From Brachybacterium alimentarium (GTDB taxonomy: Bacteria > Actinomycetota > Actinomycetes > Actinomycetales > Dermabacteraceae): a stretch of DNA of 64,000 nucleotides. Shown in pieces: positions 1-64,000 of the stretch. Both the position numbers and the translations under genes were made by a program. The DNA lies in assembly GCF_002332425.1 (NCBI RefSeq), contig NZ_NRGS01000003.1:28964-92963 (forward strand), in the 5' to 3' direction. A model generated the notes under the pieces. The model searched no databases and was not told the origin of the DNA. It saw only the letters and a program-made list of their open reading frames with translations. How positions within the stretch are numbered: position 1 is the stretch's first letter; each line of letters opens with the position of its first letter.

Positions 1-20
1 TGGGTCCCACGCTCACATTT

Positions 21-124
21 GGCGACCCGAGGGCGGCGAGCCGAGGGTGACGACAGCGACAGCGGCGACCCGAGGGCGGCGCCAGCGACAGCGGCGACCC
101 GAGGATGCCAGCGGGCGACCCGAG
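21..124. repeat. Degenerate direct repeats downstream of sdhB
   Basis: The 11-mer ggcgacccgag occurs four times, starting at 21, 64, 93 and 114. The longer string agcgacagcggcgacccgag appears twice, ending at 74 and 103. The block follows the sdhB stop codon in its direction of transcription. I see no convincing gene in bases 1-174; open frames here look like GC-rich noise. Confidence 0.6.
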
Positions 125-174
125 GGCGGCGGCGTCCTGGTTGGTGCGGAGCGCCGCCGCGCATGCCGCACGGC

Positions 175-936
175 TCAGACGCGGCCGCGGATCACAGCCT
201 GCTTGACCTCGGCGATCGCCTTGGTGACCTGGATGCCGCGGGGGCAGGCCTCGGTGCAGTTGAAGGTGGTGCGGCAGCGCCACACGCCTTCCTTGGAGTT
301 CAGGATCTCGAGGCGCTGCTCGCCGGCGTCATCACGCGAGTCGAAGATGAAACGGTGCGCGTTGACGATCGCGGCGGGGCCGAAGTACTGCCCGTCGGTC
401 CAGAACACGGGGCACGAGGAGGTGCACGCCGCGCACAGGATGCACTTGGTGGTGTCGTCGAAGCGCTCGCGCTCCTCGGCGGACTGCAGACGCTCGCGGC
501 TGGGCTCCTGGCCCTTGGCGACGAGGAACGGCATGACCTCGCGGTAGGAGTCGAAGAACGGCTCCATGTCCACGATGAGGTCCTTCTCGACCGGGAGGCC
601 CTTGATCGGCTCGACCGTGATCGGCTTCTTGAGGTCGAGGTCCTTCAGCAGCGTCTTGCAGGCCAGGCGGTTGCGGCCGTTGATGCGCATCGCATCCGAG
701 CCGCAGACGCCGTGCGCGCAGGAGCGACGGAAGGTGAGCGACCCGTCGAGGTGCCACTTGATCTCGTGCATCGCATCCAGCACACGGTCGGTGCCGTGCA
801 TGGTGATGGTGAAGTCCTCCCAGTGGGTGCCCTTGTCATCCTCCGGGTTGAAGCGCGCGATGCGCAGCGTGACCTCGAACGAGGGGATCGCCTCGACCCC
901 TTCGTCGGCCTTCGGCTTCTCAGCGACGGCAGTCAT
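175..936 (-). CDS. sdhB: Succinate dehydrogenase iron-sulfur subunit
   Basis: Electron-transfer subunit of complex II, 253 aa, carrying electrons from the SdhA flavin to the membrane quinone site. The N-terminal ferredoxin fold shows the [2Fe-2S] ligands C73, C78, D81 and C93; Asp at the third position is normal for many SdhB proteins. The C-terminal half carries CILCAACTSSCP for the [4Fe-4S] centre and a later CRTTFNCTEACP segment completing the [4Fe-4S]/[3Fe-4S] sites. Its ATG overlaps the sdhA stop by one base (TGATG), so it is the last gene of a sdhC-sdhD-sdhA-sdhB operon. Length and motifs are complete. Confidence 0.97.
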   Translation of the reverse strand: MTAVAEKPKADEGVEAIPSFEVTLRIARFNPEDDKGTHWEDFTITMHGTDRVLDAMHEIKWHLDGSLTFRRSCAHGVCGSDAMRINGRNRLACKTLLKDLDLKKPITVEPIKGLPVEKDLIVDMEPFFDSYREVMPFLVAKGQEPSRERLQSAEERERFDDTTKCILCAACTSSCPVFWTDGQYFGPAAIVNAHRFIFDSRDDAGEQRLEILNSKEGVWRCRTTFNCTEACPRGIQVTKAIAEVKQAVIRGRV

Positions 937-2711
937 CAGAACGTACGCTCCTTCGGCTCGTATCGGGTGATCACGACGGGCTTGGTGCCCAGCCGGACCG
1001 TGGTGCCCTCATCGCCCTGCTCGCCCTCGAGGGTGCGGTAGGCCATCGTGTGCGAGAGGTAGTTGACATCATCGCGGGTGTCGTAGTCCTCGCGGAAGTG
1101 GCCGCCGCGGGACTCCTTGCGGTTCAGCGCGCCGATCGTCACGATCTCGGCGAGGTCGAGCAGGAAGCCCAGCTCGACCGCCTCCATGAGGTCCAGGTTG
1201 TAGCGCTGGCCCTTGTCCTGGATCGCGACCGTCTCGTAGCGCTTCTTGAGGTCCGCGATGCCGGCGAGGGCGGCGCGGCAGGTCTCGTCGGTCCGGAACA
1301 CCTGGACGTTGGCGTCCATGAGCTCCTGCAGATCGCGGCGGATGTCGGCGATGCGGTCCTCCGTCGCCGGACGGTCCCGCAGACGCTGCAGCAGCTCCAC
1401 GGTCGGTGCCTCCAGGCCCTCGGGAAGCTCGGCGAGCTCGACCTCCTCGGCGTGCTTCGCGGCGGCGATGCCGGCGCGACGGCCGAAGACGTTGATGTCC
1501 AGCAGCGAGTTCGTGCCCAGGCGGTTGCCGCCGTGCACGGAGACGCACGCGGTCTCGCCCGCGGCGTACAGACCGGGGATCACATCGGTCTCGTTGCGCA
1601 GCACCTCGCCCTGGACGTTGGTCGGGATGCCGCCCATGCCGTAGTGCGCAGTCGGGAACACGGGCACGGGGTCGGTGTAGGGCTCCACGCCGAGGTAGGT
1701 GCGCGCGAACTCGGTGATGTCCGGAAGCTTCGCGTCGATGTGGGCGGGCTCGAGGTGGGTGAGGTCCAGGAGGACGTAGTCCTTCTTCGGGCCGCAGCCC
1801 CGGCCCTCGCGCACCTCATTGGCCATCGCACGGGCGACGACGTCACGGGGCGCGAGGTCCTTCAGCGTCGGCGCGTAGCGCTCCATGAAGCGCTCCATGT
1901 TGCTGTTGCGCAGGATCGCGCCCTCGCCCCGGGCGGCCTCCGAGAGGAGGATGCCCAGGCCTGCCAGGCCCGTCGGATGGAACTGGAAGAACTCCATGTC
2001 CTCGAGCGGGATGCCGCGGCGGAAGGCCATGGCCGGTCCGTCACCGGTGAGGGTGTGGGCGTTCGAGGTGGTCTTGAAGATCTTCCCGAAGCCGCCCGAG
2101 GCGAAGACGACCGACTTCGCACGGAAGATGTGCAGCTCACCGGTGGCGAGCTCGTAGGTCACCACGCCGGAGGCGCGGACGCCCTCGTCGGTGCGCGGGT
2201 CGCCCGTCATGAGGATGTCGAGCACGTAGTACTCGTTGAAGAACTCCACCTGCTGCTTCACGCAGTTCTGGTAGAGGGTCTGGAGGATCATGTGACCGGT
2301 GCGGTCCGCCGCATAGCAGGAGCGACGCACGGGGGCCTCGCCGTGCTCACGGGTATGGCCGCCGAAGCGACGCTGGTCGATGCGACCCTCGGGGGTGCGG
2401 TTGAACGGCAGGCCCATCTTCTCGAGGTCGAGCACCGCGTCGATGGCCTCCTTGGCCATGATCTCGGCGGCGTCCTGGTCGACCAGGTAGTCGCCGCCCT
2501 TGACGGTGTCGTACGTGTGCCACTCCCAGTTGTCGTCCTCGACATTGGCCAGGGCGGCGCACATGCCTCCCTGGGCGGCACCGGTGTGGGACCGCGTGGG
2601 GTACAGCTTCGTGACGACGGCGGTGCGGGCGTCCTTGGAGGATTCGAGCGCCGCGCGCATTCCGGCGCCACCGGCACCGATGATGACCACGTCGTAGTTA
2701 TGGGTCTGCAT
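936..2711 (-). CDS. sdhA: Succinate dehydrogenase flavoprotein subunit
   Basis: Catalytic subunit, 591 aa, oxidising succinate to fumarate with covalent FAD. The dinucleotide fold IIGAGGAGMRAALES lies at residues 10-24. The FAD-linking histidine is H42 in RSHTGAAQGG. The substrate-domain segment FQFHPTG and the capping-domain stretch SEAARGEGAILRN are present, as is the C-terminal RxSRGxHxREDY-like helix (KESRGGHFREDYD). It follows sdhD after 81 bases that hold a strong hairpin, and it is coupled to sdhB by a one-base overlap. Full-length and conventional. Confidence 0.98.
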   Translation of the reverse strand: MQTHNYDVVIIGAGGAGMRAALESSKDARTAVVTKLYPTRSHTGAAQGGMCAALANVEDDNWEWHTYDTVKGGDYLVDQDAAEIMAKEAIDAVLDLEKMGLPFNRTPEGRIDQRRFGGHTREHGEAPVRRSCYAADRTGHMILQTLYQNCVKQQVEFFNEYYVLDILMTGDPRTDEGVRASGVVTYELATGELHIFRAKSVVFASGGFGKIFKTTSNAHTLTGDGPAMAFRRGIPLEDMEFFQFHPTGLAGLGILLSEAARGEGAILRNSNMERFMERYAPTLKDLAPRDVVARAMANEVREGRGCGPKKDYVLLDLTHLEPAHIDAKLPDITEFARTYLGVEPYTDPVPVFPTAHYGMGGIPTNVQGEVLRNETDVIPGLYAAGETACVSVHGGNRLGTNSLLDINVFGRRAGIAAAKHAEEVELAELPEGLEAPTVELLQRLRDRPATEDRIADIRRDLQELMDANVQVFRTDETCRAALAGIADLKKRYETVAIQDKGQRYNLDLMEAVELGFLLDLAEIVTIGALNRKESRGGHFREDYDTRDDVNYLSHTMAYRTLEGEQGDEGTTVRLGTKPVVITRYEPKERTF

Positions 2712-2757
2712 GTCTGGTGACTGCTCCGTTTCGGGGTCGACCGGGAAGAACGATGTC

Positions 2758-2780
2758 GGGGGCCGGGCGGGCCGGCCCCC
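2758..2780 (-). terminator. GC hairpin between sdhD and sdhA
   Basis: A perfect 9-bp stem (gggggccgg at 2758-2766 pairing with ccggccccc at 2772-2780) with a 5-base loop and no U-tract. It lies inside the operon, so attenuation or RNA processing is more likely than full termination. Confidence 0.5.
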
Positions 2781-2792
2781 GGGGACGAGTTG

Positions 2793-3251
2793 TCAGCCTT
2801 CGCAGAGGGAGGGCAGCAGGCTGGGGTCGGCACCGACCGGGCACGGGTCGAAGGTGAAGATGACCAGGGTGCCGAGCACGATCGTCACGACGACCGCGAA
2901 CAGCAGCAGGGACTTCAGGACCATCCGGACCGTGGGCTTGCGCGCGTAGTCGCTGATGATCGTGCGCACGCCGTTGCCGCCGTGGATGAGGCCGAGCCAG
3001 AGCATCAGCAGGTCCCAGACCTGCCAGAACGGGGAGGCCCACTTGCCGCCCACGAAGGCGAAGTCGATGCCCTTGACTCCTTCGCCGAGCCACAGGTTCA
3101 CGAAGAGGTGACCGAAGACGAGGATCACGAGGAGGACACCGGAGACGCGCATGAACAGCCACGACATCATCTCGGTGTTGACGCCGTGCATGCCGGTGCG
3201 CCGGTAGCGGGTGGTGGGATCGGGGATCGAGGTGGTGGACTGTGCACTCAT
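2793..3251 (-). CDS. sdhD: Succinate dehydrogenase membrane anchor subunit D
   Basis: Small membrane anchor, 152 aa, helping to bind heme b and quinone. Three hydrophobic segments are visible (near residues 28-50, 70-90 and 112-135). Histidines in VFGHLFVNLW and GLIHGGNGVRT are plausible heme-ligand or quinone-site residues. The ATG at 3251 was chosen because it starts just 2 bases after the sdhC stop and matches the family length; the frame stays open upstream through sdhC, but that stretch has no family match. The assignment as D rather than C follows gene order and sequence type. Confidence 0.9.
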   Translation of the reverse strand: MSAQSTTSIPDPTTRYRRTGMHGVNTEMMSWLFMRVSGVLLVILVFGHLFVNLWLGEGVKGIDFAFVGGKWASPFWQVWDLLMLWLGLIHGGNGVRTIISDYARKPTVRMVLKSLLLFAVVVTIVLGTLVIFTFDPCPVGADPSLLPSLCEG

Positions 3252-3253
3252 GA

Positions 3254-3631
3254 TCAAGCTCCGAACATGTGCATGAGCTGGCGGGGAACGAAGCCGAGCA
3301 TCAGGACGACCCAGAGCACGACGACGCCCCAGAACAGCTTCCGCTGGTGGGTGGTGCCCTTGGACCAGAAGTCCACGAGGATGATGCGAAGGCCGTTCAG
3401 GGCGTGGAACAGGATCGCGCCGACGAGACCGATCTCGCCGAGGCCGAAGACGATGGTCTTGTAGTGACCGATCACCTCGTTGTACGCCTCTGGAGAGACC
3501 CTGACCAGTGCGGTGTCGAGCACGTGCACGAGCAGGAACAGGAAGATGAGCATTCCCGAGATGCGGTGGGCGACCCAGGACCACATGCCCTCGCGACCGC
3601 GATAGAGCGTCCCGGATTGGGCTGATGCCAC
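3254..3631 (-). CDS. sdhC: Succinate dehydrogenase cytochrome b556 subunit
   Basis: First gene of the sdh operon, 125 aa, a three-helix quinone/heme anchor. The family signature region reads MWSWVAHRISGMLIFLFLLV, followed by HVLDTALV, with the expected His in helix I. The GTG at 3631 is preferred: GGAGGA lies 6 bases upstream (complement of 3638-3643), whereas the longer in-frame ATG at 3763 adds 44 Arg-rich residues with no family resemblance. A long leader (up to about 165 bases) is likely if the TAGGCT box near 3805 is the promoter. Confidence 0.93.
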   Translation of the reverse strand: MASAQSGTLYRGREGMWSWVAHRISGMLIFLFLLVHVLDTALVRVSPEAYNEVIGHYKTIVFGLGEIGLVGAILFHALNGLRIILVDFWSKGTTHQRKLFWGVVVLWVVLMLGFVPRQLMHMFGA

Positions 3632-3804
3632 GGAAGATCCTCCAGAAGCGACGGATTGGCGCCGGGAGCGGGATGCGTCGCCGCTGTGGTGGGCGCGCGG
3701 GTCCCGGATGCGATCCGGACGACCTTCGCGGCGCTCCGGACGCCCTGCGGGCACCCGTTTCACGACACGGCGACATCATCATCGCCCCCGACAGGGGCGG
3801 AGCC

Positions 3805-3810
3805 AGCCTA
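3805..3810 (-). promoter_or_regulatory. Candidate sdh operon -10 box TAGGCT
   Basis: TAGGCT on the minus strand in the 276-base gap between sdhC and the divergent mannose-1-phosphate guanylyltransferase. It would give a leader of about 165 bases starting next to a small hairpin (cgcccc/ggggcg, 3783-3799). No clear -35 box is seen. Confidence 0.3.
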
Positions 3811-3895
3811 GCACCATGACGTGCAGGTCCTGGGCATCTCGACGGGGTGGGGAAGCGTCCCCACCGGCCTGCGTCCAAGGGTGCGGCGGCACGGA

Positions 3896-3901
3896 TACGC
3901 T
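3896..3901 (+). promoter_or_regulatory. -10 box TACGCT, 6 bases before manC start (leaderless)
   Basis: TACGCT ends 6 bases before the ATG at 3908 and no ribosome binding site lies between, which fits leaderless transcription starting at or near the start codon. Confidence 0.5.
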
Positions 3902-3907
3902 GGGCAC

Positions 3908-5251
3908 ATGCCCCAGGCTCCCTTCGTTCCCGTGATCCCCGCTGGCGGTGCCGGAACCCGATTGTGGCCGCTCTCACGCCGGGGCCGGCCCAAGTTCCTG
4001 CTCGACCTCACCGGCAGCGGAGCCTCTCTCCTGCAGCAGACGGTCGCGCGCCTCGCCCCGCTCGCGGACCGGGCCCCGATCGTCGTCACCGGAGTGCCCC
4101 ATGTCGCCGCGGTGCGGGAGCAGGTCGGCTCCGACGTGCAGATCCTGGCGGAGCCCTCGCCGCGCAACTCGATGCCCGCGATCGCGCTGGCGGCCGCGCT
4201 CGTGGAGCGTGACTCCCCGGACGCCGTCATCGGGTCCTTCGCGGCGGACCATCTCATCGGGGACGATGCGTCCTTCGCCCGAGCGGTCACCGCCGCCCGA
4301 CATGCGGCCGAGCTCGGACATCTGGTGACGATCGGTATCCGACCCACTCATGCCGCGACCGGCTTCGGCTACATCGAGCGGGTGGTCGAGCGACACCTCG
4401 AGCGGGACGGCGAGAAGACGTCGGCCGACGGGGGAGCAGCGTCCGGCACGGCAGCGGCAGCAGGGCCGACGGGGACGGCTGCGGCGACGGAGACAGCTGC
4501 TGTGACGGGGACAGCTGCGGCGACGGAGACAGCAGCGACAGCCGAGGGCGAGCTGCGGGCCCTCGGCGCCGTACCCGTCTCGCGGTTCGTCGAGAAGCCT
4601 GACCGCGACAGGGCCGAGGCGTTCCTCGCGTCCGGCACGTTCTCCTGGAACGCGGGCATCTTCGTGGTGCGGGCCCGCGTGCTGCTCGATGAGCTGGCCG
4701 AGCAGATCCCCGGGATCGCCCACGGCGCGCGAGCGATCGCCGCCGCCCACGGCACGCAGGAGTACAGCTCGGTGCTCGCCGAGATCTGGCCGCGGCTGAC
4801 CTCCATCGCGATCGACCATGCATTGGCCGAGCCGCTCGCCGCGGCCGGGAAGGTCGCCATGGTTCCCGGGGACTTCGACTGGGACGACGTCGGCGACTTC
4901 GCCGCCCTCGCCCGCCAGCTGCGGGAGCACCGGGGCAGCACCGGTGCCGGCTCGGCGGGTTCCGGTCGCTCTGACGGTTCTGTCTGCGCTGGTGGACCTG
5001 TCGGCGCTGACGGACCTGATGACTCTGATGGCTCTGATGTCCAGGTGTTGGGCGCCGCGACCGTCGATGCCCTCTCCTCCACAGCGACGGTGTACGGTTC
5101 CACCGATCGCCACATCGCCCTGGTCGGACTGCAGGGCATCAGCATCGTGGACACCGAGGACGCCCTGCTGGTGCTCGCCGACGAGCAGGCCCAGACCCTC
5201 GCTCGCATCGTGGCTCGCCTCGATGAGAACGGGCACGGCCACCTGCGCTGA
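3908..5251 (+). CDS. manC: Mannose-1-phosphate guanylyltransferase
   Basis: Makes GDP-mannose from mannose-1-phosphate and GTP, feeding glycan and lipid mannosylation; 447 aa. The nucleotidyltransferase signature AGGAGTRLWPLSRRGRPKF is at the N-terminus, followed by AEPSPRNSMPAIA, RFVEKPDRDRAEAFL with SGTFSWNAGIFV, and GDFDWDDVGDF. There is no C-terminal isomerase domain. Two low-complexity insertions interrupt the fold: a 12-residue repeat encoded at about 4468-4539, and a Gly/Ser/Asp tract at about 4936-5040. The start was chosen on homology to the family N-terminus and the leaderless -10 box; an upstream in-frame start would add unrelated sequence. Confidence 0.92.
   Translation: MPQAPFVPVIPAGGAGTRLWPLSRRGRPKFLLDLTGSGASLLQQTVARLAPLADRAPIVVTGVPHVAAVREQVGSDVQILAEPSPRNSMPAIALAAALVERDSPDAVIGSFAADHLIGDDASFARAVTAARHAAELGHLVTIGIRPTHAATGFGYIERVVERHLERDGEKTSADGGAASGTAAAAGPTGTAAATETAAVTGTAAATETAATAEGELRALGAVPVSRFVEKPDRDRAEAFLASGTFSWNAGIFVVRARVLLDELAEQIPGIAHGARAIAAAHGTQEYSSVLAEIWPRLTSIAIDHALAEPLAAAGKVAMVPGDFDWDDVGDFAALARQLREHRGSTGAGSAGSGRSDGSVCAGGPVGADGPDDSDGSDVQVLGAATVDALSSTATVYGSTDRHIALVGLQGISIVDTEDALLVLADEQAQTLARIVARLDENGHGHLR
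4468..4539 (+). repeat. Two-copy 36-bp repeat inside manC
   Basis: Two 36-base copies (4468-4503 and 4504-4539) match over most positions and encode PTGTAAATETAA then VTGTAAATETAA. The unit is a multiple of three, so copy-number change keeps the frame. Confidence 0.75.
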
Positions 5252-5397
5252 GCACACCCGCGCGGCGGCTTCCGTGTGCGAGGGGACGTCCGCGCAGGAG
5301 CGTCGTGCGGCGACGCAGCGCGCGCAGCGGTGCTCCGGTCGCTGACAGCAGGGGCGCCTCGTGGCGAGGACGGCACAGACGAACAGGGAGTGGGCAC

Positions 5398-6639
5398 GTG
5401 GAGCAGTCGCAGCAGGTTCTGCTGGGAACCCCGGAACAGCGCTCGATGCTGGGTCCGGAGGGCCTGATCGCACGCACCGTCGCGGAGAGGGCCGACGATC
5501 TGCGCGAGGTGCGGCGCCATCTCCACCGCCACCCCGAGCTCTCCCACGAGGAGCACGACACCACGGAGTTCGTCCTCGAACGGCTGCGCGACCTGGGTCT
5601 CGCTCCGCAGCGGATGGCCAGCACCGGCGCGATCTGCGACATCCCCGGCAGTGACCCGACCCTCGCGCCCATCGCCCTGCGGGCTGACATGGACGCACTC
5701 GGCATTCCCGAGCTCACCACCGTCTCCTATCGCTCGACCGTCGAGGGCGTCTCCCATGCCTGCGGGCACGACGTCCACATGAGCGCCGTGCTCGGGGCCG
5801 CCACCACACTGGTCCGCGTGGCGGACGCGGGAGCACTGCGACGGGGCGTGCGCCTGGTGTTCCAGCCGTCCGAGGAGATGCACCCCTGCGGCGCGCTGGA
5901 CCTCATCGGCCAGGGCGTCCTGGACGGCGTGGACTCGATCCTCGCCCTGCACTGCGACCCCGGTGTGGACGTCGGCCACGTGGGTCTGAAGAGCGGCCCG
6001 ATCACCTCGGCGACGGACCCGGTGAAGATCCAGGTGCGCGGCGCCGGCGGGCACACCTCCCGCCCGCACCTCACCCAGGATCTGGTCTACGCGCTCGGCT
6101 CCATCGTGACTCAGCTGCCGGCAGCCCTGACCCGGCGCATGGACCCCCGCTCCGGGGTGAACCTCACCTGGGGCAGCGTCCACGCCGGTTCTGCCTTCAA
6201 CGCGATTCCCAGCAGCGGCACCCTCGAGGGCACTCTGCGCTGTCTGGACCACGACGCCTGGGACAAGGCCGAGGAGCTGCTCGAATCGGTGCTCGCCGAT
6301 CTCGTACGCCCCTGGGGCATCGAGGCCCGCGTCACGCATGATCGCGGCGTGCCGCCCGTCTCCAACGCCGCCAGCAGCGTCGACGTGCTCTCCGCCGCGG
6401 TGACCAGCACGCTGGGACGGGAGTTCCTGGATCCGACCGCGCAGTCCCTGGGCGGCGAGGACTTCGCCTGGTATCTCGAGAAGGTGCCGGGCGCGCTGGC
6501 CCGGCTCGGGACGCGCACCCCGGGCGGGCGCACCTACGACCTCCACATGGGCGACCTGATGATCGACGAGCGGGCCATCGGCATCGGGGCCTCGGTGCTC
6601 GCGAGCGCCTGCGTGCAGCGCGACCTGCTCCCGGTCTGA
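5398..6639 (+). CDS. M20 family amidohydrolase / metallopeptidase
   Basis: Zinc-dependent amidohydrolase of the M20D type (hippurate hydrolase / IAA-amino-acid hydrolase-like), 413 aa, likely cytoplasmic and cleaving N-acyl amino acids or similar. Metal and catalytic segments are LHRHPELSHEE, LRADMDALGIPE, SHACGHDVHMSAVLGAA, FQPSEEMHPCGALDLI and a C-terminal SLGGEDFAWYLEKVPGA; the Cys of HPCGA sits where M20D enzymes place a metal ligand. The GTG at 5398 is preceded by GGGAG at suitable spacing; a longer start at 5305 adds a basic tail without family support. The true substrate cannot be read from the sequence. Confidence 0.85.
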   Translation: MEQSQQVLLGTPEQRSMLGPEGLIARTVAERADDLREVRRHLHRHPELSHEEHDTTEFVLERLRDLGLAPQRMASTGAICDIPGSDPTLAPIALRADMDALGIPELTTVSYRSTVEGVSHACGHDVHMSAVLGAATTLVRVADAGALRRGVRLVFQPSEEMHPCGALDLIGQGVLDGVDSILALHCDPGVDVGHVGLKSGPITSATDPVKIQVRGAGGHTSRPHLTQDLVYALGSIVTQLPAALTRRMDPRSGVNLTWGSVHAGSAFNAIPSSGTLEGTLRCLDHDAWDKAEELLESVLADLVRPWGIEARVTHDRGVPPVSNAASSVDVLSAAVTSTLGREFLDPTAQSLGGEDFAWYLEKVPGALARLGTRTPGGRTYDLHMGDLMIDERAIGIGASVLASACVQRDLLPV

Positions 6640-6660
6640 CCGGCGGCCCCTCCGCCGGTC
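6638..6660 (+). terminator. Hairpin starting in the amidohydrolase stop codon
   Basis: A perfect 9-bp stem, gaccggcgg (6638-6646) with ccgccggtc (6652-6660), loop of 5. The left arm begins inside the TGA. It has no U-tract, as is usual for actinobacterial terminators. Confidence 0.6.
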
Positions 6661-6721
6661 GCCGAGGGCCTCGTCCGCGTCGATTGCATAACGGTTCATC
6701 CGCCGCGCCCACCTCCGGCGC

Positions 6722-6747
6722 CAGGAGGGCTCCTGCGCGACTAGGGT
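6722..6747 (+). promoter_or_regulatory. Candidate promoter and operator of the nucleoside-uptake operon
   Basis: A perfect palindrome caggag-gg-ctcctg (6722-6735) ends 6 bases before a TAGGGT -10-like box (6742-6747). It therefore covers the spacer and -35 position, a usual place for a repressor site. The leader to the ATG at 6827 would be about 73 bases. Confidence 0.35.
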
Positions 6748-6826
6748 CCGATTCGGAACGCGACAGAGCTGTCGCCCGATACCCCTCGGTGCCCGATCGG
6801 CCCGACTCTCCAGCGGAGGAACCCTC

Positions 6827-7939
6827 ATGAAGAGCTTCACGCGTGCGCTCGCCCTCACCGGGGCAGGCGTCCTCACCCTGGCCGCCTGCGGCACGGCCCC
6901 CGACGAGGGCGGCAGCGGATCCAGCGACGCCGGCGGCGCCGGCAGCGACTACAAGGCCTGCATGGTCTCCGACGCGGGCGGCTGGGACGACAAGTCCTTC
7001 AACGAGTCCAGCCACGACGGTCTGCTCGCCGCCGAGAAGAACCTCGGGATCGAGAAGGCCGAGGCCGAGTCCTCGAGCGACTCCGACTTCGCCCCGAACA
7101 TCAACAACATGGTCACCGAGGGCTGCGACCTCATCGTGACCGTCGGCTTCCTGCTGGCCCCTGCCACCGGCGCCGCCGGCGAGGCCAACCAGGACACCGA
7201 CTTCGCGATCGTCGACTCCACCGCGCAGGACGCGGACGGCAGCCCGATCACGCTGGACAACGTCAAGCCCATCGAGTTCAACACCGCCGAGGCCGCGTTC
7301 CTCGCCGGCTACCTCGCCGCGGGCATGTCCGAGACCGGGAAGGTCGCCACCTACGGCGGCATGAACATCCCCACCGTCACCATCTTCATGGACGGCTACG
7401 CCGACGGTGTCGCGTACTACAACGAGACCAAGGACGCCGACGTGCAGGTGCTCGGCTGGAACAAGGACACGCAGGAGGGCTCGATCGTGGGCACCTTCGA
7501 CGACCAGTCCAAGGGCAAGGCCGTCTCCGACGAGTTCTACAACGCGGGCGCGGACATCATCATGCCCGTCGCCGGCCCGGTCGGTGCCGGCACCCTCGCC
7601 TCCGCGAAGGAGGGCGAGGACCGCTCGGTGATCTGGGTCGACGCCGATGGCTACGAGACCAATGCGAGCGATGAGGATGCCCAGAGCGTCATCATGACCT
7701 CCGTGATGAAGGAGATGGGCACCGCCGTCGAGGACGTCATCAGCGTCTCCGCCGACGGCGAGTTCGACGCGACCCCGTACGTCGGCACCCTCGAGAACGG
7801 CGGCGTCGGCCTGGCCCCGTTCCACGACTTCGAGGACGACGTCCCCGAGGAGCTCTCCACCGAGCTCGACACCCTCAAGCAGGACATCATCGACGGCACG
7901 GTGACCGTCGAGTCGAAGGCCTCCCCGAAGGAAGCCTGA
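6827..7939 (+). CDS. BMP-family nucleoside-binding lipoprotein
   Basis: Extracellular solute-binding lipoprotein of an ABC importer, 370 aa. The signal peptide ends at the lipobox LAAC (Cys21). The PnrA/BMP ligand-binding signature DAGGWDDKSFNESS follows at about residues 47-60. A Gly/Ser-rich linker (residues 26-40) separates the lipid anchor from the folded domain. GGAGG lies 8 bases before the ATG. The downstream ATPase, two permeases and deoA/cdd indicate nucleoside uptake, as for PnrA and BmpA relatives. A strong hairpin after the stop could keep this component more abundant than the membrane parts. Confidence 0.92.
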   Translation: MKSFTRALALTGAGVLTLAACGTAPDEGGSGSSDAGGAGSDYKACMVSDAGGWDDKSFNESSHDGLLAAEKNLGIEKAEAESSSDSDFAPNINNMVTEGCDLIVTVGFLLAPATGAAGEANQDTDFAIVDSTAQDADGSPITLDNVKPIEFNTAEAAFLAGYLAAGMSETGKVATYGGMNIPTVTIFMDGYADGVAYYNETKDADVQVLGWNKDTQEGSIVGTFDDQSKGKAVSDEFYNAGADIIMPVAGPVGAGTLASAKEGEDRSVIWVDADGYETNASDEDAQSVIMTSVMKEMGTAVEDVISVSADGEFDATPYVGTLENGGVGLAPFHDFEDDVPEELSTELDTLKQDIIDGTVTVESKASPKEA

Positions 7940-7949
7940 TCCGCTGGAC

Positions 7950-7986
7950 GAGGCGGTCCCGACCCTGACCGGGCCGGGACCGCCTC
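7950..7986 (+). terminator. 12-bp hairpin between binding protein and ATPase genes
   Basis: A perfect 12-bp stem, gaggcggtcccg (7950-7961) and cgggaccgcctc (7975-7986), with a 13-base loop and no U-run. It sits within the operon, which suggests partial termination or 3'-end protection of the lipoprotein mRNA. Confidence 0.65.
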
Positions 7987-8038
7987 CTCCTGACCGCCGG
8001 CCCGATGATCTCGGCCGCCGCTGACGGAAGCGAGAACT

Positions 8039-9610
8039 GTGAAGCTCGAACTGCGTGGGATCACGAAGACCTTCGGGGCCTTCGTGGCCAACGATGCCAT
8101 CGACCTGGTCGTCGAACCCGGTGAGATCCACTCCCTGCTGGGGGAGAACGGTGCCGGCAAGTCGACCCTGATGAACGTCCTGTACGGGCTGTACCGCCCC
8201 GACGGCGGCGAGATCGTCCTGGATGACGTGCCCGTCTCCTTCTCCGACCCCGGGGATGCGATGGCAGCCGGCATCGGCATGGTCCACCAGCACTTCATGC
8301 TCGTGCCCGTCTTCACCGTGGCGGAGAACGTGGTCCTCGGCCACGAGCCCACCAAGGGGGGCCTGCTCGACCTCGCGGCCGCGAGGAAGCTGGTGCGGGA
8401 GATCTCCGCCCGCTTCGGGTTCGAGCTCGATCCGGATGCGCTCGTGGAGAACCTCCCGGTCGGTGCCCAGCAGCGGGTCGAGATCATCAAGGCGCTCAGC
8501 CGCCGTGCCGAGGTGCTCGTGCTGGATGAGCCCACCGCCGTGCTCACGCCCCACGAGACCGACGAGCTGATGACGATCATGCGCCAGCTGCGCGACGAGG
8601 GCACCTCGATCGTGTTCATCACGCACAAGCTGCGTGAGGTCAAGGCCGTCTCCGATCGGATCACCGTGATCCGCCGCGGCCGGGTGGTCGGCGAGGCCGA
8701 TCCGTCGGCCGACCAGGCCGAGCTCGCCTCCCTCATGGTGGGCAGGCAGGTCTCCCTCGCCCAGGACAAGGCCCCCGCGGCGCCCGGGGACATCGCCCTC
8801 GAGGTGAGCGACCTGCAGGTCACCGACGAGGCCGGGATGCGCACGCTGGACGGCGTCTCCTTCGAGGTGCACCACGGCGAGGTGCTCGCGATCGCGGGCG
8901 TCCAGGGCAACGGGCAGACCGAGCTCAGCGAAGCGCTGCTGGGTCTGCAGGAGACGGTGCACGGCTCCGCGCTGCTGGAGGGGCGGGAGCTCGTCGGCCG
9001 CAGCACCAAGCAGATCCTCGACGCCGGCATCGGCTTCGTGCCCGAGGACCGCACCCACGACGCCCTCGTCGCCGACTTCTCCGTCGCCGAGAACCTCGTG
9101 CTGGACCAGCACGACCGGGCGCCCTTCGGGTCCGCGCTCGCGATGAGCAGGAGAGCGGTGCAGCAGAACGCGGACACGCTCATCCCGGAGTTCGACGTGC
9201 GCACGGGATCCTCCGCCGCGGCCGTCTCCACGCTCTCCGGCGGCAACCAGCAGAAGGTGGTGATGGCCCGCGCCCTGAACCGCGAGCTGGCCCTCCTGAT
9301 CGCCTCCCAGCCCACCCGCGGAGTCGACGTGGGCTCCATCGAGTTCCTCCACCGTCGGATCCTCGACGAGCGCGACAAGGGCACACCCGTGATCATCGTG
9401 TCCACCGAGCTGGACGAGGTCACCCAGCTGGCCGACCGAATCGCGGTGATGTACCGCGGCCAGATCCTCGGCATCGTCCCGGGCGACGAGGACCGCGACG
9501 TGCTCGGCCTGATGATGGCCGGATACACCGCCGAGGCCGCCCGCGAGGCCGTCGCCTCCGGTGCGCGCACCACCGACTCGCAGCTCGCCGACGAAGGAGA
9601 GATCGTATGA
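8039..9610 (+). CDS. Nucleoside ABC transporter ATP-binding protein (two NBDs)
   Basis: ATPase with two fused nucleotide-binding domains, 523 aa, of the RbsA/NupA class that powers BMP-type importers. NBD1 has Walker A GENGAGKST, Walker B VLVLDEPTAVL and a variant signature, VGAQQRVEI. NBD2 has a degenerate Walker A (GVQGNGQTEL, no Lys) but a good LSGGNQQKVVMARAL signature, followed by LLIASQPTRGVDVG. The asymmetry is normal for this class. The start is a GTG with GGAAG upstream. Its end overlaps the next gene by 4 bases (ATGA). Confidence 0.94.
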   Translation: MKLELRGITKTFGAFVANDAIDLVVEPGEIHSLLGENGAGKSTLMNVLYGLYRPDGGEIVLDDVPVSFSDPGDAMAAGIGMVHQHFMLVPVFTVAENVVLGHEPTKGGLLDLAAARKLVREISARFGFELDPDALVENLPVGAQQRVEIIKALSRRAEVLVLDEPTAVLTPHETDELMTIMRQLRDEGTSIVFITHKLREVKAVSDRITVIRRGRVVGEADPSADQAELASLMVGRQVSLAQDKAPAAPGDIALEVSDLQVTDEAGMRTLDGVSFEVHHGEVLAIAGVQGNGQTELSEALLGLQETVHGSALLEGRELVGRSTKQILDAGIGFVPEDRTHDALVADFSVAENLVLDQHDRAPFGSALAMSRRAVQQNADTLIPEFDVRTGSSAAAVSTLSGGNQQKVVMARALNRELALLIASQPTRGVDVGSIEFLHRRILDERDKGTPVIIVSTELDEVTQLADRIAVMYRGQILGIVPGDEDRDVLGLMMAGYTAEAAREAVASGARTTDSQLADEGEIV

Positions 9611-11208
9611 CCGCCGTCGCCGATCCCGAGAACAGCGGGTCCGCCCCGGGCGTGGGGGCCGGGGGCGCCGACACCCCGCCCCCGCCCGAGCAGCAGGCCG
9701 AGAACCGCCTGAGCCGGACGCTCCAGAAGATCGCGCGCGGTGACACCCTCGTCGTGGTGATGAGCTTCGTGTTCGCGTTCATCGTGGGCTCCGTGCTCAT
9801 CGTCATCTCCGACGACGAGGTCCGCGAGACGCTCGGCTACTTCTTCGCCCGGCCCTCCGACGCCTTCACCGCGATCTGGCAGTCCGTGAGCCAGGCCTAC
9901 GAGGCCATGTTCCGCGGCGCCGTGTTCGACGGGCCCGGGTTCTCCCGCGTCGCCCAGGACCTCCGCGAGGCCGGCGGGTCCGGCACCTACGTGCTGCTGC
10001 CGGCGCTCGCCGCAGGCCTGCGCCCCCTGACCGAGACCCTCACCGTCGCGACCCCGCTGATCATCGCGGCCGCCGGCATGGCGGTCAGCTTCCGTGCCGG
10101 ACTGTTCAACATCGGCGGCACCGGCCAGCTGATCGTGGGCTCCATGGCCGCCGGCTACATCGGCTTCTCCTGGAACCTCCCGATCGTCGTGCACCTGCTG
10201 GTCGCCCTCCTCGCCGGCCTGCTCGCCGGCGCCGTCTGGGGCGGCTTCGCGGGCTTCCTCAAGGCGCGCTTCGGCGCCAACGAGGTGATCAGCACGATCA
10301 TGCTGAACTGGATCGCGACCTATCTGCTGTTCTTCGCGCTGAAGACCGCCGCCTTCACCGGCGCGAACCAGTCCCAGCCCACCTCACCCTCCGTCGCCGA
10401 CACCGCGGTGCTGCCGCACCTGCTGGGATCGGGCTTCCGTCTGCACGCCGGCCTGATCCTCGCCGCCGGTTCGGCCGTCTTCCTGTGGTGGCTCATGAGC
10501 CGCTCGACCCTCGGCTTCCAGTTCCGCGCCGTCGGCTCCAACCCGCGTGCGGCCCAGGTCGCCGGCATCTCCCCGGCCCGCACGTCGTTCCTGGTGCTCG
10601 CCGTGGCCGGTGCGCTCGTGGGGCTCGCCGGAGCCGTCCACGTGCTCGGGACCGAGAAGCGGCTCACCGAGGGCGTCGCCGGAAGCATCGGCTTCGACGC
10701 CATCACGGTCGCCCTGCTGGGTCGCTCGGGTCCGGTGGGCATCGTGCTCGCCGGCCTGCTCTTCGCCGGCCTATCCACGGGCGGCCGCTTCATGGAGACG
10801 AACCAGGGGGTGCCGCTCGACCTGGTGCAGGTCATCCAGGTGCTCGTGGTGCTGTTCATCGCGGCCCCGCCGCTCGTGCGCACGCTGATCGGCCTGCGCC
10901 GCATCGATCATCCCGGCGCCGGTGCGCGCGTGCGTCGTGCGAAGGCCGCCTCGTCCCGCGGCGTCGGCTCCGTCTCCGCCCCGGTCGGTGCCACGGGGGT
11001 CGCAGGCGGTGCCTCGACCGGCGCGTCGACCGCTGGCGGTGAGGGCGGATCAGGGAAGGCCGGGCCTCCGTCGGCCGACGACGATCCCTCCGCTGCGCGT
11101 GCTCCCGATCCCGCACCGCCCGCTGCGCCCGATCCAGACCTCGACCCGGAGACGCCGGGGCCCGCCGAGGGCGAGAACCCCGCCGGAGAGAAGGGAGAGA
11201 CCCGATGA
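9607..11208 (+). CDS. Nucleoside ABC transporter permease 1
   Basis: Membrane permease of the BPD_transp_2 family (NupP/YufP-like), 533 aa. Roughly eight to ten hydrophobic helices span residues 45-435, with family stretches such as AAAGMAVSFRAGLFNIG and GANEVISTIMLNWIATYLL. Both ends are unusual: about 35 Gly/Pro/Ala-rich residues precede the first helix, and a tail of about 100 residues rich in Gly, Ala, Pro, Ser and Asp follows the last helix. The tail is probably disordered and cytoplasmic. It overlaps its neighbours on both sides by 4 bases, so it is translationally coupled. Confidence 0.92.
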   Translation: MTAVADPENSGSAPGVGAGGADTPPPPEQQAENRLSRTLQKIARGDTLVVVMSFVFAFIVGSVLIVISDDEVRETLGYFFARPSDAFTAIWQSVSQAYEAMFRGAVFDGPGFSRVAQDLREAGGSGTYVLLPALAAGLRPLTETLTVATPLIIAAAGMAVSFRAGLFNIGGTGQLIVGSMAAGYIGFSWNLPIVVHLLVALLAGLLAGAVWGGFAGFLKARFGANEVISTIMLNWIATYLLFFALKTAAFTGANQSQPTSPSVADTAVLPHLLGSGFRLHAGLILAAGSAVFLWWLMSRSTLGFQFRAVGSNPRAAQVAGISPARTSFLVLAVAGALVGLAGAVHVLGTEKRLTEGVAGSIGFDAITVALLGRSGPVGIVLAGLLFAGLSTGGRFMETNQGVPLDLVQVIQVLVVLFIAAPPLVRTLIGLRRIDHPGAGARVRRAKAASSRGVGSVSAPVGATGVAGGASTGASTAGGEGGSGKAGPPSADDDPSAARAPDPAPPAAPDPDLDPETPGPAEGENPAGEKGETR

Positions 11209-12542
11209 GCACCGCTCCCGCCGTCGTCAAGGACGACTCCGAGGTCACCCGGACCATCGACGACATCCGCCCGGACAGCTGGTGGCACATCCCGGCCACC
11301 ACGACCGTGCTCGGCCTGCTCGCCCTGGTGCTGTTCGGCCTGCGGGGCATCCCCGGCGCCGACTCCGTCTACGCCCTGGCCCGCGAGGGCGACCTGAACC
11401 CCTTCGGCATCGTGCCCGAGAGCATCACGGTGCCCTCGATGGCCGCTTCGATCGTGCTGTCGGTCCTCGCGCTCCTCGCCTCGGGCGCTCTGTGGGCGCT
11501 GCAGGCTCGGGTCGCCCGGCCGTCGGCGCGCGTGCGCGTCACGCTCATCGTCGTCTTCGCCGTCGCCTGGGTCCTGGCCTTCATGACCTGGGTGATCTCC
11601 GAGCGCACCCTCGGGGTGGCGACGCTGCTCCAGGGCACCCTCGCGCTCGCCGTGCCGCTCGCCTTCGGCGCCCTCTCGGGCGTCCTGTCGGAACGCGCCG
11701 GCGTCATCAACATCGCCATCGAGGGCCAGCTGCTCTTCGGCGCGTTCGGGGCGGCCCTGGTCGGCTCGATCGCTGGGAGCGTCTGGGTGGGGCTGCTCGC
11801 GGCACCGGTCATGGCACTCGTGATGGGCGCGATGCTGGCCCTGTTCGCCGTCGGCTACCGGGTCCAGCAGATCATCGTCGGCGTGGTCCTGAACGTGCTG
11901 GCCATCGGCATCACGTCGTTCTTCTTCGGCACCGTGATGCGGGACAACCCCGGGCGGTTCAACTCCCCGCTGCGGCTGCCCACGCTGCGCATCCCCGTGC
12001 TCGCGGACATCCCCGTGATCGGCCGGGTCCTGTTCGAGCAGAACATCCTCGTCTACCTGATGTGGATCGTGGTCGCCGGACTCACCGTGGCCCTGTTCCG
12101 GACCCGCTGGGGCCTGCGCGTGCGCGCCGTCGGCGAGCACCCCCGTGCGGCCGACACCGTGGGCATCGCCGTGAACCGCACCCGCTGGATCAACGTGATG
12201 CTGGGCTCGGCGGTGGCGGGCCTCGGCGGCGCCACCCTGACCATCGGCACCGGAGTCGCCTTCGGCGAGGAGATGAGCGCAGGCAAGGGATATATCGCCC
12301 TGGCGGCGATGATCCTGGGCCGCTACCACCCGATCGGGGCGCTGCTCGCCGCCCTCACCTTCGCCTTCGCGGACTCCCTGCAGCTGCGCCTGGGCACGAT
12401 GACCGCGGCGGAGGGCGGGGTCGCCATCCCCGGCGACTTCCTGCTGATGCTGCCGTACGTGGTGGCCCTGTTCGCCGTCGCCGGCGTGGTGGGCCGGGTG
12501 CGGGTCCCCGCGGCCGACGGCGTCCCCTACGTCAAGCAGTGA
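11205..12542 (+). CDS. Nucleoside ABC transporter permease 2
   Basis: Second permease of the importer (NupQ/YufQ-like), 445 aa. It is wholly hydrophobic apart from a short N-terminal cytoplasmic segment. The conserved region GALSGVLSERAGVINIAIEG is the family hallmark, and GEHPRAADTVGIAVNRTRW is the likely ATPase-coupling loop. Its ATG overlaps the stop of the first permease, and the cdd gene follows 13 bases after its stop. The two permeases would form the heterodimeric channel. Confidence 0.93.
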   Translation: MSTAPAVVKDDSEVTRTIDDIRPDSWWHIPATTTVLGLLALVLFGLRGIPGADSVYALAREGDLNPFGIVPESITVPSMAASIVLSVLALLASGALWALQARVARPSARVRVTLIVVFAVAWVLAFMTWVISERTLGVATLLQGTLALAVPLAFGALSGVLSERAGVINIAIEGQLLFGAFGAALVGSIAGSVWVGLLAAPVMALVMGAMLALFAVGYRVQQIIVGVVLNVLAIGITSFFFGTVMRDNPGRFNSPLRLPTLRIPVLADIPVIGRVLFEQNILVYLMWIVVAGLTVALFRTRWGLRVRAVGEHPRAADTVGIAVNRTRWINVMLGSAVAGLGGATLTIGTGVAFGEEMSAGKGYIALAAMILGRYHPIGALLAALTFAFADSLQLRLGTMTAAEGGVAIPGDFLLMLPYVVALFAVAGVVGRVRVPAADGVPYVKQ

Positions 12543-12555
12543 GAGCATCGACCCC

Positions 12556-13035
12556 ATGAGCACCCCCGACCCCACAGCCGGCACGCTCGCCCACCGGGGC
12601 ACCGCCCCGGGCACGGAGCCCGACGGGAACGACGCCTTCGCCGAGCTGCTCGCTGCGGCGCGCGCGATCGCCGAGCACGCCTACGCCCCGTACTCGCACT
12701 TCCGGGTCGGGGCCGCGGCGCTGACCGACGACGGCCGCCTCGTGCGCGGATGCAACGTGGAGAACGCCGGCTACGGCGTCACCCTCTGCGCCGAATGCGG
12801 CCTGATCAGCGAGCTCGTCGCCACCGGCGGCGGGCGCCTCGCCCGCTTCGTGTGCGTGGGCGGGGACGAGCATCTCCCCGGCGACGCGCGCGAGGTCGTG
12901 ATGCCCTGCGGGCGCTGCCGGCAGCTGCTGTCCGAGCACGCCGCCGACGATCTCGTGATCCTCACCCCGGAGGGCCCGCGGTCCATGGAGCAGGTTCTGC
13001 CCCAGGCCTTCGGCCCCGCCGATCTGCGAGCCTGA
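12556..13035 (+). CDS. cdd: Cytidine deaminase
   Basis: Zn-dependent deamination of cytidine and deoxycytidine to uridine and deoxyuridine; 159 aa. The substrate loop YAPYSHFRVGAA, the catalytic NVENAGYG and TLCAE (zinc Cys and proton-shuttle Glu), and PCGRCRQLL (two further zinc Cys) are all intact. About 25 N-terminal residues are rich in Thr, Pro and Gly and lie outside the fold. It is in the same operon as the transporter, so imported cytidine can be routed to the phosphorylase next door. Confidence 0.96.
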   Translation: MSTPDPTAGTLAHRGTAPGTEPDGNDAFAELLAAARAIAEHAYAPYSHFRVGAAALTDDGRLVRGCNVENAGYGVTLCAECGLISELVATGGGRLARFVCVGGDEHLPGDAREVVMPCGRCRQLLSEHAADDLVILTPEGPRSMEQVLPQAFGPADLRA

Positions 13036-13080
13036 CCACCCCGTGCGGCGACCGCCGCGCACGATGCCCGCCGCCCACGA

Positions 13081-13140
13081 CACCCGACGACACGACACCC
13101 GACGACACGACACCCGACGACACGACACCCGACGACACGA
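13081..13140 (+). repeat. Four 15-bp tandem repeats between cdd and deoA
   Basis: Four exact copies of cacccgacgacacga. A related copy, cccgacgacac, recurs at 13180-13190 within the first codons of deoA. A 35-codon frame, ATG 13064 to TGA 13171, reads (HDTRR)x4 through the array and ends overlapping the deoA ATG; it has no visible ribosome binding site. Confidence 0.9.
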
Positions 13141-13167
13141 CGCCCCCACCAGCCCAGGAGCTCTCCC

Positions 13168-14496
13168 ATGACGTCCGCCCCCGACGACACCACCCCGCCG
13201 ACCTCGGCCGTCGAGCCCTTCGACGTCGTCGACGTCATCCGCACCAAGCGGGACGGCCAGCGCCTCGCCGATGACCAGATCGACTGGGTGATCGACGCCT
13301 ACACTCGCGGCATCGTCGCCGAACAGCAGATGGCGGCCCTCGCGATGGCCATCTTCCTGCGCGGGATGGAACGTCCCGAGATCGCCCGCTGGACCCACGC
13401 GATGATCGACAGCGGCGAACGGATGGACTTCCAGGCGCTGTCCAAGCCCACCACCGACAAGCACTCCACGGGCGGCGTGGGGGACAAGATCACCCTGCCG
13501 CTCGCCCCGCTGGTGGCGAGCTACGGGGTGGCCGTGCCCCAGCTGTCCGGCCGAGGGCTGGGACACACCGGCGGCACCCTCGACAAGCTCGAGGCGATCC
13601 CCGGCTGGCGCGCCGACCTCACCAACGCCGAGATGATGGCCCAGCTCGAGAACTCCGGCGCCGTGATCTGCGCGGCCGGATCGGGCCTCGCCCCGGCGGA
13701 CAAGAAGCTCTACGCGCTGCGCGACATCACCGGCACCGTCGAGGCGATCCCGCTGATCGCCAGCTCGATCATGTCCAAGAAGATCGCCGAGGGCACCGCC
13801 GCGCTCACCCTGGACGTCAAGACCGGGGCCGGCGCCTTCATGAAGGACGAGGCCGACGCCCGCGAGCTCGCCCGCACCATGGTCGAGCTCGGAACGGACG
13901 CCGGTGTGCATACCGTCGCCCTGCTCACGGACATGTCCGCTCCGCTCGGCCGCACCGCCGGCAACGGCCTCGAGGTGCGTGAGTCCCTCGAGGTGCTCGC
14001 CGGCGGCGGACCGGCGGACATCGTGGAACTCACCTGCGCGCTGGCACGGGAGATGCTCGAGGCGGCCGGGGTGCACGACCCCGACGTCGAGGCCGCCCTC
14101 GCCGACGGACGGGCGATGGATTCGTGGCGCGCGATGATCTCCGCCCAGGGCGGCGACGTCGACGCCCCGCTGCCCGTCGCGAAGCACGTCGAGGAGTTCC
14201 GCGCCGCCGAGGACGGCGTGGTCACCGGACTGGATGCGATGGGTGTGGGCGTGGCCGCCTGGCGGCTCGGCGCCGGACGCTCCCGCCCGGGCGAGGCCGT
14301 GCAGGCCGCCGCCGGTGTGGAGATCGAGGCGCACATCGGCGACGAGGTGAGGGCCGGGGACGTGCTGGCCCGCCTGCACACCGATACGCCGGAACGGATG
14401 CCGCGCGCGCTCGAGTCGATCGCGGGATCCTGGACCCTCGCGACGCCCGGCGTCGCGGCACCTGAGCGCCGGATCGTGATGGATCGGATCGCCTGA
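13168..14496 (+). CDS. deoA: Thymidine phosphorylase
   Basis: Phosphorolysis of thymidine or deoxyuridine to free base and 2-deoxyribose-1-phosphate; 442 aa. Family stretches: KHSTGGVGDKITLPLAPLV (phosphate site), LSGRGLGHTGGTLDKLEA, and SSIMSKKIAEG with LDVKTGAGAFMK. The all-alpha domain and the C-terminal alpha/beta domain are both complete. AGGAG lies 7 bases upstream of the ATG. The first 15 residues are Thr/Asp/Pro-rich and seem derived from the adjacent 15-bp repeat. The product would pass to the PGM2-like mutase and DeoC encoded nearby. Confidence 0.96.
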   Translation: MTSAPDDTTPPTSAVEPFDVVDVIRTKRDGQRLADDQIDWVIDAYTRGIVAEQQMAALAMAIFLRGMERPEIARWTHAMIDSGERMDFQALSKPTTDKHSTGGVGDKITLPLAPLVASYGVAVPQLSGRGLGHTGGTLDKLEAIPGWRADLTNAEMMAQLENSGAVICAAGSGLAPADKKLYALRDITGTVEAIPLIASSIMSKKIAEGTAALTLDVKTGAGAFMKDEADARELARTMVELGTDAGVHTVALLTDMSAPLGRTAGNGLEVRESLEVLAGGGPADIVELTCALAREMLEAAGVHDPDVEAALADGRAMDSWRAMISAQGGDVDAPLPVAKHVEEFRAAEDGVVTGLDAMGVGVAAWRLGAGRSRPGEAVQAAAGVEIEAHIGDEVRAGDVLARLHTDTPERMPRALESIAGSWTLATPGVAAPERRIVMDRIA

Positions 14497-14521
14497 CCCG
14501 CCGACGCCTGCCGGCCGCGCC

Positions 14522-14555
14522 GGTGCGGGCACCCGTGCCGGTGCAGGCACCGGCA
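14522..14555. terminator. Double hairpin between convergent deoA and kinase-NUDIX genes
   Basis: Two adjacent inverted repeats: ggtgc-gg-gcacc (14522-14533) and tgccggtgc-ag-gcaccggca (14536-14555). They are symmetrical, so they can serve both strands. Confidence 0.5.
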
Positions 14556-14574
14556 TCGACCGCTGGGGAGGAGG

Positions 14575-15636
14575 TCAGCGGTCCCGGAGAGCGGGGAGGA
14601 TGTGCTGCACCATCAGCGGTGCGAGGCGCGCGCCGCTGCCCGGGTCCGCGACCCGCACCCAGCGGTGGTCCTCCAGCTCGGCGAGCACGTCGAGCGGTTC
14701 GGGCACCGTCGCGCGGCACACGAACACCGCCGAGCGCACCAGCGTGTTCGGCTCGTTCGCGGCGACCGCCTCGAAGTCACCGAGCGGCTCGAGGTCGCTC
14801 GGGTCCAGCTGGAGGCCGATCTCCTCGGCGACCTCGCGCACCGCCGCCTCCGCTGCGGTCTCGCCGGGCTCGAGCTTGCCGCCCACCTGCATGTAGGAGC
14901 CGGTGCCGCGCTTGCGCACGGCCAGCACCTCCTCGCCCTCGGGGCCACGGCGCAGGAAGCACACGGCCGTGATTCGGAGCAGGTCGGGCTCCTGCGGGCC
15001 GAAGCGGTGCGAGGCCTCCGCTTCGGTGAGGGCGGTCAGCTGTCGGAGCCGGTCGATCCCGGCCCGCAGGCCCTCGGGGCGCATCCCCGCACGGATCCAC
15101 CTCTCGAGGTCGCTGCGCTGGTCCCGCGCCAGGCCCCAGCCGCGTCGCAGCAGCGTGAGCGGGGGCTTGCGATGCTGGCGCAGGTCCCGGAGCAGCCGCA
15201 GGGCGAACACGACCGGGGTGGGCCGGTGCAGGACGATCGCGTCAGCCAGCAGTCCGGTGGCGGCGAGCGGGGCGATCAGCTCGGCCGCGAAGATGCCCTC
15301 CGCGATGATCAGCGGCGCGTCCCCGGTCAGCAGACGCGCGGTCCCGATGCGACGTGAGGCGGAGATGGAGTACTCAGGCACCTCGGCGGAGCCGTCGTGC
15401 GCGAGGGAGGTGAGCGCCTCGAGGGCGGCGCCGGCGTTCCAGGACGCCGGATCATCCCAATCCACGATGCCGAAGCGCCGAGGGAGACCCGGATCGTCGT
15501 GGTCCCGGTAGAACTCGTCGAGTCCGAGCACGGGCAGGCCCGCCCGGTGGGACATGAGCCCTTTGCCGCTCCCCGAGGGACCGGCGAGCAGGACGATGCG
15601 GCGTGGGGGACGGGCCGGGGCGGAGGCTGTGGTCAC
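14575..15636 (-). CDS. Uridine kinase-like P-loop / NUDIX hydrolase fusion
   Basis: A two-domain protein, 353 aa, that I cannot assign a precise function. Residues about 10-200 resemble uridine/phosphoribulokinase-type P-loop kinases: LLAGPSGSGKG, then GLDEFYRDHDDPGL and APLIIAEGIFAAELI. The Walker A Ser/Thr after Lys is replaced by Gly, which may weaken ATP binding. Residues about 215-345 form a NUDIX domain with a perfect box from GKLEPGE to REVAEEIGL. Its neighbours are all nucleoside salvage genes, so a role in nucleoside phosphorylation or clean-up of nucleotides is likely. The GTG start lies 8 bases after TAGACT with no ribosome binding site. Confidence 0.8.
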   Translation of the reverse strand: MTTASAPARPPRRIVLLAGPSGSGKGLMSHRAGLPVLGLDEFYRDHDDPGLPRRFGIVDWDDPASWNAGAALEALTSLAHDGSAEVPEYSISASRRIGTARLLTGDAPLIIAEGIFAAELIAPLAATGLLADAIVLHRPTPVVFALRLLRDLRQHRKPPLTLLRRGWGLARDQRSDLERWIRAGMRPEGLRAGIDRLRQLTALTEAEASHRFGPQEPDLLRITAVCFLRRGPEGEEVLAVRKRGTGSYMQVGGKLEPGETAAEAAVREVAEEIGLQLDPSDLEPLGDFEAVAANEPNTLVRSAVFVCRATVPEPLDVLAELEDHRWVRVADPGSGARLAPLMVQHILPALRDR

Positions 15637-15644
15637 GACCGTCC

Positions 15645-15650
15645 AGTCTA
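15645..15650 (-). promoter_or_regulatory. -10 box TAGACT, 8 bases before kinase-NUDIX start (leaderless)
   Basis: Minus-strand TAGACT directly upstream of GTG 15636, with no Shine-Dalgarno sequence between. Confidence 0.5.
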
Positions 15651-15753
15651 GGCGCTCGAGCGCGCGCGTCGCTCGGATCCCGTGGGGCGGGCGACGCTCC
15701 GAAGGTGCGTCCGAGGCGCCTCCCGGATCAGGCGAGCGTGGGAGGATCTGTCC

Positions 15754-16419
15754 ATGACGACTCTCGACCGCGACCAGCTCGCCGCCCTCATCGACCACAC
15801 CCTGCTGAAGCCCGAGGCCACCCGGACGGATGTCACCGCGCTGCTGCGCGAGGCCGAGGAGCTCGGCACCTATTCCGTATGCGTCTCGCCCTCGATGCTG
15901 CCGGCGGAGACGACTGTGAAGGTCGCGACCGTCTGCGGGTTCCCCTCCGGCCAGCACGCCCCCTCGCTCAAGGCCGCCGAGGCCGCCGACTCGGTGTCCA
16001 AGGGCGCCGACGAGGTCGACATGGTCCTCAACGTCGGGCTCGCTCGCGCCGGGGAGTTCGCCGCGGTCGAGGACGAGATCCGGGCCGTGCGCGAGGCGGC
16101 ACCGTCGCCCGTCGTGCTCAAGGTGATCATCGAGTCTGCTGCGCTCGAGGACGAGCAGATCGTCGGCGTGTGCGAGGCGGCCGAGCGCGCGGGCGCGGAC
16201 TTCGTGAAGACCTCCACGGGGTTCCACCCTGCCGGCGGTGCGAGCGAGCACGCGGTGCGGCTGATGCGCGCCACCGTCGGCGACCGCCTGGGCGTGAAGG
16301 CCTCCGGCGGCATCCGCACCCGGGAGGCCGCCGAGGCGATGGTCGCCGCGGGCGCGAGCCGTCTGGGCCTGTCGTCCTCGAGAGCCATCCTCGACGGCGG
16401 CACCGGCTCCGGGTACTGA
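15754..16419 (+). CDS. deoC: Deoxyribose-phosphate aldolase
   Basis: Cleaves 2-deoxyribose-5-phosphate to acetaldehyde and glyceraldehyde-3-phosphate; 221 aa, class I aldolase barrel. Present are [12 protein letters not shown] at the N-terminus, the catalytic [19 protein letters not shown], the Schiff-base lysine in [13 protein letters not shown], and VKASGGIRT. The ATG at 15754 follows GGAGGA by 7 bases; longer frames upstream have no homology. It stands divergent from the kinase-NUDIX gene and convergent with the mutase, completing deoxynucleoside catabolism. Confidence 0.97.
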
Positions 16420-16445
16420 TCCCGGAACGGGGAGTCCGGAACACC

Positions 16446-16470
16446 GAGTCCCCGGCGCCGCCGGGGACTC
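16446..16470. terminator. Hairpin between convergent deoC and mutase genes
   Basis: A perfect 10-bp stem, gagtccccgg (16446-16455) and ccggggactc (16461-16470), with a 5-base loop. It overlaps the mutase stop codon and can act in both directions. Confidence 0.6.
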
Positions 16471-18223
16471 AGGCCTGTCCGAGGGCCGCCCGCAGCTCGT
16501 CCTTCAGCTGCGCCAGGCGCTCGTCGGAGCGCTCGCGCAGGTCGGACATCGCGGTCGGATCCGTTCCCGCGGGAACGGATCCGACGACTTCGAGGTAGCA
16601 CTTCAGCTTCGGCTCGGTCCCCGAAGGGCGCACCACCACGCGCGTGTCGTCGGCGCTGAGCAGCAGCAGCCCTTCGGTGGGCGGGAGCCCGGTCGTGGCG
16701 ACGGAGCCCTCCGAGAGATCCTGGAACGTCACGACGTCGGAGCCGAGCAGTCGCGCGGGAGGGGTCGAGCGCAGCTGCTGCATCATCGCGGGGATGAGGG
16801 AGAGGTCCTCCACCCGGATCGAGAGCTGGGAGGTCCCGAACAGGCCGTGCTCCGCGGCGAGCTCGTCGAGCCGTCCGATCAGGGTGCGGCCCTCGGCCTT
16901 CGCGAGCGCCGCCAGCTCCGCGACCATCAGGGCGGCGGAGAGACCGTCCTTGTCGCGCACCACCTCGGGCAGCACGCAGTAGCCGATCGCCTCCTCGTAG
17001 CCGAACACGAGGTCGGGGGCGCGGGCGATCCACTTGAAGCCCGTCAGCGTGGTGGGGGAGTCCACACCGGCCGCCTCGGCGACGCGACCCAGCCAGCGGC
17101 TGGAGACGATCGACCGGGCGAAGCCGCCGCGGTAGCCGTGCCGGTGCAGCAGGTGGTCTCCCAGCAGCACCCCCAGCTCGTCACCGGTGAGCATCCGCCA
17201 GTCGCCCCGATGGGGGTCGAGCACAGCGGCGGCGCAGCGGTCGGCGTCAGGATCATTGGCGATCACCACGTCGGCCTCGACCGTGCGAGCCAGCTCGAGG
17301 GCCAGATCGATCGCGCCGGGCTCCTCGGGGTTGGGGAAGGCGACCGTCGGGAAGTCGGGGTCCGGATCGGCCTGCTTCGCCACGGTGTGCACCTCGGCGA
17401 AGCCGGTGCGGTGCAGGGCCGCGAGCGCCGTCTCGGTGCCCACCCCGTGCAGCGCGGTGTGCACGATCCGTACGTCGCGGGGCCCGTCGGCGTCCGGAAG
17501 TGCGCAGATCGCGGCGAGATAGTCCTCGCGCAGGGAGTCGCCGAGCAGCGTCCACCCGGACTCCGCGACGGGGATCTCCCGGGCAGGGCCGACGGCGGTG
17601 ATGCGGTCGGCGATCCGGCCGTCCGAGGGCGGCACGATCTGCACGCCCTGTCCCTCCGGGCTCGCGGCCCGGCCACCGAGGTAGACCTTGTAGCCGTTGT
17701 CGGCCGGCGGGTTGTGGGAGGCCGTGACCACGATCCCTGCGTCGGCCCCGAGATGCCGCACGGCGAAGGCCACCAGCGGCGTGGGGCCGTGCCGGTCCAG
17801 CAGCTGCACACGGCATCCGGCGGCGGTCATGATCGCCGCAGAGCGCTGTGCGAAGTCCTGGGAGCGGTAACGGGCGTCGTATCCGATCACGACCAGCGGG
17901 TCCTCGAGGCCGAGATCGCCCAGCAGGTGGTCGGCGAGGCCGCGGGCGGCGCGGGAGACGACTGCGAGGTTCATCCGGTGCGGGCCGGGGCCCATGCGAC
18001 CTCGCAGACCGGCCGTGCCGAACTCGAGGTCGCCCGAGAAGGCGTCGGCGATCTCCTCGAGCGCCGACTGCCCGCCGGCGCCCGCCTGCTCGAGCAGGGA
18101 GGTGAGCGCGTCACGGGTCGCGGGATCCGGGTCCTCCGCGATCCAGGCCTCGGCGCTCCCGCGCAGGGCCGGATCCACCGGGTCTCCGGCGGCCGGCGCG
18201 GTGGACCCGCCCGTGGTCATCAT
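16469..18223 (-). CDS. PGM2-like phosphohexomutase / phosphopentomutase
   Basis: Alpha-D-phosphohexomutase superfamily enzyme, 584 aa. The phosphoserine loop VTASHNPPADNGYKVY, the Mg loop NDPDADRCA and the sugar loop GYEEAIGY are intact. GYEEAIG rather than GEESG is typical of the PGM2-like branch, whose members include phosphopentomutases and glucose-1,6-bisphosphate-related enzymes. Its ATG overlaps the purine nucleoside phosphorylase stop by 4 bases and deoC faces it, so conversion of (deoxy)ribose-1-phosphate to the 5-phosphate is the likely job. Phosphomannomutase or phosphoglucomutase activity is the alternative, and manC is in the window. No separate deoB is seen here. Confidence 0.9.
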   Translation of the reverse strand: MMTTGGSTAPAAGDPVDPALRGSAEAWIAEDPDPATRDALTSLLEQAGAGGQSALEEIADAFSGDLEFGTAGLRGRMGPGPHRMNLAVVSRAARGLADHLLGDLGLEDPLVVIGYDARYRSQDFAQRSAAIMTAAGCRVQLLDRHGPTPLVAFAVRHLGADAGIVVTASHNPPADNGYKVYLGGRAASPEGQGVQIVPPSDGRIADRITAVGPAREIPVAESGWTLLGDSLREDYLAAICALPDADGPRDVRIVHTALHGVGTETALAALHRTGFAEVHTVAKQADPDPDFPTVAFPNPEEPGAIDLALELARTVEADVVIANDPDADRCAAAVLDPHRGDWRMLTGDELGVLLGDHLLHRHGYRGGFARSIVSSRWLGRVAEAAGVDSPTTLTGFKWIARAPDLVFGYEEAIGYCVLPEVVRDKDGLSAALMVAELAALAKAEGRTLIGRLDELAAEHGLFGTSQLSIRVEDLSLIPAMMQQLRSTPPARLLGSDVVTFQDLSEGSVATTGLPPTEGLLLLSADDTRVVVRPSGTEPKLKCYLEVVGSVPAGTDPTAMSDLRERSDERLAQLKDELRAALGQA

Positions 18224-19071
18224 GCCCGCTCCGCGGGGGTCGCCCGACCTGCCTGGTCGGTGAGGCGACGCACTGTCTCGGCGAGGAGCGACGAGATGCG
18301 CGGTCCGGCGTCGCGGCCGGCCTCGAGGACCTCCTCGTGGCTGAGGGCCTGGGCGCTGATCCCCGCGGCGAGGTTGGTCACCAGCGAGATGCCCAGCACG
18401 TCCATCCCGGCCTCGCGGGCGGCGATCGCCTCGAGGGCGGTGGACATGCCCACCAGGTGCGCTCCCATGATCCGGGCCATCTGCACCTCGGCGGGCGTCT
18501 CGTACGTGGGGCCGCTGAACTGCATGTAGACGCCCTCGTCGAGGCTCGGGTCGACCTCTCGGGCGAGGTCCCGCAGAGCCGGGGTGTACAGGCCGGTGAG
18601 GTCCACGAAGTTCGCCCCCTGCAGCGGCGTGGCACCGGTGAAGTTGATCTGGTCGCTGATCAGCACGGGAGTGCCGGGCGTCCAGGAGGGGTCGATCCCG
18701 CCGCAGCCGTTGGTCAGGACCATGGTGCGGGCGCCGGCGGCCGCTGCGGTGCGCACACCGTGCACGACCGCGTCGACGCCGGCTCCTTCGTAGTAGTGGG
18801 TGCGGGCGCCGAGCACGAGCGCGCGAGCCCCGGTGGCCTCGATGCGGACGGAGCGCAGGGTGCCCACGTGGCCGGCGACGGCCGACGGACGGAAGCCGGG
18901 GATCGAGGAGGCGTCGGCCTGCCACACCGTCTCGCCGAGCAGGTCCGCGGCGCCGGCCCAGCCGGAGCCGAGCACCAGGGCGATGTCATGGGCGGGGACC
19001 GAGCTGGCCTCGGCGATCGCGGCGGCGGCGTCGCGGGCGAGCTGGTACGGGTCAGGTGCGGTTTCGGTCAT
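18220..19071 (-). CDS. punA: Purine nucleoside phosphorylase
   Basis: Trimeric-type PNP, 283 aa, splitting purine nucleosides with phosphate. Motifs: LVLGSGWAGAADLL (phosphate site), HYYEGAGVDAVVHGVR, TNGCGGIDPSW, and the purine-site stretch GPTYETPAEVQMARIMGAH with LVGMST. The ATG at 19071 gives the family-like N-terminus; a start 20 codons upstream is possible but adds non-conserved residues. It is the first gene of a two-gene operon with the mutase (4-base overlap). Ribose-1-phosphate from this enzyme is a direct substrate for a phosphopentomutase. Confidence 0.95.
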   Translation of the reverse strand: MTETAPDPYQLARDAAAAIAEASSVPAHDIALVLGSGWAGAADLLGETVWQADASSIPGFRPSAVAGHVGTLRSVRIEATGARALVLGARTHYYEGAGVDAVVHGVRTAAAAGARTMVLTNGCGGIDPSWTPGTPVLISDQINFTGATPLQGANFVDLTGLYTPALRDLAREVDPSLDEGVYMQFSGPTYETPAEVQMARIMGAHLVGMSTALEAIAAREAGMDVLGISLVTNLAAGISAQALSHEEVLEAGRDAGPRISSLLAETVRRLTDQAGRATPAERA

Positions 19072-19351
19072 GGACCGAAGGTAACGCAGCGAGCGGCCCG
19101 CGGACGACGGATAGGGGCCGGGCCGGGTCACGACGTGGTCTCACCCGCACGCGGCGCCGCGGGAGGCGATCCGCCAGCGCCCGGTTGGGCATCCCGTCTC
19201 CTGTCGGCACGGCGCGTCGGCGCCCCCTCGACGGCCTGTCAGCGCCCTCGCGACGGTCCGACGGTGTCCTCTCTCGAGGGTCGGTCAGCGTCCTCTCGAC
19301 AGTCCGGGGCCTCCGGGCTCCCGTTCCCCGCCACGGTCGAGCGGGGTGAGC

Positions 19352-19357
19352 CACAAT
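19352..19357 (+). promoter_or_regulatory. -10-like box CACAAT, 6 bases before reductase start
   Basis: CACAAT ends 6 bases before GTG 19364. The GGAGGA between them abuts the start codon, too close for a normal ribosome binding site, so leaderless initiation is plausible. Confidence 0.4.
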
Positions 19358-19363
19358 GGAGGA

Positions 19364-20839
19364 GTGACCGATCCCAGCACTGCCCTTCCGTCGGACCCTC
19401 ATCGAGTCCCCCGCGCTGGGGACCGCCCCAGGGTCGTGATCATCGGCGGAGGCCCGGGCGGCTACGAGGCCGCGCTCACCGCCGCCCGCCACGGTGCCGA
19501 GACGGTGCTGGTCGAGGACCGGGGGATCGGCGGCGCCGCCGTGCTCACCGACGTCGTGCCCTCCAAGACCCTCATCGCCACTGCGGACGTGCTGGACCAG
19601 GTGGCCTCCTCCCATGAGCTCGGGATCCGGGATGCCGACGACGGCTCCGCCCCGGGCGCCGGAGCGCTGAACGTGGATCTCGCCGCCGTCAACCAGCGCG
19701 TCCAGCGCCTGGCCGCCGCGCAGTCCGCGGACATCCGTGCGAGCCTCGAGAAGGAGGGCGTGACGGTGCTCGAGGGGCACGGCCGTCTGCGCGGTCCCTC
19801 CGAGGTCGAGGTGCTGGCCGCGGACGGCACCGACGCCGCCGCGAGCACCGTGCTCGCGACCGACGTGGTGCTGCTCGCCGTGGGGGCCCGGCCCCGTGAG
19901 CTCGACTCCGCCCCCAGCGACGGCGAGAGGATCCTGAACTGGACCCAGCTGTATGCGCTCGAGAGCCTGCCGGAGCATCTCATCGTGGTGGGCTCGGGCG
20001 TGACCGGGGCCGAGTTCGCGAGCGCCTATCGGGCGCTGGGCAGCGAGGTCACCCTGGTCTCCTCGCGCGAGAAGGTGCTGCCCGGCACCGACGTCGACGC
20101 GGCAGACGTGCTCCAGGACGCCTTCGCCCGTCGCGGCGTGACCGTCAGCTCCCTCTCGCGCGCCGCCACGGCGCGCCGCACCGAGGACGGCGTGATCGTC
20201 ACCCTCACCTCGGGCGAGGAGATCGCCGGCAGCCACGTGCTGATGGCCCTCGGCGGCATCCCATGGACGGACGGCCTGGGCCTTGCCGAGGCCGGCGTGC
20301 GCGTGAAGGACTCGGGTCACATCGAGACCGACCGGGTCTCGCGCACCTCGGTGCGCGGCGTCTACGCGGCGGGCGACTGCACCGGGGTCCATCCGCTGGC
20401 CTCGGTGGCAGCGATGCAGGGCCGCATCGCCATGCACCATGCCCTGGGCGATGCGGTCTCCCCACTGATCTCGACCCAGGTCGCCTCCGCGATCTTCACC
20501 AGCCCGGAGATCGCGGCGGTGGGCGTGAGCGAGCAGGACGTGGCGGACGGCGTGATCTCCGGCGAGGTGCTCGTGCTCGGCCTGGACACCAACCCGCGCG
20601 CCAAGATGCAGGGCATCTCCGAGGGCTTCGTGAAGCTCATCGTGCGCTCCGGCTCGCACACCGTGATGGGCGCCGTGGTGGTGGCGCCGCGGGCCAGCGA
20701 GCTGATCCTGCCCTACACGCTGGCGGTCGCCCACCGGCTCACCGCGGAGCAGGTCGCCGGGACGTTCACGGTGTATCCGTCCCTCACCGGCTCCCTGGCG
20801 GAGGTGGCGCGGAGGGCGACGGCCACTGCCACGGACTGA
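19364..20839 (+). CDS. lpdA: NAD(P)H-quinone dehydrogenase, LpdA type
   Basis: Flavoprotein of the disulfide-reductase fold, 491 aa, with the FAD motif VVIIGGGPGGYEAALTAARHG and the NAD motif VVGSGVTGAEFASAYRALG. The redox-active CxxxxC pair of dihydrolipoamide dehydrogenase is absent; the site reads GGAAVLTDVVPSK. This matches mycobacterial LpdA (Rv3303c), a quinone reductase, rather than a lipoamide enzyme. The C-terminal dimerisation domain is complete. The GTG at 19364 is preferred over the GTG at 19346 because of the -10-like box just upstream. It is monocistronic between convergent and divergent neighbours. Confidence 0.9.
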   Translation: MTDPSTALPSDPHRVPRAGDRPRVVIIGGGPGGYEAALTAARHGAETVLVEDRGIGGAAVLTDVVPSKTLIATADVLDQVASSHELGIRDADDGSAPGAGALNVDLAAVNQRVQRLAAAQSADIRASLEKEGVTVLEGHGRLRGPSEVEVLAADGTDAAASTVLATDVVLLAVGARPRELDSAPSDGERILNWTQLYALESLPEHLIVVGSGVTGAEFASAYRALGSEVTLVSSREKVLPGTDVDAADVLQDAFARRGVTVSSLSRAATARRTEDGVIVTLTSGEEIAGSHVLMALGGIPWTDGLGLAEAGVRVKDSGHIETDRVSRTSVRGVYAAGDCTGVHPLASVAAMQGRIAMHHALGDAVSPLISTQVASAIFTSPEIAAVGVSEQDVADGVISGEVLVLGLDTNPRAKMQGISEGFVKLIVRSGSHTVMGAVVVAPRASELILPYTLAVAHRLTAEQVAGTFTVYPSLTGSLAEVARRATATATD

Positions 20840-20884
20840 CGGGAGCCCCGCAGGGGCCGCCGACGGCAGCGCCGACGACGACAG

Positions 20885-20917
20885 CAGGGGCCCCGACCGC
20901 GACGGTCGGAGCCCCTG
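20885..20917. terminator. Long hairpin between convergent lpdA and accA
   Basis: Arms 20885-20899 and 20903-20917 pair in 14 of 15 positions (one C/A mismatch) around a 3-base loop. It is the strongest stem in the window and is placed to stop both genes. A smaller gcccc/ggggc hairpin lies at 20845-20857. Confidence 0.7.
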
Positions 20918-20946
20918 GCTGCGCTTCTCCTGACGGAGGTCCGGGA

Positions 20947-22725
20947 TCAGTCCTCGATCGTGCAGAGGACGGCACCGGCGGAGACCGTCGCACCGATCTC
21001 GGCGGACAGTCCCTTGACCACTCCGGAGCGGTGCGCGGTGATCGGCTGCTCCATCTTCATCGCTTCGAGCACCACGAGCAGGTCGCCGTCGGCGACGCTC
21101 TGGCCCTCCTCGGCGACGATCTTCACGATGGTGCCCTGCATGGGAGCGGCGACCGAGTTGCCGTTCGCCGCGGCATCGCCGACGCCCTTGTGCTGACGCT
21201 TGCGACGCGAGCGCACAGCGGCCTGCGGGGCCCGCAGCGAGGCGGGGAGGCTGATCTCGACCCGGCGACCGTCGACCTCGACCACGACGGCCTCGCGGTC
21301 CTCGGGCTCCTCGGGCTGAGCCGGCAACGGAGCGGCGGGCAGATCGTTGTCGAACTCGGTCTCGATCCACCGGGTGTGGACGCTGAAGGCCTCCTCCGGA
21401 TCCGCCGGGGCGAAGGCCGCGTCCTCGACCACCGCACGATGGAACGGGATGACCGTCGGGATTCCCTCGACACGGAACTCCGCGAGCGCCCGGCGGGAGC
21501 GCTCGAGGGCCTCCTGGCGGGTGGCGCCGGTGACGATCAGCTTGGCGAGCATCGAGTCGAAGGCGCCGGAGATCTCGTCCCCCGCGCGCACGCCGGAGTC
21601 GACGCGCACTCCCGGACCCGAGGGCACGTCGTAGCGGTCGATGCGGCCGGGGGCGGGCATGAAGCCACGGCCCGGATCCTCGCCGTTGATGCGGAACTCG
21701 AAGGAGTGGCCGCGCGGCTCGGGATCCTCGGTGCTGATGGTCTCGCCGGCGGCGATGCGCAGCTGCTCGCGCACCAGGTCCACCCCCGCGACCTCCTCGG
21801 TGATGGTGTGCTCGACCTGGAGGCGAGTGTTCACCTCGAGGAAGGAGATGGTGCCGTCGATACCGACGAGGAACTCGCAGGTGCCGGCGCCCACGTAGCC
21901 GGCTTCGCGGAGGATCGCCTTGGAGGAGGAGACCAGCTGGGCGTTCTGCTGGGACGTGAGGAACGGCGCGGGCGCCTCCTCGACGAGCTTCTGGTGACGA
22001 CGCTGCAGCGAGCAGTCGCGGGTGGAGACCACCTGCACGTTGCCGTGGACGTCCGCCAGGCACTGGGTCTCGACGTGCCGGGGGGAGTCGAGGTAGCGCT
22101 CCACGAAGCACTCGCCGCGGCCGAAGGCGGCCGTGGCCTCGCGCACCGCCGAGTCGAACAGCTCGCGCACCTCCGACTCCTCGCGAGCGACCTTCAGCCC
22201 GCGGCCGCCGCCGCCGAACGCTGCCTTGATCGCGATCGGGAGGCCGTTGGCACGGGCGAAGTCGACCACCTCGTCCGAGTTCTGGACCGGGTCCTTGGTG
22301 CCTGCCACCAGTGGGGCGCCGGCCTTCTGCGCGATGTGGCGGGCCGAGACCTTGTCGCCGAGCTTCTCGATGGCGGACGGGGGCGGACCGATCCAGGTGA
22401 GCCCGGCGTCGATGACGGCCTGGGCGAAGTCGGAACGCTCCGAGAGGAAGCCGTAGCCGGGGTGGATCGCATCGGCGCCGGAGCGCTGGGCGATGTCGAG
22501 GATCTTGTCGACGACCAGGTATGAGCTGGCCGCGGTGGTGCCGCCGAGCGCGTAGGCCTCATCGGCGATCTGCGTGTGCAGGGCGTCGCGGTCCGGGTCG
22601 GCGTAGACGGCCACCGAACGGAGCCCGGCATCCCGGCAGGCCCGTGCGATCCGCACCGCGATCTCTCCACGGTTGGCGATCAGCACCGTGGACAGCGGGC
22701 GGGGCTTGGAGGAGCGTGCGGGCAT
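20947..22725 (-). CDS. accA: Acyl-CoA carboxylase alpha subunit (biotin carboxylase + BCCP)
   Basis: Carboxylates its own biotin using ATP and bicarbonate; 592 aa. Residues about 12-460 are biotin carboxylase: [20 protein letters not shown], the ATP-grasp glycine loop [13 protein letters not shown], and [18 protein letters not shown]. The last 75 residues are the biotinyl domain with EAMKMEQP, K557 being the biotin site. This is the AccA3-type layout of actinobacteria, working with AccD-type beta and epsilon subunits encoded at 25.4-27.2 kb. GGAAGGA precedes the ATG. Confidence 0.96.
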
Positions 22726-22760
22726 GGGGGAGGGTTCCTTCCGGGAGTCAGCAGAGGCCG

Positions 22761-22766
22761 AGTCTA
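22761..22766 (-). promoter_or_regulatory. Candidate accA -10 box TAGACT
   Basis: Minus-strand TAGACT 35 bases upstream of the accA ATG, in the 54-base gap after maf. It implies a short leader of about 28 bases with the GGAAGGA ribosome binding site. The hexamer is identical to the boxes before two leaderless genes in this window. Confidence 0.4.
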
Positions 22767-22779
22767 GTACTGCGGGAGC

Positions 22780-23568
22780 TCAGTGGGATGCAGGGGCCGA
22801 CGAGCCACCAGTGGAGTCGTCGTGCTCCTCAGGGGGCAGTGCGACTTCCCACAGCTCGTGGATGCCGAGACCGATCTCGCCGAGCAGCCCGCGCAGCAGC
22901 GGCAGCGAGAGGCCGATCACCGCATGGGGGTCGCCGTTCACCCCGTCGATGAAGGGTCCGGCGTAGCCGTCGAGCGTGAACCCGCCGGCGACGCCGAGCG
23001 GTTCGCCGGTCGCGACATAGGCGTCGATCTCCTCGTCGCTCAGCTGCGCGAACGTGACCTCGCAGCTCGCGGTGGCGCCGAGCGTGGCCCCGGTCCCGCC
23101 GTCCTCCTCGTCGCGGTCGTCGACCAGCCAGTGCCCGGAGTGCAGGACGCCGGTGCGGCCGCGCATGGCGCGCCAGCGGGCGGTGGCTCGCTCGACGGTG
23201 TGCGGCTTGCCGATCAGCTCGCCGTCCAGCTCGAGCATCGAGTCGCCGCCGAGCACGACGTAGCCGCCCTCGCTGCGGGAGGTCGCGGCCAGAGCCTTCT
23301 CGCGGGCGAGCAGGAGCACCTGATCGGCGGGGGAGAGGGCTGCGTCGGGCTCTCCGGAGGCGGCTGCCCGCTCGTGCGCCGCGGCGAGGATCGCCTCCTC
23401 GTCCAGATCGACCGGGAGGATGCTGTGCTCGATGCGTGCTGCGCGCAGCGTCGCGCGACGACCGGCGGAGGCCGACGCGAGCAGGAGCAGCGGGTCGTGC
23501 TCCTCCGCCGAGGGGGAGGGGCCGGCGGTGGCGGCGCCCGGGTCTGCGGCGGCGGTCTGCGGGGTCAT
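22780..23568 (-). CDS. maf: Maf-family nucleotide pyrophosphatase
   Basis: House-cleaning NTP pyrophosphatase, 262 aa, longer than the usual 190-210 because of about 25 Ala/Pro-rich N-terminal residues and a 15-residue tail. The core starts at LLLASASAGRRATL with PVDLDEEAI. It continues VLGGDSMLELDGELIGKPH, RTGVLHSGHWLVD and DGYAGPFIDGVNGDPHAVIGL, all family landmarks. The usual SxR active-site serine and the Asp of GGDS are in place. Its ATG overlaps the DUF885 stop by 4 bases, so the two are co-translated. Confidence 0.92.
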   Translation of the reverse strand: MTPQTAAADPGAATAGPSPSAEEHDPLLLLASASAGRRATLRAARIEHSILPVDLDEEAILAAAHERAAASGEPDAALSPADQVLLLAREKALAATSRSEGGYVVLGGDSMLELDGELIGKPHTVERATARWRAMRGRTGVLHSGHWLVDDRDEEDGGTGATLGATASCEVTFAQLSDEEIDAYVATGEPLGVAGGFTLDGYAGPFIDGVNGDPHAVIGLSLPLLRGLLGEIGLGIHELWEVALPPEEHDDSTGGSSAPASH

Positions 23569-25319
23569 GACAGGGCTCCTTCGAGGACGGACAGCGGCAG
23601 GCTTCCCAGCTCGAGTGCCCGGCGGTGGAACTCGCGCACCTGCTGGGCGGAGTCGGTGGTGCCAGCGGTTGTGCTGGTGGCGCTGCTAGTGCTGGTGCTG
23701 GCGGATCCGGCTGACGGGGCGGTGGCGCGTGCGCGCAGCTGCTCCCAGACCCGCTGGCCGATCTTGTAGGACGGCGCCTGCCCGGGCCATCCCAGGTAGC
23801 GATGCAGCTCGAAGCGCTGCTCCGCCTCGGTCACGCCCCAGTGCTCGCTCATGAAGTCCCAGGCCTTGGCGACGCTCCAGGCCCCGCCCGCGGAGCCCTC
23901 GATGCCCTCGGGCATCGGCAGGCCCACGTGCAGACCGATGTCGAGCACGACCCTCCCGGCCCGGAGGCGCTGGGCATCGAGCATGCCGAGGCGGTCGCCG
24001 TCGTCCTCGAGGTGCCCCAGCTGGTCCATGAGCCGTTCGGCGTACAGCGCCCAGCCCTCGCCGTGGCCGGAGACCCAGCACATCAGGGCGCGCCAGCGGT
24101 TCAGGGTGCTCGCCTGCAGGGTCTGGGTGCCCACCTGCAGGTGATGCCCCGGAACGCCCTCGTGGTAGACGGTCGTGGTCTCCAGCCAGGTGTGGAACTC
24201 GGTGGTCCCGGCGGGCACGTCCCACCACATCCGCCCGGGTCGGGTGAGGTCCTCGCTGGGGCCGGTGTAGTAGATGCCGCCGGAACCCGTCTGCGCGATC
24301 CGGCACTCGAGCTGGTGCAGCGGTGCGGGGATGTCGAAATGGGTGCCCGCGAGCTCCGTGATCGCCCGGTCGCTGAGCTGCTGCATCCAGGTGCGCAGCG
24401 CTTCGGTGCCGTGGAGCACCCGGGAGGGATCGCTGTTCAGCGCGGCCTTGGCGGCGGTGACCGAGCTCCCGCCGCCGGTGCCGTGGTGCTCGTTGATCCG
24501 TCGTGCGACCGTCTCCTGCTCCGCGACGATCGCGCGCAGCTCCTCGATGCCCCAGGCGTAGGTCTCCTCGAGATCGATCTCGGTGCCCAGGAAGGTGCGG
24601 GAGGCCAGCTGGTAGGCCTCCCGGCCCACGGCGTCGGCCTCCGGGGCACGGTCCGCGAGGGACTCGAGCACGTCTGCGATCTCCCGATACCCCTCGGCTG
24701 CGGCGCGGGCGGCCTCGGTGAGCCGGGTGCGCTGGGCATCGTCCCCGAGACCCTGGGCTGCGAAGCCCGCGAAGAAGCCGTCCCGGGCGGCGAATCCGCG
24801 GGCCTGCTCCGCACCCAGCAGCAGCTGCCGCCGCGCGGAGACCACGCCGTGGTCGGCCGCCTCCCGCAGGGACTGCGCCCAGGTGGACAGCGAGTGCGGC
24901 ATGGCGGCCAGGCGCTCGGCGATCACCTGCCAGTCCTCAGCGGTCTCGGCGGGCATCTGGTCGAGCACGTCGCGGGACTGCAGCGGCGAGGCGAGGTTGT
25001 TGACCATCGCGATGTCCAGTCGCTGCTCGGCGCGCTCGATCTCCAGGCCCAGACGCTCGGTGAGCGCCGCCCGGGTCACGGCATCGGCCGCGTCCTGATC
25101 GGGGACCTCGGCGATCGCGGAGAGCAGCGTGCGGGCGGCGTCGGTGCGCTCGCCGACCGCATCGGGGGAGTAGTCGGTGACCAGTGCGTCGTATCCCGGG
25201 GCCCCCAGCTCGGTGGCGAGGAACGGATCCAGGCGCACGCTGAGATCGACGTACTCGTCCGCGAGGCGGTCGAGGGCCGACGGGGCACGGCCGGGGGCGG
25301 CGGAGGGTGTCACGGGCAT
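23565..25319 (-). CDS. DUF885 family putative metallohydrolase
   Basis: 584 aa, DUF885 family, of poorly known function; members look like zinc carboxypeptidases. The diagnostic motif YHEGVPGHHLQVG is intact, and GEGWALYAERLMDQLGHLED follows, providing the probable third ligand region. A Ser/Thr-rich insertion of about 25 residues sits about 40 residues from the C-terminus (encoded near 23650-23720), inside an otherwise conserved region. No signal peptide. The ATG at 25319 lies 7 bases after TAGACT without a ribosome binding site, suggesting a leaderless message shared with maf. Confidence 0.85.
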   Translation of the reverse strand: MPVTPSAAPGRAPSALDRLADEYVDLSVRLDPFLATELGAPGYDALVTDYSPDAVGERTDAARTLLSAIAEVPDQDAADAVTRAALTERLGLEIERAEQRLDIAMVNNLASPLQSRDVLDQMPAETAEDWQVIAERLAAMPHSLSTWAQSLREAADHGVVSARRQLLLGAEQARGFAARDGFFAGFAAQGLGDDAQRTRLTEAARAAAEGYREIADVLESLADRAPEADAVGREAYQLASRTFLGTEIDLEETYAWGIEELRAIVAEQETVARRINEHHGTGGGSSVTAAKAALNSDPSRVLHGTEALRTWMQQLSDRAITELAGTHFDIPAPLHQLECRIAQTGSGGIYYTGPSEDLTRPGRMWWDVPAGTTEFHTWLETTTVYHEGVPGHHLQVGTQTLQASTLNRWRALMCWVSGHGEGWALYAERLMDQLGHLEDDGDRLGMLDAQRLRAGRVVLDIGLHVGLPMPEGIEGSAGGAWSVAKAWDFMSEHWGVTEAEQRFELHRYLGWPGQAPSYKIGQRVWEQLRARATAPSAGSASTSTSSATSTTAGTTDSAQQVREFHRRALELGSLPLSVLEGALS

Positions 25320-25326
25320 GGCGGCG

Positions 25327-25332
25327 AGTCTA
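25327..25332 (-). promoter_or_regulatory. -10 box TAGACT, 7 bases before DUF885 start (leaderless)
   Basis: Minus-strand TAGACT immediately upstream of ATG 25319 in the 76-base gap after accE. No ribosome binding site lies between. Confidence 0.5.
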
Positions 25333-25395
25333 GTGCGGCGGGGCCTGTCGGACGGGCACCTGATCGGCACGTCGGAGGGCGGCGGACCGCAGCGC

Positions 25396-25641
25396 TCAGC
25401 GGTCGCCGAACTGCCAGGCGGTGGCCGAGGCGAGGCCCCGCAGCGCGTGGCCGTGCGGGTGACCGTGGATCGGATCGTTCCAGCAGCTCGACCCGCTGGC
25501 GCGGCCCTCCGCCAGCGCTCGCTCCTCGGCCTCCACGCGACTGGTGACGCTCATGGCGGAGACCACCACGGCGATCGCCGCGAGCTCGTCGTTCGCCAAG
25601 CGGCCCTGGACCAGACGCACATCGGACGGGGTGATGCTCAC
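25396..25641 (-). CDS. accE: Acyl-CoA carboxylase epsilon subunit
   Basis: Small protein, 81 aa, matching the actinobacterial epsilon subunit that binds and activates the carboxyltransferase beta subunit. The N-terminal segment [20 protein letters not shown] is the usual short helical motif; the C-terminus is rich in Trp, His, Pro and Gly ([16 protein letters not shown]). The GTG start overlaps the accD stop by 4 bases, the standard arrangement for accD-accE. Only the helix is well conserved in this family, so the call rests partly on position. Confidence 0.85.
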
Positions 25642-27227
25642 AGCGGGATGTTCCCGTGCTTCTTGGTGGGCAGGGTGTCGCGCTTGGTGCGCAGCGCCCG
25701 CAGGGCATGGGCGACCTCGAGCCGGGTGTCGGCGGGACGGATGACCCCGTCGATCCAGCCGCGCTCGGCCGCGGTGTACGGGGTCGCGAACTTCTCCTCG
25801 TACTCGGTCTCGAGCTTCAGGCGCTCCGCGTCGACGTCCCCGCCCTGCTCCGCGACATCGCGGAGGTCCCCGCGATGCAGGATGTTGACCGCACCCTGCG
25901 AGCCCATCACCGCGATCTGCGCGGTGGGCCAGGCGAGGTTGATGTCCGCGCCGAGCTCCTTGGAGCCCATCACGATGTACGCGCCGCCGTAGGCCTTGCG
26001 GGTGATCACGGTGATCAGCGGGACGGTGGCCTCGGCGTAGGCGTACAGCAGCTTCGCGCCGCGGCGGATGATCCCGCCGAACTCCTGATCGGTGCCGGGC
26101 AGGAAGCCCGGAACGTCCACGAAGGTCAGGACCGGGATGTTGTTGGCATCGCACAGGCGCACGAAGCGCGCCGCCTTCTCGGAGGCGTCGATGTCCAGGG
26201 TTCCCGCGAGGTGCGAGGGCTGGTTCGCGATGATGCCGACGCTGTATCCCTCGACGCGGCCGAAGCCCACCAGAACGTTGCGGGCGAACAGCGGCTGGAC
26301 CTCGAGGAACTCCTCGTCGTCCAGCACGGCGCGCAGCACGGTGAGCATGTCGTAGGGCTGGTTCGGCGAATCCGGGACCAGCGCATCCAGCGCCGTGTCC
26401 TGGGCGGTGTGGTGCTCGTCGATCTGCACGGGGAACGACGGAGCCGGGCTCAGGGTGTTCGCCGGCAGGTAGCTGAGCAGGTCCTTGACGTACTCGATCG
26501 CCTCGCCCTCGTCGGGCGCCATGTAATGCGCGACGCCGGAGCGCGAGGAATGGGTGCGGGCGCCCCCGAGCTCCTCGAAGCCGACGTCCTCACCGGTGAC
26601 GGTGCGGATCACGTCGGGGCCGGTGATGAACATGTGCGAGGTCTTCTCGACCATCACGATGATGTCGGTCAGGGCGGGGGAGTAGACCGCGCCGCCGGCG
26701 GCCGGGCCCATGATCAGGGAGATCTGGGGGATCACGCCCGAGGCGCGGGTGTTGCGCTTGAAGATGCCGGCGAACATGGCCAGGGAGGCCACGCCCTCCT
26801 GGATGCGTGCGCCGCCGCCGTCGAGGATGCCGATGATCGGCACGCCCGTGCTCAGCGCGAGATCCTGGATCTTCTGGATCTTGCGGCCGTGGGCCTCGCC
26901 CAGCGAGCCGCCGAAGACGGTGAAGTCCTGGGAGTAGACGCATACCTGGCGGCCGTCGATGGTGCCGTAGCCGGTGACGATGCCGTCTCCGGCCGGGCGC
27001 TTGGACTCGATGCCGAAGTCACGCGCCTGGTGCTTCACGAAGCGATCGGTCTCCACGAAGCTGCCGTCGTCGAGCAGGTCGGAGATCCGCTCGCGAGCGG
27101 TCTTCTTCCCACGAGCGTGCTGCTTCTGGACGGCGACCTCGTCCGCAGCGGCGACTGCGGCGGCGTCGCGCTCGCGCAGATCCTCGAGTCGCTGGGCGGT
27201 GGTGAGCGGCCGCGGGGCGTCGGTCAC
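25638..27227 (-). CDS. accD: Acyl-CoA carboxylase beta subunit (carboxyltransferase)
   Basis: Transfers CO2 from carboxybiotin to acetyl- or propionyl-CoA; 529 aa, PccB/AccD5-like. Both crotonase-fold halves are present, with oxyanion glycines in [15 protein letters not shown] and [17 protein letters not shown], and in the second half [21 protein letters not shown] and [20 protein letters not shown]. Acyl specificity is set by a residue I cannot place without an alignment. The start is a GTG with GGAGG just upstream. It heads an operon with accE and is divergent from birA. Confidence 0.96.
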
Positions 27228-27284
27228 GGAGCCTCCTGCTGCGGCCTGCGAGGCCGCCGTGAAATCCGGGCGATGAACACCGGG

Positions 27285-27317
27285 ATACTACGCTACGAGG
27301 TGTCGACGAGGGTCGAC
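27285..27317 (-). promoter_or_regulatory. Candidate accD promoter with GTCGAC operator
   Basis: Minus-strand TAGTAT (27285-27290) is a good -10 box. At the -35 position lies gtcgac-gagg-gtcgac (27302-27317), a repeated palindrome and so a plausible repressor site. The leader also holds a perfect 7-bp hairpin (27241-27257) close to the ribosome binding site. The rest of the 281-base accD-birA gap shows no gene. Confidence 0.4.
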
Positions 27318-27508
27318 CGCGACCCGGCGTGGAGGGACATGTCGCCTTGGTGGTGAGGTTCATGCCCGATCGGCCCGATCTTCGCGGGACATCCGTGCGA
27401 TCTCCGTGCGAACCCGCACGACGTCCCGGTCGCCACGGCGTCCCCCTGCGGCGACTCCTCCGTCACCGCGTCCAGCACTCGCCATCAGCACCATGAGGGA
27501 GGTCACGC

Positions 27509-28522
27509 GTGACCGAGACGCACGCCGGTCCCACGGATTCCACGGGGTCCACGGATCCCACCGAGTCCACGGGGCCCACCGGCGCTCCGGGGCCCGTCGA
27601 GTCCGCCGGTCCTGCCCGCTGGGCGGCGCCGCGCCCGCTGCACCCCACATCGATCCGTCGGCTCGGCGCGGTGGCCTCCACGCAGGATGAGGCGTCCGCG
27701 CTGTTCGCTCGAGGGGTCGCCGCGCCGTTCGTGGTCACCGCCCGCGAACAGCTCTCCGGTCGCGGGCGACTGGGGCGGGCGTATGCGAGCCCCGACGGCG
27801 GGAGCGTCTACCTCACCTATGTGCACCGCACCGGTCTCGAACTCGCCCGCCGCAGCTGGTTCCCGCTCGCGGCAGGACTGGCGGCGCTCGCCGCGGTCGC
27901 CTCCGTGATCGGGGAGGACGGCGTGCGCCTGGGCCTGAAGTGGCCCAACGACCTGCATACGGCGGACGGCCGCAAGCTCGGCGGGATCCTCGTCGAGGGG
28001 CGGGGTGCGGACGGGGTGCTGATCGGCATCGGGCTCAACGTGCGCGGTCCTGTCGAGGACGGCGAGGGAGCAGCGATTCCCGGTGCCGCCTGGCTGCTCG
28101 GCCCGGACGGCATCCGCAACGGGGACGGGATGACGGGGTGCGAGGACCCGGACGCCCTGCGTGAACGGATCGAGGAGGCGCTCGCCGGGTCGCTCCGGGC
28201 CGAGCTGGAGGCGCTGGAGTCCAGCCAGGGGGACGCGGTCACGGCGGGCACGATGCACCGCTACACTATGACCTGCCTCACACTTGGGCAGGAGGTGCGC
28301 ATCGATCCTCTCGGGACGGCCGGGGCGGAGGGGGCTCGCCCTCCTTCGCTGTACGGACGTGCACGAGCGGTCGACGATCGCGGCAGACTGCTGGTCGACC
28401 TGCCGGACGGGGAGCGCGTCCCCGTGGACGTGGGCGATGTGAGGCATGTGAGGCCGGGCGGAACCGTTCGGACGACGACAGACGCGGTGCAAGGCGTCGA
28501 ACAGGAGGACAGCAGCAGGTGA
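27509..28522 (+). CDS. birA: Biotin-[acetyl-CoA-carboxylase] ligase
   Basis: Attaches biotin to AccA via biotinyl-AMP; 337 aa. The catalytic domain begins near residue 45: ASTQDEA, GRGRLGRAYASPDGGSVYL (biotin/ATP loop), LKWPNDLH and KLGGILVEG are present, with a small C-terminal SH3-like domain. There is no N-terminal DNA-binding domain, so it is a group I ligase, not a repressor. The first 35 residues are a Thr/Ser/Gly/Pro/Asp repeat-like tract. The GTG is preceded by GGAGG. It lies opposite accD, its partner system, and overlaps the cyclase gene by 4 bases. Confidence 0.93.
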   Translation: MTETHAGPTDSTGSTDPTESTGPTGAPGPVESAGPARWAAPRPLHPTSIRRLGAVASTQDEASALFARGVAAPFVVTAREQLSGRGRLGRAYASPDGGSVYLTYVHRTGLELARRSWFPLAAGLAALAAVASVIGEDGVRLGLKWPNDLHTADGRKLGGILVEGRGADGVLIGIGLNVRGPVEDGEGAAIPGAAWLLGPDGIRNGDGMTGCEDPDALRERIEEALAGSLRAELEALESSQGDAVTAGTMHRYTMTCLTLGQEVRIDPLGTAGAEGARPPSLYGRARAVDDRGRLLVDLPDGERVPVDVGDVRHVRPGGTVRTTTDAVQGVEQEDSSR

Positions 28523-29685
28523 CCGGTGGTACCGAAGACCTGGAGCACACGACGACCTCGGACGGGGACACCCCGGCCGGGGGGTCCGCCGTGCCGCCGG
28601 AGGAGTCGCCGGACCTGGTGCAGACCCCCCTGGACGACCAGGAGATCCTGGATCTGAACAGACGCTTCGCCGAGGTCAGGCGCAGCGTCGGCGCCCTCGA
28701 GAAGGTGCTGCTGCAGGGTCCGCGCAAGTTCTCCCGACGTGATCTCTCCCTGAAGCAGGACATCCCCGAGCGGCTCGCGTCCGTCTACTGGAGGTCGCTG
28801 GGCTTCACACCGGTCGACGAGGACACCGTCGTGTTCACCGAGGAGGACGCCTACGCGATCGGCGATCTCACCGCGATCGTCGAGGACGGCGTGCTCTCCG
28901 AGCGCGCCTTCTCGAGCATCACCCGAGGGCTCGGATTCCATATGGGCCGACTGGCCATGTGGATCACCGAGGCCCTGGTGGACGAGGCGAAGCATGCCGA
29001 CGGGGCGGACGACGCCGAAGCCCGCCAGCAGATGCTCGACTCGGTCCCCGAACTGCTCGAGACGCTCGAATCGCAGGTCATGTTCACCTTCCGCAGGCAG
29101 CTGGCCGCGTACGCGGCCCGCGCCGGCTCCGAGGTGCTGCACCGCGACACCGACGAGCTCTTCCCCCTCCAGCGCGCCGTCGGCTTCGCGGACCTGGTGC
29201 AGTTCACGCGCCTTGCCCAGGACCTCTCCGGGGCGGAGCTCGCCGACGTCGTCGGCCGGTTCGAGGCCGTGGGCCGGGACGTCATCTCCGTGGGCGGCGG
29301 CCGCGTGGTCAAGACCGTCGGCGACGAGATCATGTTCCTCGCCGACACGCCGGAGGACGGCGCCCAGATCGCCGTCAGCCTCGCGGAGATCATCACCGCG
29401 GACCAGGGACTCCCGCCGGTCAGGGTCGGGCTGTCGTGGGGATCGATGTTCTCCCGGTACGGTGACGTCTTCGGACCCAAGGTCAACCTCGCCGCTCGCA
29501 TGGAATCCGTGGCCCGGCCCGGAAGCGTGATCGTGGACGACGAGACCGCCGAGGCCATCGCCCAGGCGCTGCCCGGCGGCTTCGACATCTCCGAGGGCGA
29601 GGACGTGGACCTGCATGGCATCGGGACGGTGCGGGTGCAGGAGATGCGCCGCGACCGCTCCGCGCCGCTCGACCTGGGTCTGTGA
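28519..29685 (+). CDS. Class III adenylate cyclase with Rv1264-like regulatory domain
   Basis: Likely soluble cAMP-forming enzyme, 388 aa. The N-terminal half (about residues 45-190) resembles the helical autoinhibitory, pH-responsive domain of mycobacterial Rv1264. The cyclase domain (about 215-375) has the metal Asp in GFADLVQFT, the substrate lysine and second metal Asp in RVVKTVGDEIMF, the adenine-side Asp in RYGDVFGP, and the transition-state Asn/Arg in VNLAARMES; all canonical residues are present, so it should be active. GTG start with GGAGG upstream, overlapping birA by 4 bases. The first 35 residues are disordered. Confidence 0.9.
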   Translation: MTGGTEDLEHTTTSDGDTPAGGSAVPPEESPDLVQTPLDDQEILDLNRRFAEVRRSVGALEKVLLQGPRKFSRRDLSLKQDIPERLASVYWRSLGFTPVDEDTVVFTEEDAYAIGDLTAIVEDGVLSERAFSSITRGLGFHMGRLAMWITEALVDEAKHADGADDAEARQQMLDSVPELLETLESQVMFTFRRQLAAYAARAGSEVLHRDTDELFPLQRAVGFADLVQFTRLAQDLSGAELADVVGRFEAVGRDVISVGGGRVVKTVGDEIMFLADTPEDGAQIAVSLAEIITADQGLPPVRVGLSWGSMFSRYGDVFGPKVNLAARMESVARPGSVIVDDETAEAIAQALPGGFDISEGEDVDLHGIGTVRVQEMRRDRSAPLDLGL

Positions 29686-29720
29686 GACGGGGGCCATCCG
29701 GCCCGCCGGCCGCTGCGACG

Positions 29721-29726
29721 TAGGAT
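29721..29726 (+). promoter_or_regulatory. -10 box TAGGAT, 6 bases before response regulator start (leaderless)
   Basis: TAGGAT ends 6 bases before GTG 29733 in the 47-base gap after the cyclase gene. A small gggcc/ggccc hairpin (29691-29704) precedes it. Confidence 0.55.
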
Positions 29727-29732
29727 GGACTC

Positions 29733-30428
29733 GTGACACGACTGCTTCTCGTCGAGGATGACTCGGCCATCGCTGAACCGCTCTCCCGTGCGCTCGACCG
29801 GGAGGGCTACTCCGTGACGCGTGCGTCCCGGGGCATGGACGCGCTCGCGATCGCCGCCGGTCCCGAACCGATCGACATGGTGATCCTCGACCTCGGCCTG
29901 CCCGATCTCGACGGCCTGGAGGTGGCACGCCGCCTGCGCAAGGGCGGCCTCGAGTCGCCGATCCTGATCCTCACCGCTCGCGCCGACGAGGTCGACGCGG
30001 TGGTGGGTCTGGACGCCGGCGCCGATGACTACGTCACCAAGCCGTTCCGGCTCGGTGAGCTGCAGGCCCGCATCCGCGCCCTGATGCGCCGCTCCCAGGC
30101 GGTCGAGGAGTCCAGCGACGCCTTCGACGTCAACGGGGTCTCTCTGGACGTCTCCGCTCGCCGCGCCTATGTCGACGGCGAGGAGCTGAGCCTCTCCGCC
30201 AAGGAGTACGACCTGCTCACCGTGCTGGTGCGCGAGTCCGGCAGCGTCGTGACGCGCGACGACCTCATGCGCGAGGTGTGGGGCGCCGAATGGTGGGGCT
30301 CCACCAAGACCCTGGACATGCACATCTCCTGGCTGCGACGGAAGCTCGGTGACGACGCGACGAATCCGCGGCGGATCACGACCGTGAGGGGTGTCGGTTT
30401 CCGCTTCGAGACCGGCGCGGAGAGCTGA
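29733..30428 (+). CDS. OmpR-family response regulator
   Basis: DNA-binding response regulator, 231 aa. The receiver domain has acidic residues EDD at 8-10, the phospho-acceptor D53 in MVILDLGLPD and K103 in VTKPFRLGEL. The C-terminal winged helix ends SWLRRKLGDDATNPRRITTV followed by RGVGFRFE, characteristic of the PhoB/OmpR class. It is separated by only 3 bases from the sensor kinase gene, so the two form a pair. The regulon cannot be read from the sequence. Confidence 0.95.
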   Translation: MTRLLLVEDDSAIAEPLSRALDREGYSVTRASRGMDALAIAAGPEPIDMVILDLGLPDLDGLEVARRLRKGGLESPILILTARADEVDAVVGLDAGADDYVTKPFRLGELQARIRALMRRSQAVEESSDAFDVNGVSLDVSARRAYVDGEELSLSAKEYDLLTVLVRESGSVVTRDDLMREVWGAEWWGSTKTLDMHISWLRRKLGDDATNPRRITTVRGVGFRFETGAES

Positions 30429-30431
30429 CAC

Positions 30432-31799
30432 GTGTGGCAGCGAGTACTGCAGGTCACGATCATCACCGTGGTCCTCGCGGTGCTGATGCTCGGCATCCCG
30501 CTGGGCTGGTCCTGGCTGCAGCTGGCTGAGCAGAGACTGGGGCTCCAGGCCAACACGATCATGGATCGTACGCGGGTCGCGACCGATGCGAGGCTGATCG
30601 AGGAGCGTCCGCTCGACCCCGCGATGCTCCAGGCGCTCGTCGACGAGCAGACCGATCTCAACATCCAGATCGAGGTCACCACCAGTGACGGCGAGGTCGT
30701 CACCGCCGGCGACCCGCCCGGCCACAACCCGATGGGCTTCTCGGCGGTCGGCGGCCAGCAGCAGCAGATCCGGGTGAACATCCCTCGTTCCGATGTGCGT
30801 GCCCACACCGCGAGCGCGTGGGTGATCATCGTCGTGGCCGGTCTCTCCGCCCTCTCGGTGGGCGCCTCGGTCGCCCTGTGGCAGGCGCAACGGATCTCGA
30901 TGCCCCTGGCCCGGCTGAACCGGCGCGCCGAGGAGATGGGATCTGGGCGTGCCCGCGGTCCCTGGAGCCCCTCAGGGATCGCCGAGATCGACGACGTGGC
31001 CGAGGAGCTGATCCGCTCCGGCGCGATGCTCACCGAGCGCCTCGAGGCCGAGAGCCAGCTCGCCTCGGACGCCTCCCACCAGCTGCGCACTCCGCTGACC
31101 GCCCTGTCGATGCGTCTGGACGAGATCCTCGCGACCAGCTCCGAGGAATGGGTACGCGACGAGGCCCGGATCTCCCTCGAGCAGATCGATCGCCTCACCG
31201 AGGTGGTCCACGACCTCATCAACGCCCCGCGCTCCTCCTCGCGCCGCACCCCCGGCGTGGTCGAGCTGCGCACGATCCTCACCCAGCAGAGCGAGGAGTG
31301 GTCCCCGGCCTACCGCCGGGCCCAGCGCGAACTGCGCATCCAGGTGCCGCGCAGCGCGGCCGTCTGGGGCTCCTCCGGCCAGCTCACCCAGGTCGTCGCG
31401 ACCCTCATCGAGAACGCGCTCATGCACGGCGACGGCCGCACCACGGTGAAGGTGCGCCGCAACGACCACTCCACGGTCATCGAGGTCACCGACGAGGGCG
31501 GGGGGATCGACCCGGAGCTCGGCACCCGCATCTTCGAGCGCTCCGTCTCCGGGCGCAGCTCCTCGGGCACCGGCGTGGGCCTTGCGCTCGCCCGGACCCT
31601 GGTCGAGGACGACGGCGGTCGCCTCGAGCTGCTCACCGAGACGCCCGCGAAGTTCGGGGTGTTCCTCATCTCCGCCCCAGGCGACGAGGAGGATCCGGCG
31701 GCGGACGAGGACCCCGCAGCGACCGCAGGGTCGGGAGAGTCCCCCGACCCGCTGCCCCAGGGGTCCGTGGTGCGGCGCCGCCCGCGCTCACGGGCCTGA
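30432..31799 (+). CDS. Sensor histidine kinase
   Basis: Membrane kinase, 455 aa, partner of the preceding regulator. TM1 is at residues 7-25 and TM2 at about 129-149, enclosing a short extracellular domain of about 100 residues. A HAMP linker follows, then the H-box ASDASHQLRTPLTAL with H217, N-box TLIENALMHG, G1 DEGGGIDPELG and G2 SSGTGVGLALA. The C-terminal 40 residues are acidic and Pro/Arg-rich, and probably disordered. The small sensor domain gives no hint of its ligand. Confidence 0.94.
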   Translation: MWQRVLQVTIITVVLAVLMLGIPLGWSWLQLAEQRLGLQANTIMDRTRVATDARLIEERPLDPAMLQALVDEQTDLNIQIEVTTSDGEVVTAGDPPGHNPMGFSAVGGQQQQIRVNIPRSDVRAHTASAWVIIVVAGLSALSVGASVALWQAQRISMPLARLNRRAEEMGSGRARGPWSPSGIAEIDDVAEELIRSGAMLTERLEAESQLASDASHQLRTPLTALSMRLDEILATSSEEWVRDEARISLEQIDRLTEVVHDLINAPRSSSRRTPGVVELRTILTQQSEEWSPAYRRAQRELRIQVPRSAAVWGSSGQLTQVVATLIENALMHGDGRTTVKVRRNDHSTVIEVTDEGGGIDPELGTRIFERSVSGRSSSGTGVGLALARTLVEDDGGRLELLTETPAKFGVFLISAPGDEEDPAADEDPAATAGSGESPDPLPQGSVVRRRPRSRA

Positions 31800-31805
31800 T
31801 CCTCG

Positions 31806-31811
31806 TACACT
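31806..31811 (+). promoter_or_regulatory. -10 box TACACT, 7 bases before purK start (leaderless)
   Basis: TACACT ends 7 bases before GTG 31819 in the 19-base gap after the kinase gene. No ribosome binding site is present. Confidence 0.55.
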
Positions 31812-31818
31812 GGCCGCC

Positions 31819-33108
31819 GTGTCCGAGACCTCGCAGCGCCCCGTTCCCCCCGCCCGCCCCGACCTGCCGACCGGGGCCCGCCGCGTCGGGATCGTCGGCG
31901 CCGGGCAGCTCGCCCGCATGATGCTGGGCCCCGCGATCGAACTGGGGCTCCCCACCCCGGTGCTCGCCACCTCCCGCGAGGAGAGCGCGGCCGCCGTCGC
32001 CGGCCAGGTGCTCCTGGGCCGTCACGACGACGAGCAGGCGGTGCGCCGCCTCGCCGAGTCGGCCGACGTGATCACCTTCGACCACGAGCACGTGCCCACC
32101 GCGATCCTCGAAGGCCTCGAGGCCGACGGTCTCGCCGCTGTGCGCCCCGGCCCCGCCGCGCTGGTGCATGCCCAGGACAAGCTCGTCATGCGCGAACGTC
32201 TCACTGCCCTCGGCCACCCCTGCCCCCGCTGGTGGCGCGTCGGCTCCCGGGAGGACCTCGCGGCGGCGCTCGACGCCGCCGGCAGCCGCCTCGTGGTGAA
32301 GACCCCGCGTGGCGGCTACGACGCCCACGGGGTGCGGATCGTCGATGGCGCGGACCAGGCCGATGACTGGTTCCAGACCCACGGCGATCTCCTCGCCGAG
32401 GAGCTCGTGCCCTTCACCCGGGAGCTGTCCGCGCAGGTCGCTCGTCGCCCCGGGGGAGAAGCGGCGGCCTATCCGGTGGTGCACTCGGTCCAGAAGGACG
32501 GGGTCTGCTACGAGGTGGTCGCGCCCGCTGCCGGCCTCGACGATGCTGCTCAGGAGCGCATCCAGTCTCTGGCCCTCGCGATCGCCGAGGACCTCGACGT
32601 GGTGGGGATGCTCGCCGTCGAACTGTTCGAGACGGCCGATGGCGAGGTGAGCGTCAACGAGCTCGCGATGCGTCCGCACAACACGGGCCACTGGTCCATG
32701 GACGGCGCCGTGACCGGACAGTTCGAGCAGCACCTCCGGGCCGTCGCCGACCTCCCTCTCGGCTCCACCGCCCCGGTCGCCCCCGTCGCCGTGATGGTGA
32801 ATCTCCTCGGCGGCAGCGCCGAGGACCTCGCGCCGGGCGCCCATGCCGCCCTCGCCGCGGACCCGGAGCTGAAGATCCACCTCTACGGCAAGTCCGTGCG
32901 GCCGGGTCGCAAGGTCGGCCACGTCACGGTGGTCGGTCAGGACGCCGACGATCTGCTCGAGCGTGCGCACCGCGCCGAACGACTCCTGATCGACGGCCCC
33001 TCCGTCGACGCAGCGAGCGACGCAGACGCCGGGGCCGCCGTCGACGCGCCCGATGGCGTCGCCACCGGCCCCTCCACCAGCACGAGCACCTCGAAGGAGA
33101 CGCGATGA
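31819..33108 (+). CDS. purK: 5-(carboxyamino)imidazole ribonucleotide synthase
   Basis: ATP-grasp enzyme of purine synthesis converting AIR, ATP and bicarbonate to N5-CAIR; 429 aa. Seen are [17 protein letters not shown], the ATP-site [30 protein letters not shown], and [17 protein letters not shown]. The GTG at 31819 sits right after a -10 box and gives the expected N-terminus; a longer open frame upstream overlaps the kinase gene and is not used. The last 40 residues (Asp/Ala/Ser/Thr-rich, ending in a Ser-Thr run) lie beyond the normal C-terminus. It overlaps purE by 4 bases. Confidence 0.95.
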
Positions 33109-33623
33109 CCGCGACCGCACCCCGCCCCCTGGTGGGCATCGTCATGGGTTCAGATTCCGACTACCCGGTGATGAAGGCCGCCGAGGAGGCCCTCGCCGAG
33201 TTCGACATCGAGGTCGAGGTGGACGTCGTCTCCGCCCACCGCATGCCCGAGGACATGATCACCTGGGGGCGCAGCGCGGTCGAGCGCGGGCTGCGCGTGG
33301 TGATCGCCGGCGCCGGCGGTGCCGCGCACCTGCCCGGCATGCTCGCCTCGCTCACCCCGCTGCCCGTGATCGGGGTGCCCGTGCCGCTGAAGCACCTCGA
33401 CGGCATGGACTCGTTGCTCTCGATCGTGCAGATGCCTGCCGGGGTGCCGGTGGCGACGGTGTCGATCGGCGGAGCGCGCAACGCGGGCCTGCTGGCCGCC
33501 CGGATCCTCGCCGCGGGCGGCGACGACGAAGCGGCCGCGCTGCGCGACCGCATGGTCGCCTTCCAGTCTGAGCTACGGGAGATCGCCGTCGGCAAGGGCG
33601 AGAGTCTGCGCGCGTCGCGATGA
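33105..33623 (+). CDS. purE: N5-carboxyaminoimidazole ribonucleotide mutase
   Basis: Rearranges N5-CAIR to CAIR, the step after PurK; 172 aa, class I PurE. Motifs: [17 protein letters not shown], the catalytic [10 protein letters not shown], and [26 protein letters not shown] lies just before the ATG. It overlaps both purK (4 bases) and the following acyltransferase gene (4 bases), so the acyltransferase is translated from the same message, an unexpected partner. Confidence 0.97.
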
Positions 33624-34777
33624 AGGCGGAGGAACGGGCCGCTCTCTTCGTGGGCCCGGCCTCGTCGCGGAATCGGATGTCGTGGGTCGATCTCGCGCGG
33701 GCGCTCTCGATCATCCTGGTGGTCTCCTACCACGCAGGGGTGAGCGGGATCGGGGCGTTTCTGCCGTCGGATTTCAGCGTCACCGGCTCGTACTGGAAGA
33801 CAGCGAACCTGCTGCTCGTCCCGCTGCGGATGCCGCTGTTCTTCGTGGTCTCCGGGATGCTGGCTGCGAGCGCGCTGTCACGACCCTGGCGCTCCGTAAG
33901 TCGACCGCGCGTCTTCGACATGCTCTGGGCCTACGTGCTCTGGAGCGTCGTCTTCGGGGTGACCGCCTGGGTCCGCTACGCCCCCGAGGAGCCGTGGGAG
34001 TATTTCCGCTCCAGCATGCGGAACATGGTCGTCTTCGCCTCTCCCTATTGGTTCATCGCGGCGCTTCCGGTGTTCTTCCTCGTGACGCGCTGGTGCCGGG
34101 CACGCCCGATTCTCCTGCTCACTACGCTGTTCCTTGTCTATCTGGCGAGTCCGTTCCTGGTGAGCGCGCTCAGGGAACTAGGGCCGGAGTTCTCGAAACC
34201 CGCGACAGGTCTGCGTCGCCTCACGGAGTTCGCGGTGTGGTTCGCAGCGGGATACGTGCTCTCCGGGAAGATCAAGAGGTTCGGAGGGCGGAAACGGCCA
34301 CTGGTCGCCATCCTCGCCACGGTCATCTGCATCCCGATGTGCTGGTTCGCGGTGATGGCAGACCTTGAACCAGGCACTGAGCGGATCATCAAGCTCCTGG
34401 CCACCTGCTCCTCGGTGCTGGCAGTGCTCTCGGTGTCTGTGCTCCTCGGCGCGCTGCCGACGATCTCGCACCTGGGCAGAGTTATCGGCTCCAGGACTCT
34501 CGTGATCTACCTGGTGCACCCGTTGGTGCTCAATGCGCTCGTCGTAGTGTTCCGCCGGGTGTACGAGCACGGAACGGGCCCCGTGCCCCTAGTGGTCGAG
34601 CTTCTCCTGCTCCCGACGATCATCCTGGTGTGCGTGCTGATCTCGCTCGTATTCAAGGCCGTCGCGGATCGGCTCGGCGCGGACTGGCTGTTTCAGCTCC
34701 CGTGGGCATCGCGCGAGGAGAGCGCCGGTGTCGCTCCGTCCGCAGCCGTGTCACGGTATCGGCTCTCCCCGGAGTGA
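33620..34777 (+). CDS. Acyltransferase family 3 membrane protein
   Basis: Polytopic membrane acyltransferase (OafA/NodX-like), 385 aa, expected to add acetyl or succinyl groups to a surface sugar. It opens with the family hallmark [21 protein letters not shown] and its conserved histidine; about ten hydrophobic segments follow, and [15 protein letters not shown] near the C-terminus carries the second conserved His. There is no extra extracellular domain. Codon use looks less GC-biased than the flanking purE and wbp genes, hinting at a separate origin. It forms the left border of the glycan region. Confidence 0.88.
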
Positions 34778-34909
34778 CACCCATGACCGCCGCGGGGAGA
34801 CGCTGCGCGCGTCGCGGTGAGGCGGTCCGGAGGTGCATGGCGGGCGACCGCCGGATGGCCGCTGGGTGAATTTCTCCGATCCGTCCCGGCGAATCGTGAG
34901 GCGATATGG

Positions 34910-34970
34910 GCAACAGCTGCCCTGGACGGGACTGTTGCTCCGAAAGCGGGGCCTTCCCTCGCGGTATCGT
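34910..34970 (+). promoter_or_regulatory. Inverted repeat and leaderless promoter of the wbp genes
   Basis: gcaacag (34910-34916) and ctgttgc (34932-34938) form a 7-bp inverted repeat. Downstream, TATCGT (34965-34970) ends 7 bases before ATG 34978. The 200-base gap (34778-34977) also holds a ggcggtc/gaccgcc repeat (34821-34852) that may terminate the purK-purE-acyltransferase message. Confidence 0.45.
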
Positions 34971-34977
34971 CGAGACC

Positions 34978-35664
34978 ATGAGTGACACCCCTTCCTACCG
35001 GGTCGCGCAGGGCGCCGACGTCTCGGACGGCGCGTCCGTCGGTGCCGGCAGCTCGATCTGGCACCTCGCCCAGGTCCGTGAGGGCGCGGTGCTCGGCACC
35101 GACTGCGTCGTGGGCCGTGGCGCCTATATCGGCTCCGGCGTGCAGATGGGCAACGGCTGCAAGATCCAGAACTACGCGCTGGTTTACGAGCCCGCTGTGC
35201 TCGCCGACGGCGTCTTCGTCGGCCCCGCGGCCGTGTTCACCAACGACCACTTCCCCCGGGCCGTGAACCCCGATCTCTCCGCGAAGTCCGCCTCGGACTG
35301 GGAACCCGTCGGCGTGACCTGCGAGACGGGGGCCTCGATCGGAGCGCGCGCGGTCTGCGTCGCCCCGGTGACCATCGGAGCCTGGGCGATGGTCGCGGCC
35401 GGTGCCACCGTGGTCAAGGACGTCCCCCCGTACGCGCTGGTCGCCGGGGTTCCCGCCAAGCGGCTCGGCTGGGTGGGCCGCTCGGGCGAGAAGCTCGTGC
35501 CTGCCTCCGACGGGACCGACGCCTGGGTGTGCCCGACGACCGGCGAGTGGTACATCCCCGACGATTCCACGGGCGGGCTCCTGCTCGCCTCCTCCCCCCT
35601 GGCCGACGCACCGCGTCCGGCCCACCTCACTGACCCCGATGGACAGGACGGACCCTCCGCATGA
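34978..35664 (+). CDS. WbpD-like UDP-sugar 3-N-acetyltransferase
   Basis: Left-handed beta-helix acetyltransferase, 228 aa. Hexapeptide repeats run through residues about 12-150 (VGAGSSIWHLAQVREGAVLG and on), and the probable catalytic His is in TNDHFPRAVNP. The family acetylates the 3-amino group of UDP-GlcNAc(3NH2)A to give UDP-GlcNAc(3NAc)A. The last 60 residues are an extension beyond the fold. The ATG at 34978 was chosen from the -10 box and family N-terminus. It overlaps the aminotransferase gene by 4 bases. Confidence 0.88.
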   Translation: MSDTPSYRVAQGADVSDGASVGAGSSIWHLAQVREGAVLGTDCVVGRGAYIGSGVQMGNGCKIQNYALVYEPAVLADGVFVGPAAVFTNDHFPRAVNPDLSAKSASDWEPVGVTCETGASIGARAVCVAPVTIGAWAMVAAGATVVKDVPPYALVAGVPAKRLGWVGRSGEKLVPASDGTDAWVCPTTGEWYIPDDSTGGLLLASSPLADAPRPAHLTDPDGQDGPSA

Positions 35665-36770
35665 ACACCGAATTCTCGATGATCCCCCCGGCGAAGCCGA
35701 TCATCGGTCAGGAGGAGCGGGACGCGGTGGACCGTGTCCTGGCGTCCGGCATGGTGGCGCAGGGGCCGGAGGTCGAGGCGTTCGAGCAGGAGTTCTCGGG
35801 CGCGCTGGCCGGTGGCCGTGAGGTCGTGGCCGTGAACTCGGGGACCTCGGGTCAGCATCTGGGGATGCTGGCGCTGGGGCTGTCCAGCGGGGACGAGGTC
35901 ATCGTGCCGTCGTTCACGTTCGCGGCGACCGCGAACACGGTCGCCGTCAGCGGCGGGACGCCGGTGTTCGTGGACGTCGACCCCGAGACCTTCACCCTGG
36001 ATCCCGCGATGATCGACGCGGCGGTCACGGAGCGCACGGTGGGCATCCAGCCGGTGCACCTGTACGGGCATCCGGCCGCGATGGACGAGATCATGGCGAT
36101 CGCCGCGAAGCACGACCTGTGGGTGTTCGAGGATGCCGCGCAGGCGCACGGTGCGACCTGGCAGGGCAGCCAGGTGGGCACATTCGGGCAGGCCGGCATG
36201 TTCTCGCTGTACCCGACGAAGAACATGACCTCGGGCGAGGGCGGCATGGTCTCGTGCGGGACGGCGGAGACGGCGCGCCAGGTGCGGCTGCTGCGCAACC
36301 AGGGCATGGAGAAGCAGTACGCGAACGAGGTCGCCGGCTACAACAACCGCATGACCGACATCCACGCGGCGATCGGGCGGGTCCAGCTGGGCAAGCTCGC
36401 GGGCTGGACGGAGACCCGTCGGGAGAACGCGGCGTTCTTCGACGCGCATCTGCGCGGTGTGGTCACGCCGGTGGTCCGCGACGGGGCGCAGCACGTGTAC
36501 CACCAGTACACGATCCGGATCGAGGGGGCCTCCGCGCAGGAACGGGACGCGTTCGCGACCGCGCTGCGGGAGGAGCACCGGGTGGGATGCGGGGTGTACT
36601 ACCCCACGCCCGTGCACCGTCTGGAGACGTTCCGGACCGAGGTGGATCTGCCGGTGACCGAGCAGCTGGCCCGTGAGGTGCTGTCGCTGCCGGTGCATCC
36701 CAGCATCACCGACCAGGACCGCGAGCGGATCGTCGCGGCCGTGAACACCGTGGCGAAGGCGGGTGCGTGA
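35661..36770 (+). CDS. WbpE-like DegT/DnrJ/EryC1 aminotransferase
   Basis: PLP-dependent sugar aminotransferase, 369 aa, likely converting the 3-keto intermediate of UDP-GlcNAcA to the 3-amino sugar with glutamate. The PLP lysine is in MFSLYPTKNMTSGEGGM. Other landmarks are VAVNSGTSGQHLGMLAL, VFEDAAQAHGATWQG and NYRMT-like NNRMTDIHAAIGRVQL. It is coupled to its neighbours by 4-base overlaps on both sides, the WbpD-E-B set that usually travels together. Confidence 0.93.
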   Translation: MNTEFSMIPPAKPIIGQEERDAVDRVLASGMVAQGPEVEAFEQEFSGALAGGREVVAVNSGTSGQHLGMLALGLSSGDEVIVPSFTFAATANTVAVSGGTPVFVDVDPETFTLDPAMIDAAVTERTVGIQPVHLYGHPAAMDEIMAIAAKHDLWVFEDAAQAHGATWQGSQVGTFGQAGMFSLYPTKNMTSGEGGMVSCGTAETARQVRLLRNQGMEKQYANEVAGYNNRMTDIHAAIGRVQLGKLAGWTETRRENAAFFDAHLRGVVTPVVRDGAQHVYHQYTIRIEGASAQERDAFATALREEHRVGCGVYYPTPVHRLETFRTEVDLPVTEQLAREVLSLPVHPSITDQDRERIVAAVNTVAKAGA

Positions 36771-37786
36771 GCATGGCGAAGAATCTCAGGGCCGGTCTGA
36801 TCGGTCTGGGCATGATGGGTCGTCATCATGCCCGCAACCTGCGCTCCCTGGAGGGCGTGGACCTCGTCGCGGTCGCGGACGCCTATGGCGATCCCCATGG
36901 TGCGGCGCCCGAGCTGGACGTGCTGCCCGATGTGGAGGGGCTGATCGCCGCGGGCATCGACTACGCGGTCGTCGCGGTCCCGACCCAGTTCCACCGGGAC
37001 GTGGCGCTGCGGCTGGCCGAGGCGGGCGTGCACACGCTGGTGGAGAAGCCGCTGGCGTTCGACATCGGCGAGGCGGAGGAGATCGCGGCCGCGTTCGAGG
37101 ATGCCGGCCTGGTCGGCGCCGTCGGCTACATCGAGCGGTACAACCCGGCGCTGCAGGAGATGCGTCGGCGGATCGCCGACGGGCAGCTGGGGGAGATCTA
37201 CCAGATCGTCACCCGTCGTCAGGGCGGGTTCCCGGCCCGGATCGCGGATGTCGGCGTGGTCAAGGACCTCGCCACCCATGACCTCGATCTCACCGCGTGG
37301 GTGGCGCAGTCCCCGTACGCGTCGGTGGCGGCGACCTCGACGCGTCGCAGCGGCCGTGAGGACGAGGACATGGTCTCCGTCGCGGGTCGTCTCGAGGACG
37401 GCACGATCACCAACCACCTGGTGAACTGGCTGTCCCCCTTCAAGGAGCGCGTCACCGTGGTGACGGGCGAGAAGGGGGCGCTGTTCGGCGACACCCTGAA
37501 CGCCGACCTCACCTTCCACGCCAACGCCGATGCCGCCACCAACCTCTGGGAGTCCATGGCCTCCTTCCGCGGCGTGAGCGAGGGCGACTCGATCACGTAC
37601 TCCCTGCAGCGCCAGGAGCCGCTCGCGACGGAGCACCAGGCGTTCCGCGACGCGATCGGCGGCGACACCTCCAACATCGTCACCATGCGCGAGGGCCTGC
37701 ACACCGTCCGCACCGTCGAGGCGGTGCTGGAGAGCGCTCGGGAGGGCCAGGTCGTGCGTCTGGACACGGCCGCATCCGGTGAGTGA
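36767..37786 (+). CDS. WbpB-like UDP-GlcNAcA 3-dehydrogenase (Gfo/Idh/MocA)
   Basis: NAD-dependent sugar oxidoreductase, 339 aa. The Rossmann motif GLIGLGMMGRHHARNL is at the N-terminus, and the catalytic lysine is in VEKPLAFDIGEA. GAVGYIERYNPALQEMRRRI is typical of WbpB-like enzymes. It would oxidise C3 of UDP-GlcNAcA so that the WbpE-like enzyme can transaminate it. The start is GTG 36767 (overlapping the previous stop) or ATG 36773, two codons on; the choice hardly changes the protein. It overlaps the following glycosyltransferase gene by 8 bases. Confidence 0.92.
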   Translation: MSMAKNLRAGLIGLGMMGRHHARNLRSLEGVDLVAVADAYGDPHGAAPELDVLPDVEGLIAAGIDYAVVAVPTQFHRDVALRLAEAGVHTLVEKPLAFDIGEAEEIAAAFEDAGLVGAVGYIERYNPALQEMRRRIADGQLGEIYQIVTRRQGGFPARIADVGVVKDLATHDLDLTAWVAQSPYASVAATSTRRSGREDEDMVSVAGRLEDGTITNHLVNWLSPFKERVTVVTGEKGALFGDTLNADLTFHANADAATNLWESMASFRGVSEGDSITYSLQRQEPLATEHQAFRDAIGGDTSNIVTMREGLHTVRTVEAVLESAREGQVVRLDTAASGE

Positions 37787-39260
37787 TCTCGACAGCGTCC
37801 GTGAGCGCGTCCTTCGGCTCGCGTTCCGGACGGCACGCTCGCTGCCCGGTGCGGCCGGCGGGATGGGCGTCTACTTCTCCGCCCAGCAGCGGCTTGCGGA
37901 GGATCCCCGCTACGCCGGCTGGCGGCGAGACGTCGCGACCATGCTGCGACGCGCGGATCGGCGCTTCCTGCGCGGGCACGTGGCCTCGGCCCTGCGCTGG
38001 TACGACAAGGCGCTGCGGATCAGCTACGACCCGTCCCTCCACCAGACCGGCGGATCACCCCTGGCACAGGACCCGGATGCGTTCCTGCGTCCGTTGCGGC
38101 AGTCCGCTCTGGGCACCGTCCTCCTGGACGGCACCGTCCCGGAGGGGACCGCGCCCCCGCGCCCGGCACCTCGCCGCCGCGGTGAGGACGAGCCGCTGCG
38201 CCTCGTGGTCGTGGCGCAGGAGAACTGGACCTTCATGCGCCCTCTCCTGGCGGCGCTGCGCGCCACCGGACGCTACGAGGTGCAGGAGATCGAGGTCGAC
38301 GATCTCCCCGACGGCGGTTTCCCGGATCGCGAGCGGATCATCCGTGGCCGGTACGACCTGCTGACCACCGGGCGACGGATGCCCACCCCTCCCGCTCTCG
38401 TCGAGGCCTTCGAGTGGGCGGATGTCGTCCTCGTCGAATGGAGCCATCACGTCCTGACCTGGATGACCCTGCTCGACCGGGCACCGCGCCGGCTGATGGC
38501 GAGGATCCACCGCTTCGAGGCGTTCACGCCGTTCGTGCTGCTGCACGACCACCGGCGGATCGATCGGATGCTCTATGTCTCCCCGCCCGTGTGGGCGATG
38601 CTCACCACGATCGCTCCCGGCTACTCCGACGTCCCCTCGTCCCAGGTGGGGAACCTCCTGGCCCGTGGCGTCGAGCAGCTGCCGCGGGAGGCCCATGATC
38701 CGCATCTCCTGGTGCAGATCGGATGGATCCGCGAGGTCAAGGACGTGCTGTTCAGCCTTGACGTGCTGACCCGTCTGCGACAGCACGACGAGCGGTACCG
38801 CCTGCAGCTGGTCGGCCCCGCGCTGCAGGGGGACGAGGCGCGGGACACCCCGTACCAGCGTCGGGTGCGCGCCGCGCTGGGCCGTTTCCCGGACGGCGTC
38901 GTCGAGCAGCTCGGGGTGCGGGACGATGTGCCCTCGCTCCTGGCGCAGTCGGGTGCCATCCTGTCCTCGTCCCGGCACGAGGGCACCCACGAGTCCCTGA
39001 TGGAGGCGCTCGTGGTGGGATGCCCGGCCGTGATCCGGGACTGGCCGGACACCGTCGCCTACGGAGGCCCGGCTACGCTCTACTGTCCCGACTGGGTCGT
39101 GGCCGACGCCGACGCCGCGGCGCAGCGCATCCTCGAGCTGGCGGATCCGCAGCGCTACCGCGAGGAGTCCGCCGACGCCCGGGAGTTCGCCCTCGCGCAT
39201 CGTGACCCTGCCGTGGTCGTCGCGGGGTACGAGCACGTGCTGCAGGACCCCACCGCGTGA
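37779..39260 (+). CDS. Glycosyltransferase, GT4-like
   Basis: Putative cytoplasmic glycosyltransferase, 493 aa. The C-terminal half has the GT-B donor-domain pattern: QIGWIREVKDVLFSLDVLTRL, QLVGPAL, GVRDDVPSLLAQSGAILSSS, and RHEGTHESLMEALVVGCPAVI (the EGxxxxxxEA pattern typical of GT4). The N-terminal 140 residues are basic and unlike standard GT4 acceptor domains. It is preceded directly by the wbp genes, so the ManNAc3NAcA-type sugar is a likely donor, but this is inference. GTG start inside the wbpB-like gene end. Confidence 0.8.
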   Translation: MSDLDSVRERVLRLAFRTARSLPGAAGGMGVYFSAQQRLAEDPRYAGWRRDVATMLRRADRRFLRGHVASALRWYDKALRISYDPSLHQTGGSPLAQDPDAFLRPLRQSALGTVLLDGTVPEGTAPPRPAPRRRGEDEPLRLVVVAQENWTFMRPLLAALRATGRYEVQEIEVDDLPDGGFPDRERIIRGRYDLLTTGRRMPTPPALVEAFEWADVVLVEWSHHVLTWMTLLDRAPRRLMARIHRFEAFTPFVLLHDHRRIDRMLYVSPPVWAMLTTIAPGYSDVPSSQVGNLLARGVEQLPREAHDPHLLVQIGWIREVKDVLFSLDVLTRLRQHDERYRLQLVGPALQGDEARDTPYQRRVRAALGRFPDGVVEQLGVRDDVPSLLAQSGAILSSSRHEGTHESLMEALVVGCPAVIRDWPDTVAYGGPATLYCPDWVVADADAAAQRILELADPQRYREESADAREFALAHRDPAVVVAGYEHVLQDPTA

Positions 39261-39267
39261 TCTCCGC

Positions 39268-41274
39268 ATGAGCTCTGTGCTTCCCGTCCTGTGCGGCGCC
39301 GTCCTGCTCGGTGCGCCCGGATACCTCATGCTGTGCGCGCTCGACGTGCGCCTTCGCCTCCGCTGGGGGTGGGCTCCCGCGGTGACCGTGCTGCTGACCG
39401 TCGTGCTCGGGGCGCTCTTCCGGGTGCTCGGCATCCGGTGGACGCTGCTCAGTGCGGTCATCGGCATCGTGCTGCTGGTGGCCCTCGCCGCCGTCGTGCG
39501 TCTCGCGCTGCAGCGCCGGACGGCGCGCAGACTGACCACCAGCACCAGCACCAGCACCAGCACCAGCACCAGCACCAGCACCAGCACCAGCACCAGCACC
39601 GGCGTCGGCGTCCCGGCGCCGCAGGACTGGTCGCGAGGCACTGCGGCGGCGGTCACCGGGGCCTCGATCCTGAGCGGCGCGCTGGTGGCGGCATCCGCTG
39701 CCCGGCGCATGGGCGGGATCTCGACGCTGAACGGCAGCTTCGACTCCTTCTTCCACCTCTCCGCTGCTGCCTTCATCCGGGAGCGCGGGGACGCCTCCTT
39801 CACCACGGCGCTCTCTGACATCTACGGCGAGCCGACCTTCTATCCCGTCGTGTTCGACGACCTCGTCGCGATCCTGCCCTTCGACGTCATCACGGCCGCC
39901 AACGCGATGATGCTCGCCATGCTGGCCGCGATCCCTCCTGCGGTCGCGGCGATGGTCGCGGGCGTGTCGCGGCCCGCCCGCTCCGCACCGCTGCTGGTGG
40001 CTCTCAGCGCGGGCGCGGCCACGCTGTTCCTCAGCACCCCGGCGATGGCCCTGGTGATGGGGCTGTGGCCGATCGTCCTCGGTGTGGTCTGCCTGCCTCC
40101 CGCGATCGCCGCAGTGCTGATGCTGACGGATCGTCGTCACGGTGCGCCGGGCGTGGGCACGGCGGCCGGCCTCGTCCTCATCGTGATCGGCACCGCGCTG
40201 GCCCATCCGTCGGTCCTGTTCTCCGTGGCGGTCGTGGCCGGACTCCGCCTCCTGGCCGGCGGCATCGAGCGGATGCTCGGCGGTGGCCGTCTGCGCGGGC
40301 TGATCGAGGTCTGCGCTGCTCTCGCCGCTGCGGTCCTGTTCGTCGCCGGCTCCCACGTGCTGCTCAGCGGGATGGCGCTCACGAAGCCCAGCCTCGACGG
40401 GGTGGGGTCGGTCCTCGGGGAGATCCTGCTCGATTCTCCGCGGATCCCCGCGGTGCCCGCACTGCTGTGGCCGATGGCGGCCCTCTGGATCCTCGCGATG
40501 ATCGGTGCTGCTGCCGCGGTCCGGAGCCGGGAGGTGCTGGGAGCAACGGCTGCTCTCGGCCTGCTCGCCTCGCTGATACTCGGCGTCGCCACCCAGATCG
40601 ACCATCCGCTCGCGGTGGCACTGGTCAACCCCTGGTACGGCGCTCGCGAGCGCATCGCACCCCTGATGATGTGCATGCTGGTGCTGTTCATGGCCCGGGG
40701 CCTGCTCGCCCTCCTCGAGCCCGGCGGTCGACGCCGTCGGTCGCTGCCCGGGGCGCTGGCCGTCGGCGCCGTGGTGGTGACGGTGCTGATCGCGCTCGTG
40801 ACGCCCCAGCGGCTGCCGCTGATGGGATCGCTCGCGTACACCGCCTACGGAGTGCAGCTGACCCCGTACGTCACCTCCGAGGAGCGCAGCTTCATCGAGC
40901 GCACCGCGCAGGAGCTGCCCGAGGGGTCCGTCGTCCTCGCGGATCCTCTGGACGGGGCGACCCTGTACTGGTCCGTCGGCGGGGTGGAGACCGTCTTCCC
41001 GACCATGTCGAGGCCCCTGACCCGGGAGAAGACGCTGATCGCCCACTACGCGCATCGTGCGGGCACCGACGAGGCCTCCGTGGAGCTGTGCCGGGCGCTG
41101 GAGTCGGTGGGCCCCACGCACCTGTACCGCGACACGTCCGAGGCATCCGGCCAGCGGATCAATCCCGAGGATTCCGAGCGCTGGCGTGGGGTCCACGACA
41201 TTCCCGAGTCCCGACTGACCCTGGTCGACGCGAGCGGCCCGTACGCTCTGTACGAGCTGGACCCGGCGTGCTGA
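39268..41274 (+). CDS. DUF6541-type polytopic membrane protein with Ser-Thr repeat
   Basis: Large membrane protein, 668 aa, about 12-14 hydrophobic segments, with a C-terminal extracytoplasmic domain of about 150 residues. I read it as a GT-C-fold-like family member. The motif SFDSFFHLSAAAFIRERGDA lies in the first large outer loop, where GT-C enzymes place the catalytic Asp. Another landmark is NPWYGARERIAPLMM. A (Ser-Thr)x10 run sits at about residues 92-111, in the loop after the third helix. The second paralogue is at 50570-52510. Function unknown; transfer from a polyprenyl-phosphate sugar is the best guess. Confidence 0.75.
   Translation: MSSVLPVLCGAVLLGAPGYLMLCALDVRLRLRWGWAPAVTVLLTVVLGALFRVLGIRWTLLSAVIGIVLLVALAAVVRLALQRRTARRLTTSTSTSTSTSTSTSTSTSTSTGVGVPAPQDWSRGTAAAVTGASILSGALVAASAARRMGGISTLNGSFDSFFHLSAAAFIRERGDASFTTALSDIYGEPTFYPVVFDDLVAILPFDVITAANAMMLAMLAAIPPAVAAMVAGVSRPARSAPLLVALSAGAATLFLSTPAMALVMGLWPIVLGVVCLPPAIAAVLMLTDRRHGAPGVGTAAGLVLIVIGTALAHPSVLFSVAVVAGLRLLAGGIERMLGGGRLRGLIEVCAALAAAVLFVAGSHVLLSGMALTKPSLDGVGSVLGEILLDSPRIPAVPALLWPMAALWILAMIGAAAAVRSREVLGATAALGLLASLILGVATQIDHPLAVALVNPWYGARERIAPLMMCMLVLFMARGLLALLEPGGRRRRSLPGALAVGAVVVTVLIALVTPQRLPLMGSLAYTAYGVQLTPYVTSEERSFIERTAQELPEGSVVLADPLDGATLYWSVGGVETVFPTMSRPLTREKTLIAHYAHRAGTDEASVELCRALESVGPTHLYRDTSEASGQRINPEDSERWRGVHDIPESRLTLVDASGPYALYELDPAC
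39541..39600 (+). repeat. Tenfold agcacc hexanucleotide repeat
   Basis: Ten exact copies of agcacc inside the DUF6541-type gene, encoding a (Ser-Thr)x10 run. Gain or loss of units keeps the reading frame, so it would vary loop length rather than switch the gene off. Confidence 0.97.
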
Positions 41275-41338
41275 CGCCGCCGGGTCCGCCTTCGGGCCGC
41301 ACTTCCCGCACGGCCTCAACCCCTGAGGAGTTATCCAC

Positions 41339-43183
41339 GTGAAGCAGACGATCAGGATCGTCCGACGAACGCTCTCGGTCCTGCCCCGGGAATCCCGTCG
41401 ATTCCTGATGGCGTTCGCCGCCGTCATGAGTGTCCTCGCCCTCCTGGACGTGGTCGCGCTCGGCGCGATCGCGCTCGTGATCCCGGCGCTCATGAACCCG
41501 GGGACTGCGGTGACGATCCCGCTGGTCGGCTGGAGGTTGGAGACCTTCGAGGAGATGATGATCCTCGTCGCCGCCTTCGTCGGCCTGATCATCATCAAGA
41601 GCTTCCTGAACCTGCTGACCATCAGGATCGCCACCCAGCGCTTCGCCCAGCACGAGGTCGCGATCGGACAGACCCTGTTCCGCTCGTACATGTCGGCCTC
41701 CTGGGTGGACCGCACCTCGAAGTCGACCCAGGAGATCATCCGCATGGTCGACTCCGGCGTCGCCGCCGTCGTCGCCAACGTGCTGATGCCGTCGATGACC
41801 GTGGTCGCCGAGTTCGCGACCATCTCCGTGATCAGCGTCGGCCTGTTCATCCTGGACTGGAAGATCGCGCTGGCGACCTTCGCGTACCTCGGAGCCATCG
41901 CCCTGATCCTGTCGAGGGTGGTCACCCCGCTGGCGGTCACCAACGGCGCCTCCAACCGCGACAACTCCATCCGCGTGGTCAGCCTCCTGGGCGAAGTGCT
42001 CGCGGCGCTGAAGGAGCTCACGCTGAAGGGCAACGAGACCGAGGTCGCGGACATCGTCGCCGACCGACGCTCGGACGCGTCGCGGACCCGGGCCTTCGCC
42101 CAGTACTACAACCAGATGCCGCGCTTCGTCCTGGACGCCGGGATGGTCGGCGGATTCGTCGTGGTGGGCGGGGTCGGCTATCTCTCCGGGCTGCCCGACG
42201 ACGGCGCCACCGCCGCCATGACCTCCGTCGCGCTGTTCGCCGTGGCAGGCTTCCGCCTGGTGCCCTCGCTGACGCGGTTCCAGTCGACCCAGAACCGGAT
42301 CCTCACCAACGCCGCCTTCGCCGACTACATCATCGACGACATCGAGTTCGCCCGCGAGGCGGTCGAGCGCAAGGAGCGGCCCGACACCGGGAGCCTCGTC
42401 CACGGCCTGCACGACATCGTCCTGGAGGACGTCACCTTCACCTATCCGGGCAGGGAGGAGCCGGCGGTCGACGCCGTCTCCCTGCACATCCCGGCCGGTT
42501 CCTCCGTCGCCTTCGTCGGCTCGTCCGGCGCGGGCAAGTCCACCCTGGTGGATCTGCTGCTCGGCCTGCTCACGCCGAGCAGCGGACGCATCCTCATCGA
42601 CGACGTCGACATGACCACGGTGCTGCGCCAGTGGCGCTCCTCGGTCGGGTACGTGCCGCAGGAGGTCGCGCTCTTCGACGTGTCCGTCGGCGAGAACGTC
42701 GCCCTGACCTGGGATCCGGCAGAGGTCGACGAGGAGCGTGTGCGCACGGCGCTCTCCCGCGCGCAGATGCTCGAGGTGATCGAGGACCGCCCGCAGGGCA
42801 TCCACGGCCGGCTGGGCGAGCGCGGCATGACCCTCTCTGGGGGCCAGCGCCAGCGCATGGGCATCGCTCGCGGCATGTACGCGGAGCCGACGGTGCTCGT
42901 GCTCGACGAGGCCACCAGCGCCCTGGACACGAAGACGGAGGCCGCGGTCACCGAGGCGATCCGTGGCCTGGCCGATGAGGTCACCACGATCACGATCGCC
43001 CACCGCCTGGCCACCATCCAGTACTGCGACATCGTCTTCTACATGTCCGAGGGGCAGGTCATGGCCTCCGGCTCGTTCGACGAGGTCGTCGCGTCGGTGC
43101 CGGCCTTCGCCGAGCAGGCCGCCCTGGCAGGCCTGGCACGGGCCGGGGAGCGTCGTGAGCCCGTCACCGAGGAGGAGGCATGA
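41339..43183 (+). CDS. PglK-like ABC flippase
   Basis: Half-transporter with fused membrane and ATPase domains, 614 aa. Six hydrophobic segments lie within residues 20-310. The NBD has Walker A FVGSSGAGKSTLVDLLLGLL, Q-loop GYVPQEVALF, signature LSGGQRQRMGIARGM, Walker B VLVLDEATSALD and the H-loop IAHRL. Overall similarity is to PglK/Wzx-type ABC flippases of lipid-linked oligosaccharides. The GTG start has GAGGAG upstream. It overlaps the following glycosyltransferase by 4 bases and follows a putative GT-C gene, fitting glycan export. Confidence 0.9.
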   Translation: MKQTIRIVRRTLSVLPRESRRFLMAFAAVMSVLALLDVVALGAIALVIPALMNPGTAVTIPLVGWRLETFEEMMILVAAFVGLIIIKSFLNLLTIRIATQRFAQHEVAIGQTLFRSYMSASWVDRTSKSTQEIIRMVDSGVAAVVANVLMPSMTVVAEFATISVISVGLFILDWKIALATFAYLGAIALILSRVVTPLAVTNGASNRDNSIRVVSLLGEVLAALKELTLKGNETEVADIVADRRSDASRTRAFAQYYNQMPRFVLDAGMVGGFVVVGGVGYLSGLPDDGATAAMTSVALFAVAGFRLVPSLTRFQSTQNRILTNAAFADYIIDDIEFAREAVERKERPDTGSLVHGLHDIVLEDVTFTYPGREEPAVDAVSLHIPAGSSVAFVGSSGAGKSTLVDLLLGLLTPSSGRILIDDVDMTTVLRQWRSSVGYVPQEVALFDVSVGENVALTWDPAEVDEERVRTALSRAQMLEVIEDRPQGIHGRLGERGMTLSGGQRQRMGIARGMYAEPTVLVLDEATSALDTKTEAAVTEAIRGLADEVTTITIAHRLATIQYCDIVFYMSEGQVMASGSFDEVVASVPAFAEQAALAGLARAGERREPVTEEEA

Positions 43184-44307
43184 CCTCCCTGCTGATCCTG
43201 TCGTTCTCCACCCTGGAACGAGATCCCCGGGTGCAGCGCCAGATCGAGCTGTTCGCCGAGGACTACGAGGTCACCACGGTGGGCTTCGGCCCGCAGCCGC
43301 ATCCGGGTGTCACCCATCTCGAGCTGCCCGGGGACACCCGGGCGTGGCCCAGCAGCAAGAAGCATCTGCTCACCGGCCGCTACCGGCAGGCGTACTGGGC
43401 GATGAGCGCGGTGCGTGCGGCGCACGAGACGCTGGACGAGCTGGTGGGGGCGATGGACATCGTGCTGGCCAACGACGTGAACACGCTGCCGCTGGCCCTG
43501 TGGCTCGCACCGCGGCGCGGCGTCCACGCCGACCTGCACGAGTACGCGCCCCGCGAGAAGGAGCACGTGCGCAGCTGGCGCTGGTTCATCGCGCCGTACC
43601 AGCGGTGGATCTGCCGCACCTGCCTGCCGCAGGTCGACTCCGTGACCACGGTGTCCCCGGGGCTGGCCGCCGAGTACCACGACCAATTCGGCGTCGACGT
43701 CGAGGTGGTCACGAACGCAGCGGCCTACGAGCAGCGCAGTCCGCGCCCGACGGAGGGCACGATCCGGCTCCTGCACACGGGGGTCGCCCGGGCCAACCGC
43801 CGCCTGGACGCGATGATCGACGCCCTGCGCGGGGCGCCGGACGGCGTCACCCTCGACCTCATGTTGGTCCCCAGCGAACCCGGGTACATCGATGCGCTGC
43901 GGGAGCGGGCCGCGGACCTGCCCGCGGTGCGATTCCGCGAGCCGGTCCCGTACACGGAGCTGGTCGAGACGGTCGCCGAGTACGACGTCTCGATCGTGGT
44001 GTTCCCCGCCACCACCTTCAACCTCGAGCACAGCCTGCCCAACAAGCTCTTCGAGGCGGTGCAGGCGCGCACGGCGGTGCTGGTGGGGCCGTCACCGGAC
44101 ATGGCCGACCTGGTGCGTGAGCACGGCATCGGCGAGGTGCTCGAGGGCGCCGACGCCGATGCGCTGCGCTCGGCGCTGGCCACGATGACCCCGGAGGACG
44201 TGGACGGCTGGAAGCAGGCCTCCGACGCGGCCGCCCGGGAGCTCTCCGCGGAGCACCAGGTGAGCGGCTGGAGCCGGGCACTCGCCCGCCTCGCCGAGGC
44301 AGGGTGA
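43180..44307 (+). CDS. Glycosyltransferase, GT-B fold
   Basis: Putative glycosyltransferase, 375 aa. The N-terminus, LILSFSTLERDPRVQRQIEL, is of the type seen in GT4 enzymes of capsule clusters. ANDVNTLPLALWL and DLHEYAPREKEH match the acceptor domain, and SLPNKLFEAVQARTAVLVGP is the nucleotide-sugar region. It clearly resembles the minus-strand gene at 46587-47948 (shared NDxNTLxxAL and LPNKLFE), so the two are paralogues. It overlaps the flippase gene by 4 bases. Sugar specificity is unknown. Confidence 0.85.
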   Translation: MTSLLILSFSTLERDPRVQRQIELFAEDYEVTTVGFGPQPHPGVTHLELPGDTRAWPSSKKHLLTGRYRQAYWAMSAVRAAHETLDELVGAMDIVLANDVNTLPLALWLAPRRGVHADLHEYAPREKEHVRSWRWFIAPYQRWICRTCLPQVDSVTTVSPGLAAEYHDQFGVDVEVVTNAAAYEQRSPRPTEGTIRLLHTGVARANRRLDAMIDALRGAPDGVTLDLMLVPSEPGYIDALRERAADLPAVRFREPVPYTELVETVAEYDVSIVVFPATTFNLEHSLPNKLFEAVQARTAVLVGPSPDMADLVREHGIGEVLEGADADALRSALATMTPEDVDGWKQASDAAARELSAEHQVSGWSRALARLAEAG

Positions 44308-44354
44308 CCGCTCCTCCTCGCTGAGCGACCGCGTGCCGCGCGCACGCCCGCCGA

Positions 44355-44369
44355 CCGGCCGAGGGCCGG
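44355..44369. terminator. Small hairpin between convergent glycosyltransferase genes
   Basis: ccggcc-gag-ggccgg (44355-44369), a 6-bp stem, in the 70-base gap between convergent genes; modest strength. Confidence 0.35.
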
Positions 44370-44377
44370 CCCGGGGC

Positions 44378-45478
44378 TCAGGCCCGCGCTGCGCTGCGGA
44401 GCCGGGGGAGGTGTCGCACCGCGAGGGACGCCGCCATGAACCTCAGGGGCGCCTCGCGGTCCAGCAGGTGCAGCGGTGACGAGGTCAGCAGGGTGGCGGG
44501 CCGGCCGTGGCGCCGGCGGGCCTGCGCGGCCCGCACCAGCACCGCCGTGTCGACGGTGGGATCCAGGCAGGCGTCGACCAGCTCCCGATCCGCTCGCGAC
44601 AGGGGCGCCAGGCAGCCGGGGGAGCGGGTGATCACCCGGGCGGTGATGTCCGCGAGGGCGCGGCGCTCCGAGGGAGTCCAGATCGCGACGTCGTCACGGT
44701 AGAAGACCGCGCCGAAGACATGGATCCGCAGCAGCTTCACCCCGATCGCCCGTCGCGCCCGGGCGGGCAGCGACGCGAACCATTCCGCGTCGAGCAGGTC
44801 GGGGAAGAAGCCGAGCTGCTCACGCATCGGCCGCACCACGTAGGTCACGCGGTCGCCGGCGTCCTCGCCGATCACGTAGGGCGGGCCGCAGCGGTCGTAC
44901 GCCGTGGGACAGGTGGCCATCAGACGGGTCACCATCGCGACGTCGCCGCCGATGGTGGCGCCCTCGACGAGCCGCACCCCGGTGCTCTCGAGCATGGCCC
45001 GGCGCATCAGCCCCAGCGGGGCGGAGCGGTAGCTCAGCCGGTCCGCGACGAGATCCACCGGACCTCCGCGATGCATGCGCACCGCCGGGGTGGGCACCCC
45101 CGCCTCCGCCGTGCCGAGAGCGAGACGGGTGATCACGAAGTCCGCCCCGGTGCGCTCCTGCACCGAGAGCCAGGAGGCCACGGCGCCCGGCGCGAGGATG
45201 TCGTCCGAGCCCAGGATCGCGACGAATGTCGCCGTGCTCTGCGCCATCCCGGCGTTGAACGGTCCCGAGGCGGAGCGGAACTCGTCGCGGTGCTCGAGGA
45301 ACCGGACCCGCTCGCGATGCTTCGGGGCGACGACCGCCGCGATCTCCGCGACGTCGCGGTTGTGGCAGACCACCGTCACCGAGGCGTGCTCGCCGTTCCC
45401 GTCGAGGACGGAGGCGACCGCACGGCCGACGGGACGCTCCGGTGTGTGACAGGCGATGATGACCTCGACGGACGTCAT
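44378..45478 (-). CDS. Glycosyltransferase family 2 protein
   Basis: GT-A fold transferase, 366 aa. VEVIIACHTPERPVGRAVAS at the start and the metal-binding DD of VAILGSDDILAPGAVASWL (about residues 90-108) support GT2. The C-terminal 150 residues are helical, without clear membrane spans. It is the last of three minus-strand glycosyltransferase genes whose ends overlap by 1-4 bases (46587, 45475), so they form an operon. The sugar is unknown. Confidence 0.82.
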   Translation of the reverse strand: MTSVEVIIACHTPERPVGRAVASVLDGNGEHASVTVVCHNRDVAEIAAVVAPKHRERVRFLEHRDEFRSASGPFNAGMAQSTATFVAILGSDDILAPGAVASWLSVQERTGADFVITRLALGTAEAGVPTPAVRMHRGGPVDLVADRLSYRSAPLGLMRRAMLESTGVRLVEGATIGGDVAMVTRLMATCPTAYDRCGPPYVIGEDAGDRVTYVVRPMREQLGFFPDLLDAEWFASLPARARRAIGVKLLRIHVFGAVFYRDDVAIWTPSERRALADITARVITRSPGCLAPLSRADRELVDACLDPTVDTAVLVRAAQARRRHGRPATLLTSSPLHLLDREAPLRFMAASLAVRHLPRLRSAARA

Positions 45479-46587
45479 CGCCGGCCCACCCCCGCGGTGT
45501 CGAGGAGCTCGTACTGAGCGGCGTATCCGCGGCCGACAGCGGCCGTGGAGAACCTGTCTCCGATGGTGTCGGCGATGTCCTGTGCGGGAAGCGTCCGCGT
45601 GCGCGCGTCGACGTCGAGGACGGCGTCGGCGTAGGCCGTGACGTCCTGGACATCGATCAGGGCGCCGACCTGCGGCTGCACATATTCTCCCTGGCCGCCG
45701 GTCGCGCCGAGCACGACGGGCCGCCCGGCCACGATGGCCTCCGCGGCGGAGACGAAGAAGTTGTCCGCCCGGGTGGGGCCGAAGAACAGATCGGCCCGGC
45801 CGAGAGCCTCACGGACCCCGGCGCCGTCGACGGTGCCGGGCAGCGTCAGCCGGTCGCGCACACTGAGCGCGGCGGCGCGATCCAGGGTCTCCGCCCGCAG
45901 CGGTCCGTCGCCGAGCCACTCCAGGTGGGCATCCGCGCCGCGCTCGACCAGCTCGGCGAGGACCTCGACGGCCAGCACAGGATCCTTGCGCGGGATCAGA
46001 CCGCCGGTGGAGACCAGCCGCAGGGAGCTGTCGTCCTCCCGGTCGCGCCGGGCGACGACCTCGCCGGGCTCGACGATGCACGGCACCACGGCGGTGGGTC
46101 GGGAGCCGCGCACGGCGCGGATCGGTCGCGCGAGGAACTCGCAGACGGCGGTCACCCGGTCCGGCCGTGCGAGTAGCCGGGACAGCACGGGCAGCGCGAT
46201 CCGCGCCGGCGCGGGCAGGGTGGCGGGCGTGGTCAGAGCGGACCAGTGCTCGGTGTGGATCCAGGGCGCTCGGGGGCGGTGCAGCGAGAGCGGCAGCAAC
46301 GAGGAGAACGCCATCGAATGGACGAGGTCGCTGTCAGCGATCGCTGGCCCCAGGGCGCGGGAAGCTCGCAGGATCTGGTCGGGGCGTCGGGGGTCCATCG
46401 GGATCCGGAGGACGTCCAGGCCCTCGTGGATCGTTCGTCTGCTGCCGTCGTCGTCGGCCGGAGGGACCAGGTGGATGACCCTCACCTCTGCGTGCCGGCC
46501 GATCGCCAGGGCGTCGCGCACCACGAAGGAGCCGCGTGACGGGGCGACAGCAGTCGGGAACCAGGTGGTGACGACGGCGACCCGCAT
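45475..46587 (-). CDS. Glycosyltransferase family 4 protein
   Basis: GT-B transferase, 370 aa. It begins VAVVTTWFPTAVAPSRGSFV, a common GT4 opening. It continues with VSTGGLIPRKDPVLAVEVLA, EWLGDGPLR, and GPTRADNFFVSAAEAIVAGR (an ENFxxxxxEA-like donor motif), then PVVLGATGGQGEYV. The ATG overlaps the upstream gene's stop by one base (TGATG). An open frame continues far upstream in the same phase but lies over the neighbouring gene and is not used. Confidence 0.88.
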   Translation of the reverse strand: MRVAVVTTWFPTAVAPSRGSFVVRDALAIGRHAEVRVIHLVPPADDDGSRRTIHEGLDVLRIPMDPRRPDQILRASRALGPAIADSDLVHSMAFSSLLPLSLHRPRAPWIHTEHWSALTTPATLPAPARIALPVLSRLLARPDRVTAVCEFLARPIRAVRGSRPTAVVPCIVEPGEVVARRDREDDSSLRLVSTGGLIPRKDPVLAVEVLAELVERGADAHLEWLGDGPLRAETLDRAAALSVRDRLTLPGTVDGAGVREALGRADLFFGPTRADNFFVSAAEAIVAGRPVVLGATGGQGEYVQPQVGALIDVQDVTAYADAVLDVDARTRTLPAQDIADTIGDRFSTAAVGRGYAAQYELLDTAGVGRR

Positions 46588-47948
46588 CAGCGATCCTTCC
46601 GTCGGCGGAGGATCCGCCGATACATCTCGAGCATCTTCTCGGTCTCGTTCTCCCAGGTCAGCTTCGGGGCGACGGCGCGCGCCCGAGCACGATACGCCTC
46701 GGGATCCTCCAGGATCGCGGCGAGGGCGGCAGCGAGGTCCTCGGGCTCGGATCCCTGGAAGACCTCCCCGACGCCGAGCTCCTCGACGACCTGGCGCATG
46801 TCGGGCAGGTCCGCGGCGGCGATGGGCAGTCCGGCCCGGATCGATTCGAAGAGCTTGTTCGGCAGGGCGTAGCGATACGACAGGCAGATCGGCCGCACGT
46901 GCACCACGGCCACGTCGCCGTCGGCCAGGGATCGGGAGACGTCGTCGGGATCGACCGCGCCGACGAGATGGACCCGGTCCTCGACCCCGCGGCTCACCGC
47001 CTCGGCACGCACGGCGTCGAGCGCGGCCGCTTCCCCGTAGCCGAGCAGCACGAAGTGGATGTCCGGCGGGAGGTGGGGGAGCGCCGCGATCGTCTCCTCG
47101 ATGCCGCGTGCCGTCGTGATGCGACCGCCATAGGCGATCACCTTGTCCGCGTCGGACAGACCGGCGCGCTCGCGCAGGACGCCTGTGGACGGGTCCGGCA
47201 GAGCGTCGGCGATCGGCACGTTGCGCACGAGCGTCGGCGCGTCCTCCAGCCGGTACGTGCGCTGGAGCCACTCGGCGATCGAGGGCGACACGGTGATCAC
47301 CCCATCGACCTGGCGGATCCCGAAGGTCTCGGTCAGCACCTCGGCCAGAGGGGCCAGGATCCGCCCGGAGCGGACGTTGCGGTGACGCCACAGCTCGTGG
47401 GAGTCGTAGACGATGCCCGTGCCGCCCCGGGTCAGCGCACGGATGGCGAGCGCGGGCACAAGCGTGTTGGCATCGTTGGCGTGGATGACGTCCGGCTGGA
47501 GCCGCAGGCCCGCCGCCGTCGCATTCTTCCAGTACGTCCCCAGCGAGACCGTGCGGAACGCGCGCTCGCCGATGCTGCGCAGCGTGCGCAGTGCGAGCGA
47601 TCTGACCGCCGGGACCTCGTCGAGGGCGCGCCGAGGCAGGCCGGTGCCGGGACGGGAGCGGGGCACCGGGGCCGGATCGTTCGCCTCGACCGAGTCGGCC
47701 TCGTTGATCAGTCGCCGCCACCACGGGGCGATGGAGGGCAGCACCCGTTCGATCGCGAATTCGGGGACCCTCTCGAGGGCGAGGCGCTCGCCGAGGGACG
47801 TGACCTGTGCCATTCGCCCGAGCTTGCGACGCTCGACTGCGATGATGCGCACGTCGTATCCGTCGTCGCGGAGGGTGGCGGACTCCTTGAGCACCCGGGA
47901 ATCGTTGGCGGCATCGTTGTAGACGAGTACAGCGATACGGGGAGCCAT
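46587..47948 (-). CDS. Glycosyltransferase family 4 protein
   Basis: GT-B transferase, 453 aa from ATG 47948; an ATG at 47969 would add 7 residues and neither start has a strong ribosome binding site. Seen are RIAVLVYNDAANDSRVLKES, IHANDANTLVPALAI, YDSHELWRHRN, ITVSPSIAEWLQ, VIAYGGRITTARGIEETIAAL and YALPNKLFESIRAGLPIAAA. It is a paralogue of the 43180-44307 product. It is the first gene of the minus-strand trio and diverges from the UDP-GlcNAc 2-epimerase gene. Confidence 0.85.
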   Translation of the reverse strand: MAPRIAVLVYNDAANDSRVLKESATLRDDGYDVRIIAVERRKLGRMAQVTSLGERLALERVPEFAIERVLPSIAPWWRRLINEADSVEANDPAPVPRSRPGTGLPRRALDEVPAVRSLALRTLRSIGERAFRTVSLGTYWKNATAAGLRLQPDVIHANDANTLVPALAIRALTRGGTGIVYDSHELWRHRNVRSGRILAPLAEVLTETFGIRQVDGVITVSPSIAEWLQRTYRLEDAPTLVRNVPIADALPDPSTGVLRERAGLSDADKVIAYGGRITTARGIEETIAALPHLPPDIHFVLLGYGEAAALDAVRAEAVSRGVEDRVHLVGAVDPDDVSRSLADGDVAVVHVRPICLSYRYALPNKLFESIRAGLPIAAADLPDMRQVVEELGVGEVFQGSEPEDLAAALAAILEDPEAYRARARAVAPKLTWENETEKMLEMYRRILRRRKDR

Positions 47949-48065
47949 CGCTCTCTGGCCTGGCGTCATGCAAATTCCGTTCTCGCGTCCGGCAATGGCG
48001 CGGGGCCGCGCCGATCACCGCTGAGGTCAGGTCCTGTGATGTACCGACCGACGTCGGCGGTTGGC

Positions 48066-48071
48066 TATTGT
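48066..48071 (+). promoter_or_regulatory. Candidate -10 box TATTGT for the epimerase gene
   Basis: TATTGT in the 200-base divergent gap between the minus-strand glycosyltransferase and the epimerase. It implies a leader of about 70 bases carrying the GGAAGAGGAG ribosome binding site. No other feature is evident in the gap. Confidence 0.35.
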
Positions 48072-48148
48072 GGAGCACGCTCACCATACCGTCGTCCTGG
48101 TCGGCACCGCTCGGAGCATCGCCGGGTCCGGGAAGAGGAGATCCGTCC

Positions 48149-49213
48149 GTGAAGATCCTGTCCGTCGTGGGCGCCCGCCCGCAGTTCGTCAAGCTCGCCG
48201 CGATCGCCGATGCCGCCGCGCAGCGGGACGACGTCGAGCACCTCATCGTCCACACCGGCCAGCACTACGACGCCGCCATGAGCGACGTCTTCTTCGCTGA
48301 CCTGCGGATCCCTGCCCCGGATGTCAACCTCGCGATCGGGTCCGGCTCCCACGGCCGCCAGACCGGCGCGATGCTCGCCGGGATGGACGAGGTCCTCGAG
48401 GAGCACCGGCCCGACTGGACCCTCGTCTACGGCGACACCAACTCCACCCTCGCCGGCACGCTCTCCGCCGTGAAGATGCACCTCAAGGTCGCCCACCTCG
48501 AAGCCGGCCTGCGCTCCTTCAACCGCCGCATGCCCGAGGAGCACAACCGTGTGCTCACCGATCACGCCGCTGACCTCCTCCTGGCACCCACCGAGGTCGC
48601 CCGCACGCATCTCGCCGCCGAGGGTCTCGCCGAGCGCACCCTGGTCACCGGCGACGTGATGACCGACGTGTGCCTGCGTGTCGCCGCCTCCGTCGAGGGC
48701 GCCGAGCCGGCCCTGCCCGAGGGCATCGACCCCACCGCGGAGTTCGCGGTCGCGACCATCCACCGCGCCGACAACACCGATGATCCAGAACGTCTGCGCG
48801 CGATCATCCGGTCCCTGCAGTCGCTCGAGATGCCCCTGGCCCTGTTCGCTCACCCGCGCCTGGTCGCCAAGGCGAAGGACGCGGGCATCGAGCTGAGCGG
48901 AGGGGCCGTGCATGTCGGCGCGCCCGTCGCCTATCCGGACCTCGTGGGCGCCGTGAAGCAGGCCCGAGCAGTGGTCACCGATTCCGGCGGCCTGCAGAAG
49001 GAGGCCTACCTGCTGGGCACTCCCTGCTCCACCGTGCGCACCGAGACCGAATGGGTCGAGACGCTCGAGGACGACTGGAACCGCCTGGTCCCCGATCCGT
49101 CCGAGCTGACCGCGGCGGTGAGCCGCCCCCGGCCCACCGCGGATCGCCCGGCCCACTACGGCGACGGACGGGCCGCACTGCGCTCCGTCGACGCCCTCCG
49201 TGAGAACGCCTGA
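48149..49213 (+). CDS. wecB: UDP-N-acetylglucosamine 2-epimerase (WecB/WbpI type)
   Basis: Non-hydrolysing 2-epimerase, 354 aa. Family blocks are intact: VGARPQFVKLAAIADA, HTGQHYD, YGDTNSTLAGTLSAVK, KVAHLEAGLRSFNRRMPEEH and VTDSGGLQKEAYLLGTPC. It either makes UDP-ManNAc from UDP-GlcNAc (WecB) or epimerises UDP-GlcNAc(3NAc)A (WbpI). The wbpB/D/E-like genes nearby favour the second role as strongly as the first. The GTG at 48149 has GGAAGAGGAG upstream; the longer open frame is not supported. It overlaps the next gene by one base. Confidence 0.93.
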   Translation: MKILSVVGARPQFVKLAAIADAAAQRDDVEHLIVHTGQHYDAAMSDVFFADLRIPAPDVNLAIGSGSHGRQTGAMLAGMDEVLEEHRPDWTLVYGDTNSTLAGTLSAVKMHLKVAHLEAGLRSFNRRMPEEHNRVLTDHAADLLLAPTEVARTHLAAEGLAERTLVTGDVMTDVCLRVAASVEGAEPALPEGIDPTAEFAVATIHRADNTDDPERLRAIIRSLQSLEMPLALFAHPRLVAKAKDAGIELSGGAVHVGAPVAYPDLVGAVKQARAVVTDSGGLQKEAYLLGTPCSTVRTETEWVETLEDDWNRLVPDPSELTAAVSRPRPTADRPAHYGDGRAALRSVDALRENA

Positions 49214-50418
49214 TGGCCCGCTCGCGCACGCCGCGCCGGCCCGGCCGCGGTCGCCCGCCCCACGTCGTCGTCGCCACCCGCGTCTACACCCCGGAGCCGG
49301 TCGCTGCCGCGTTCCGGCAGGAGGCCCTCGTGCTCGCCCTGGAGCGGGCGGGCGCCGAGGTCACCGTGCTGACCACGACCGCTCCCGGCGCCGGGAACGC
49401 CCGTTCGCGAACGCGCAGGGTGTCCCGCTGGCCCGTCAAGCGCGACCACCAGGGGCAGGTGCGCGGCTACGTCTCCTACCTGAGCTTCGACCTGCCGCTC
49501 GCGCTGCGACTGCTGCTGCAGCGCCCGATGGACGCACTGGTCCTCGAGCCCCCACCCACCACCGGGATGGTGGGAATGGTCGCCGCAGCGATCCGACGGG
49601 TGCCGTACACGTTCTACGCGGCCGACATCTGGTCCGATGCGACCGAGAGCGTCGACGGGGTGCCGACGTTCGTCCGGGCCGCCGTGCGCTGGGCGGAGAC
49701 GACCGTGTGGAAGCGCGCCGCCCGTGTGCTCACGATCTCCCCGGGGGTCCAGCACCGGCTCGAGGAGCTGATCGGTCCGCGGCCGAGCCTGGCGATGGTC
49801 GGCAACGGCATCGACACCGACACCTTCAGCGAGAAGGGCGCGACCGGCGGGGAGCAGGGACCCTACTTCGTGTACGCCGGGACGGTCTCCGAATGGCAGG
49901 GCGCCGGCGTGTTCGTCGAGGCCTTCGCACGGGCTCGCGCCGCGCACCCCGAGGCGCGCCTGCTGTTCTTCTCCGAGGGGTCGGGCCGCGATGCGCTCGA
50001 GGCCCGAGTGCGCGAGGAGGGGATCGAGGGCATCGAGTTCCGCGACAAGATCCCGCCGGCCGACGTCGCCGCGCATCTGCGGGGCGCCGTCGCGGGTCTG
50101 TCCTCGATCACCCCGGGGCAGGGCTACGAGTTCGCTCTGCCCACCAAGATCTACGCGGCCACCTCGACCGGAACGCCGGTGATCCATGCCGGGGAGGGTG
50201 CGGCCCACGACCGCATCCGCGACCACGGACTCGGCTGGGCCTGCGACCACGACGCCGAGCAGGTCGCCGACGCCATGGACCGTGCGCTGCGCGGTGAGGA
50301 CGCTCCGGCGGCGGAGGACGTGCGCCGCTGGACGATGGAGAACGCCTCCCTGGCCGGCTGCGCGACGCACGCCGCCGAGCAGGTGCTCGCGAGCATCCAG
50401 GACGCCCGCACGCCCTGA
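49213..50418 (+). CDS. Glycosyltransferase family 4 protein (WbuB-like)
   Basis: GT-B transferase, 401 aa. The N-terminus, VVVATRVYTPEPVAAAFRQE, follows a basic leader of about 17 residues. Also seen are VLEPPPTTGMVGMVAAAIRR, TFYAADIWSDATES, LTISPGVQHRLEELIGP and PTKIYAATSTGTPVIHAGEG. It is similar to WbuB/FnlC-cluster transferases that add amino sugars, fitting its coupling (TGATG) to the epimerase gene. Its last five codons and stop are the first copy of a 16-bp tandem repeat. Confidence 0.87.
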   Translation: MARSRTPRRPGRGRPPHVVVATRVYTPEPVAAAFRQEALVLALERAGAEVTVLTTTAPGAGNARSRTRRVSRWPVKRDHQGQVRGYVSYLSFDLPLALRLLLQRPMDALVLEPPPTTGMVGMVAAAIRRVPYTFYAADIWSDATESVDGVPTFVRAAVRWAETTVWKRAARVLTISPGVQHRLEELIGPRPSLAMVGNGIDTDTFSEKGATGGEQGPYFVYAGTVSEWQGAGVFVEAFARARAAHPEARLLFFSEGSGRDALEARVREEGIEGIEFRDKIPPADVAAHLRGAVAGLSSITPGQGYEFALPTKIYAATSTGTPVIHAGEGAAHDRIRDHGLGWACDHDAEQVADAMDRALRGEDAPAAEDVRRWTMENASLAGCATHAAEQVLASIQDARTP

Positions 50419-50448
50419 CGCCCGCACGCCCTGACGCCCGCACGCCCT
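50401..50448 (+). repeat. Three 16-bp tandem repeats containing a stop codon
   Basis: Three exact copies of gacgcccgcacgccct (50401-50448). The first encodes DARTP and the TGA that ends the glycosyltransferase gene spans its junction with the second. Degenerate copies continue to about 50490. The array sits between convergent genes; the rest of the 151-base gap holds no gene. Confidence 0.9.
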
Positions 50449-50569
50449 GACGACTGAACCCCCTGGCGGCTGAACGCCCTGACGACTGCATACGTCGGCA
50501 CCGGCCACGATGGCATCGGCACGCGCCGAGACTCGGTGCCTGCTGACGCGCGAACCCCGACGTCCGGGA

Positions 50570-52510
50570 TCAGGACGAGGCGTCCCCGCCGTCGCCGGGA
50601 TCGCAGTCGATCTCGATCATGCGCGAGTGCTTCGTCTCGAACAGGACGACGCCGAGATCCCGCCCGGCGAGGTTCACCGCGTCGGAGGTCGAATGGACGC
50701 TGTAGGGCAGGCGCTCCTGGTAGACGTAGCGGATCCCGTTCTCCTGGAGGGTCCGGCACGACGCCGGGTTCGTCGCAGCGTCCTTCGTCGCGTAGAGCAG
50801 CTCGCGGTCGAGGTCCGTGTACGCCATCCCGGCGACCGGCAGGCGCACGTCCTGCCCGTACATCGCATAGAGGTGAGCGGCGCCGGAGAACGGGCTCGCC
50901 AGCACCGTTCCCCCGTGGTCCATCTGCGGCACGTACTCCTGGAAGAGGGCCAGCTCGTCGGCCTGCAGGAAGCGACCGCGCCCGGGATAGTCCAGGGCGA
51001 AGTTCTTCGCGGCGTTGTCCGAGCGGGTGGGGACCGACGCGAGGGACGCGATGAGCGCCCCCGCCACCAGCACGACCACGATCGGCGTGGAGGGGCGGGG
51101 CCGGCGACCGTCGGCCCGCTGCGGTCCGAACAGGCGCGTCCAGGCCTGCAGTCCCGGCACCACGAGCACGCACGAGAGCATCGCCAGCGGCATCGCGACC
51201 CGGTCCTGGCCGCGGTAGTAGATGGCGGAGAGGCCCAGGGGGGAATCGAGCGCCGCGTCGAGGTAGATCACCGCGACCACCACCCAGGCGACGGCGACCC
51301 AGCGCACCGCAGGGCGCCGGAACGTGGTGACCAGGCCCGGCCACCACAGCGCCGCGATCACCACGCCGAGAGCCATCGGCCAGACGGTGAGCAGCCCCAG
51401 ACCGATCTCGCCGAGCGCCCGCCACCACTCGATCACCAGCCCGCCGCTGAAGCCGGTGACCTGGGAGCCCAGAGGGGTGAAGGTGAGCAGCACGACCGGC
51501 AGCAGGGCGAGCACGGGAGCGACGACCAGCAGCGGGCGGGCGCGCCATGACGGCGCGCCGGTGACGGCGGTGAGCACGGCGAGCAGGATCAGCGCGGTCA
51601 CGGCCACGTTGGGGTGCAGCAGTCCCAGCCCGGCGCCGGCGAGCCCCACAGCGAACAGGGCGGCCGCCGTCGCCCCCGGCGCGAACCGGGGCAGCAGGGT
51701 CGTCCACAGGGCGGCGGCCGCGGCCAGCGCGCCGGGGAGCGCCGCGAAACCGCACAGGTTGGGGGTGGGGGAGAGGTGGACCCAGAGGTCCAGCGGAGCC
51801 GCAGGGATCAGCGCAGCGGTGATCCCCGCGGCGAACGGCGCCCAGGGGACGTCGCGGAACAGCACACGGGCCAGGAGCGCGATGCCCAGGATCCAGGGCA
51901 GCACGGCCAGGGCCAGCACGGCGCCGTTGAGCACGACGGGAGTGGGCCCCCAGGGCACCAGGGCGGCGAGGGCATGGAACGCGGCCGGGTAGAAGCTGGG
52001 ATCGCCGGAGGTGTTCGAGATCGAGCCGACGTGCAGGCTCGAGGCGTCACCGACCTCGCGGATCCGCTCCAGCGCGGAGAGGTGGTAGAGCGCGTCCCAG
52101 CGCTCGAGGACGGCGCCCGGGCGGCCGGCCTGGAGCGCGATGGGGACCACGGCGATCGCCACGGATCCCACCAGCCACGCTCCGCCCCAGGGGACGGCAC
52201 GGCGGGGCATCAGCCGCCCGTCCAGCACCGTCGAGGGCAGCTGCGCGCCGAGCCGGCGCAGGCCGAAGGCGAGGGCCACGAGCGCCGCACTGCCCAGCAG
52301 GAAGGGGAGCAGCGACCATCGAAGCCCCAGGGGTGCGACGAGGATCGCGCTGATCCCGGCGATCGCGGCCGCGAACGCCGGGGCCAGCGCGAGGGAGAGC
52401 AGGCGCGACCCGCCCAGGGCTCGGACCGCGACGTACCCGGGGAGGTACGCCGCGGCCAGGACCACGAGGATCGCGACGAGCAGGGCGAGGGCGGCGAGCA
52501 GAGCGGTCAT
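50570..52510 (-). CDS. DUF6541-type polytopic membrane protein
   Basis: Membrane protein, 646 aa, with 12-14 hydrophobic segments and a C-terminal extracytoplasmic domain of about 130 residues. It is related to the 39268-41274 product: both share a Dx(2-3)HLSA segment (here RWDALYHLSALERIREVGDA), a GDPSFYP stretch, an RGQDRVAMPLAM-type loop and a C-terminal domain with VLASPFSGAAHLYA. The Ser-Thr repeat is absent. Its ATG overlaps the DUF2304 gene by 4 bases. Function is unknown; a GT-C-like glycosyltransferase is my inference. Confidence 0.75.
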   Translation of the reverse strand: MTALLAALALLVAILVVLAAAYLPGYVAVRALGGSRLLSLALAPAFAAAIAGISAILVAPLGLRWSLLPFLLGSAALVALAFGLRRLGAQLPSTVLDGRLMPRRAVPWGGAWLVGSVAIAVVPIALQAGRPGAVLERWDALYHLSALERIREVGDASSLHVGSISNTSGDPSFYPAAFHALAALVPWGPTPVVLNGAVLALAVLPWILGIALLARVLFRDVPWAPFAAGITAALIPAAPLDLWVHLSPTPNLCGFAALPGALAAAAALWTTLLPRFAPGATAAALFAVGLAGAGLGLLHPNVAVTALILLAVLTAVTGAPSWRARPLLVVAPVLALLPVVLLTFTPLGSQVTGFSGGLVIEWWRALGEIGLGLLTVWPMALGVVIAALWWPGLVTTFRRPAVRWVAVAWVVVAVIYLDAALDSPLGLSAIYYRGQDRVAMPLAMLSCVLVVPGLQAWTRLFGPQRADGRRPRPSTPIVVVLVAGALIASLASVPTRSDNAAKNFALDYPGRGRFLQADELALFQEYVPQMDHGGTVLASPFSGAAHLYAMYGQDVRLPVAGMAYTDLDRELLYATKDAATNPASCRTLQENGIRYVYQERLPYSVHSTSDAVNLAGRDLGVVLFETKHSRMIEIDCDPGDGGDASS

Positions 52511-52935
52511 CCGTCCTGACGGTCGCGCAGCGCCGCGGCGCGGTACTGCGACGGCGGCTGCGCCTCATCCAGGGCGAGGCGCCGGGCCAGATACGTCGTC
52601 CGCTTCTCGGCCGCCTTGGTGCGGGCCTCCTGCAGCGCGAGGAAGCCCAGCAGCACCAGGACGGTGGCGTACAGCAGCAGATCGGCGCCACGACCCACGC
52701 CCACCAGGTTCGCGACGCGGGAGAGCATCCCCGGGAACAGGACCGTCACCACGGCGAAGAACGCGAAGGCGATGATAAGCAGGCGACGCACCGCGAGCTG
52801 CTTCGCGCCGCGCTTGACGAACAGCCAGGCGATGATCCCGACGATCCCCAGCACCAGCAGGAGCTGGATGATGAAGGTGCGGCTCTCGACCCCGAGCGCG
52901 GGGCCGAGGCTGACGATCAGCTCGTGCTCACCCAC
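52507..52935 (-). CDS. DUF2304 small membrane protein
   Basis: 142 aa with three hydrophobic segments (about residues 22-40, 48-68 and 84-100) and a basic/acidic tail, matching DUF2304. These proteins often sit beside DPM1-like GT2 enzymes and are thought to help flip or present the polyprenyl-phosphate sugar; such a GT2 is encoded at 54437, just across the divergent promoter. GTG start 5 bases after the dehydrogenase stop, and 4-base overlap with the DUF6541-type gene, so three genes form one operon. Confidence 0.8.
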   Translation of the reverse strand: MGEHELIVSLGPALGVESRTFIIQLLLVLGIVGIIAWLFVKRGAKQLAVRRLLIIAFAFFAVVTVLFPGMLSRVANLVGVGRGADLLLYATVLVLLGFLALQEARTKAAEKRTTYLARRLALDEAQPPSQYRAAALRDRQDG

Positions 52936-52940
52936 AGGGC

Positions 52941-54266
52941 TCAGGCCTCCTCAGCCTGCTGGTGGGTGGAGGCGGAGCCGTCGCCGAGGACGAGGCGAGG
53001 GGTCCCGGTCCAGTTCTCGGCGGTGGTGATGTTGCGGCCGTCGATGACGAGCTTCACGCCGGGGACGTCGGCGGCGGTGAGGTCCTTGTACTCGGCGTGG
53101 TTGGTCTGCACGATCACCAGGTCCGCCTCCTCGCCCACGTGGTACGGGGCCCAGCCGAAATCGGCGAGCTCCTCGTCGTCGTAGTACGTGTCGTGGACCG
53201 CGACCTCGGCGCCGTGCTCGCGCAGCGCCTCGACCACCGGGAACACGCCCGAGAACGCGGTCTCCTTCACCCCGGTCCGGTACGAGGCGCCGAGCACCAC
53301 GGCCTTCATCCCGGACAGATCGCCCAGCAGGCTCGAGGCCCGCTCGACGAGCTTCGCGGGGACCGAGGCGTTCAGGGTGCGAGCGGTGCGCACCGTCTCG
53401 GCCTTGGGATCGGTGGAGAGGTACAGGCGCGGGTAGACGGGGATGCAGTGCCCGCCCACGGCGATGCCGGGCTGGTGGATGTGGGAGTAGGGCTGCGAGT
53501 TGCTGGCCTCGATGACCTTGTAGACGTCGATGCCGTTGTCCTGGGCGAACAGGGCGAACTCGTTGGCCAGCCCGATGTTCACATCGCGGTAGGTGGTCTC
53601 GGCGAGCTTCGCGAGCTCCGAGGCCTCCGGGGTGCCCAGGTCCCATACGCCGTTGGGGCGGTGCAGATCGGGCCGCTCGTCGAACTGGAGCGCGGATTCG
53701 TAGAACTCACGAGCCTTCGCCGTGCCCTCGGCGGTCAGCGCACCGATCAGCTTGGGGTACTTGCGCAGGTCCTCGAACACGCGCCCGGTGAGGACGCGCT
53801 CAGGGGAGAACACCGCATGGAAGTCGACGGACTCCTTCAGCCCGGAGATCTCCTCGATCATCGGCACGAACCGGCCCCGCAGGGTGCCCACCGGCAGGGT
53901 GGTCTCGTAGGAGACCAGGGTGCCCGGGGTGATGTGCTCGGCCAGCGAGCGGGTCGCGGCGTCCATCCAGCCGAAGTCCGGCTCCCAAGTGGCGTCGTTC
54001 ACGAACAGGGGGACCACGATCACGATCGCGTCCGCGTCCGGGATCGCCTCGGCGTAGTCGGTGGTCGCGCGCAGCTTCCCGGCCGGCACCAGCTCGGAGA
54101 GCTTCTCCTGCAGGTGCGCTTCGCCGGGGAACGGCTCCGTGGCCTGGTTGATCAGCTCGACCTGCCGGGGGTTGGTGTCCACTCCGGTCACCTCGTGACC
54201 GGCATCGGCGAACTGCACGGCCAGCGGCAGTCCGATCTTCCCAAGGGCAACGACAGCAGTCTTCAC
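52941..54266 (-). CDS. UDP-N-acetyl hexosamine 6-dehydrogenase (WecC/WbpA type)
   Basis: NAD-dependent four-electron oxidation of C6 of a UDP-HexNAc to the uronic acid; 441 aa. The Rossmann motif VVALGKIGLPLAVQFADAGH is at the N-terminus and the catalytic Cys is in VGGHCIPVYP. VVLGASYRTGVKETAFSG in the second NAD-like domain is typical. UDP-ManNAc (WecC) or UDP-GlcNAc (WbpA) as substrate cannot be told apart by eye; nearby wbpB/D/E-like genes suggest WbpA. GGAGGA lies 8 bases before the GTG at 54266, which rules out longer starts. Confidence 0.92.
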   Translation of the reverse strand: MKTAVVALGKIGLPLAVQFADAGHEVTGVDTNPRQVELINQATEPFPGEAHLQEKLSELVPAGKLRATTDYAEAIPDADAIVIVVPLFVNDATWEPDFGWMDAATRSLAEHITPGTLVSYETTLPVGTLRGRFVPMIEEISGLKESVDFHAVFSPERVLTGRVFEDLRKYPKLIGALTAEGTAKAREFYESALQFDERPDLHRPNGVWDLGTPEASELAKLAETTYRDVNIGLANEFALFAQDNGIDVYKVIEASNSQPYSHIHQPGIAVGGHCIPVYPRLYLSTDPKAETVRTARTLNASVPAKLVERASSLLGDLSGMKAVVLGASYRTGVKETAFSGVFPVVEALREHGAEVAVHDTYYDDEELADFGWAPYHVGEEADLVIVQTNHAEYKDLTAADVPGVKLVIDGRNITTAENWTGTPRLVLGDGSASTHQQAEEA

Positions 54267-54329
54267 GGTGGGGTTCCTCCTAGTTCGGCGCCGCTGCGGG
54301 CACCGTGTGCACGATGATGACCACCACTG

Positions 54330-54361
54330 GCGGCCCACCGTGACAGAGTATCGTGGGCCGC
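54330..54361. promoter_or_regulatory. Inverted repeat around -10 boxes in the dehydrogenase/GT2 divergent gap
   Basis: gcggcccac (54330-54338) and gtgggccgc (54353-54361) form a perfect 9-bp inverted repeat. The 14-base centre contains TATCGT (plus strand, 54349-54354) and TACTCT (minus strand, 54345-54350). The minus-strand string TACTCTGTC recurs upstream of the LCP gene. Confidence 0.5.
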
Positions 54362-54436
54362 TGTTCCGGAGCGTCGTCACGCGCCGCCTCGACATCGATG
54401 CCACGCCCCCTGTCGCGAGTCCCTGAAGGAGAGCCC

Positions 54437-55156
54437 GTGAGCACCCCCGAGCCCCTGCGCGAACCCGACGCCGAGGTCACCTCACCAGGCGCAGCATCCA
54501 CCTGGTTCGTGGTCCCTCTGTTCAACGAAGGCCAGGTCGTGGGCGATGTGATCCGTGACCTGCGCACTCGCTACCCGCTCGTGGTCGCCGTCGACGACGG
54601 CAGTGCAGACGGCTCCGCAGCCATCGCGGAGCAGGCCGGTGCGGCGGTGGTGCGCCACCCCTACAACATGGGGCAGGGCGCGGCGCTGAAGACCGGCATC
54701 GACTACGCGCTGCGCGATCCGGCGATGCGCCAGGTCGTGACGTTCGACTCGGATGGTCAGCATCAGGTCGACGATGCGGCCTCGATGATCGCGATGCGCG
54801 AGGACGAGGGCGTGGACATCGTGCTGGGCTCGCGCTTCCTCGACAAGCGCACCAAGCCGGGCCTGCTCAAGCGCATGGTGCTGCGCGGCGCCGTCTGGTA
54901 CACCAACCTCACCAGCGGCGTGAAGCTCACCGACGCGCACAACGGTCTGCGCGTGATTGGACGCGACGCCTGCGAGAAGCTCGCGATCGAGCAGAACCGC
55001 ATGGCGCACGCCTCGGAGATCGTCGAGGAGATCGGGCGGCACCGTTTCACGGTGCGCGAGCACCCGGTGCACATCCTCTACACCGACTACTCGCGCTCGA
55101 AGGGGCAGTCGATGCTGAACTCCGTGAACATCGTCATCGACATGCTCTTCCGCTGA
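54437..55156 (+). CDS. DPM1-like glycosyltransferase family 2 protein
   Basis: GT-A transferase, 239 aa, of the dolichol/polyprenyl-phosphate sugar synthase type without membrane helices. It shows TWFVVPLFNEGQVVGDVIRD, VAVDDGSADGSAAIAEQAG, NMGQGAALKTGIDYAL and the metal DxD in VTFDSDGQHQVDDA. The likely product is a polyprenyl-phosphate hexose for GT-C enzymes, which would link it to the DUF2304 and DUF6541 proteins encoded across the gap. GTG start with AAGGAG. Its stop codon lies in the first unit of an 8-bp tandem repeat. Confidence 0.9.
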   Translation: MSTPEPLREPDAEVTSPGAASTWFVVPLFNEGQVVGDVIRDLRTRYPLVVAVDDGSADGSAAIAEQAGAAVVRHPYNMGQGAALKTGIDYALRDPAMRQVVTFDSDGQHQVDDAASMIAMREDEGVDIVLGSRFLDKRTKPGLLKRMVLRGAVWYTNLTSGVKLTDAHNGLRVIGRDACEKLAIEQNRMAHASEIVEEIGRHRFTVREHPVHILYTDYSRSKGQSMLNSVNIVIDMLFR

Positions 55157-55198
55157 GCCGCTGAGCCGCTGAGCCGCTGAGCCGCTGAGCCGCTGAGC
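55151..55198 (+). repeat. Six 8-bp tandem repeats containing a stop codon
   Basis: Six exact copies of cgctgagc (55151-55198); the first holds the final Arg codon and TGA of the GT2 gene. Degenerate copies go on to about 55250. Because the unit is 8 bases and carries TGA, the array closes all three frames. The gap to the convergent LCP gene holds nothing else. Confidence 0.92.
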
Positions 55199-55258
55199 AG
55201 CTGGCCCGCTGGCCGGTGGCCCGCTGAGCTGCTGGGCCCCTGAGCCGCTGAGAGCCCG

Positions 55259-56518
55259 TCAGCCCTCGTCGGGTGCGGAGGGCTCGGCGCTGCCGTCGGC
55301 GATCGACTCGAAGAACTGCGCGATGTCGGCGTCGTCGGTGAGGACCGCGACCCCGGAATTCTGGGTCTGGTACGAGGGATCCTCGATCGGCATGACCATC
55401 GTCCCGCTGCCCATCGCGCTGCGCGCGGTGAGCGCCATCCTGCCCACCCGGAAGATCCCCGTGCCCTCGCTGGTCACCAGCGAGTCGGAGCCGGCACCGG
55501 CGAGCTTGACCTGGCTGATCGGGTTCAGCAGCACCCCCGGCGAGCTGACCCGGTTCATGAGCGAGCTGACGAACTGCTGCTGGCGCTGCTGGCGTCCGAT
55601 GTCGGCCGTGGGGTCGAAGTAGCGGGCGCGCACGAAGGCCAGCGCCTGTTCGCCGCCCACGTCGTGGCAGCCCTCGTCCATCTTCAGCCCGGACTTCTCG
55701 TCGTCCACGTCCTGGTCGATGCACAGGTTCACATGATCGACGGCGTCGACCATCCCGGAGACCCCGTCGAACCCGATCTCTACGTAGTGGTCGATCGTGA
55801 GTCCCGTGAACTCCTCGACGGTCTCCACCAGCAGCGGTGCACCGCCGAAGGAGTAGGCGGCGTTGAGCTTGTAGCCGCCGTGACCGGGGATGTCGACGAG
55901 GGTGTCGCGGGGGAGCGAGACCAGATAGCTGTTCCCGCCGGGCGCCTTGTGCAGCAGCATGATCGTGTCCGTGCGGGCTCCCTCGGTGCCGTCCTCGTTG
56001 ACCGCCTCGCCGCCGCGGCGGTCCGAGCCCGCGATGAGATAGGTGGTGCCGGGAGTGTCCTCCGCGCCCGAGAGCGCGTCGACGTGCTCGATCCGGCTGT
56101 CGGCCCAGAGCACCAGACCGGCGCCCCAGCCCACCACGACGACCAGCACGAGCACCAGGAGCGTCGCGCCCAGGCGGACGGGTCGCGGGAAGCGCGAGCG
56201 ACGGCGGGAGCGCCGCTCGGGCGCAGGACCCACAGGACCCATCGGGTCGGCGGGATCACCGTGAGGACCGGCTGCGGCCGCCGGCGCTGCGCCGGGCACA
56301 TGACGCACGCTGCCTGCTCTCGGGTGCGCGTCCTCGGCAGGGGGCAGGGCCTCCTCGGAGACCGGCAGCGCCCGGGTGGGGGTCGGCTCGGCGGCCGGTC
56401 GCGGCGCCGACGAGCGCCGCGGCACCTGCCGGGCGCTGCCTCCGGCGCGTGCACGATGACCGGCAGGACGGCGCGGTCCTCCTGGGCGCGGGGAGCGCGG
56501 CGGCTGCTGATCGCTCAC
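55259..56518 (-). CDS. LytR-CpsA-Psr family glycopolymer ligase
   Basis: LCP protein, 419 aa, expected to transfer lipid-linked glycan to peptidoglycan. About 115 Pro/Arg/Ala-rich cytoplasmic residues precede a single TM segment (LLVLVLVVVVGWGAGLVLW). The extracytoplasmic domain carries the pyrophosphate-binding arginines in IAGSDRRGG, GARTDTIMLLH and VSLPRDTLVDIPG, followed by LNAAYSFGG. The GTG at 56518 has AAGGAG at the right distance; an ATG 9 codons upstream overlaps that site. Lying between galactan and other glycan genes, it is the candidate ligase for this region. Confidence 0.92.
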   Translation of the reverse strand: MSDQQPPRSPRPGGPRRPAGHRARAGGSARQVPRRSSAPRPAAEPTPTRALPVSEEALPPAEDAHPRAGSVRHVPGAAPAAAAGPHGDPADPMGPVGPAPERRSRRRSRFPRPVRLGATLLVLVLVVVVGWGAGLVLWADSRIEHVDALSGAEDTPGTTYLIAGSDRRGGEAVNEDGTEGARTDTIMLLHKAPGGNSYLVSLPRDTLVDIPGHGGYKLNAAYSFGGAPLLVETVEEFTGLTIDHYVEIGFDGVSGMVDAVDHVNLCIDQDVDDEKSGLKMDEGCHDVGGEQALAFVRARYFDPTADIGRQQRQQQFVSSLMNRVSSPGVLLNPISQVKLAGAGSDSLVTSEGTGIFRVGRMALTARSAMGSGTMVMPIEDPSYQTQNSGVAVLTDDADIAQFFESIADGSAEPSAPDEG

Positions 56519-56573
56519 GGCTGTCTCCTTCCCGGCCATGGGTCTGATGGCGCGGAGATGTATGGCGTCCGAC

Positions 56574-56579
56574 AGAGTA
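56574..56579 (-). promoter_or_regulatory. Candidate LCP-gene -10 box TACTCT
   Basis: Minus-strand TACTCT followed by GTC, 56 bases upstream of the LCP start. The same 9-base string TACTCTGTC occurs upstream of the UDP-sugar dehydrogenase (54342-54350). Confidence 0.4.
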
Positions 56580-56698
56580 GCGGCCGAGAGGCCCGCTCGA
56601 CGAGGCCGCGTGGCCTGCCCGACCAGGATGGACAGAACCTCCTGCGAACCTTCACACGGCGACCATCCACGGCAGTCCGGAGCCTGCTGCGGTCTCCG

Positions 56699-56704
56699 TA
56701 CACT
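56699..56704 (+). promoter_or_regulatory. Candidate -10 box TACACT for the GlfT1-like gene
   Basis: TACACT 46 bases upstream of ATG 56751, leaving a short leader with AGGAGG. The 232-base divergent gap shows no gene. Confidence 0.4.
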
Positions 56705-56750
56705 GGTGCCCGCGCCGCTCAGGCGGCCGTCACCACCCGCAGGAGGCGCC

Positions 56751-57758
56751 ATGACCCAGTCCGCACCCGCCGCCGGCCCGATGCCGCATCCCTCGTCAGC
56801 CCATCCCGAGGCGACGTCGGCACGAGTCGTCGCCGTCATCGTCACCTACAACCGTGAGCAGCTGCTCGGGGAGTGCCTCGATGCGCTCGCCGCCCAGGAG
56901 CGCCGTCCCGACGCCGTCGTGGTGATCGACAACGCCTCGAGCGATGCGAGCGGCACGGTCGCCGACGAGCACGCGATCGCGGCCGACGTGGTCCACCTGC
57001 ACCGCAACGTCGGGGGAGCGGGCGGCTTCGCCGCCGGCATCGCCCGCGCCCTCGTCCGGCACGACGCCGACTGGGTGTGGGTGATGGACGACGACACGAT
57101 CCCGCGACCCGGCGCCCTCGCCGCCCTGCTGCAGGCCCTGGAGGCCTCGCCGGTGCGGTTGAGCGTGCTGAGCTCCCGCGCCGTCTGGACCGACGGCCGC
57201 GACCACCCCATGAACACCCAGCGCACCCGCCTGGATGCCGGCGCGCAGGAGAAGCGGGACGCGGCGCGCGCCGGCGGCCGCCCGATCCGCACCGCCAGCT
57301 ACGTCTCCGCCTTCCTCAACGGCGAGGACGTGCGCCGTCTCGGACTGCCCTACGCGGACTACTTCATCTGGTCCGACGATTTCGAGCACACCGGACGACT
57401 GCTCCGCCATGGGCGCGGGCTGCAGGTGCCCTCGTCGGTCGTCGAGCATCGCACCGTGCTGTTCAGCAACGCCCAGAGCAACCCGGGATCCCGGTTCTAC
57501 TACGACGTGCGCAATCGCCTGTGGGCCCTGCTGCGCACCGATTCCTTCAGCGTGTGGGAGAAGGCGGTCCACGGAGGCAGCACCGCCGTCGGCTGGGCGA
57601 AGCAGCTGGCGCGCCACCGCGGCGACCTGATCGGTGCCGGGGCGCACGGCGTGGTCTCGGCGGTGCGGCGCGGCCCGCGCCCCTCCGCGGACGTGCTCTC
57701 GGCCGATGGCGAGGCCGCCGCCGATGTGCGCACGATCGAGCGGAAGGCCGGTCGGTGA
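56751..57758 (+). CDS. GlfT1-like galactofuranosyltransferase (GT2)
   Basis: GT2 transferase, 335 aa. It shows VVAVIVTYNREQLLGECLDA, VVIDNASSDASG, NVGGAGGFAAGIARAL, the metal triad in WVWVMDDDTIPRPG, and FIWSDDFEHTGRLLRHG. This combination (DDD, W-DD-E, downstream EH) is shared by galactofuranosyl and rhamnosyl transferases such as GlfT1. With glf and glfT2 within 3 kb it is a good candidate for the priming galactofuranosyltransferase; a rhamnosyltransferase is the alternative. AGGAGG precedes the ATG. Confidence 0.78.
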   Translation: MTQSAPAAGPMPHPSSAHPEATSARVVAVIVTYNREQLLGECLDALAAQERRPDAVVVIDNASSDASGTVADEHAIAADVVHLHRNVGGAGGFAAGIARALVRHDADWVWVMDDDTIPRPGALAALLQALEASPVRLSVLSSRAVWTDGRDHPMNTQRTRLDAGAQEKRDAARAGGRPIRTASYVSAFLNGEDVRRLGLPYADYFIWSDDFEHTGRLLRHGRGLQVPSSVVEHRTVLFSNAQSNPGSRFYYDVRNRLWALLRTDSFSVWEKAVHGGSTAVGWAKQLARHRGDLIGAGAHGVVSAVRRGPRPSADVLSADGEAAADVRTIERKAGR

Positions 57759-58627
57759 GCGGCCGTCGCCGGGCAGCGGAGCCTGCGGCGGGCACGCCGC
57801 CGTTCGCGGTGCTCATGCCCATGTGGGGAAAGGACCTGCCGGAGCGGGTCGAGCTGGCGATCTCCTCGGCCACCGTGGACCAGCAGCTGCGCCCGGACCG
57901 GCTGATCCTCACGATCGACGGTCCGCTGCCGGTCGCGCTCGAGGAGCTGGTCGCTCGGGTCGCCGACGGAGCCTTCGGCCCGGCCCAGGTGCTCCGCCAC
58001 GACACGCATCGGGGGGTCGCCGCCGCTCTCCAGGACGGTCTGCAGGCCTCGCCGTACGAGCTGGTCGCGCGCGCCGATGCGGACGACATCTGCCGTCCCG
58101 AGCGCTTCGCCCTGCAGATCCCGCGGATGGATGACCCCTCTGACCCGCTGGACCTGCTCGGCGGGTCGATGCGCGAGTTCGACGACAGCATCGCGCCGGG
58201 CACCGGGCCGCTGCGCGAGCGGCCGCTGACCCACGACGCGATCGTCGAGTACCTGCCCCATCACAGCCCCTTCCACCATCCCGCCGTGGTGATGCGCCGT
58301 GCGGTCGCGCTCGCCGTGGGCGGGTACCGGGACCTGCCCCTGCTGGAGGACTACTGGCTGTGGGAGCGGATGATGCTCGGGGGCGCCCGCATGGGCAATC
58401 TGGAGCAGGTGGTGGTCGACTACCGCGTGGACCAGGACCTGTTCGCGCGCCGCGGGGGATGGCGGCTGTACGCGAGCGACCTCCAGCTGCAGCGCCGCTT
58501 CATGCTCGACCGGGTCACCACCCCTACCCAGTTCCTGCGCAACGTCGTGATCCGAGGCGCATACCGCTTCGCACCGGGGAGCCTGCGACGATTCGGCTAC
58601 CGAAAGTTCATCGAGAGTTCGACATGA
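57755..58627 (+). CDS. AmsE-like glycosyltransferase family 2 protein
   Basis: GT2 transferase, 290 aa, resembling the AmsE/exopolysaccharide type. FAVLMPMWGKDLPERVELAI with LILTIDGPLPVALEE opens the protein; the metal-binding site is in VARADADDICRPERFALQI; LLEDYWLWERMMLGGARMGN gives the ED motif. The GTG start overlaps the preceding gene by 4 bases (GTGA), so the two transferases are co-translated. The sugar is unknown. Confidence 0.85.
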   Translation: MSGRRRAAEPAAGTPPFAVLMPMWGKDLPERVELAISSATVDQQLRPDRLILTIDGPLPVALEELVARVADGAFGPAQVLRHDTHRGVAAALQDGLQASPYELVARADADDICRPERFALQIPRMDDPSDPLDLLGGSMREFDDSIAPGTGPLRERPLTHDAIVEYLPHHSPFHHPAVVMRRAVALAVGGYRDLPLLEDYWLWERMMLGGARMGNLEQVVVDYRVDQDLFARRGGWRLYASDLQLQRRFMLDRVTTPTQFLRNVVIRGAYRFAPGSLRRFGYRKFIESST

Positions 58628-58693
58628 GTGTGACGTCCTCGTCGTGCCCGCCGACAGCGGCCTGAGAACGGCGCCGGGCCTGCGAGGCTCGGC

Positions 58694-58699
58694 TACTGT
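58694..58699 (+). promoter_or_regulatory. Candidate glf operon -10 box TACTGT
   Basis: TACTGT 41 bases upstream of GTG 58741, in the 113-base gap. The leader would carry AAAGGA as ribosome binding site. Confidence 0.4.
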
Positions 58700-58701
58700 G
58701 A

Positions 58702-59898
<1,197 letters not shown>

Positions 59899-59954
59899 GA
59901 AGACCGCCCCGCCGTGCAGCACGGGGCCTCCGCAGACCGCCGACGAGGAGCATC

Positions 59955-62078
59955 ATGAACGCCGCCACCGCCGAGACCGCAGCCACCACCGCATCGCGAG
60001 AGTCCGGCAGCACGCCCGAGATCGCGCCGCAGCGTCTGCTGCAGCGGCTGATCCTTCCGTACGAGGCCTCCCCGGACATCGTGCCTCTGTACATCGAGGC
60101 CGAGGACGCCCGTTCGGGCGCCACCGGCGGAGCCTTCGGCCTGGGTGGGGCCTCGGACCGTGACATCGCGGATCCCGGCGGCTCGCCGCGCGGGGCCAGT
60201 CCCGCGCAGGTGGACGTCAGCGAGCTGAGCGACCGCCATGCCGCCCGGATCCCCGCGCACTCGATGCGGTCCTTCGGCACGTACTTCAACGCCTTCCCGG
60301 CGAGCTACTGGCGCCGTTGGACCCCGGTGCGCCGGATCCGGCTGACGATCCGCACCGCCGGCAGCGGCCACCTGATCGTCATGCGATCCACCGCCCGTGG
60401 CACGCTGCAGCGCCAGGAGTCGCGAAACGTCTCGGGCGGTCCCGCGGACCAGGTCTTCGATCTGCCGCTGACCGCCTTCGGCGACGGCGGCTGGTACTGG
60501 TTCGACGCCTACGCCGGCCAGGAGCCGCTGACGATCCTCGGTGCGGAGTGGACGGCCGACGCCGATCTCGCCCGCACCGACGGCACCTTCTCGATCAGCA
60601 TGACGACGATGAACAAGGTCCCGTACTGCCTGGACAACATCCGCACGATCGCGGAGGATCCGGACCTGCGCGAGCTGCTGGACGTCATGTACGTGATCGA
60701 CCAGGGCTCGGATCGCCTGCGTGATCATGCGGGCGAGCTCGACCCGTTGCAGGAGACGCTCGGGGAGCAGCTGCAGATCATCGAGCAGGGCAACATCGGT
60801 GGCTCCGGCGGCTTCTCCCGCGGCATGTACGAGGCCTCGACCGGCGGTGCCTCGACCTACGTGATCAACTGCGACGACGACATCGTGCTCGAGGCCGAGT
60901 CCCTGATCCGGATGACCACCTTCGCGGACTTCGCGACCCGGCCCACGATCGTCGGCGCCCACATGTTCGACCTCAACAACCGCAGCGTGCTGCACACGTT
61001 CGGCGAGGTCGTCGATCCCTGGCGCATCCAGCCGGCGCTCGCGAATCCGGGCGCGGAGATGGGCCACGACTTCGCCCTGGACCCGCTGCGGTCGACCCCC
61101 TGGCTGCACCGCCGTGCCGATGTCGACTACAACGGCTGGTGGAGCTGCCTGATCCCCACCGAGACGGTGCGGGCGATCGGCTTGAGCCTGCCGGTGTTCA
61201 TCAAGTGGGACGACGCCGAGTACGGCCTGCGCGCGAAGAAGGCGGGCTATCCGACGGTGTCGCTGCCCGGCGCCGGCGTGTGGCACATGAGCTGGGTCGA
61301 CAAGGACGACCTGGTGGGCTGGCAGGCCTACTTCCACGAGCGCAACCGCATCATCACCGCCCTGCTGCACTCCCCGTACAGCCGCGGCGGCCGGGTGATC
61401 AAGGAATCGCAGTTCATGGACGTCAAGCACCTGATCTCCATGCAGTACTACACCGAGGCCGGGCGCCTCATGGCCCAGCGCGACGTGCTCGAGGGGCCTG
61501 ATGCGCTGCACCCGTCGATCGGCACGAAGCTCCCCGAGATCCGGGGGATGGCCGCGGGCTTCGACGACGCGGTCTCCCGGAAGGATCAGGACCTGTATCC
61601 ACCGGTCCAGATCGACAAGCCGCCCCGCAAGGGGAGGCCGTTCAGCGAGCCCGGGCGCCTCAAGCTGCCGGTGTGGACCGTGAAGGCCCTCGCCAAGCAG
61701 CTGGTGAAGCCGACGAAGGCGCAGGCGGAGGAGAACCCGCAGGCCGCGATCGCGCACATCGACGCCAAATGGTGGCGTCTGTCCGCCTATGACAGCGCCC
61801 TGGTCTCCAACGCCGAGGGCACGCAGGTCTCCTGGTACAAGCGCGATCCGCGCCAGGTGCGCGAGATGCTCACCGGTGCCATCGGTGCCCACCTCGATCT
61901 CCACCGTCGCTGGCCCGAGCTGCAGAGCACCTACCGTCGCGCCGCGGCGCACCTCACGTCCTTCGAGGCGTGGGAGCGGACCTTCGCCGAGAACCCCGCG
62001 CCGGTGCGCGCTCAGGACGCCGAGCAGAGCGGGTCCTCCGGGGCAGGCGCCACGACCACCGGAGGCTCGCCCGCGTGA
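59955..62078 (+). CDS. glfT2: Galactofuranosyltransferase GlfT2
   Basis: Processive polymerising galactofuranosyltransferase, 707 aa, about 70 longer than mycobacterial GlfT2. The N-terminal beta-rich domain includes RSFGTYFNAFPASYWRRWTP. The GT-A domain has the metal triad D307-D309 in VINCDDDIVLEAESL, W418-D419-D420 in VFIKWDDAEYGLRAKKAG and H444 in GAGVWHMSWVDKDD; these match the catalytic residues of the M. tuberculosis enzyme. The C-terminal helical domain is complete and ends in a Gly/Ser/Thr tail. GAGGAG precedes the ATG. It overlaps wzm by 4 bases. Confidence 0.94.
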   Translation: MNAATAETAATTASRESGSTPEIAPQRLLQRLILPYEASPDIVPLYIEAEDARSGATGGAFGLGGASDRDIADPGGSPRGASPAQVDVSELSDRHAARIPAHSMRSFGTYFNAFPASYWRRWTPVRRIRLTIRTAGSGHLIVMRSTARGTLQRQESRNVSGGPADQVFDLPLTAFGDGGWYWFDAYAGQEPLTILGAEWTADADLARTDGTFSISMTTMNKVPYCLDNIRTIAEDPDLRELLDVMYVIDQGSDRLRDHAGELDPLQETLGEQLQIIEQGNIGGSGGFSRGMYEASTGGASTYVINCDDDIVLEAESLIRMTTFADFATRPTIVGAHMFDLNNRSVLHTFGEVVDPWRIQPALANPGAEMGHDFALDPLRSTPWLHRRADVDYNGWWSCLIPTETVRAIGLSLPVFIKWDDAEYGLRAKKAGYPTVSLPGAGVWHMSWVDKDDLVGWQAYFHERNRIITALLHSPYSRGGRVIKESQFMDVKHLISMQYYTEAGRLMAQRDVLEGPDALHPSIGTKLPEIRGMAAGFDDAVSRKDQDLYPPVQIDKPPRKGRPFSEPGRLKLPVWTVKALAKQLVKPTKAQAEENPQAAIAHIDAKWWRLSAYDSALVSNAEGTQVSWYKRDPRQVREMLTGAIGAHLDLHRRWPELQSTYRRAAAHLTSFEAWERTFAENPAPVRAQDAEQSGSSGAGATTTGGSPA

Positions 62079-63010
62079 CCGAGCACGGCGACGCCTCCCG
62101 CCCGGACGCCCTGACGGTCCCCACCCGCGCCGAACAGGCGCAGGGGTGGAGGGCGCCCGGTCAGGACGCCGGCTGGCTGAACCCGATCCGGGAGCGCTTC
62201 CTGCTGCGACTGCTGGTGCGCAAGGAGCTGCGGGTGCGCTATCGCGGCAGCATGCTCGGCATGCTGTGGAGCTACGTCAAGCCCGCGGTGCAGTTCATCG
62301 TCTTCTACATCGCGCTGGGCGTGTTCCTGCAGCTGTCGAAGGCGACCCCCGCCTATGCGGTGTACCTGTTCAGCGGCATCGTGGTGGTCAATCTCTTCGG
62401 CGAGATCTTCGGCAACGCCACGAGATCGATCTCTGGCAACGGCGCGCTGGTCGCGAAGATCTATCTGCCCAGTCAGCTGTTCCCCTGGTCCAGCATGATC
62501 GTCGCCCTCGTGCATTTCGTGCCCCAGCTGCTGGTGCTGGTGGTGGGTGCGCTGCTGTTCGGCTGGCTGCCCTCGCCCACGGCACTGGTCGCCTTCGCGC
62601 TGGGCATGATGATCCTCGTGATCTTCACGATGGGTCTGGGCATGCTCACGGCCGCGCTGAACGCCGCGTTCCGGGACGTGGAGAACTTCGTGGACCTCAT
62701 CGTCATGGTGGCCACCTGGCTCTCCCCGGTTCTCTACCGGATCTCGATGGTCCAGGAGGCGATCGACGGCACGATCTGGTGGTGGCTGTACCAGCTCAAT
62801 CCGCTCACGATCGTCGTGGAGCTGTTCCATGTCGCCTTCTGGCGGTTCTCGCCGGAGGTGGTCGAGGCGATCCCGGCGGACCCGTCGCTGGTGCTGCCCG
62901 GCGAGCCCTTCGGTCTGTGGTGGGCCGGACTGCTGATCGCGGTGGCCACCTTCGTCATCGGCACGGTCGTCTTCGAGCGCTCCAAGCGGCGCTTCGCGCA
63001 GGAACTGTGA
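62075..63010 (+). CDS. wzm: Polysaccharide ABC exporter permease (Wzm type)
   Basis: ABC-2-type membrane subunit, 311 aa, exporting a lipid-linked polysaccharide. A cytoplasmic N-terminus of about 45 residues leads to RKELRVRYRGSMLGMLWSYV, the family amphipathic entry, and then six hydrophobic segments. The region FRDVENFVDLIVMVATWLSP is conserved in Wzm/TagG. The GTG has GGAGG upstream and overlaps the glfT2 stop by 4 bases; a longer open frame is not used. As in mycobacteria, it probably carries the GlfT2-made galactan. Confidence 0.93.
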   Translation: MTEHGDASRPDALTVPTRAEQAQGWRAPGQDAGWLNPIRERFLLRLLVRKELRVRYRGSMLGMLWSYVKPAVQFIVFYIALGVFLQLSKATPAYAVYLFSGIVVVNLFGEIFGNATRSISGNGALVAKIYLPSQLFPWSSMIVALVHFVPQLLVLVVGALLFGWLPSPTALVAFALGMMILVIFTMGLGMLTAALNAAFRDVENFVDLIVMVATWLSPVLYRISMVQEAIDGTIWWWLYQLNPLTIVVELFHVAFWRFSPEVVEAIPADPSLVLPGEPFGLWWAGLLIAVATFVIGTVVFERSKRRFAQEL

Positions 63011-63023
63011 GGGGAGCAGAACG

Positions 63024-63794
63024 ATGAGCCCGAACCTCAAGGATGTTCCGGAATCCGCCGCGGTCCCCACCGACCGCGAGATGGTGCGCATCCAGCACGT
63101 GTCCAAGCAGTTCTCGCTGCGCCACGACCACTCGCTCAAGGAGCTGGTGTTCTCCGCGCTGCAGAAGAAGAAGCTCGCGGACACCTTCCTGGCGCTGGAC
63201 GATGTCGACCTGACGGTGCATGCGGGGGAGACCGTGGGCCTGATCGGTTTCAACGGCTCCGGCAAGTCCACGCTGCTCAAGACGATCTCCGGAGTGCTGT
63301 TCCCCGATCACGGCCGGGTGCTGCTGCGGGGCAGGGTCGCGGGTCTGATCGAGGTCGGTGCCGGGTTCCATCCCGATCTCTCCGGTCGCGAGAACGTCTA
63401 CCTCAACGGGGCCATCCTCGGGATGACCCGGGAGCAGATCGATGCCAAGTTCGACGAGATCGTCGCCTTCAGCGAGATCGAGGAGTTCATCGACACCGAC
63501 GTGAAGTACTACAGCTCGGGCATGTTCCTGCGCCTGGCGTTCTCGGTCGCGGTGCACACCGAGCCGGACATCTTCCTGGTCGACGAGATCTTGTCGGTGG
63601 GCGACGAGCCGTTCCAGCGCAAGTGCCTGGAACGCATCCGGGAGCTGCAGGCCGCCGGCCGCACGATGGTGGTCGTCTCGCACGAGCTGGAGATGCTCCA
63701 GAAGCTGTGCACCCGCATCGTCGTGATGCGCTCGGGGAAGGTCGTCTTCGACGGCGATCCGCGCGAGGCGGTCGCGACGCTGCGCGCCAGCTGA
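63024..63794 (+). CDS. wzt: Polysaccharide ABC exporter ATPase (Wzt type)
   Basis: ATPase partner of Wzm, 256 aa. Walker A is GFNGSGKSTLLK. The exporter-type signature is KYYSSGMFLRLAFSVAV, Walker B is DIFLVDEILSVGDE, and H-loop VVSHELEML follows. It lacks the C-terminal carbohydrate-binding domain found in some O-antigen Wzt proteins, so export need not depend on a terminal modification. GGGGAG lies upstream. Last gene of the glf operon. Confidence 0.95.
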   Translation: MSPNLKDVPESAAVPTDREMVRIQHVSKQFSLRHDHSLKELVFSALQKKKLADTFLALDDVDLTVHAGETVGLIGFNGSGKSTLLKTISGVLFPDHGRVLLRGRVAGLIEVGAGFHPDLSGRENVYLNGAILGMTREQIDAKFDEIVAFSEIEEFIDTDVKYYSSGMFLRLAFSVAVHTEPDIFLVDEILSVGDEPFQRKCLERIRELQAAGRTMVVVSHELEMLQKLCTRIVVMRSGKVVFDGDPREAVATLRAS

Positions 63795-63899
63795 CCTCGC
63801 ATTTGGTGGGCCGAGGCACGGGGCGGGGCCGGTCCGCGCAGGCCCGTCCGTGCGGACTGATCCGGCGGCGCCGCCCGCACTCGCGGCGAACGAGCTCGC

Positions 63900-64000
63900 T
63901 CAGGCGCGCCCGGTGACCGATTCGTCGGCAGCCCGGCGCTCATCCACCGCGCCGGCCGGGGCGACGATGCCGCCCCCGGCGAGCAGCGCCTCAAGGACAT
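63900..64000 (-). CDS. C-terminal fragment of an unidentified gene
   Basis: An open frame enters from beyond 64000 and ends at TGA 63902-63900, giving at least 32 codons: VLEALLAGGGIVAPAG, then AVDERRAADESVTGRA. Base use at codon third positions is strongly G/C, as in real genes here, and the gap to wzt (63795-63899) is a reasonable convergent spacer. Too short to identify; it may be the end of another glycan-region gene. Confidence 0.45.
   Translation of the reverse strand, partial: VLEALLAGGGIVAPAGAVDERRAADESVTGRA

What the first reader, a model, noticed from the sequence alone, without database searches (positions are those of the whole stretch)
34978..54266. Complete WbpA/B/D/E/I set for UDP-ManNAc(3NAc)A, split over about 19 kb
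Five enzyme types needed to turn UDP-GlcNAc into a di-N-acetylated mannuronic acid nucleotide are all present: 6-dehydrogenase (52941-54266), 3-dehydrogenase (36767-37786), aminotransferase (35661-36770), N-acetyltransferase (34978-35664) and 2-epimerase (48149-49213). D-E-B form one coupled operon. The pathway is known from Pseudomonas and Bordetella O-antigens; in a Gram-positive actinobacterial wall it would imply an acidic diamino-uronate polymer. The motifs are seen; the pathway assembly is inference.
Basis: partly seen in the sequence, partly recalled or inferred. Interest (0 to 1): 0.7.

Follow-up and report, generated by a model that had tools for sequence, protein, structure and literature searches.

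The report
Diamino-mannuronic acid genes in Brachybacterium
An actinobacterium (Brachybacterium or a very near relative) carries the five enzymes needed to make an unusual acidic sugar with two amino groups, most likely for a cell-wall polymer; the same kind of pathway is already known from Streptomyces walls, so this is a solid new example rather than a surprise.

Summary
All five enzymes are real and sit where stated; the 6-dehydrogenase is on the minus strand. The window is Brachybacterium-like. (i) The 2-epimerase groups with the T. thermophilus UDP-GlcNAc3NAcA 2-epimerase, not WecB, and has its Gln14, Tyr96 and Trp307, but Leu instead of Ala18. (ii) The 6-dehydrogenase forms a clade apart from WecC; every sampled genome with it also has the 3-dehydrogenase: 49 of 49 (149 genomes of the order) and 55 of 55 (296 of the class). 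(iii) All five lie within 5-17 kb in 27 of 80 related loci. Two corrections: the 3-dehydrogenase is not WbpB by descent; and ManNAc3NAcA in an actinobacterial wall is already published for Streptomyces griseus (PMC13274773). Verdict: correct observation, new member of a known kind. No chemistry was tested.

The parts
34978..35664 (+). N-acetyltransferase (WlbB/WbpD-like, hexapeptide fold); alternative ATG at 34906
   Evidence: Best PDB match 3mqg, named 'Lipopolysaccharides biosynthesis acetyltransferase', 143 bits, next best 73 (that 3mqg is a Bordetella WlbB is recalled); 44% and 40% identical to the acyltransferases of the Deinococcus and Sulfitobacter clusters
35661..36770 (+). sugar 3-aminotransferase (WbpE-like, DegT/StrS family)
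   Evidence: PseC model 260 bits, below cut-off; WbpE 3nyu 197 bits, but seven other DegT-family chains score higher; 4-base overlap with both neighbours
36767..37786 (+). sugar 3-dehydrogenase, Gfo/Idh/MocA; thought to do the WbpB step but not of the WbpB lineage
   Evidence: NF040723 UDP-GlcNAc 3-dehydrogenase (archaeal) 197 bits, cut-off 450; WbpB structures 3o9z and 3oa2 not among the 60 shown of 85 PDB matches
48149..49213 (+). UDP-GlcNAc3NAcA 2-epimerase (WbpI/WlbD-like)
   Evidence: 8sxv 347 bits against E. coli 1f6d 121; Gln14/Tyr96/Trp307 present, Leu at Ala18; tree; only TIGR00236 match in the genome
52941..54266 (-). UDP-sugar 6-dehydrogenase of the cassette clade (WbpA step)
   Evidence: TIGR03026 298 bits; clade 99/98 apart from WecC; co-occurs with the 3-dehydrogenase 49/49 and 55/55
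33620..34777 (+). membrane acyltransferase (Acyl_transf_3), possible O-acetylation of the polymer; start overlaps purE
   Evidence: PF01757 102 bits; role inferred
37779..39260 (+). glycosyltransferase (GT4 type), overlaps the end of the 3-dehydrogenase gene
   Evidence: PF13692, PF00534
39202..41274 (+). DUF6541 protein, role unknown (polymerase or GT-C-like transferase is a guess)
   Evidence: PF20176 310 bits
41339..43183 (+). ABC exporter, candidate lipid-linked glycan flippase of the PglK type
   Evidence: PF00005/PF00664; aligns over residues 8-574 with PglK 5c73, 226 bits; two-domain ABCB exporters score higher in sum
43180..44307 (+). glycosyltransferase (GT4 type)
   Evidence: PF13439
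44378..45478 (-). glycosyltransferase family 2
   Evidence: PF00535
46587..47969 (-). glycosyltransferase (GT4); a further GT4 domain lies in the minus-strand frame 45475-48255, C-terminal part
   Evidence: PF00534, PF13692
49213..50418 (+). glycosyltransferase (GT4) directly after the 2-epimerase
   Evidence: PF13579, PF13692
50570..52510 (-). second DUF6541 protein
   Evidence: PF20176 306 bits
55259..56845 (-). LytR-CpsA-Psr protein, candidate ligase of glycopolymer to peptidoglycan (the true start is probably at a lower coordinate than 56845, as another gene overlaps)
   Evidence: PF03816 144 bits; one of 4 in the genome

Best explanation
The five genes are one biosynthetic module, found in about a fifth of the sampled Actinomycetes genomes (most of those with all five), that turns UDP-GlcNAc into UDP-ManNAc3NAcA: oxidation at C6 (6-dehydrogenase), oxidation at C3 (a Gfo/Idh 3-dehydrogenase not of WbpB descent), amination at C3 (DegT aminotransferase), N-acetylation (hexapeptide transferase) and C2 epimerisation (WbpI/WlbD-like). 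The surrounding glycosyltransferases, the PglK-like exporter and the LCP protein then build it into a wall glycopolymer of the teichuronic-acid kind. Shown: gene identity, co-occurrence, conserved clustering, epimerase class. Inferred: the chemistry, the order of the two oxidations, the polymer and its attachment.
For: Epimerase: 347 bits to the T. thermophilus UDP-GlcNAc3NAcA 2-epimerase against 121 for E. coli WecB. Of 89 distinct epimerases in my fetched loci, the 63 at 55% identity or more to the window's (its own copy included) all carry Gln14/Tyr96/Trp307, and the 17 with Glu14, E. coli WecB among them, all carry Arg307. In the tree it is apart from the WecB-type group at 99/90 and with the T. 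thermophilus type at 100/97. 6-dehydrogenase: own clade at 99/98, apart from E. coli WecC and two actinobacterial WecC-type copies. Co-occurrence in 149 genomes of the order: 6-dehydrogenase with 3-dehydrogenase 49 of 49; WbpI-type epimerase with 6-dehydrogenase 41 of 42; lower-identity (31-47%) epimerases not associated with it (12 of 47, p = 0.26). In 296 genomes of the class: 55 of 55 and 39 of 39. 6 of the 8 order genomes that have the 6-dehydrogenase but no WbpI-type epimerase gave no match to the epimerase query at E 1e-30, so the 6-dehydrogenase does not seem to depend on UDP-ManNAc from an enzyme of that family. Clustering: 27 of 80 loci hold all five within 5.2-16.7 kb; D-E-B contiguous in 75 of 80; 6-dehydrogenase directly upstream of D in 14. 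Haloferax gibbonsii has acetyltransferase, aminotransferase, Gfo/Idh, 6-dehydrogenase and epimerase in one row. Locus L174, from an unnamed 7.1 Mb genome, has the gene order and strand switch described for S. griseus utrA-J, including a TarS-linker transferase, and its five enzymes are 59-64% identical to the window's.
Against: The epimerase has Leu at the position that is Ala in the characterised enzyme and typically Leu or Met in UDP-GlcNAc enzymes. The NCBIfam wecB model scores it over its cut-off; but PLSDB also names wecB the epimerase that shares a cluster with a true WbpB in Deinococcus. By profile and PDB the 6-dehydrogenase is nearest UDP-ManNAc dehydrogenases (NF040825, 245 bits of 750; 4r16, 213 bits; Cap5O, 185 bits). 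The 3-dehydrogenase is not of the WbpB lineage, so its substrate is not assured. 3-dehydrogenase without 6-dehydrogenase occurs: 5 of 54 and 4 of 59 genomes; one order genome, G126, has an epimerase fragment without either. Within 10 kb of the 3-dehydrogenase, 25 of 62 full-flank loci show neither epimerase nor 6-dehydrogenase. In Streptomyces plasmids the aminotransferase/3-dehydrogenase pair sits in another setting without the rest. The Fisher p-values ignore relatedness.
Confidence: 0.85

Rival explanations
1. Two separate pathways: epimerase plus 6-dehydrogenase make UDP-ManNAcA (WecB/WecC), while D-E-B make neutral UDP-GlcNAc3NAc for another glycan.
For: TIGR00236 wecB cut-off passed and nearest substrate-specific profile of the 6-dehydrogenase is UDP-ManNAc dehydrogenase; in the window the epimerase lies 10 kb and the 6-dehydrogenase 15 kb beyond D-E-B; some genomes have the 3-dehydrogenase without the 6-dehydrogenase.
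Against: In the samples the 6-dehydrogenase is never found without the 3-dehydrogenase (49/49, 55/55) and is found without any epimerase match at E 1e-30 in 6 order genomes; it sits directly upstream of D in 14 of 80 loci; the epimerase has Trp307 and Gln14, not the Arg and Glu of WecB.
Confidence: 0.07
2. The end product is UDP-GlcNAc3NAcA, with the epimerase serving another sugar or only a minor part.
For: Leu18 departs from the characterised enzyme; 8 of 49 and 16 of 55 genomes have 6-dehydrogenase and 3-dehydrogenase without a WbpI-type epimerase, and S. antibioticus, whose locus lacks the 2-epimerase, makes a GlcNAc3NAcA homopolymer (PMC13274773).
Against: This genome has the epimerase inside the cluster, and it is the only TIGR00236 match in the genome; S. 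griseus, with a 2-epimerase gene, has ManNAc3NAcA.
Confidence: 0.06
3. The right sugar is made, but for a capsule, glycoprotein or lipid-linked glycan rather than a wall-bound teichuronic-acid-like polymer.
For: The ABC exporter aligns end to end with PglK, which flips protein-glycosylation oligosaccharides (recalled); no linkage chemistry is known here; the genome's TagF-like and TarS-linker matches lie on another contig, C14.
Against: An LCP gene lies in the same stretch and relatives of the five lie in a utr-type wall locus.
Confidence: 0.2

Closest known systems
Streptomyces griseus utrA-J teichuronic-acid-like locus (PMC13274773)
   Same: In that paper the species with a 2-epimerase gene has ManNAc3NAcA, the one without has GlcNAc3NAcA.
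   Different: Among the window frames that I scanned no TarS-linker transferase or UDP-hexose 4-epimerase came up (the genome's one TarS-linker match is on C14); instead several GT4s, DUF6541 proteins, a PglK-like exporter and an LCP gene. S. griseus sequences themselves were not available.
Pseudomonas aeruginosa WbpA/B/E/D/I and Bordetella Wlb O-antigen pathway
   Same: Same five reaction types; acetyltransferase closest to 3mqg and epimerase closest to the T. thermophilus enzyme of the same reaction.
   Different: 3-dehydrogenase of another Gfo/Idh lineage; Gram-positive wall setting.
Thermus thermophilus UDP-GlcNAc3NAcA 2-epimerase (8sxv, PMC10622841)
   Same: Window enzyme 51% identical (L086); of 15 positions compared, 14 agree.
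   Different: Leu instead of Ala18.
Haloferax gibbonsii five-gene row (NZ_CP063207)
   Same: Acetyltransferase, aminotransferase, Gfo/Idh, 6-dehydrogenase and epimerase in one row, the last annotated as wecB.
   Different: 3-dehydrogenase only 32% and 6-dehydrogenase 39% identical to the window's; archaeal.

Membership tests
UDP-ManNAc3NAcA (Wbp/Wlb-type) pathway | All five enzyme types present and linked in the genome | tested here: met
   co-occurrence and clustering
UDP-ManNAc3NAcA (Wbp/Wlb-type) pathway | The five reactions in vitro from UDP-GlcNAc | not testable with these tools
   Needs purified enzymes
WbpI/WlbD UDP-GlcNAc3NAcA 2-epimerase | Groups with the characterised T. thermophilus enzyme, apart from WecB | tested here: met
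WbpI/WlbD UDP-GlcNAc3NAcA 2-epimerase | Trp307 in place of Arg, and Tyr96 in place of His/Gln (PMC10622841) | tested here: met
   Window W302 and Y94; also Gln14, which is Glu in the 17 WecB-type sequences
WbpI/WlbD UDP-GlcNAc3NAcA 2-epimerase | Ala18 in place of Leu/Met (PMC10622841) | tested here: not met
   Leu in the window and in all 63 sequences at 55% identity or more, and in the three loci L174-L176; so called WbpI-like, not a strict member
WbpB 3-dehydrogenase | Descent from the WbpB lineage (3o9z, 3oa2) | tested here: not met
   The Deinococcus neighbour gene scores 426 and 346 bits to 3o9z and 3oa2; the window protein has neither among the 60 shown of 85 PDB matches and no match to that Deinococcus protein at E 1e-3
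WecB/WecC UDP-ManNAcA pathway | Epimerase and dehydrogenase in the WecB and WecC clades | tested here: not met
   note that the TIGR00236 cut-off is passed
WbpA UDP-GlcNAc 6-dehydrogenase | Places with P. aeruginosa WbpA | not tested
   No WbpA sequence was at hand; assigned by co-occurrence and gene order
WlbB/WbpD N-acetyltransferase | Closest solved relative is the Bordetella enzyme | tested here: met
   3mqg 143 bits, next best 73 (that 3mqg is WlbB is recalled)
Teichuronic acid (wall-bound uronate polymer) | Uronic-acid repeat covalently bound to the wall | not testable with these tools
   LCP gene nearby is only suggestive

The most novel reading that the evidence does not exclude
Actinomycetes run their own version of the pathway: a 3-dehydrogenase of separate descent that may act on UDP-GlcNAc before C6 is oxidised (as the name of the archaeal model nearest to it suggests), followed by a 6-dehydrogenase and an epimerase clade adapted (Leu18) to that route; gain and loss of this epimerase switches walls between ManNAc3NAcA and GlcNAc3NAcA across the class.
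Probability: 0.3. Interest if true: 0.5.

Novelty: new member of a known kind. Interest (0 to 1): 0.32.

Why it matters
It extends a wall sugar pathway known from Streptomyces to Brachybacterium and to many other Actinomycetes by gene content (55 of 296 class genomes have both dehydrogenases), and shows that the wecB name in databases can hide diamino-uronate epimerases. It yields a simple prediction, one gene deciding the C2 stereochemistry of a wall acid, that can be checked strain by strain; in Streptomyces such polymers are receptors of umbrella toxins (PMC13274773).

Tried and rejected
Considered and dropped: the WecB/WecC pathway for epimerase and 6-dehydrogenase; the idea that the aminotransferase/3-dehydrogenase pair alone proves the pathway (Streptomyces plasmids carry the pair in another setting); a second epimerase elsewhere in the genome (no other TIGR00236 match). 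The other over-cut-off NDP-sugar dehydrogenase in the genome (C4, 383 bits) is only 26% identical to the window's and is probably a UDP-glucose dehydrogenase (inference, not tested).

Led nowhere: structure prediction of the second DUF6541 protein without an alignment gave mean pLDDT 46, so no fold search was made. Paper searches for Brachybacterium with teichuronic acid (1 paper in the listing, on metals) and with cell wall polysaccharide (14 papers, 10 listed, none on wall structure by title) found no wall chemistry for the genus; neither proves absence, since most subscription papers are not held. Searches for the 3-dehydrogenase (1 paper, on lake viruses by title) and DUF6541 (0 papers) gave nothing useful. 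Kribbella, whose loci hold compact five-gene cassettes, is said to have teichuronic or teichulosonic acid as main wall polymer (PMC6113628, passages), but I found no structure text that ties genes to sugar in a named strain (searches; PMC9912281, passages). PMC13059722 (passages) had nothing on this pathway beyond a citation. Cell-wall papers on actinomycete teichuronic acids (Tul'skaya 2011) were seen only as citations.

Limits of the counts: the 80 loci (the best 80 of 468) were pulled by the 3-dehydrogenase, and many are cut by contig ends or by the 10 kb flank; among the 62 with full flanks, 31 hold the 6-dehydrogenase, 30 the epimerase, 37 either and 25 neither; several of those 25 are Brachybacterium, where the other two genes lie beyond 10 kb. 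The residue table holds 89 distinct sequences of 97, those aligned over at least 300 residues in loci fetched by similarity, not a random sample. The tree used 53 rows and that used 32, chosen by me from the fetched sets.
Full report
Observation. The five frames exist at the stated places with the expected family matches. D, E and B overlap by four bases at each junction, and B overlaps the next glycosyltransferase gene by eight. The 2-epimerase lies 10.4 kb further on the same strand and the 6-dehydrogenase 3.7 kb beyond that on the other strand. The 3-dehydrogenase is 80-92% identical to the copies in Brachybacterium-labelled loci, so the window is Brachybacterium or very near. Of the nine other same-genus genomes in the order sample, six have the 3-dehydrogenase; five of these show the same split layout over 17.5-19.1 kb. 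The other three (G029, G090, G132) gave no match to the 3-dehydrogenase or 6-dehydrogenase and have no epimerase of the window's type.

Setting. Upstream lie biotin ligase, cyclase, two-component and purK genes and purE; around the five lie an acyltransferase, several GT4 and GT2 glycosyltransferases, two DUF6541 proteins, an ABC exporter that aligns end to end with PglK, and an LCP gene. Downstream is a galactofuran set: glf, GlfT2 and an ABC-2 export pair. This looks like a wall-glycopolymer region.

Epimerase. The best solved relatives are the T. thermophilus UDP-GlcNAc3NAcA 2-epimerase structures (345-347 bits), then 4neq (239), 4hwg (159), 7ya2 (153), then E. coli WecB and others at 122 or less. 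The paper on the T. thermophilus enzyme (PMC10622841, abstract and passages) names three positions that fit it to the bulkier substrate: Trp307 for Arg, Tyr96 for His/Gln, Ala18 for Leu/Met. The window enzyme has Trp and Tyr but Leu. Among 89 distinct sequences, the 63 at 55% identity or more to the window's have Gln14, Leu18, Tyr96, Trp307; the Deinococcus, Sulfitobacter, Haloferax and Priestia enzymes have Gln, Ala, Tyr, Trp; five have Asn, Ala or Cys, Tyr, Arg; the remaining 17, E. coli WecB included, have Glu at 14 and Arg at 307. The tree agrees: 28 rows of the window's group at 100/100, with the T. thermophilus type at 100/97, apart from WecB-type at 99/90; some rows there have long branches. 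The Leu is the one residue result against; three utr-like or related loci (L174-L176) carry it too.

6-dehydrogenase. By profile it is a general NDP-sugar dehydrogenase, nearest UDP-ManNAc dehydrogenases but far below their cut-offs. In the tree it forms a 25-row clade at 99/98, separate from a WecC clade that includes second copies in B. paraconglomeratum and Agrococcus terreus; several end branches there are very long. Co-occurrence tells its role better: in 149 genomes of the order, 49 have it and all 49 have the 3-dehydrogenase; 5 genomes have only the latter. In 296 of the class the figures are 55 of 55, with 4 having only the 3-dehydrogenase. The WbpI-type epimerase falls inside the 6-dehydrogenase set in 41 of 42 and 39 of 39; lower-identity epimerases are not associated with it (12 of 47, p = 0.26). 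Relatedness is not corrected for.

3-dehydrogenase. The Gfo/Idh gene in the Deinococcus cluster is WbpB (3o9z 426 bits, 3oa2 346 bits) and is 59% identical to the Sulfitobacter one, but the window protein has no match at E 1e-3 to the former, 28% over 143 residues to the latter and 32% to the Haloferax one; WbpB structures are not among the 60 shown of its 85 PDB matches. Its nearest curated model is the archaeal UDP-GlcNAc 3-dehydrogenase, under the cut-off. So step two is done by an enzyme of other descent, and which oxidation comes first is open.

Gene order elsewhere. In 27 of 80 loci all five genes lie within 5.2-16.7 kb; Kribbella loci have compact cassettes of 6.3 kb, and nine Arthrobacter loci have the 6-dehydrogenase directly before D.

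Comparison with the known. S. griseus carries a ManNAc3NAcA-GalNAc polymer on its wall teichoic acid, and its utr genes were assigned to the five steps by structure prediction; S. antibioticus, whose locus lacks the 2-epimerase, has a GlcNAc3NAcA homopolymer (PMC13274773, passages). An unnamed 7.1 Mb genome has a locus (L174) with the order aminotransferase, Gfo/Idh, TarS-linker transferase, 6-dehydrogenase, NDP-sugar epimerase, then on the other strand two glycosyltransferases (the first a weak match, just under the Pfam cut-off), 2-epimerase, an unassigned stretch and a hexapeptide acetyltransferase, which fits the description of utrA-J; its five enzymes are 59-64% identical to the window's. 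I could not fetch S. griseus itself, so this link is by layout. In my samples 8 of 49 (order) and 16 of 55 (class) genomes have the 6-dehydrogenase without the WbpI-type epimerase and are predicted to make GlcNAc3NAcA.

Verdict. It is a new member of a known kind, with one step of separate descent. No chemistry was tested.

Noticed in passing
window 58735-63794: Galactofuran-type set: UDP-galactopyranose mutase, GlfT2-like transferase and an ABC-2 export pair, next to the diamino-uronate genes.
   Followed up: no
window 39202-41274 (+) and 50570-52510 (-): Two DUF6541 proteins flank the set; relatives (24-54% identity) recur near the 3-dehydrogenase in other Actinomycetes loci. The paper search for the family name gave 0 papers.
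   Followed up: partly
L017 (Agrococcus terreus): All five genes in 6.8 kb at 83-88% identity to the window's, above the other Microbacteriaceae loci fetched: recent transfer or mislabelled contig.
   Followed up: no
L036 (labelled Sporosarcina beigongshangi): A Bacillota-labelled contig with an Arthrobacter-like cassette: transfer or mislabelled genome.
   Followed up: no
L171, L172, L173 (Streptomyces plasmids): Aminotransferase/3-dehydrogenase pair (3-dehydrogenase about 52-53% identical) next to NUDIX, phosphopantetheine-binding, FAD-oxidase and TauD genes: a recurring set of unknown product on linear plasmids.
   Followed up: no
L168 (Priestia megaterium plasmid): Epimerase with Gln/Ala/Tyr/Trp residues, 6-dehydrogenase, two DegT aminotransferases and a glucuronyl C5-epimerase-family gene near spore coat genes.
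   Followed up: no
G000:C14:139979-151783: Two TagF-like (PF04464) matches and one TarS-linker match on another contig: probably a separate wall teichoic acid locus in the same genome.
   Followed up: no
   Followed up: no
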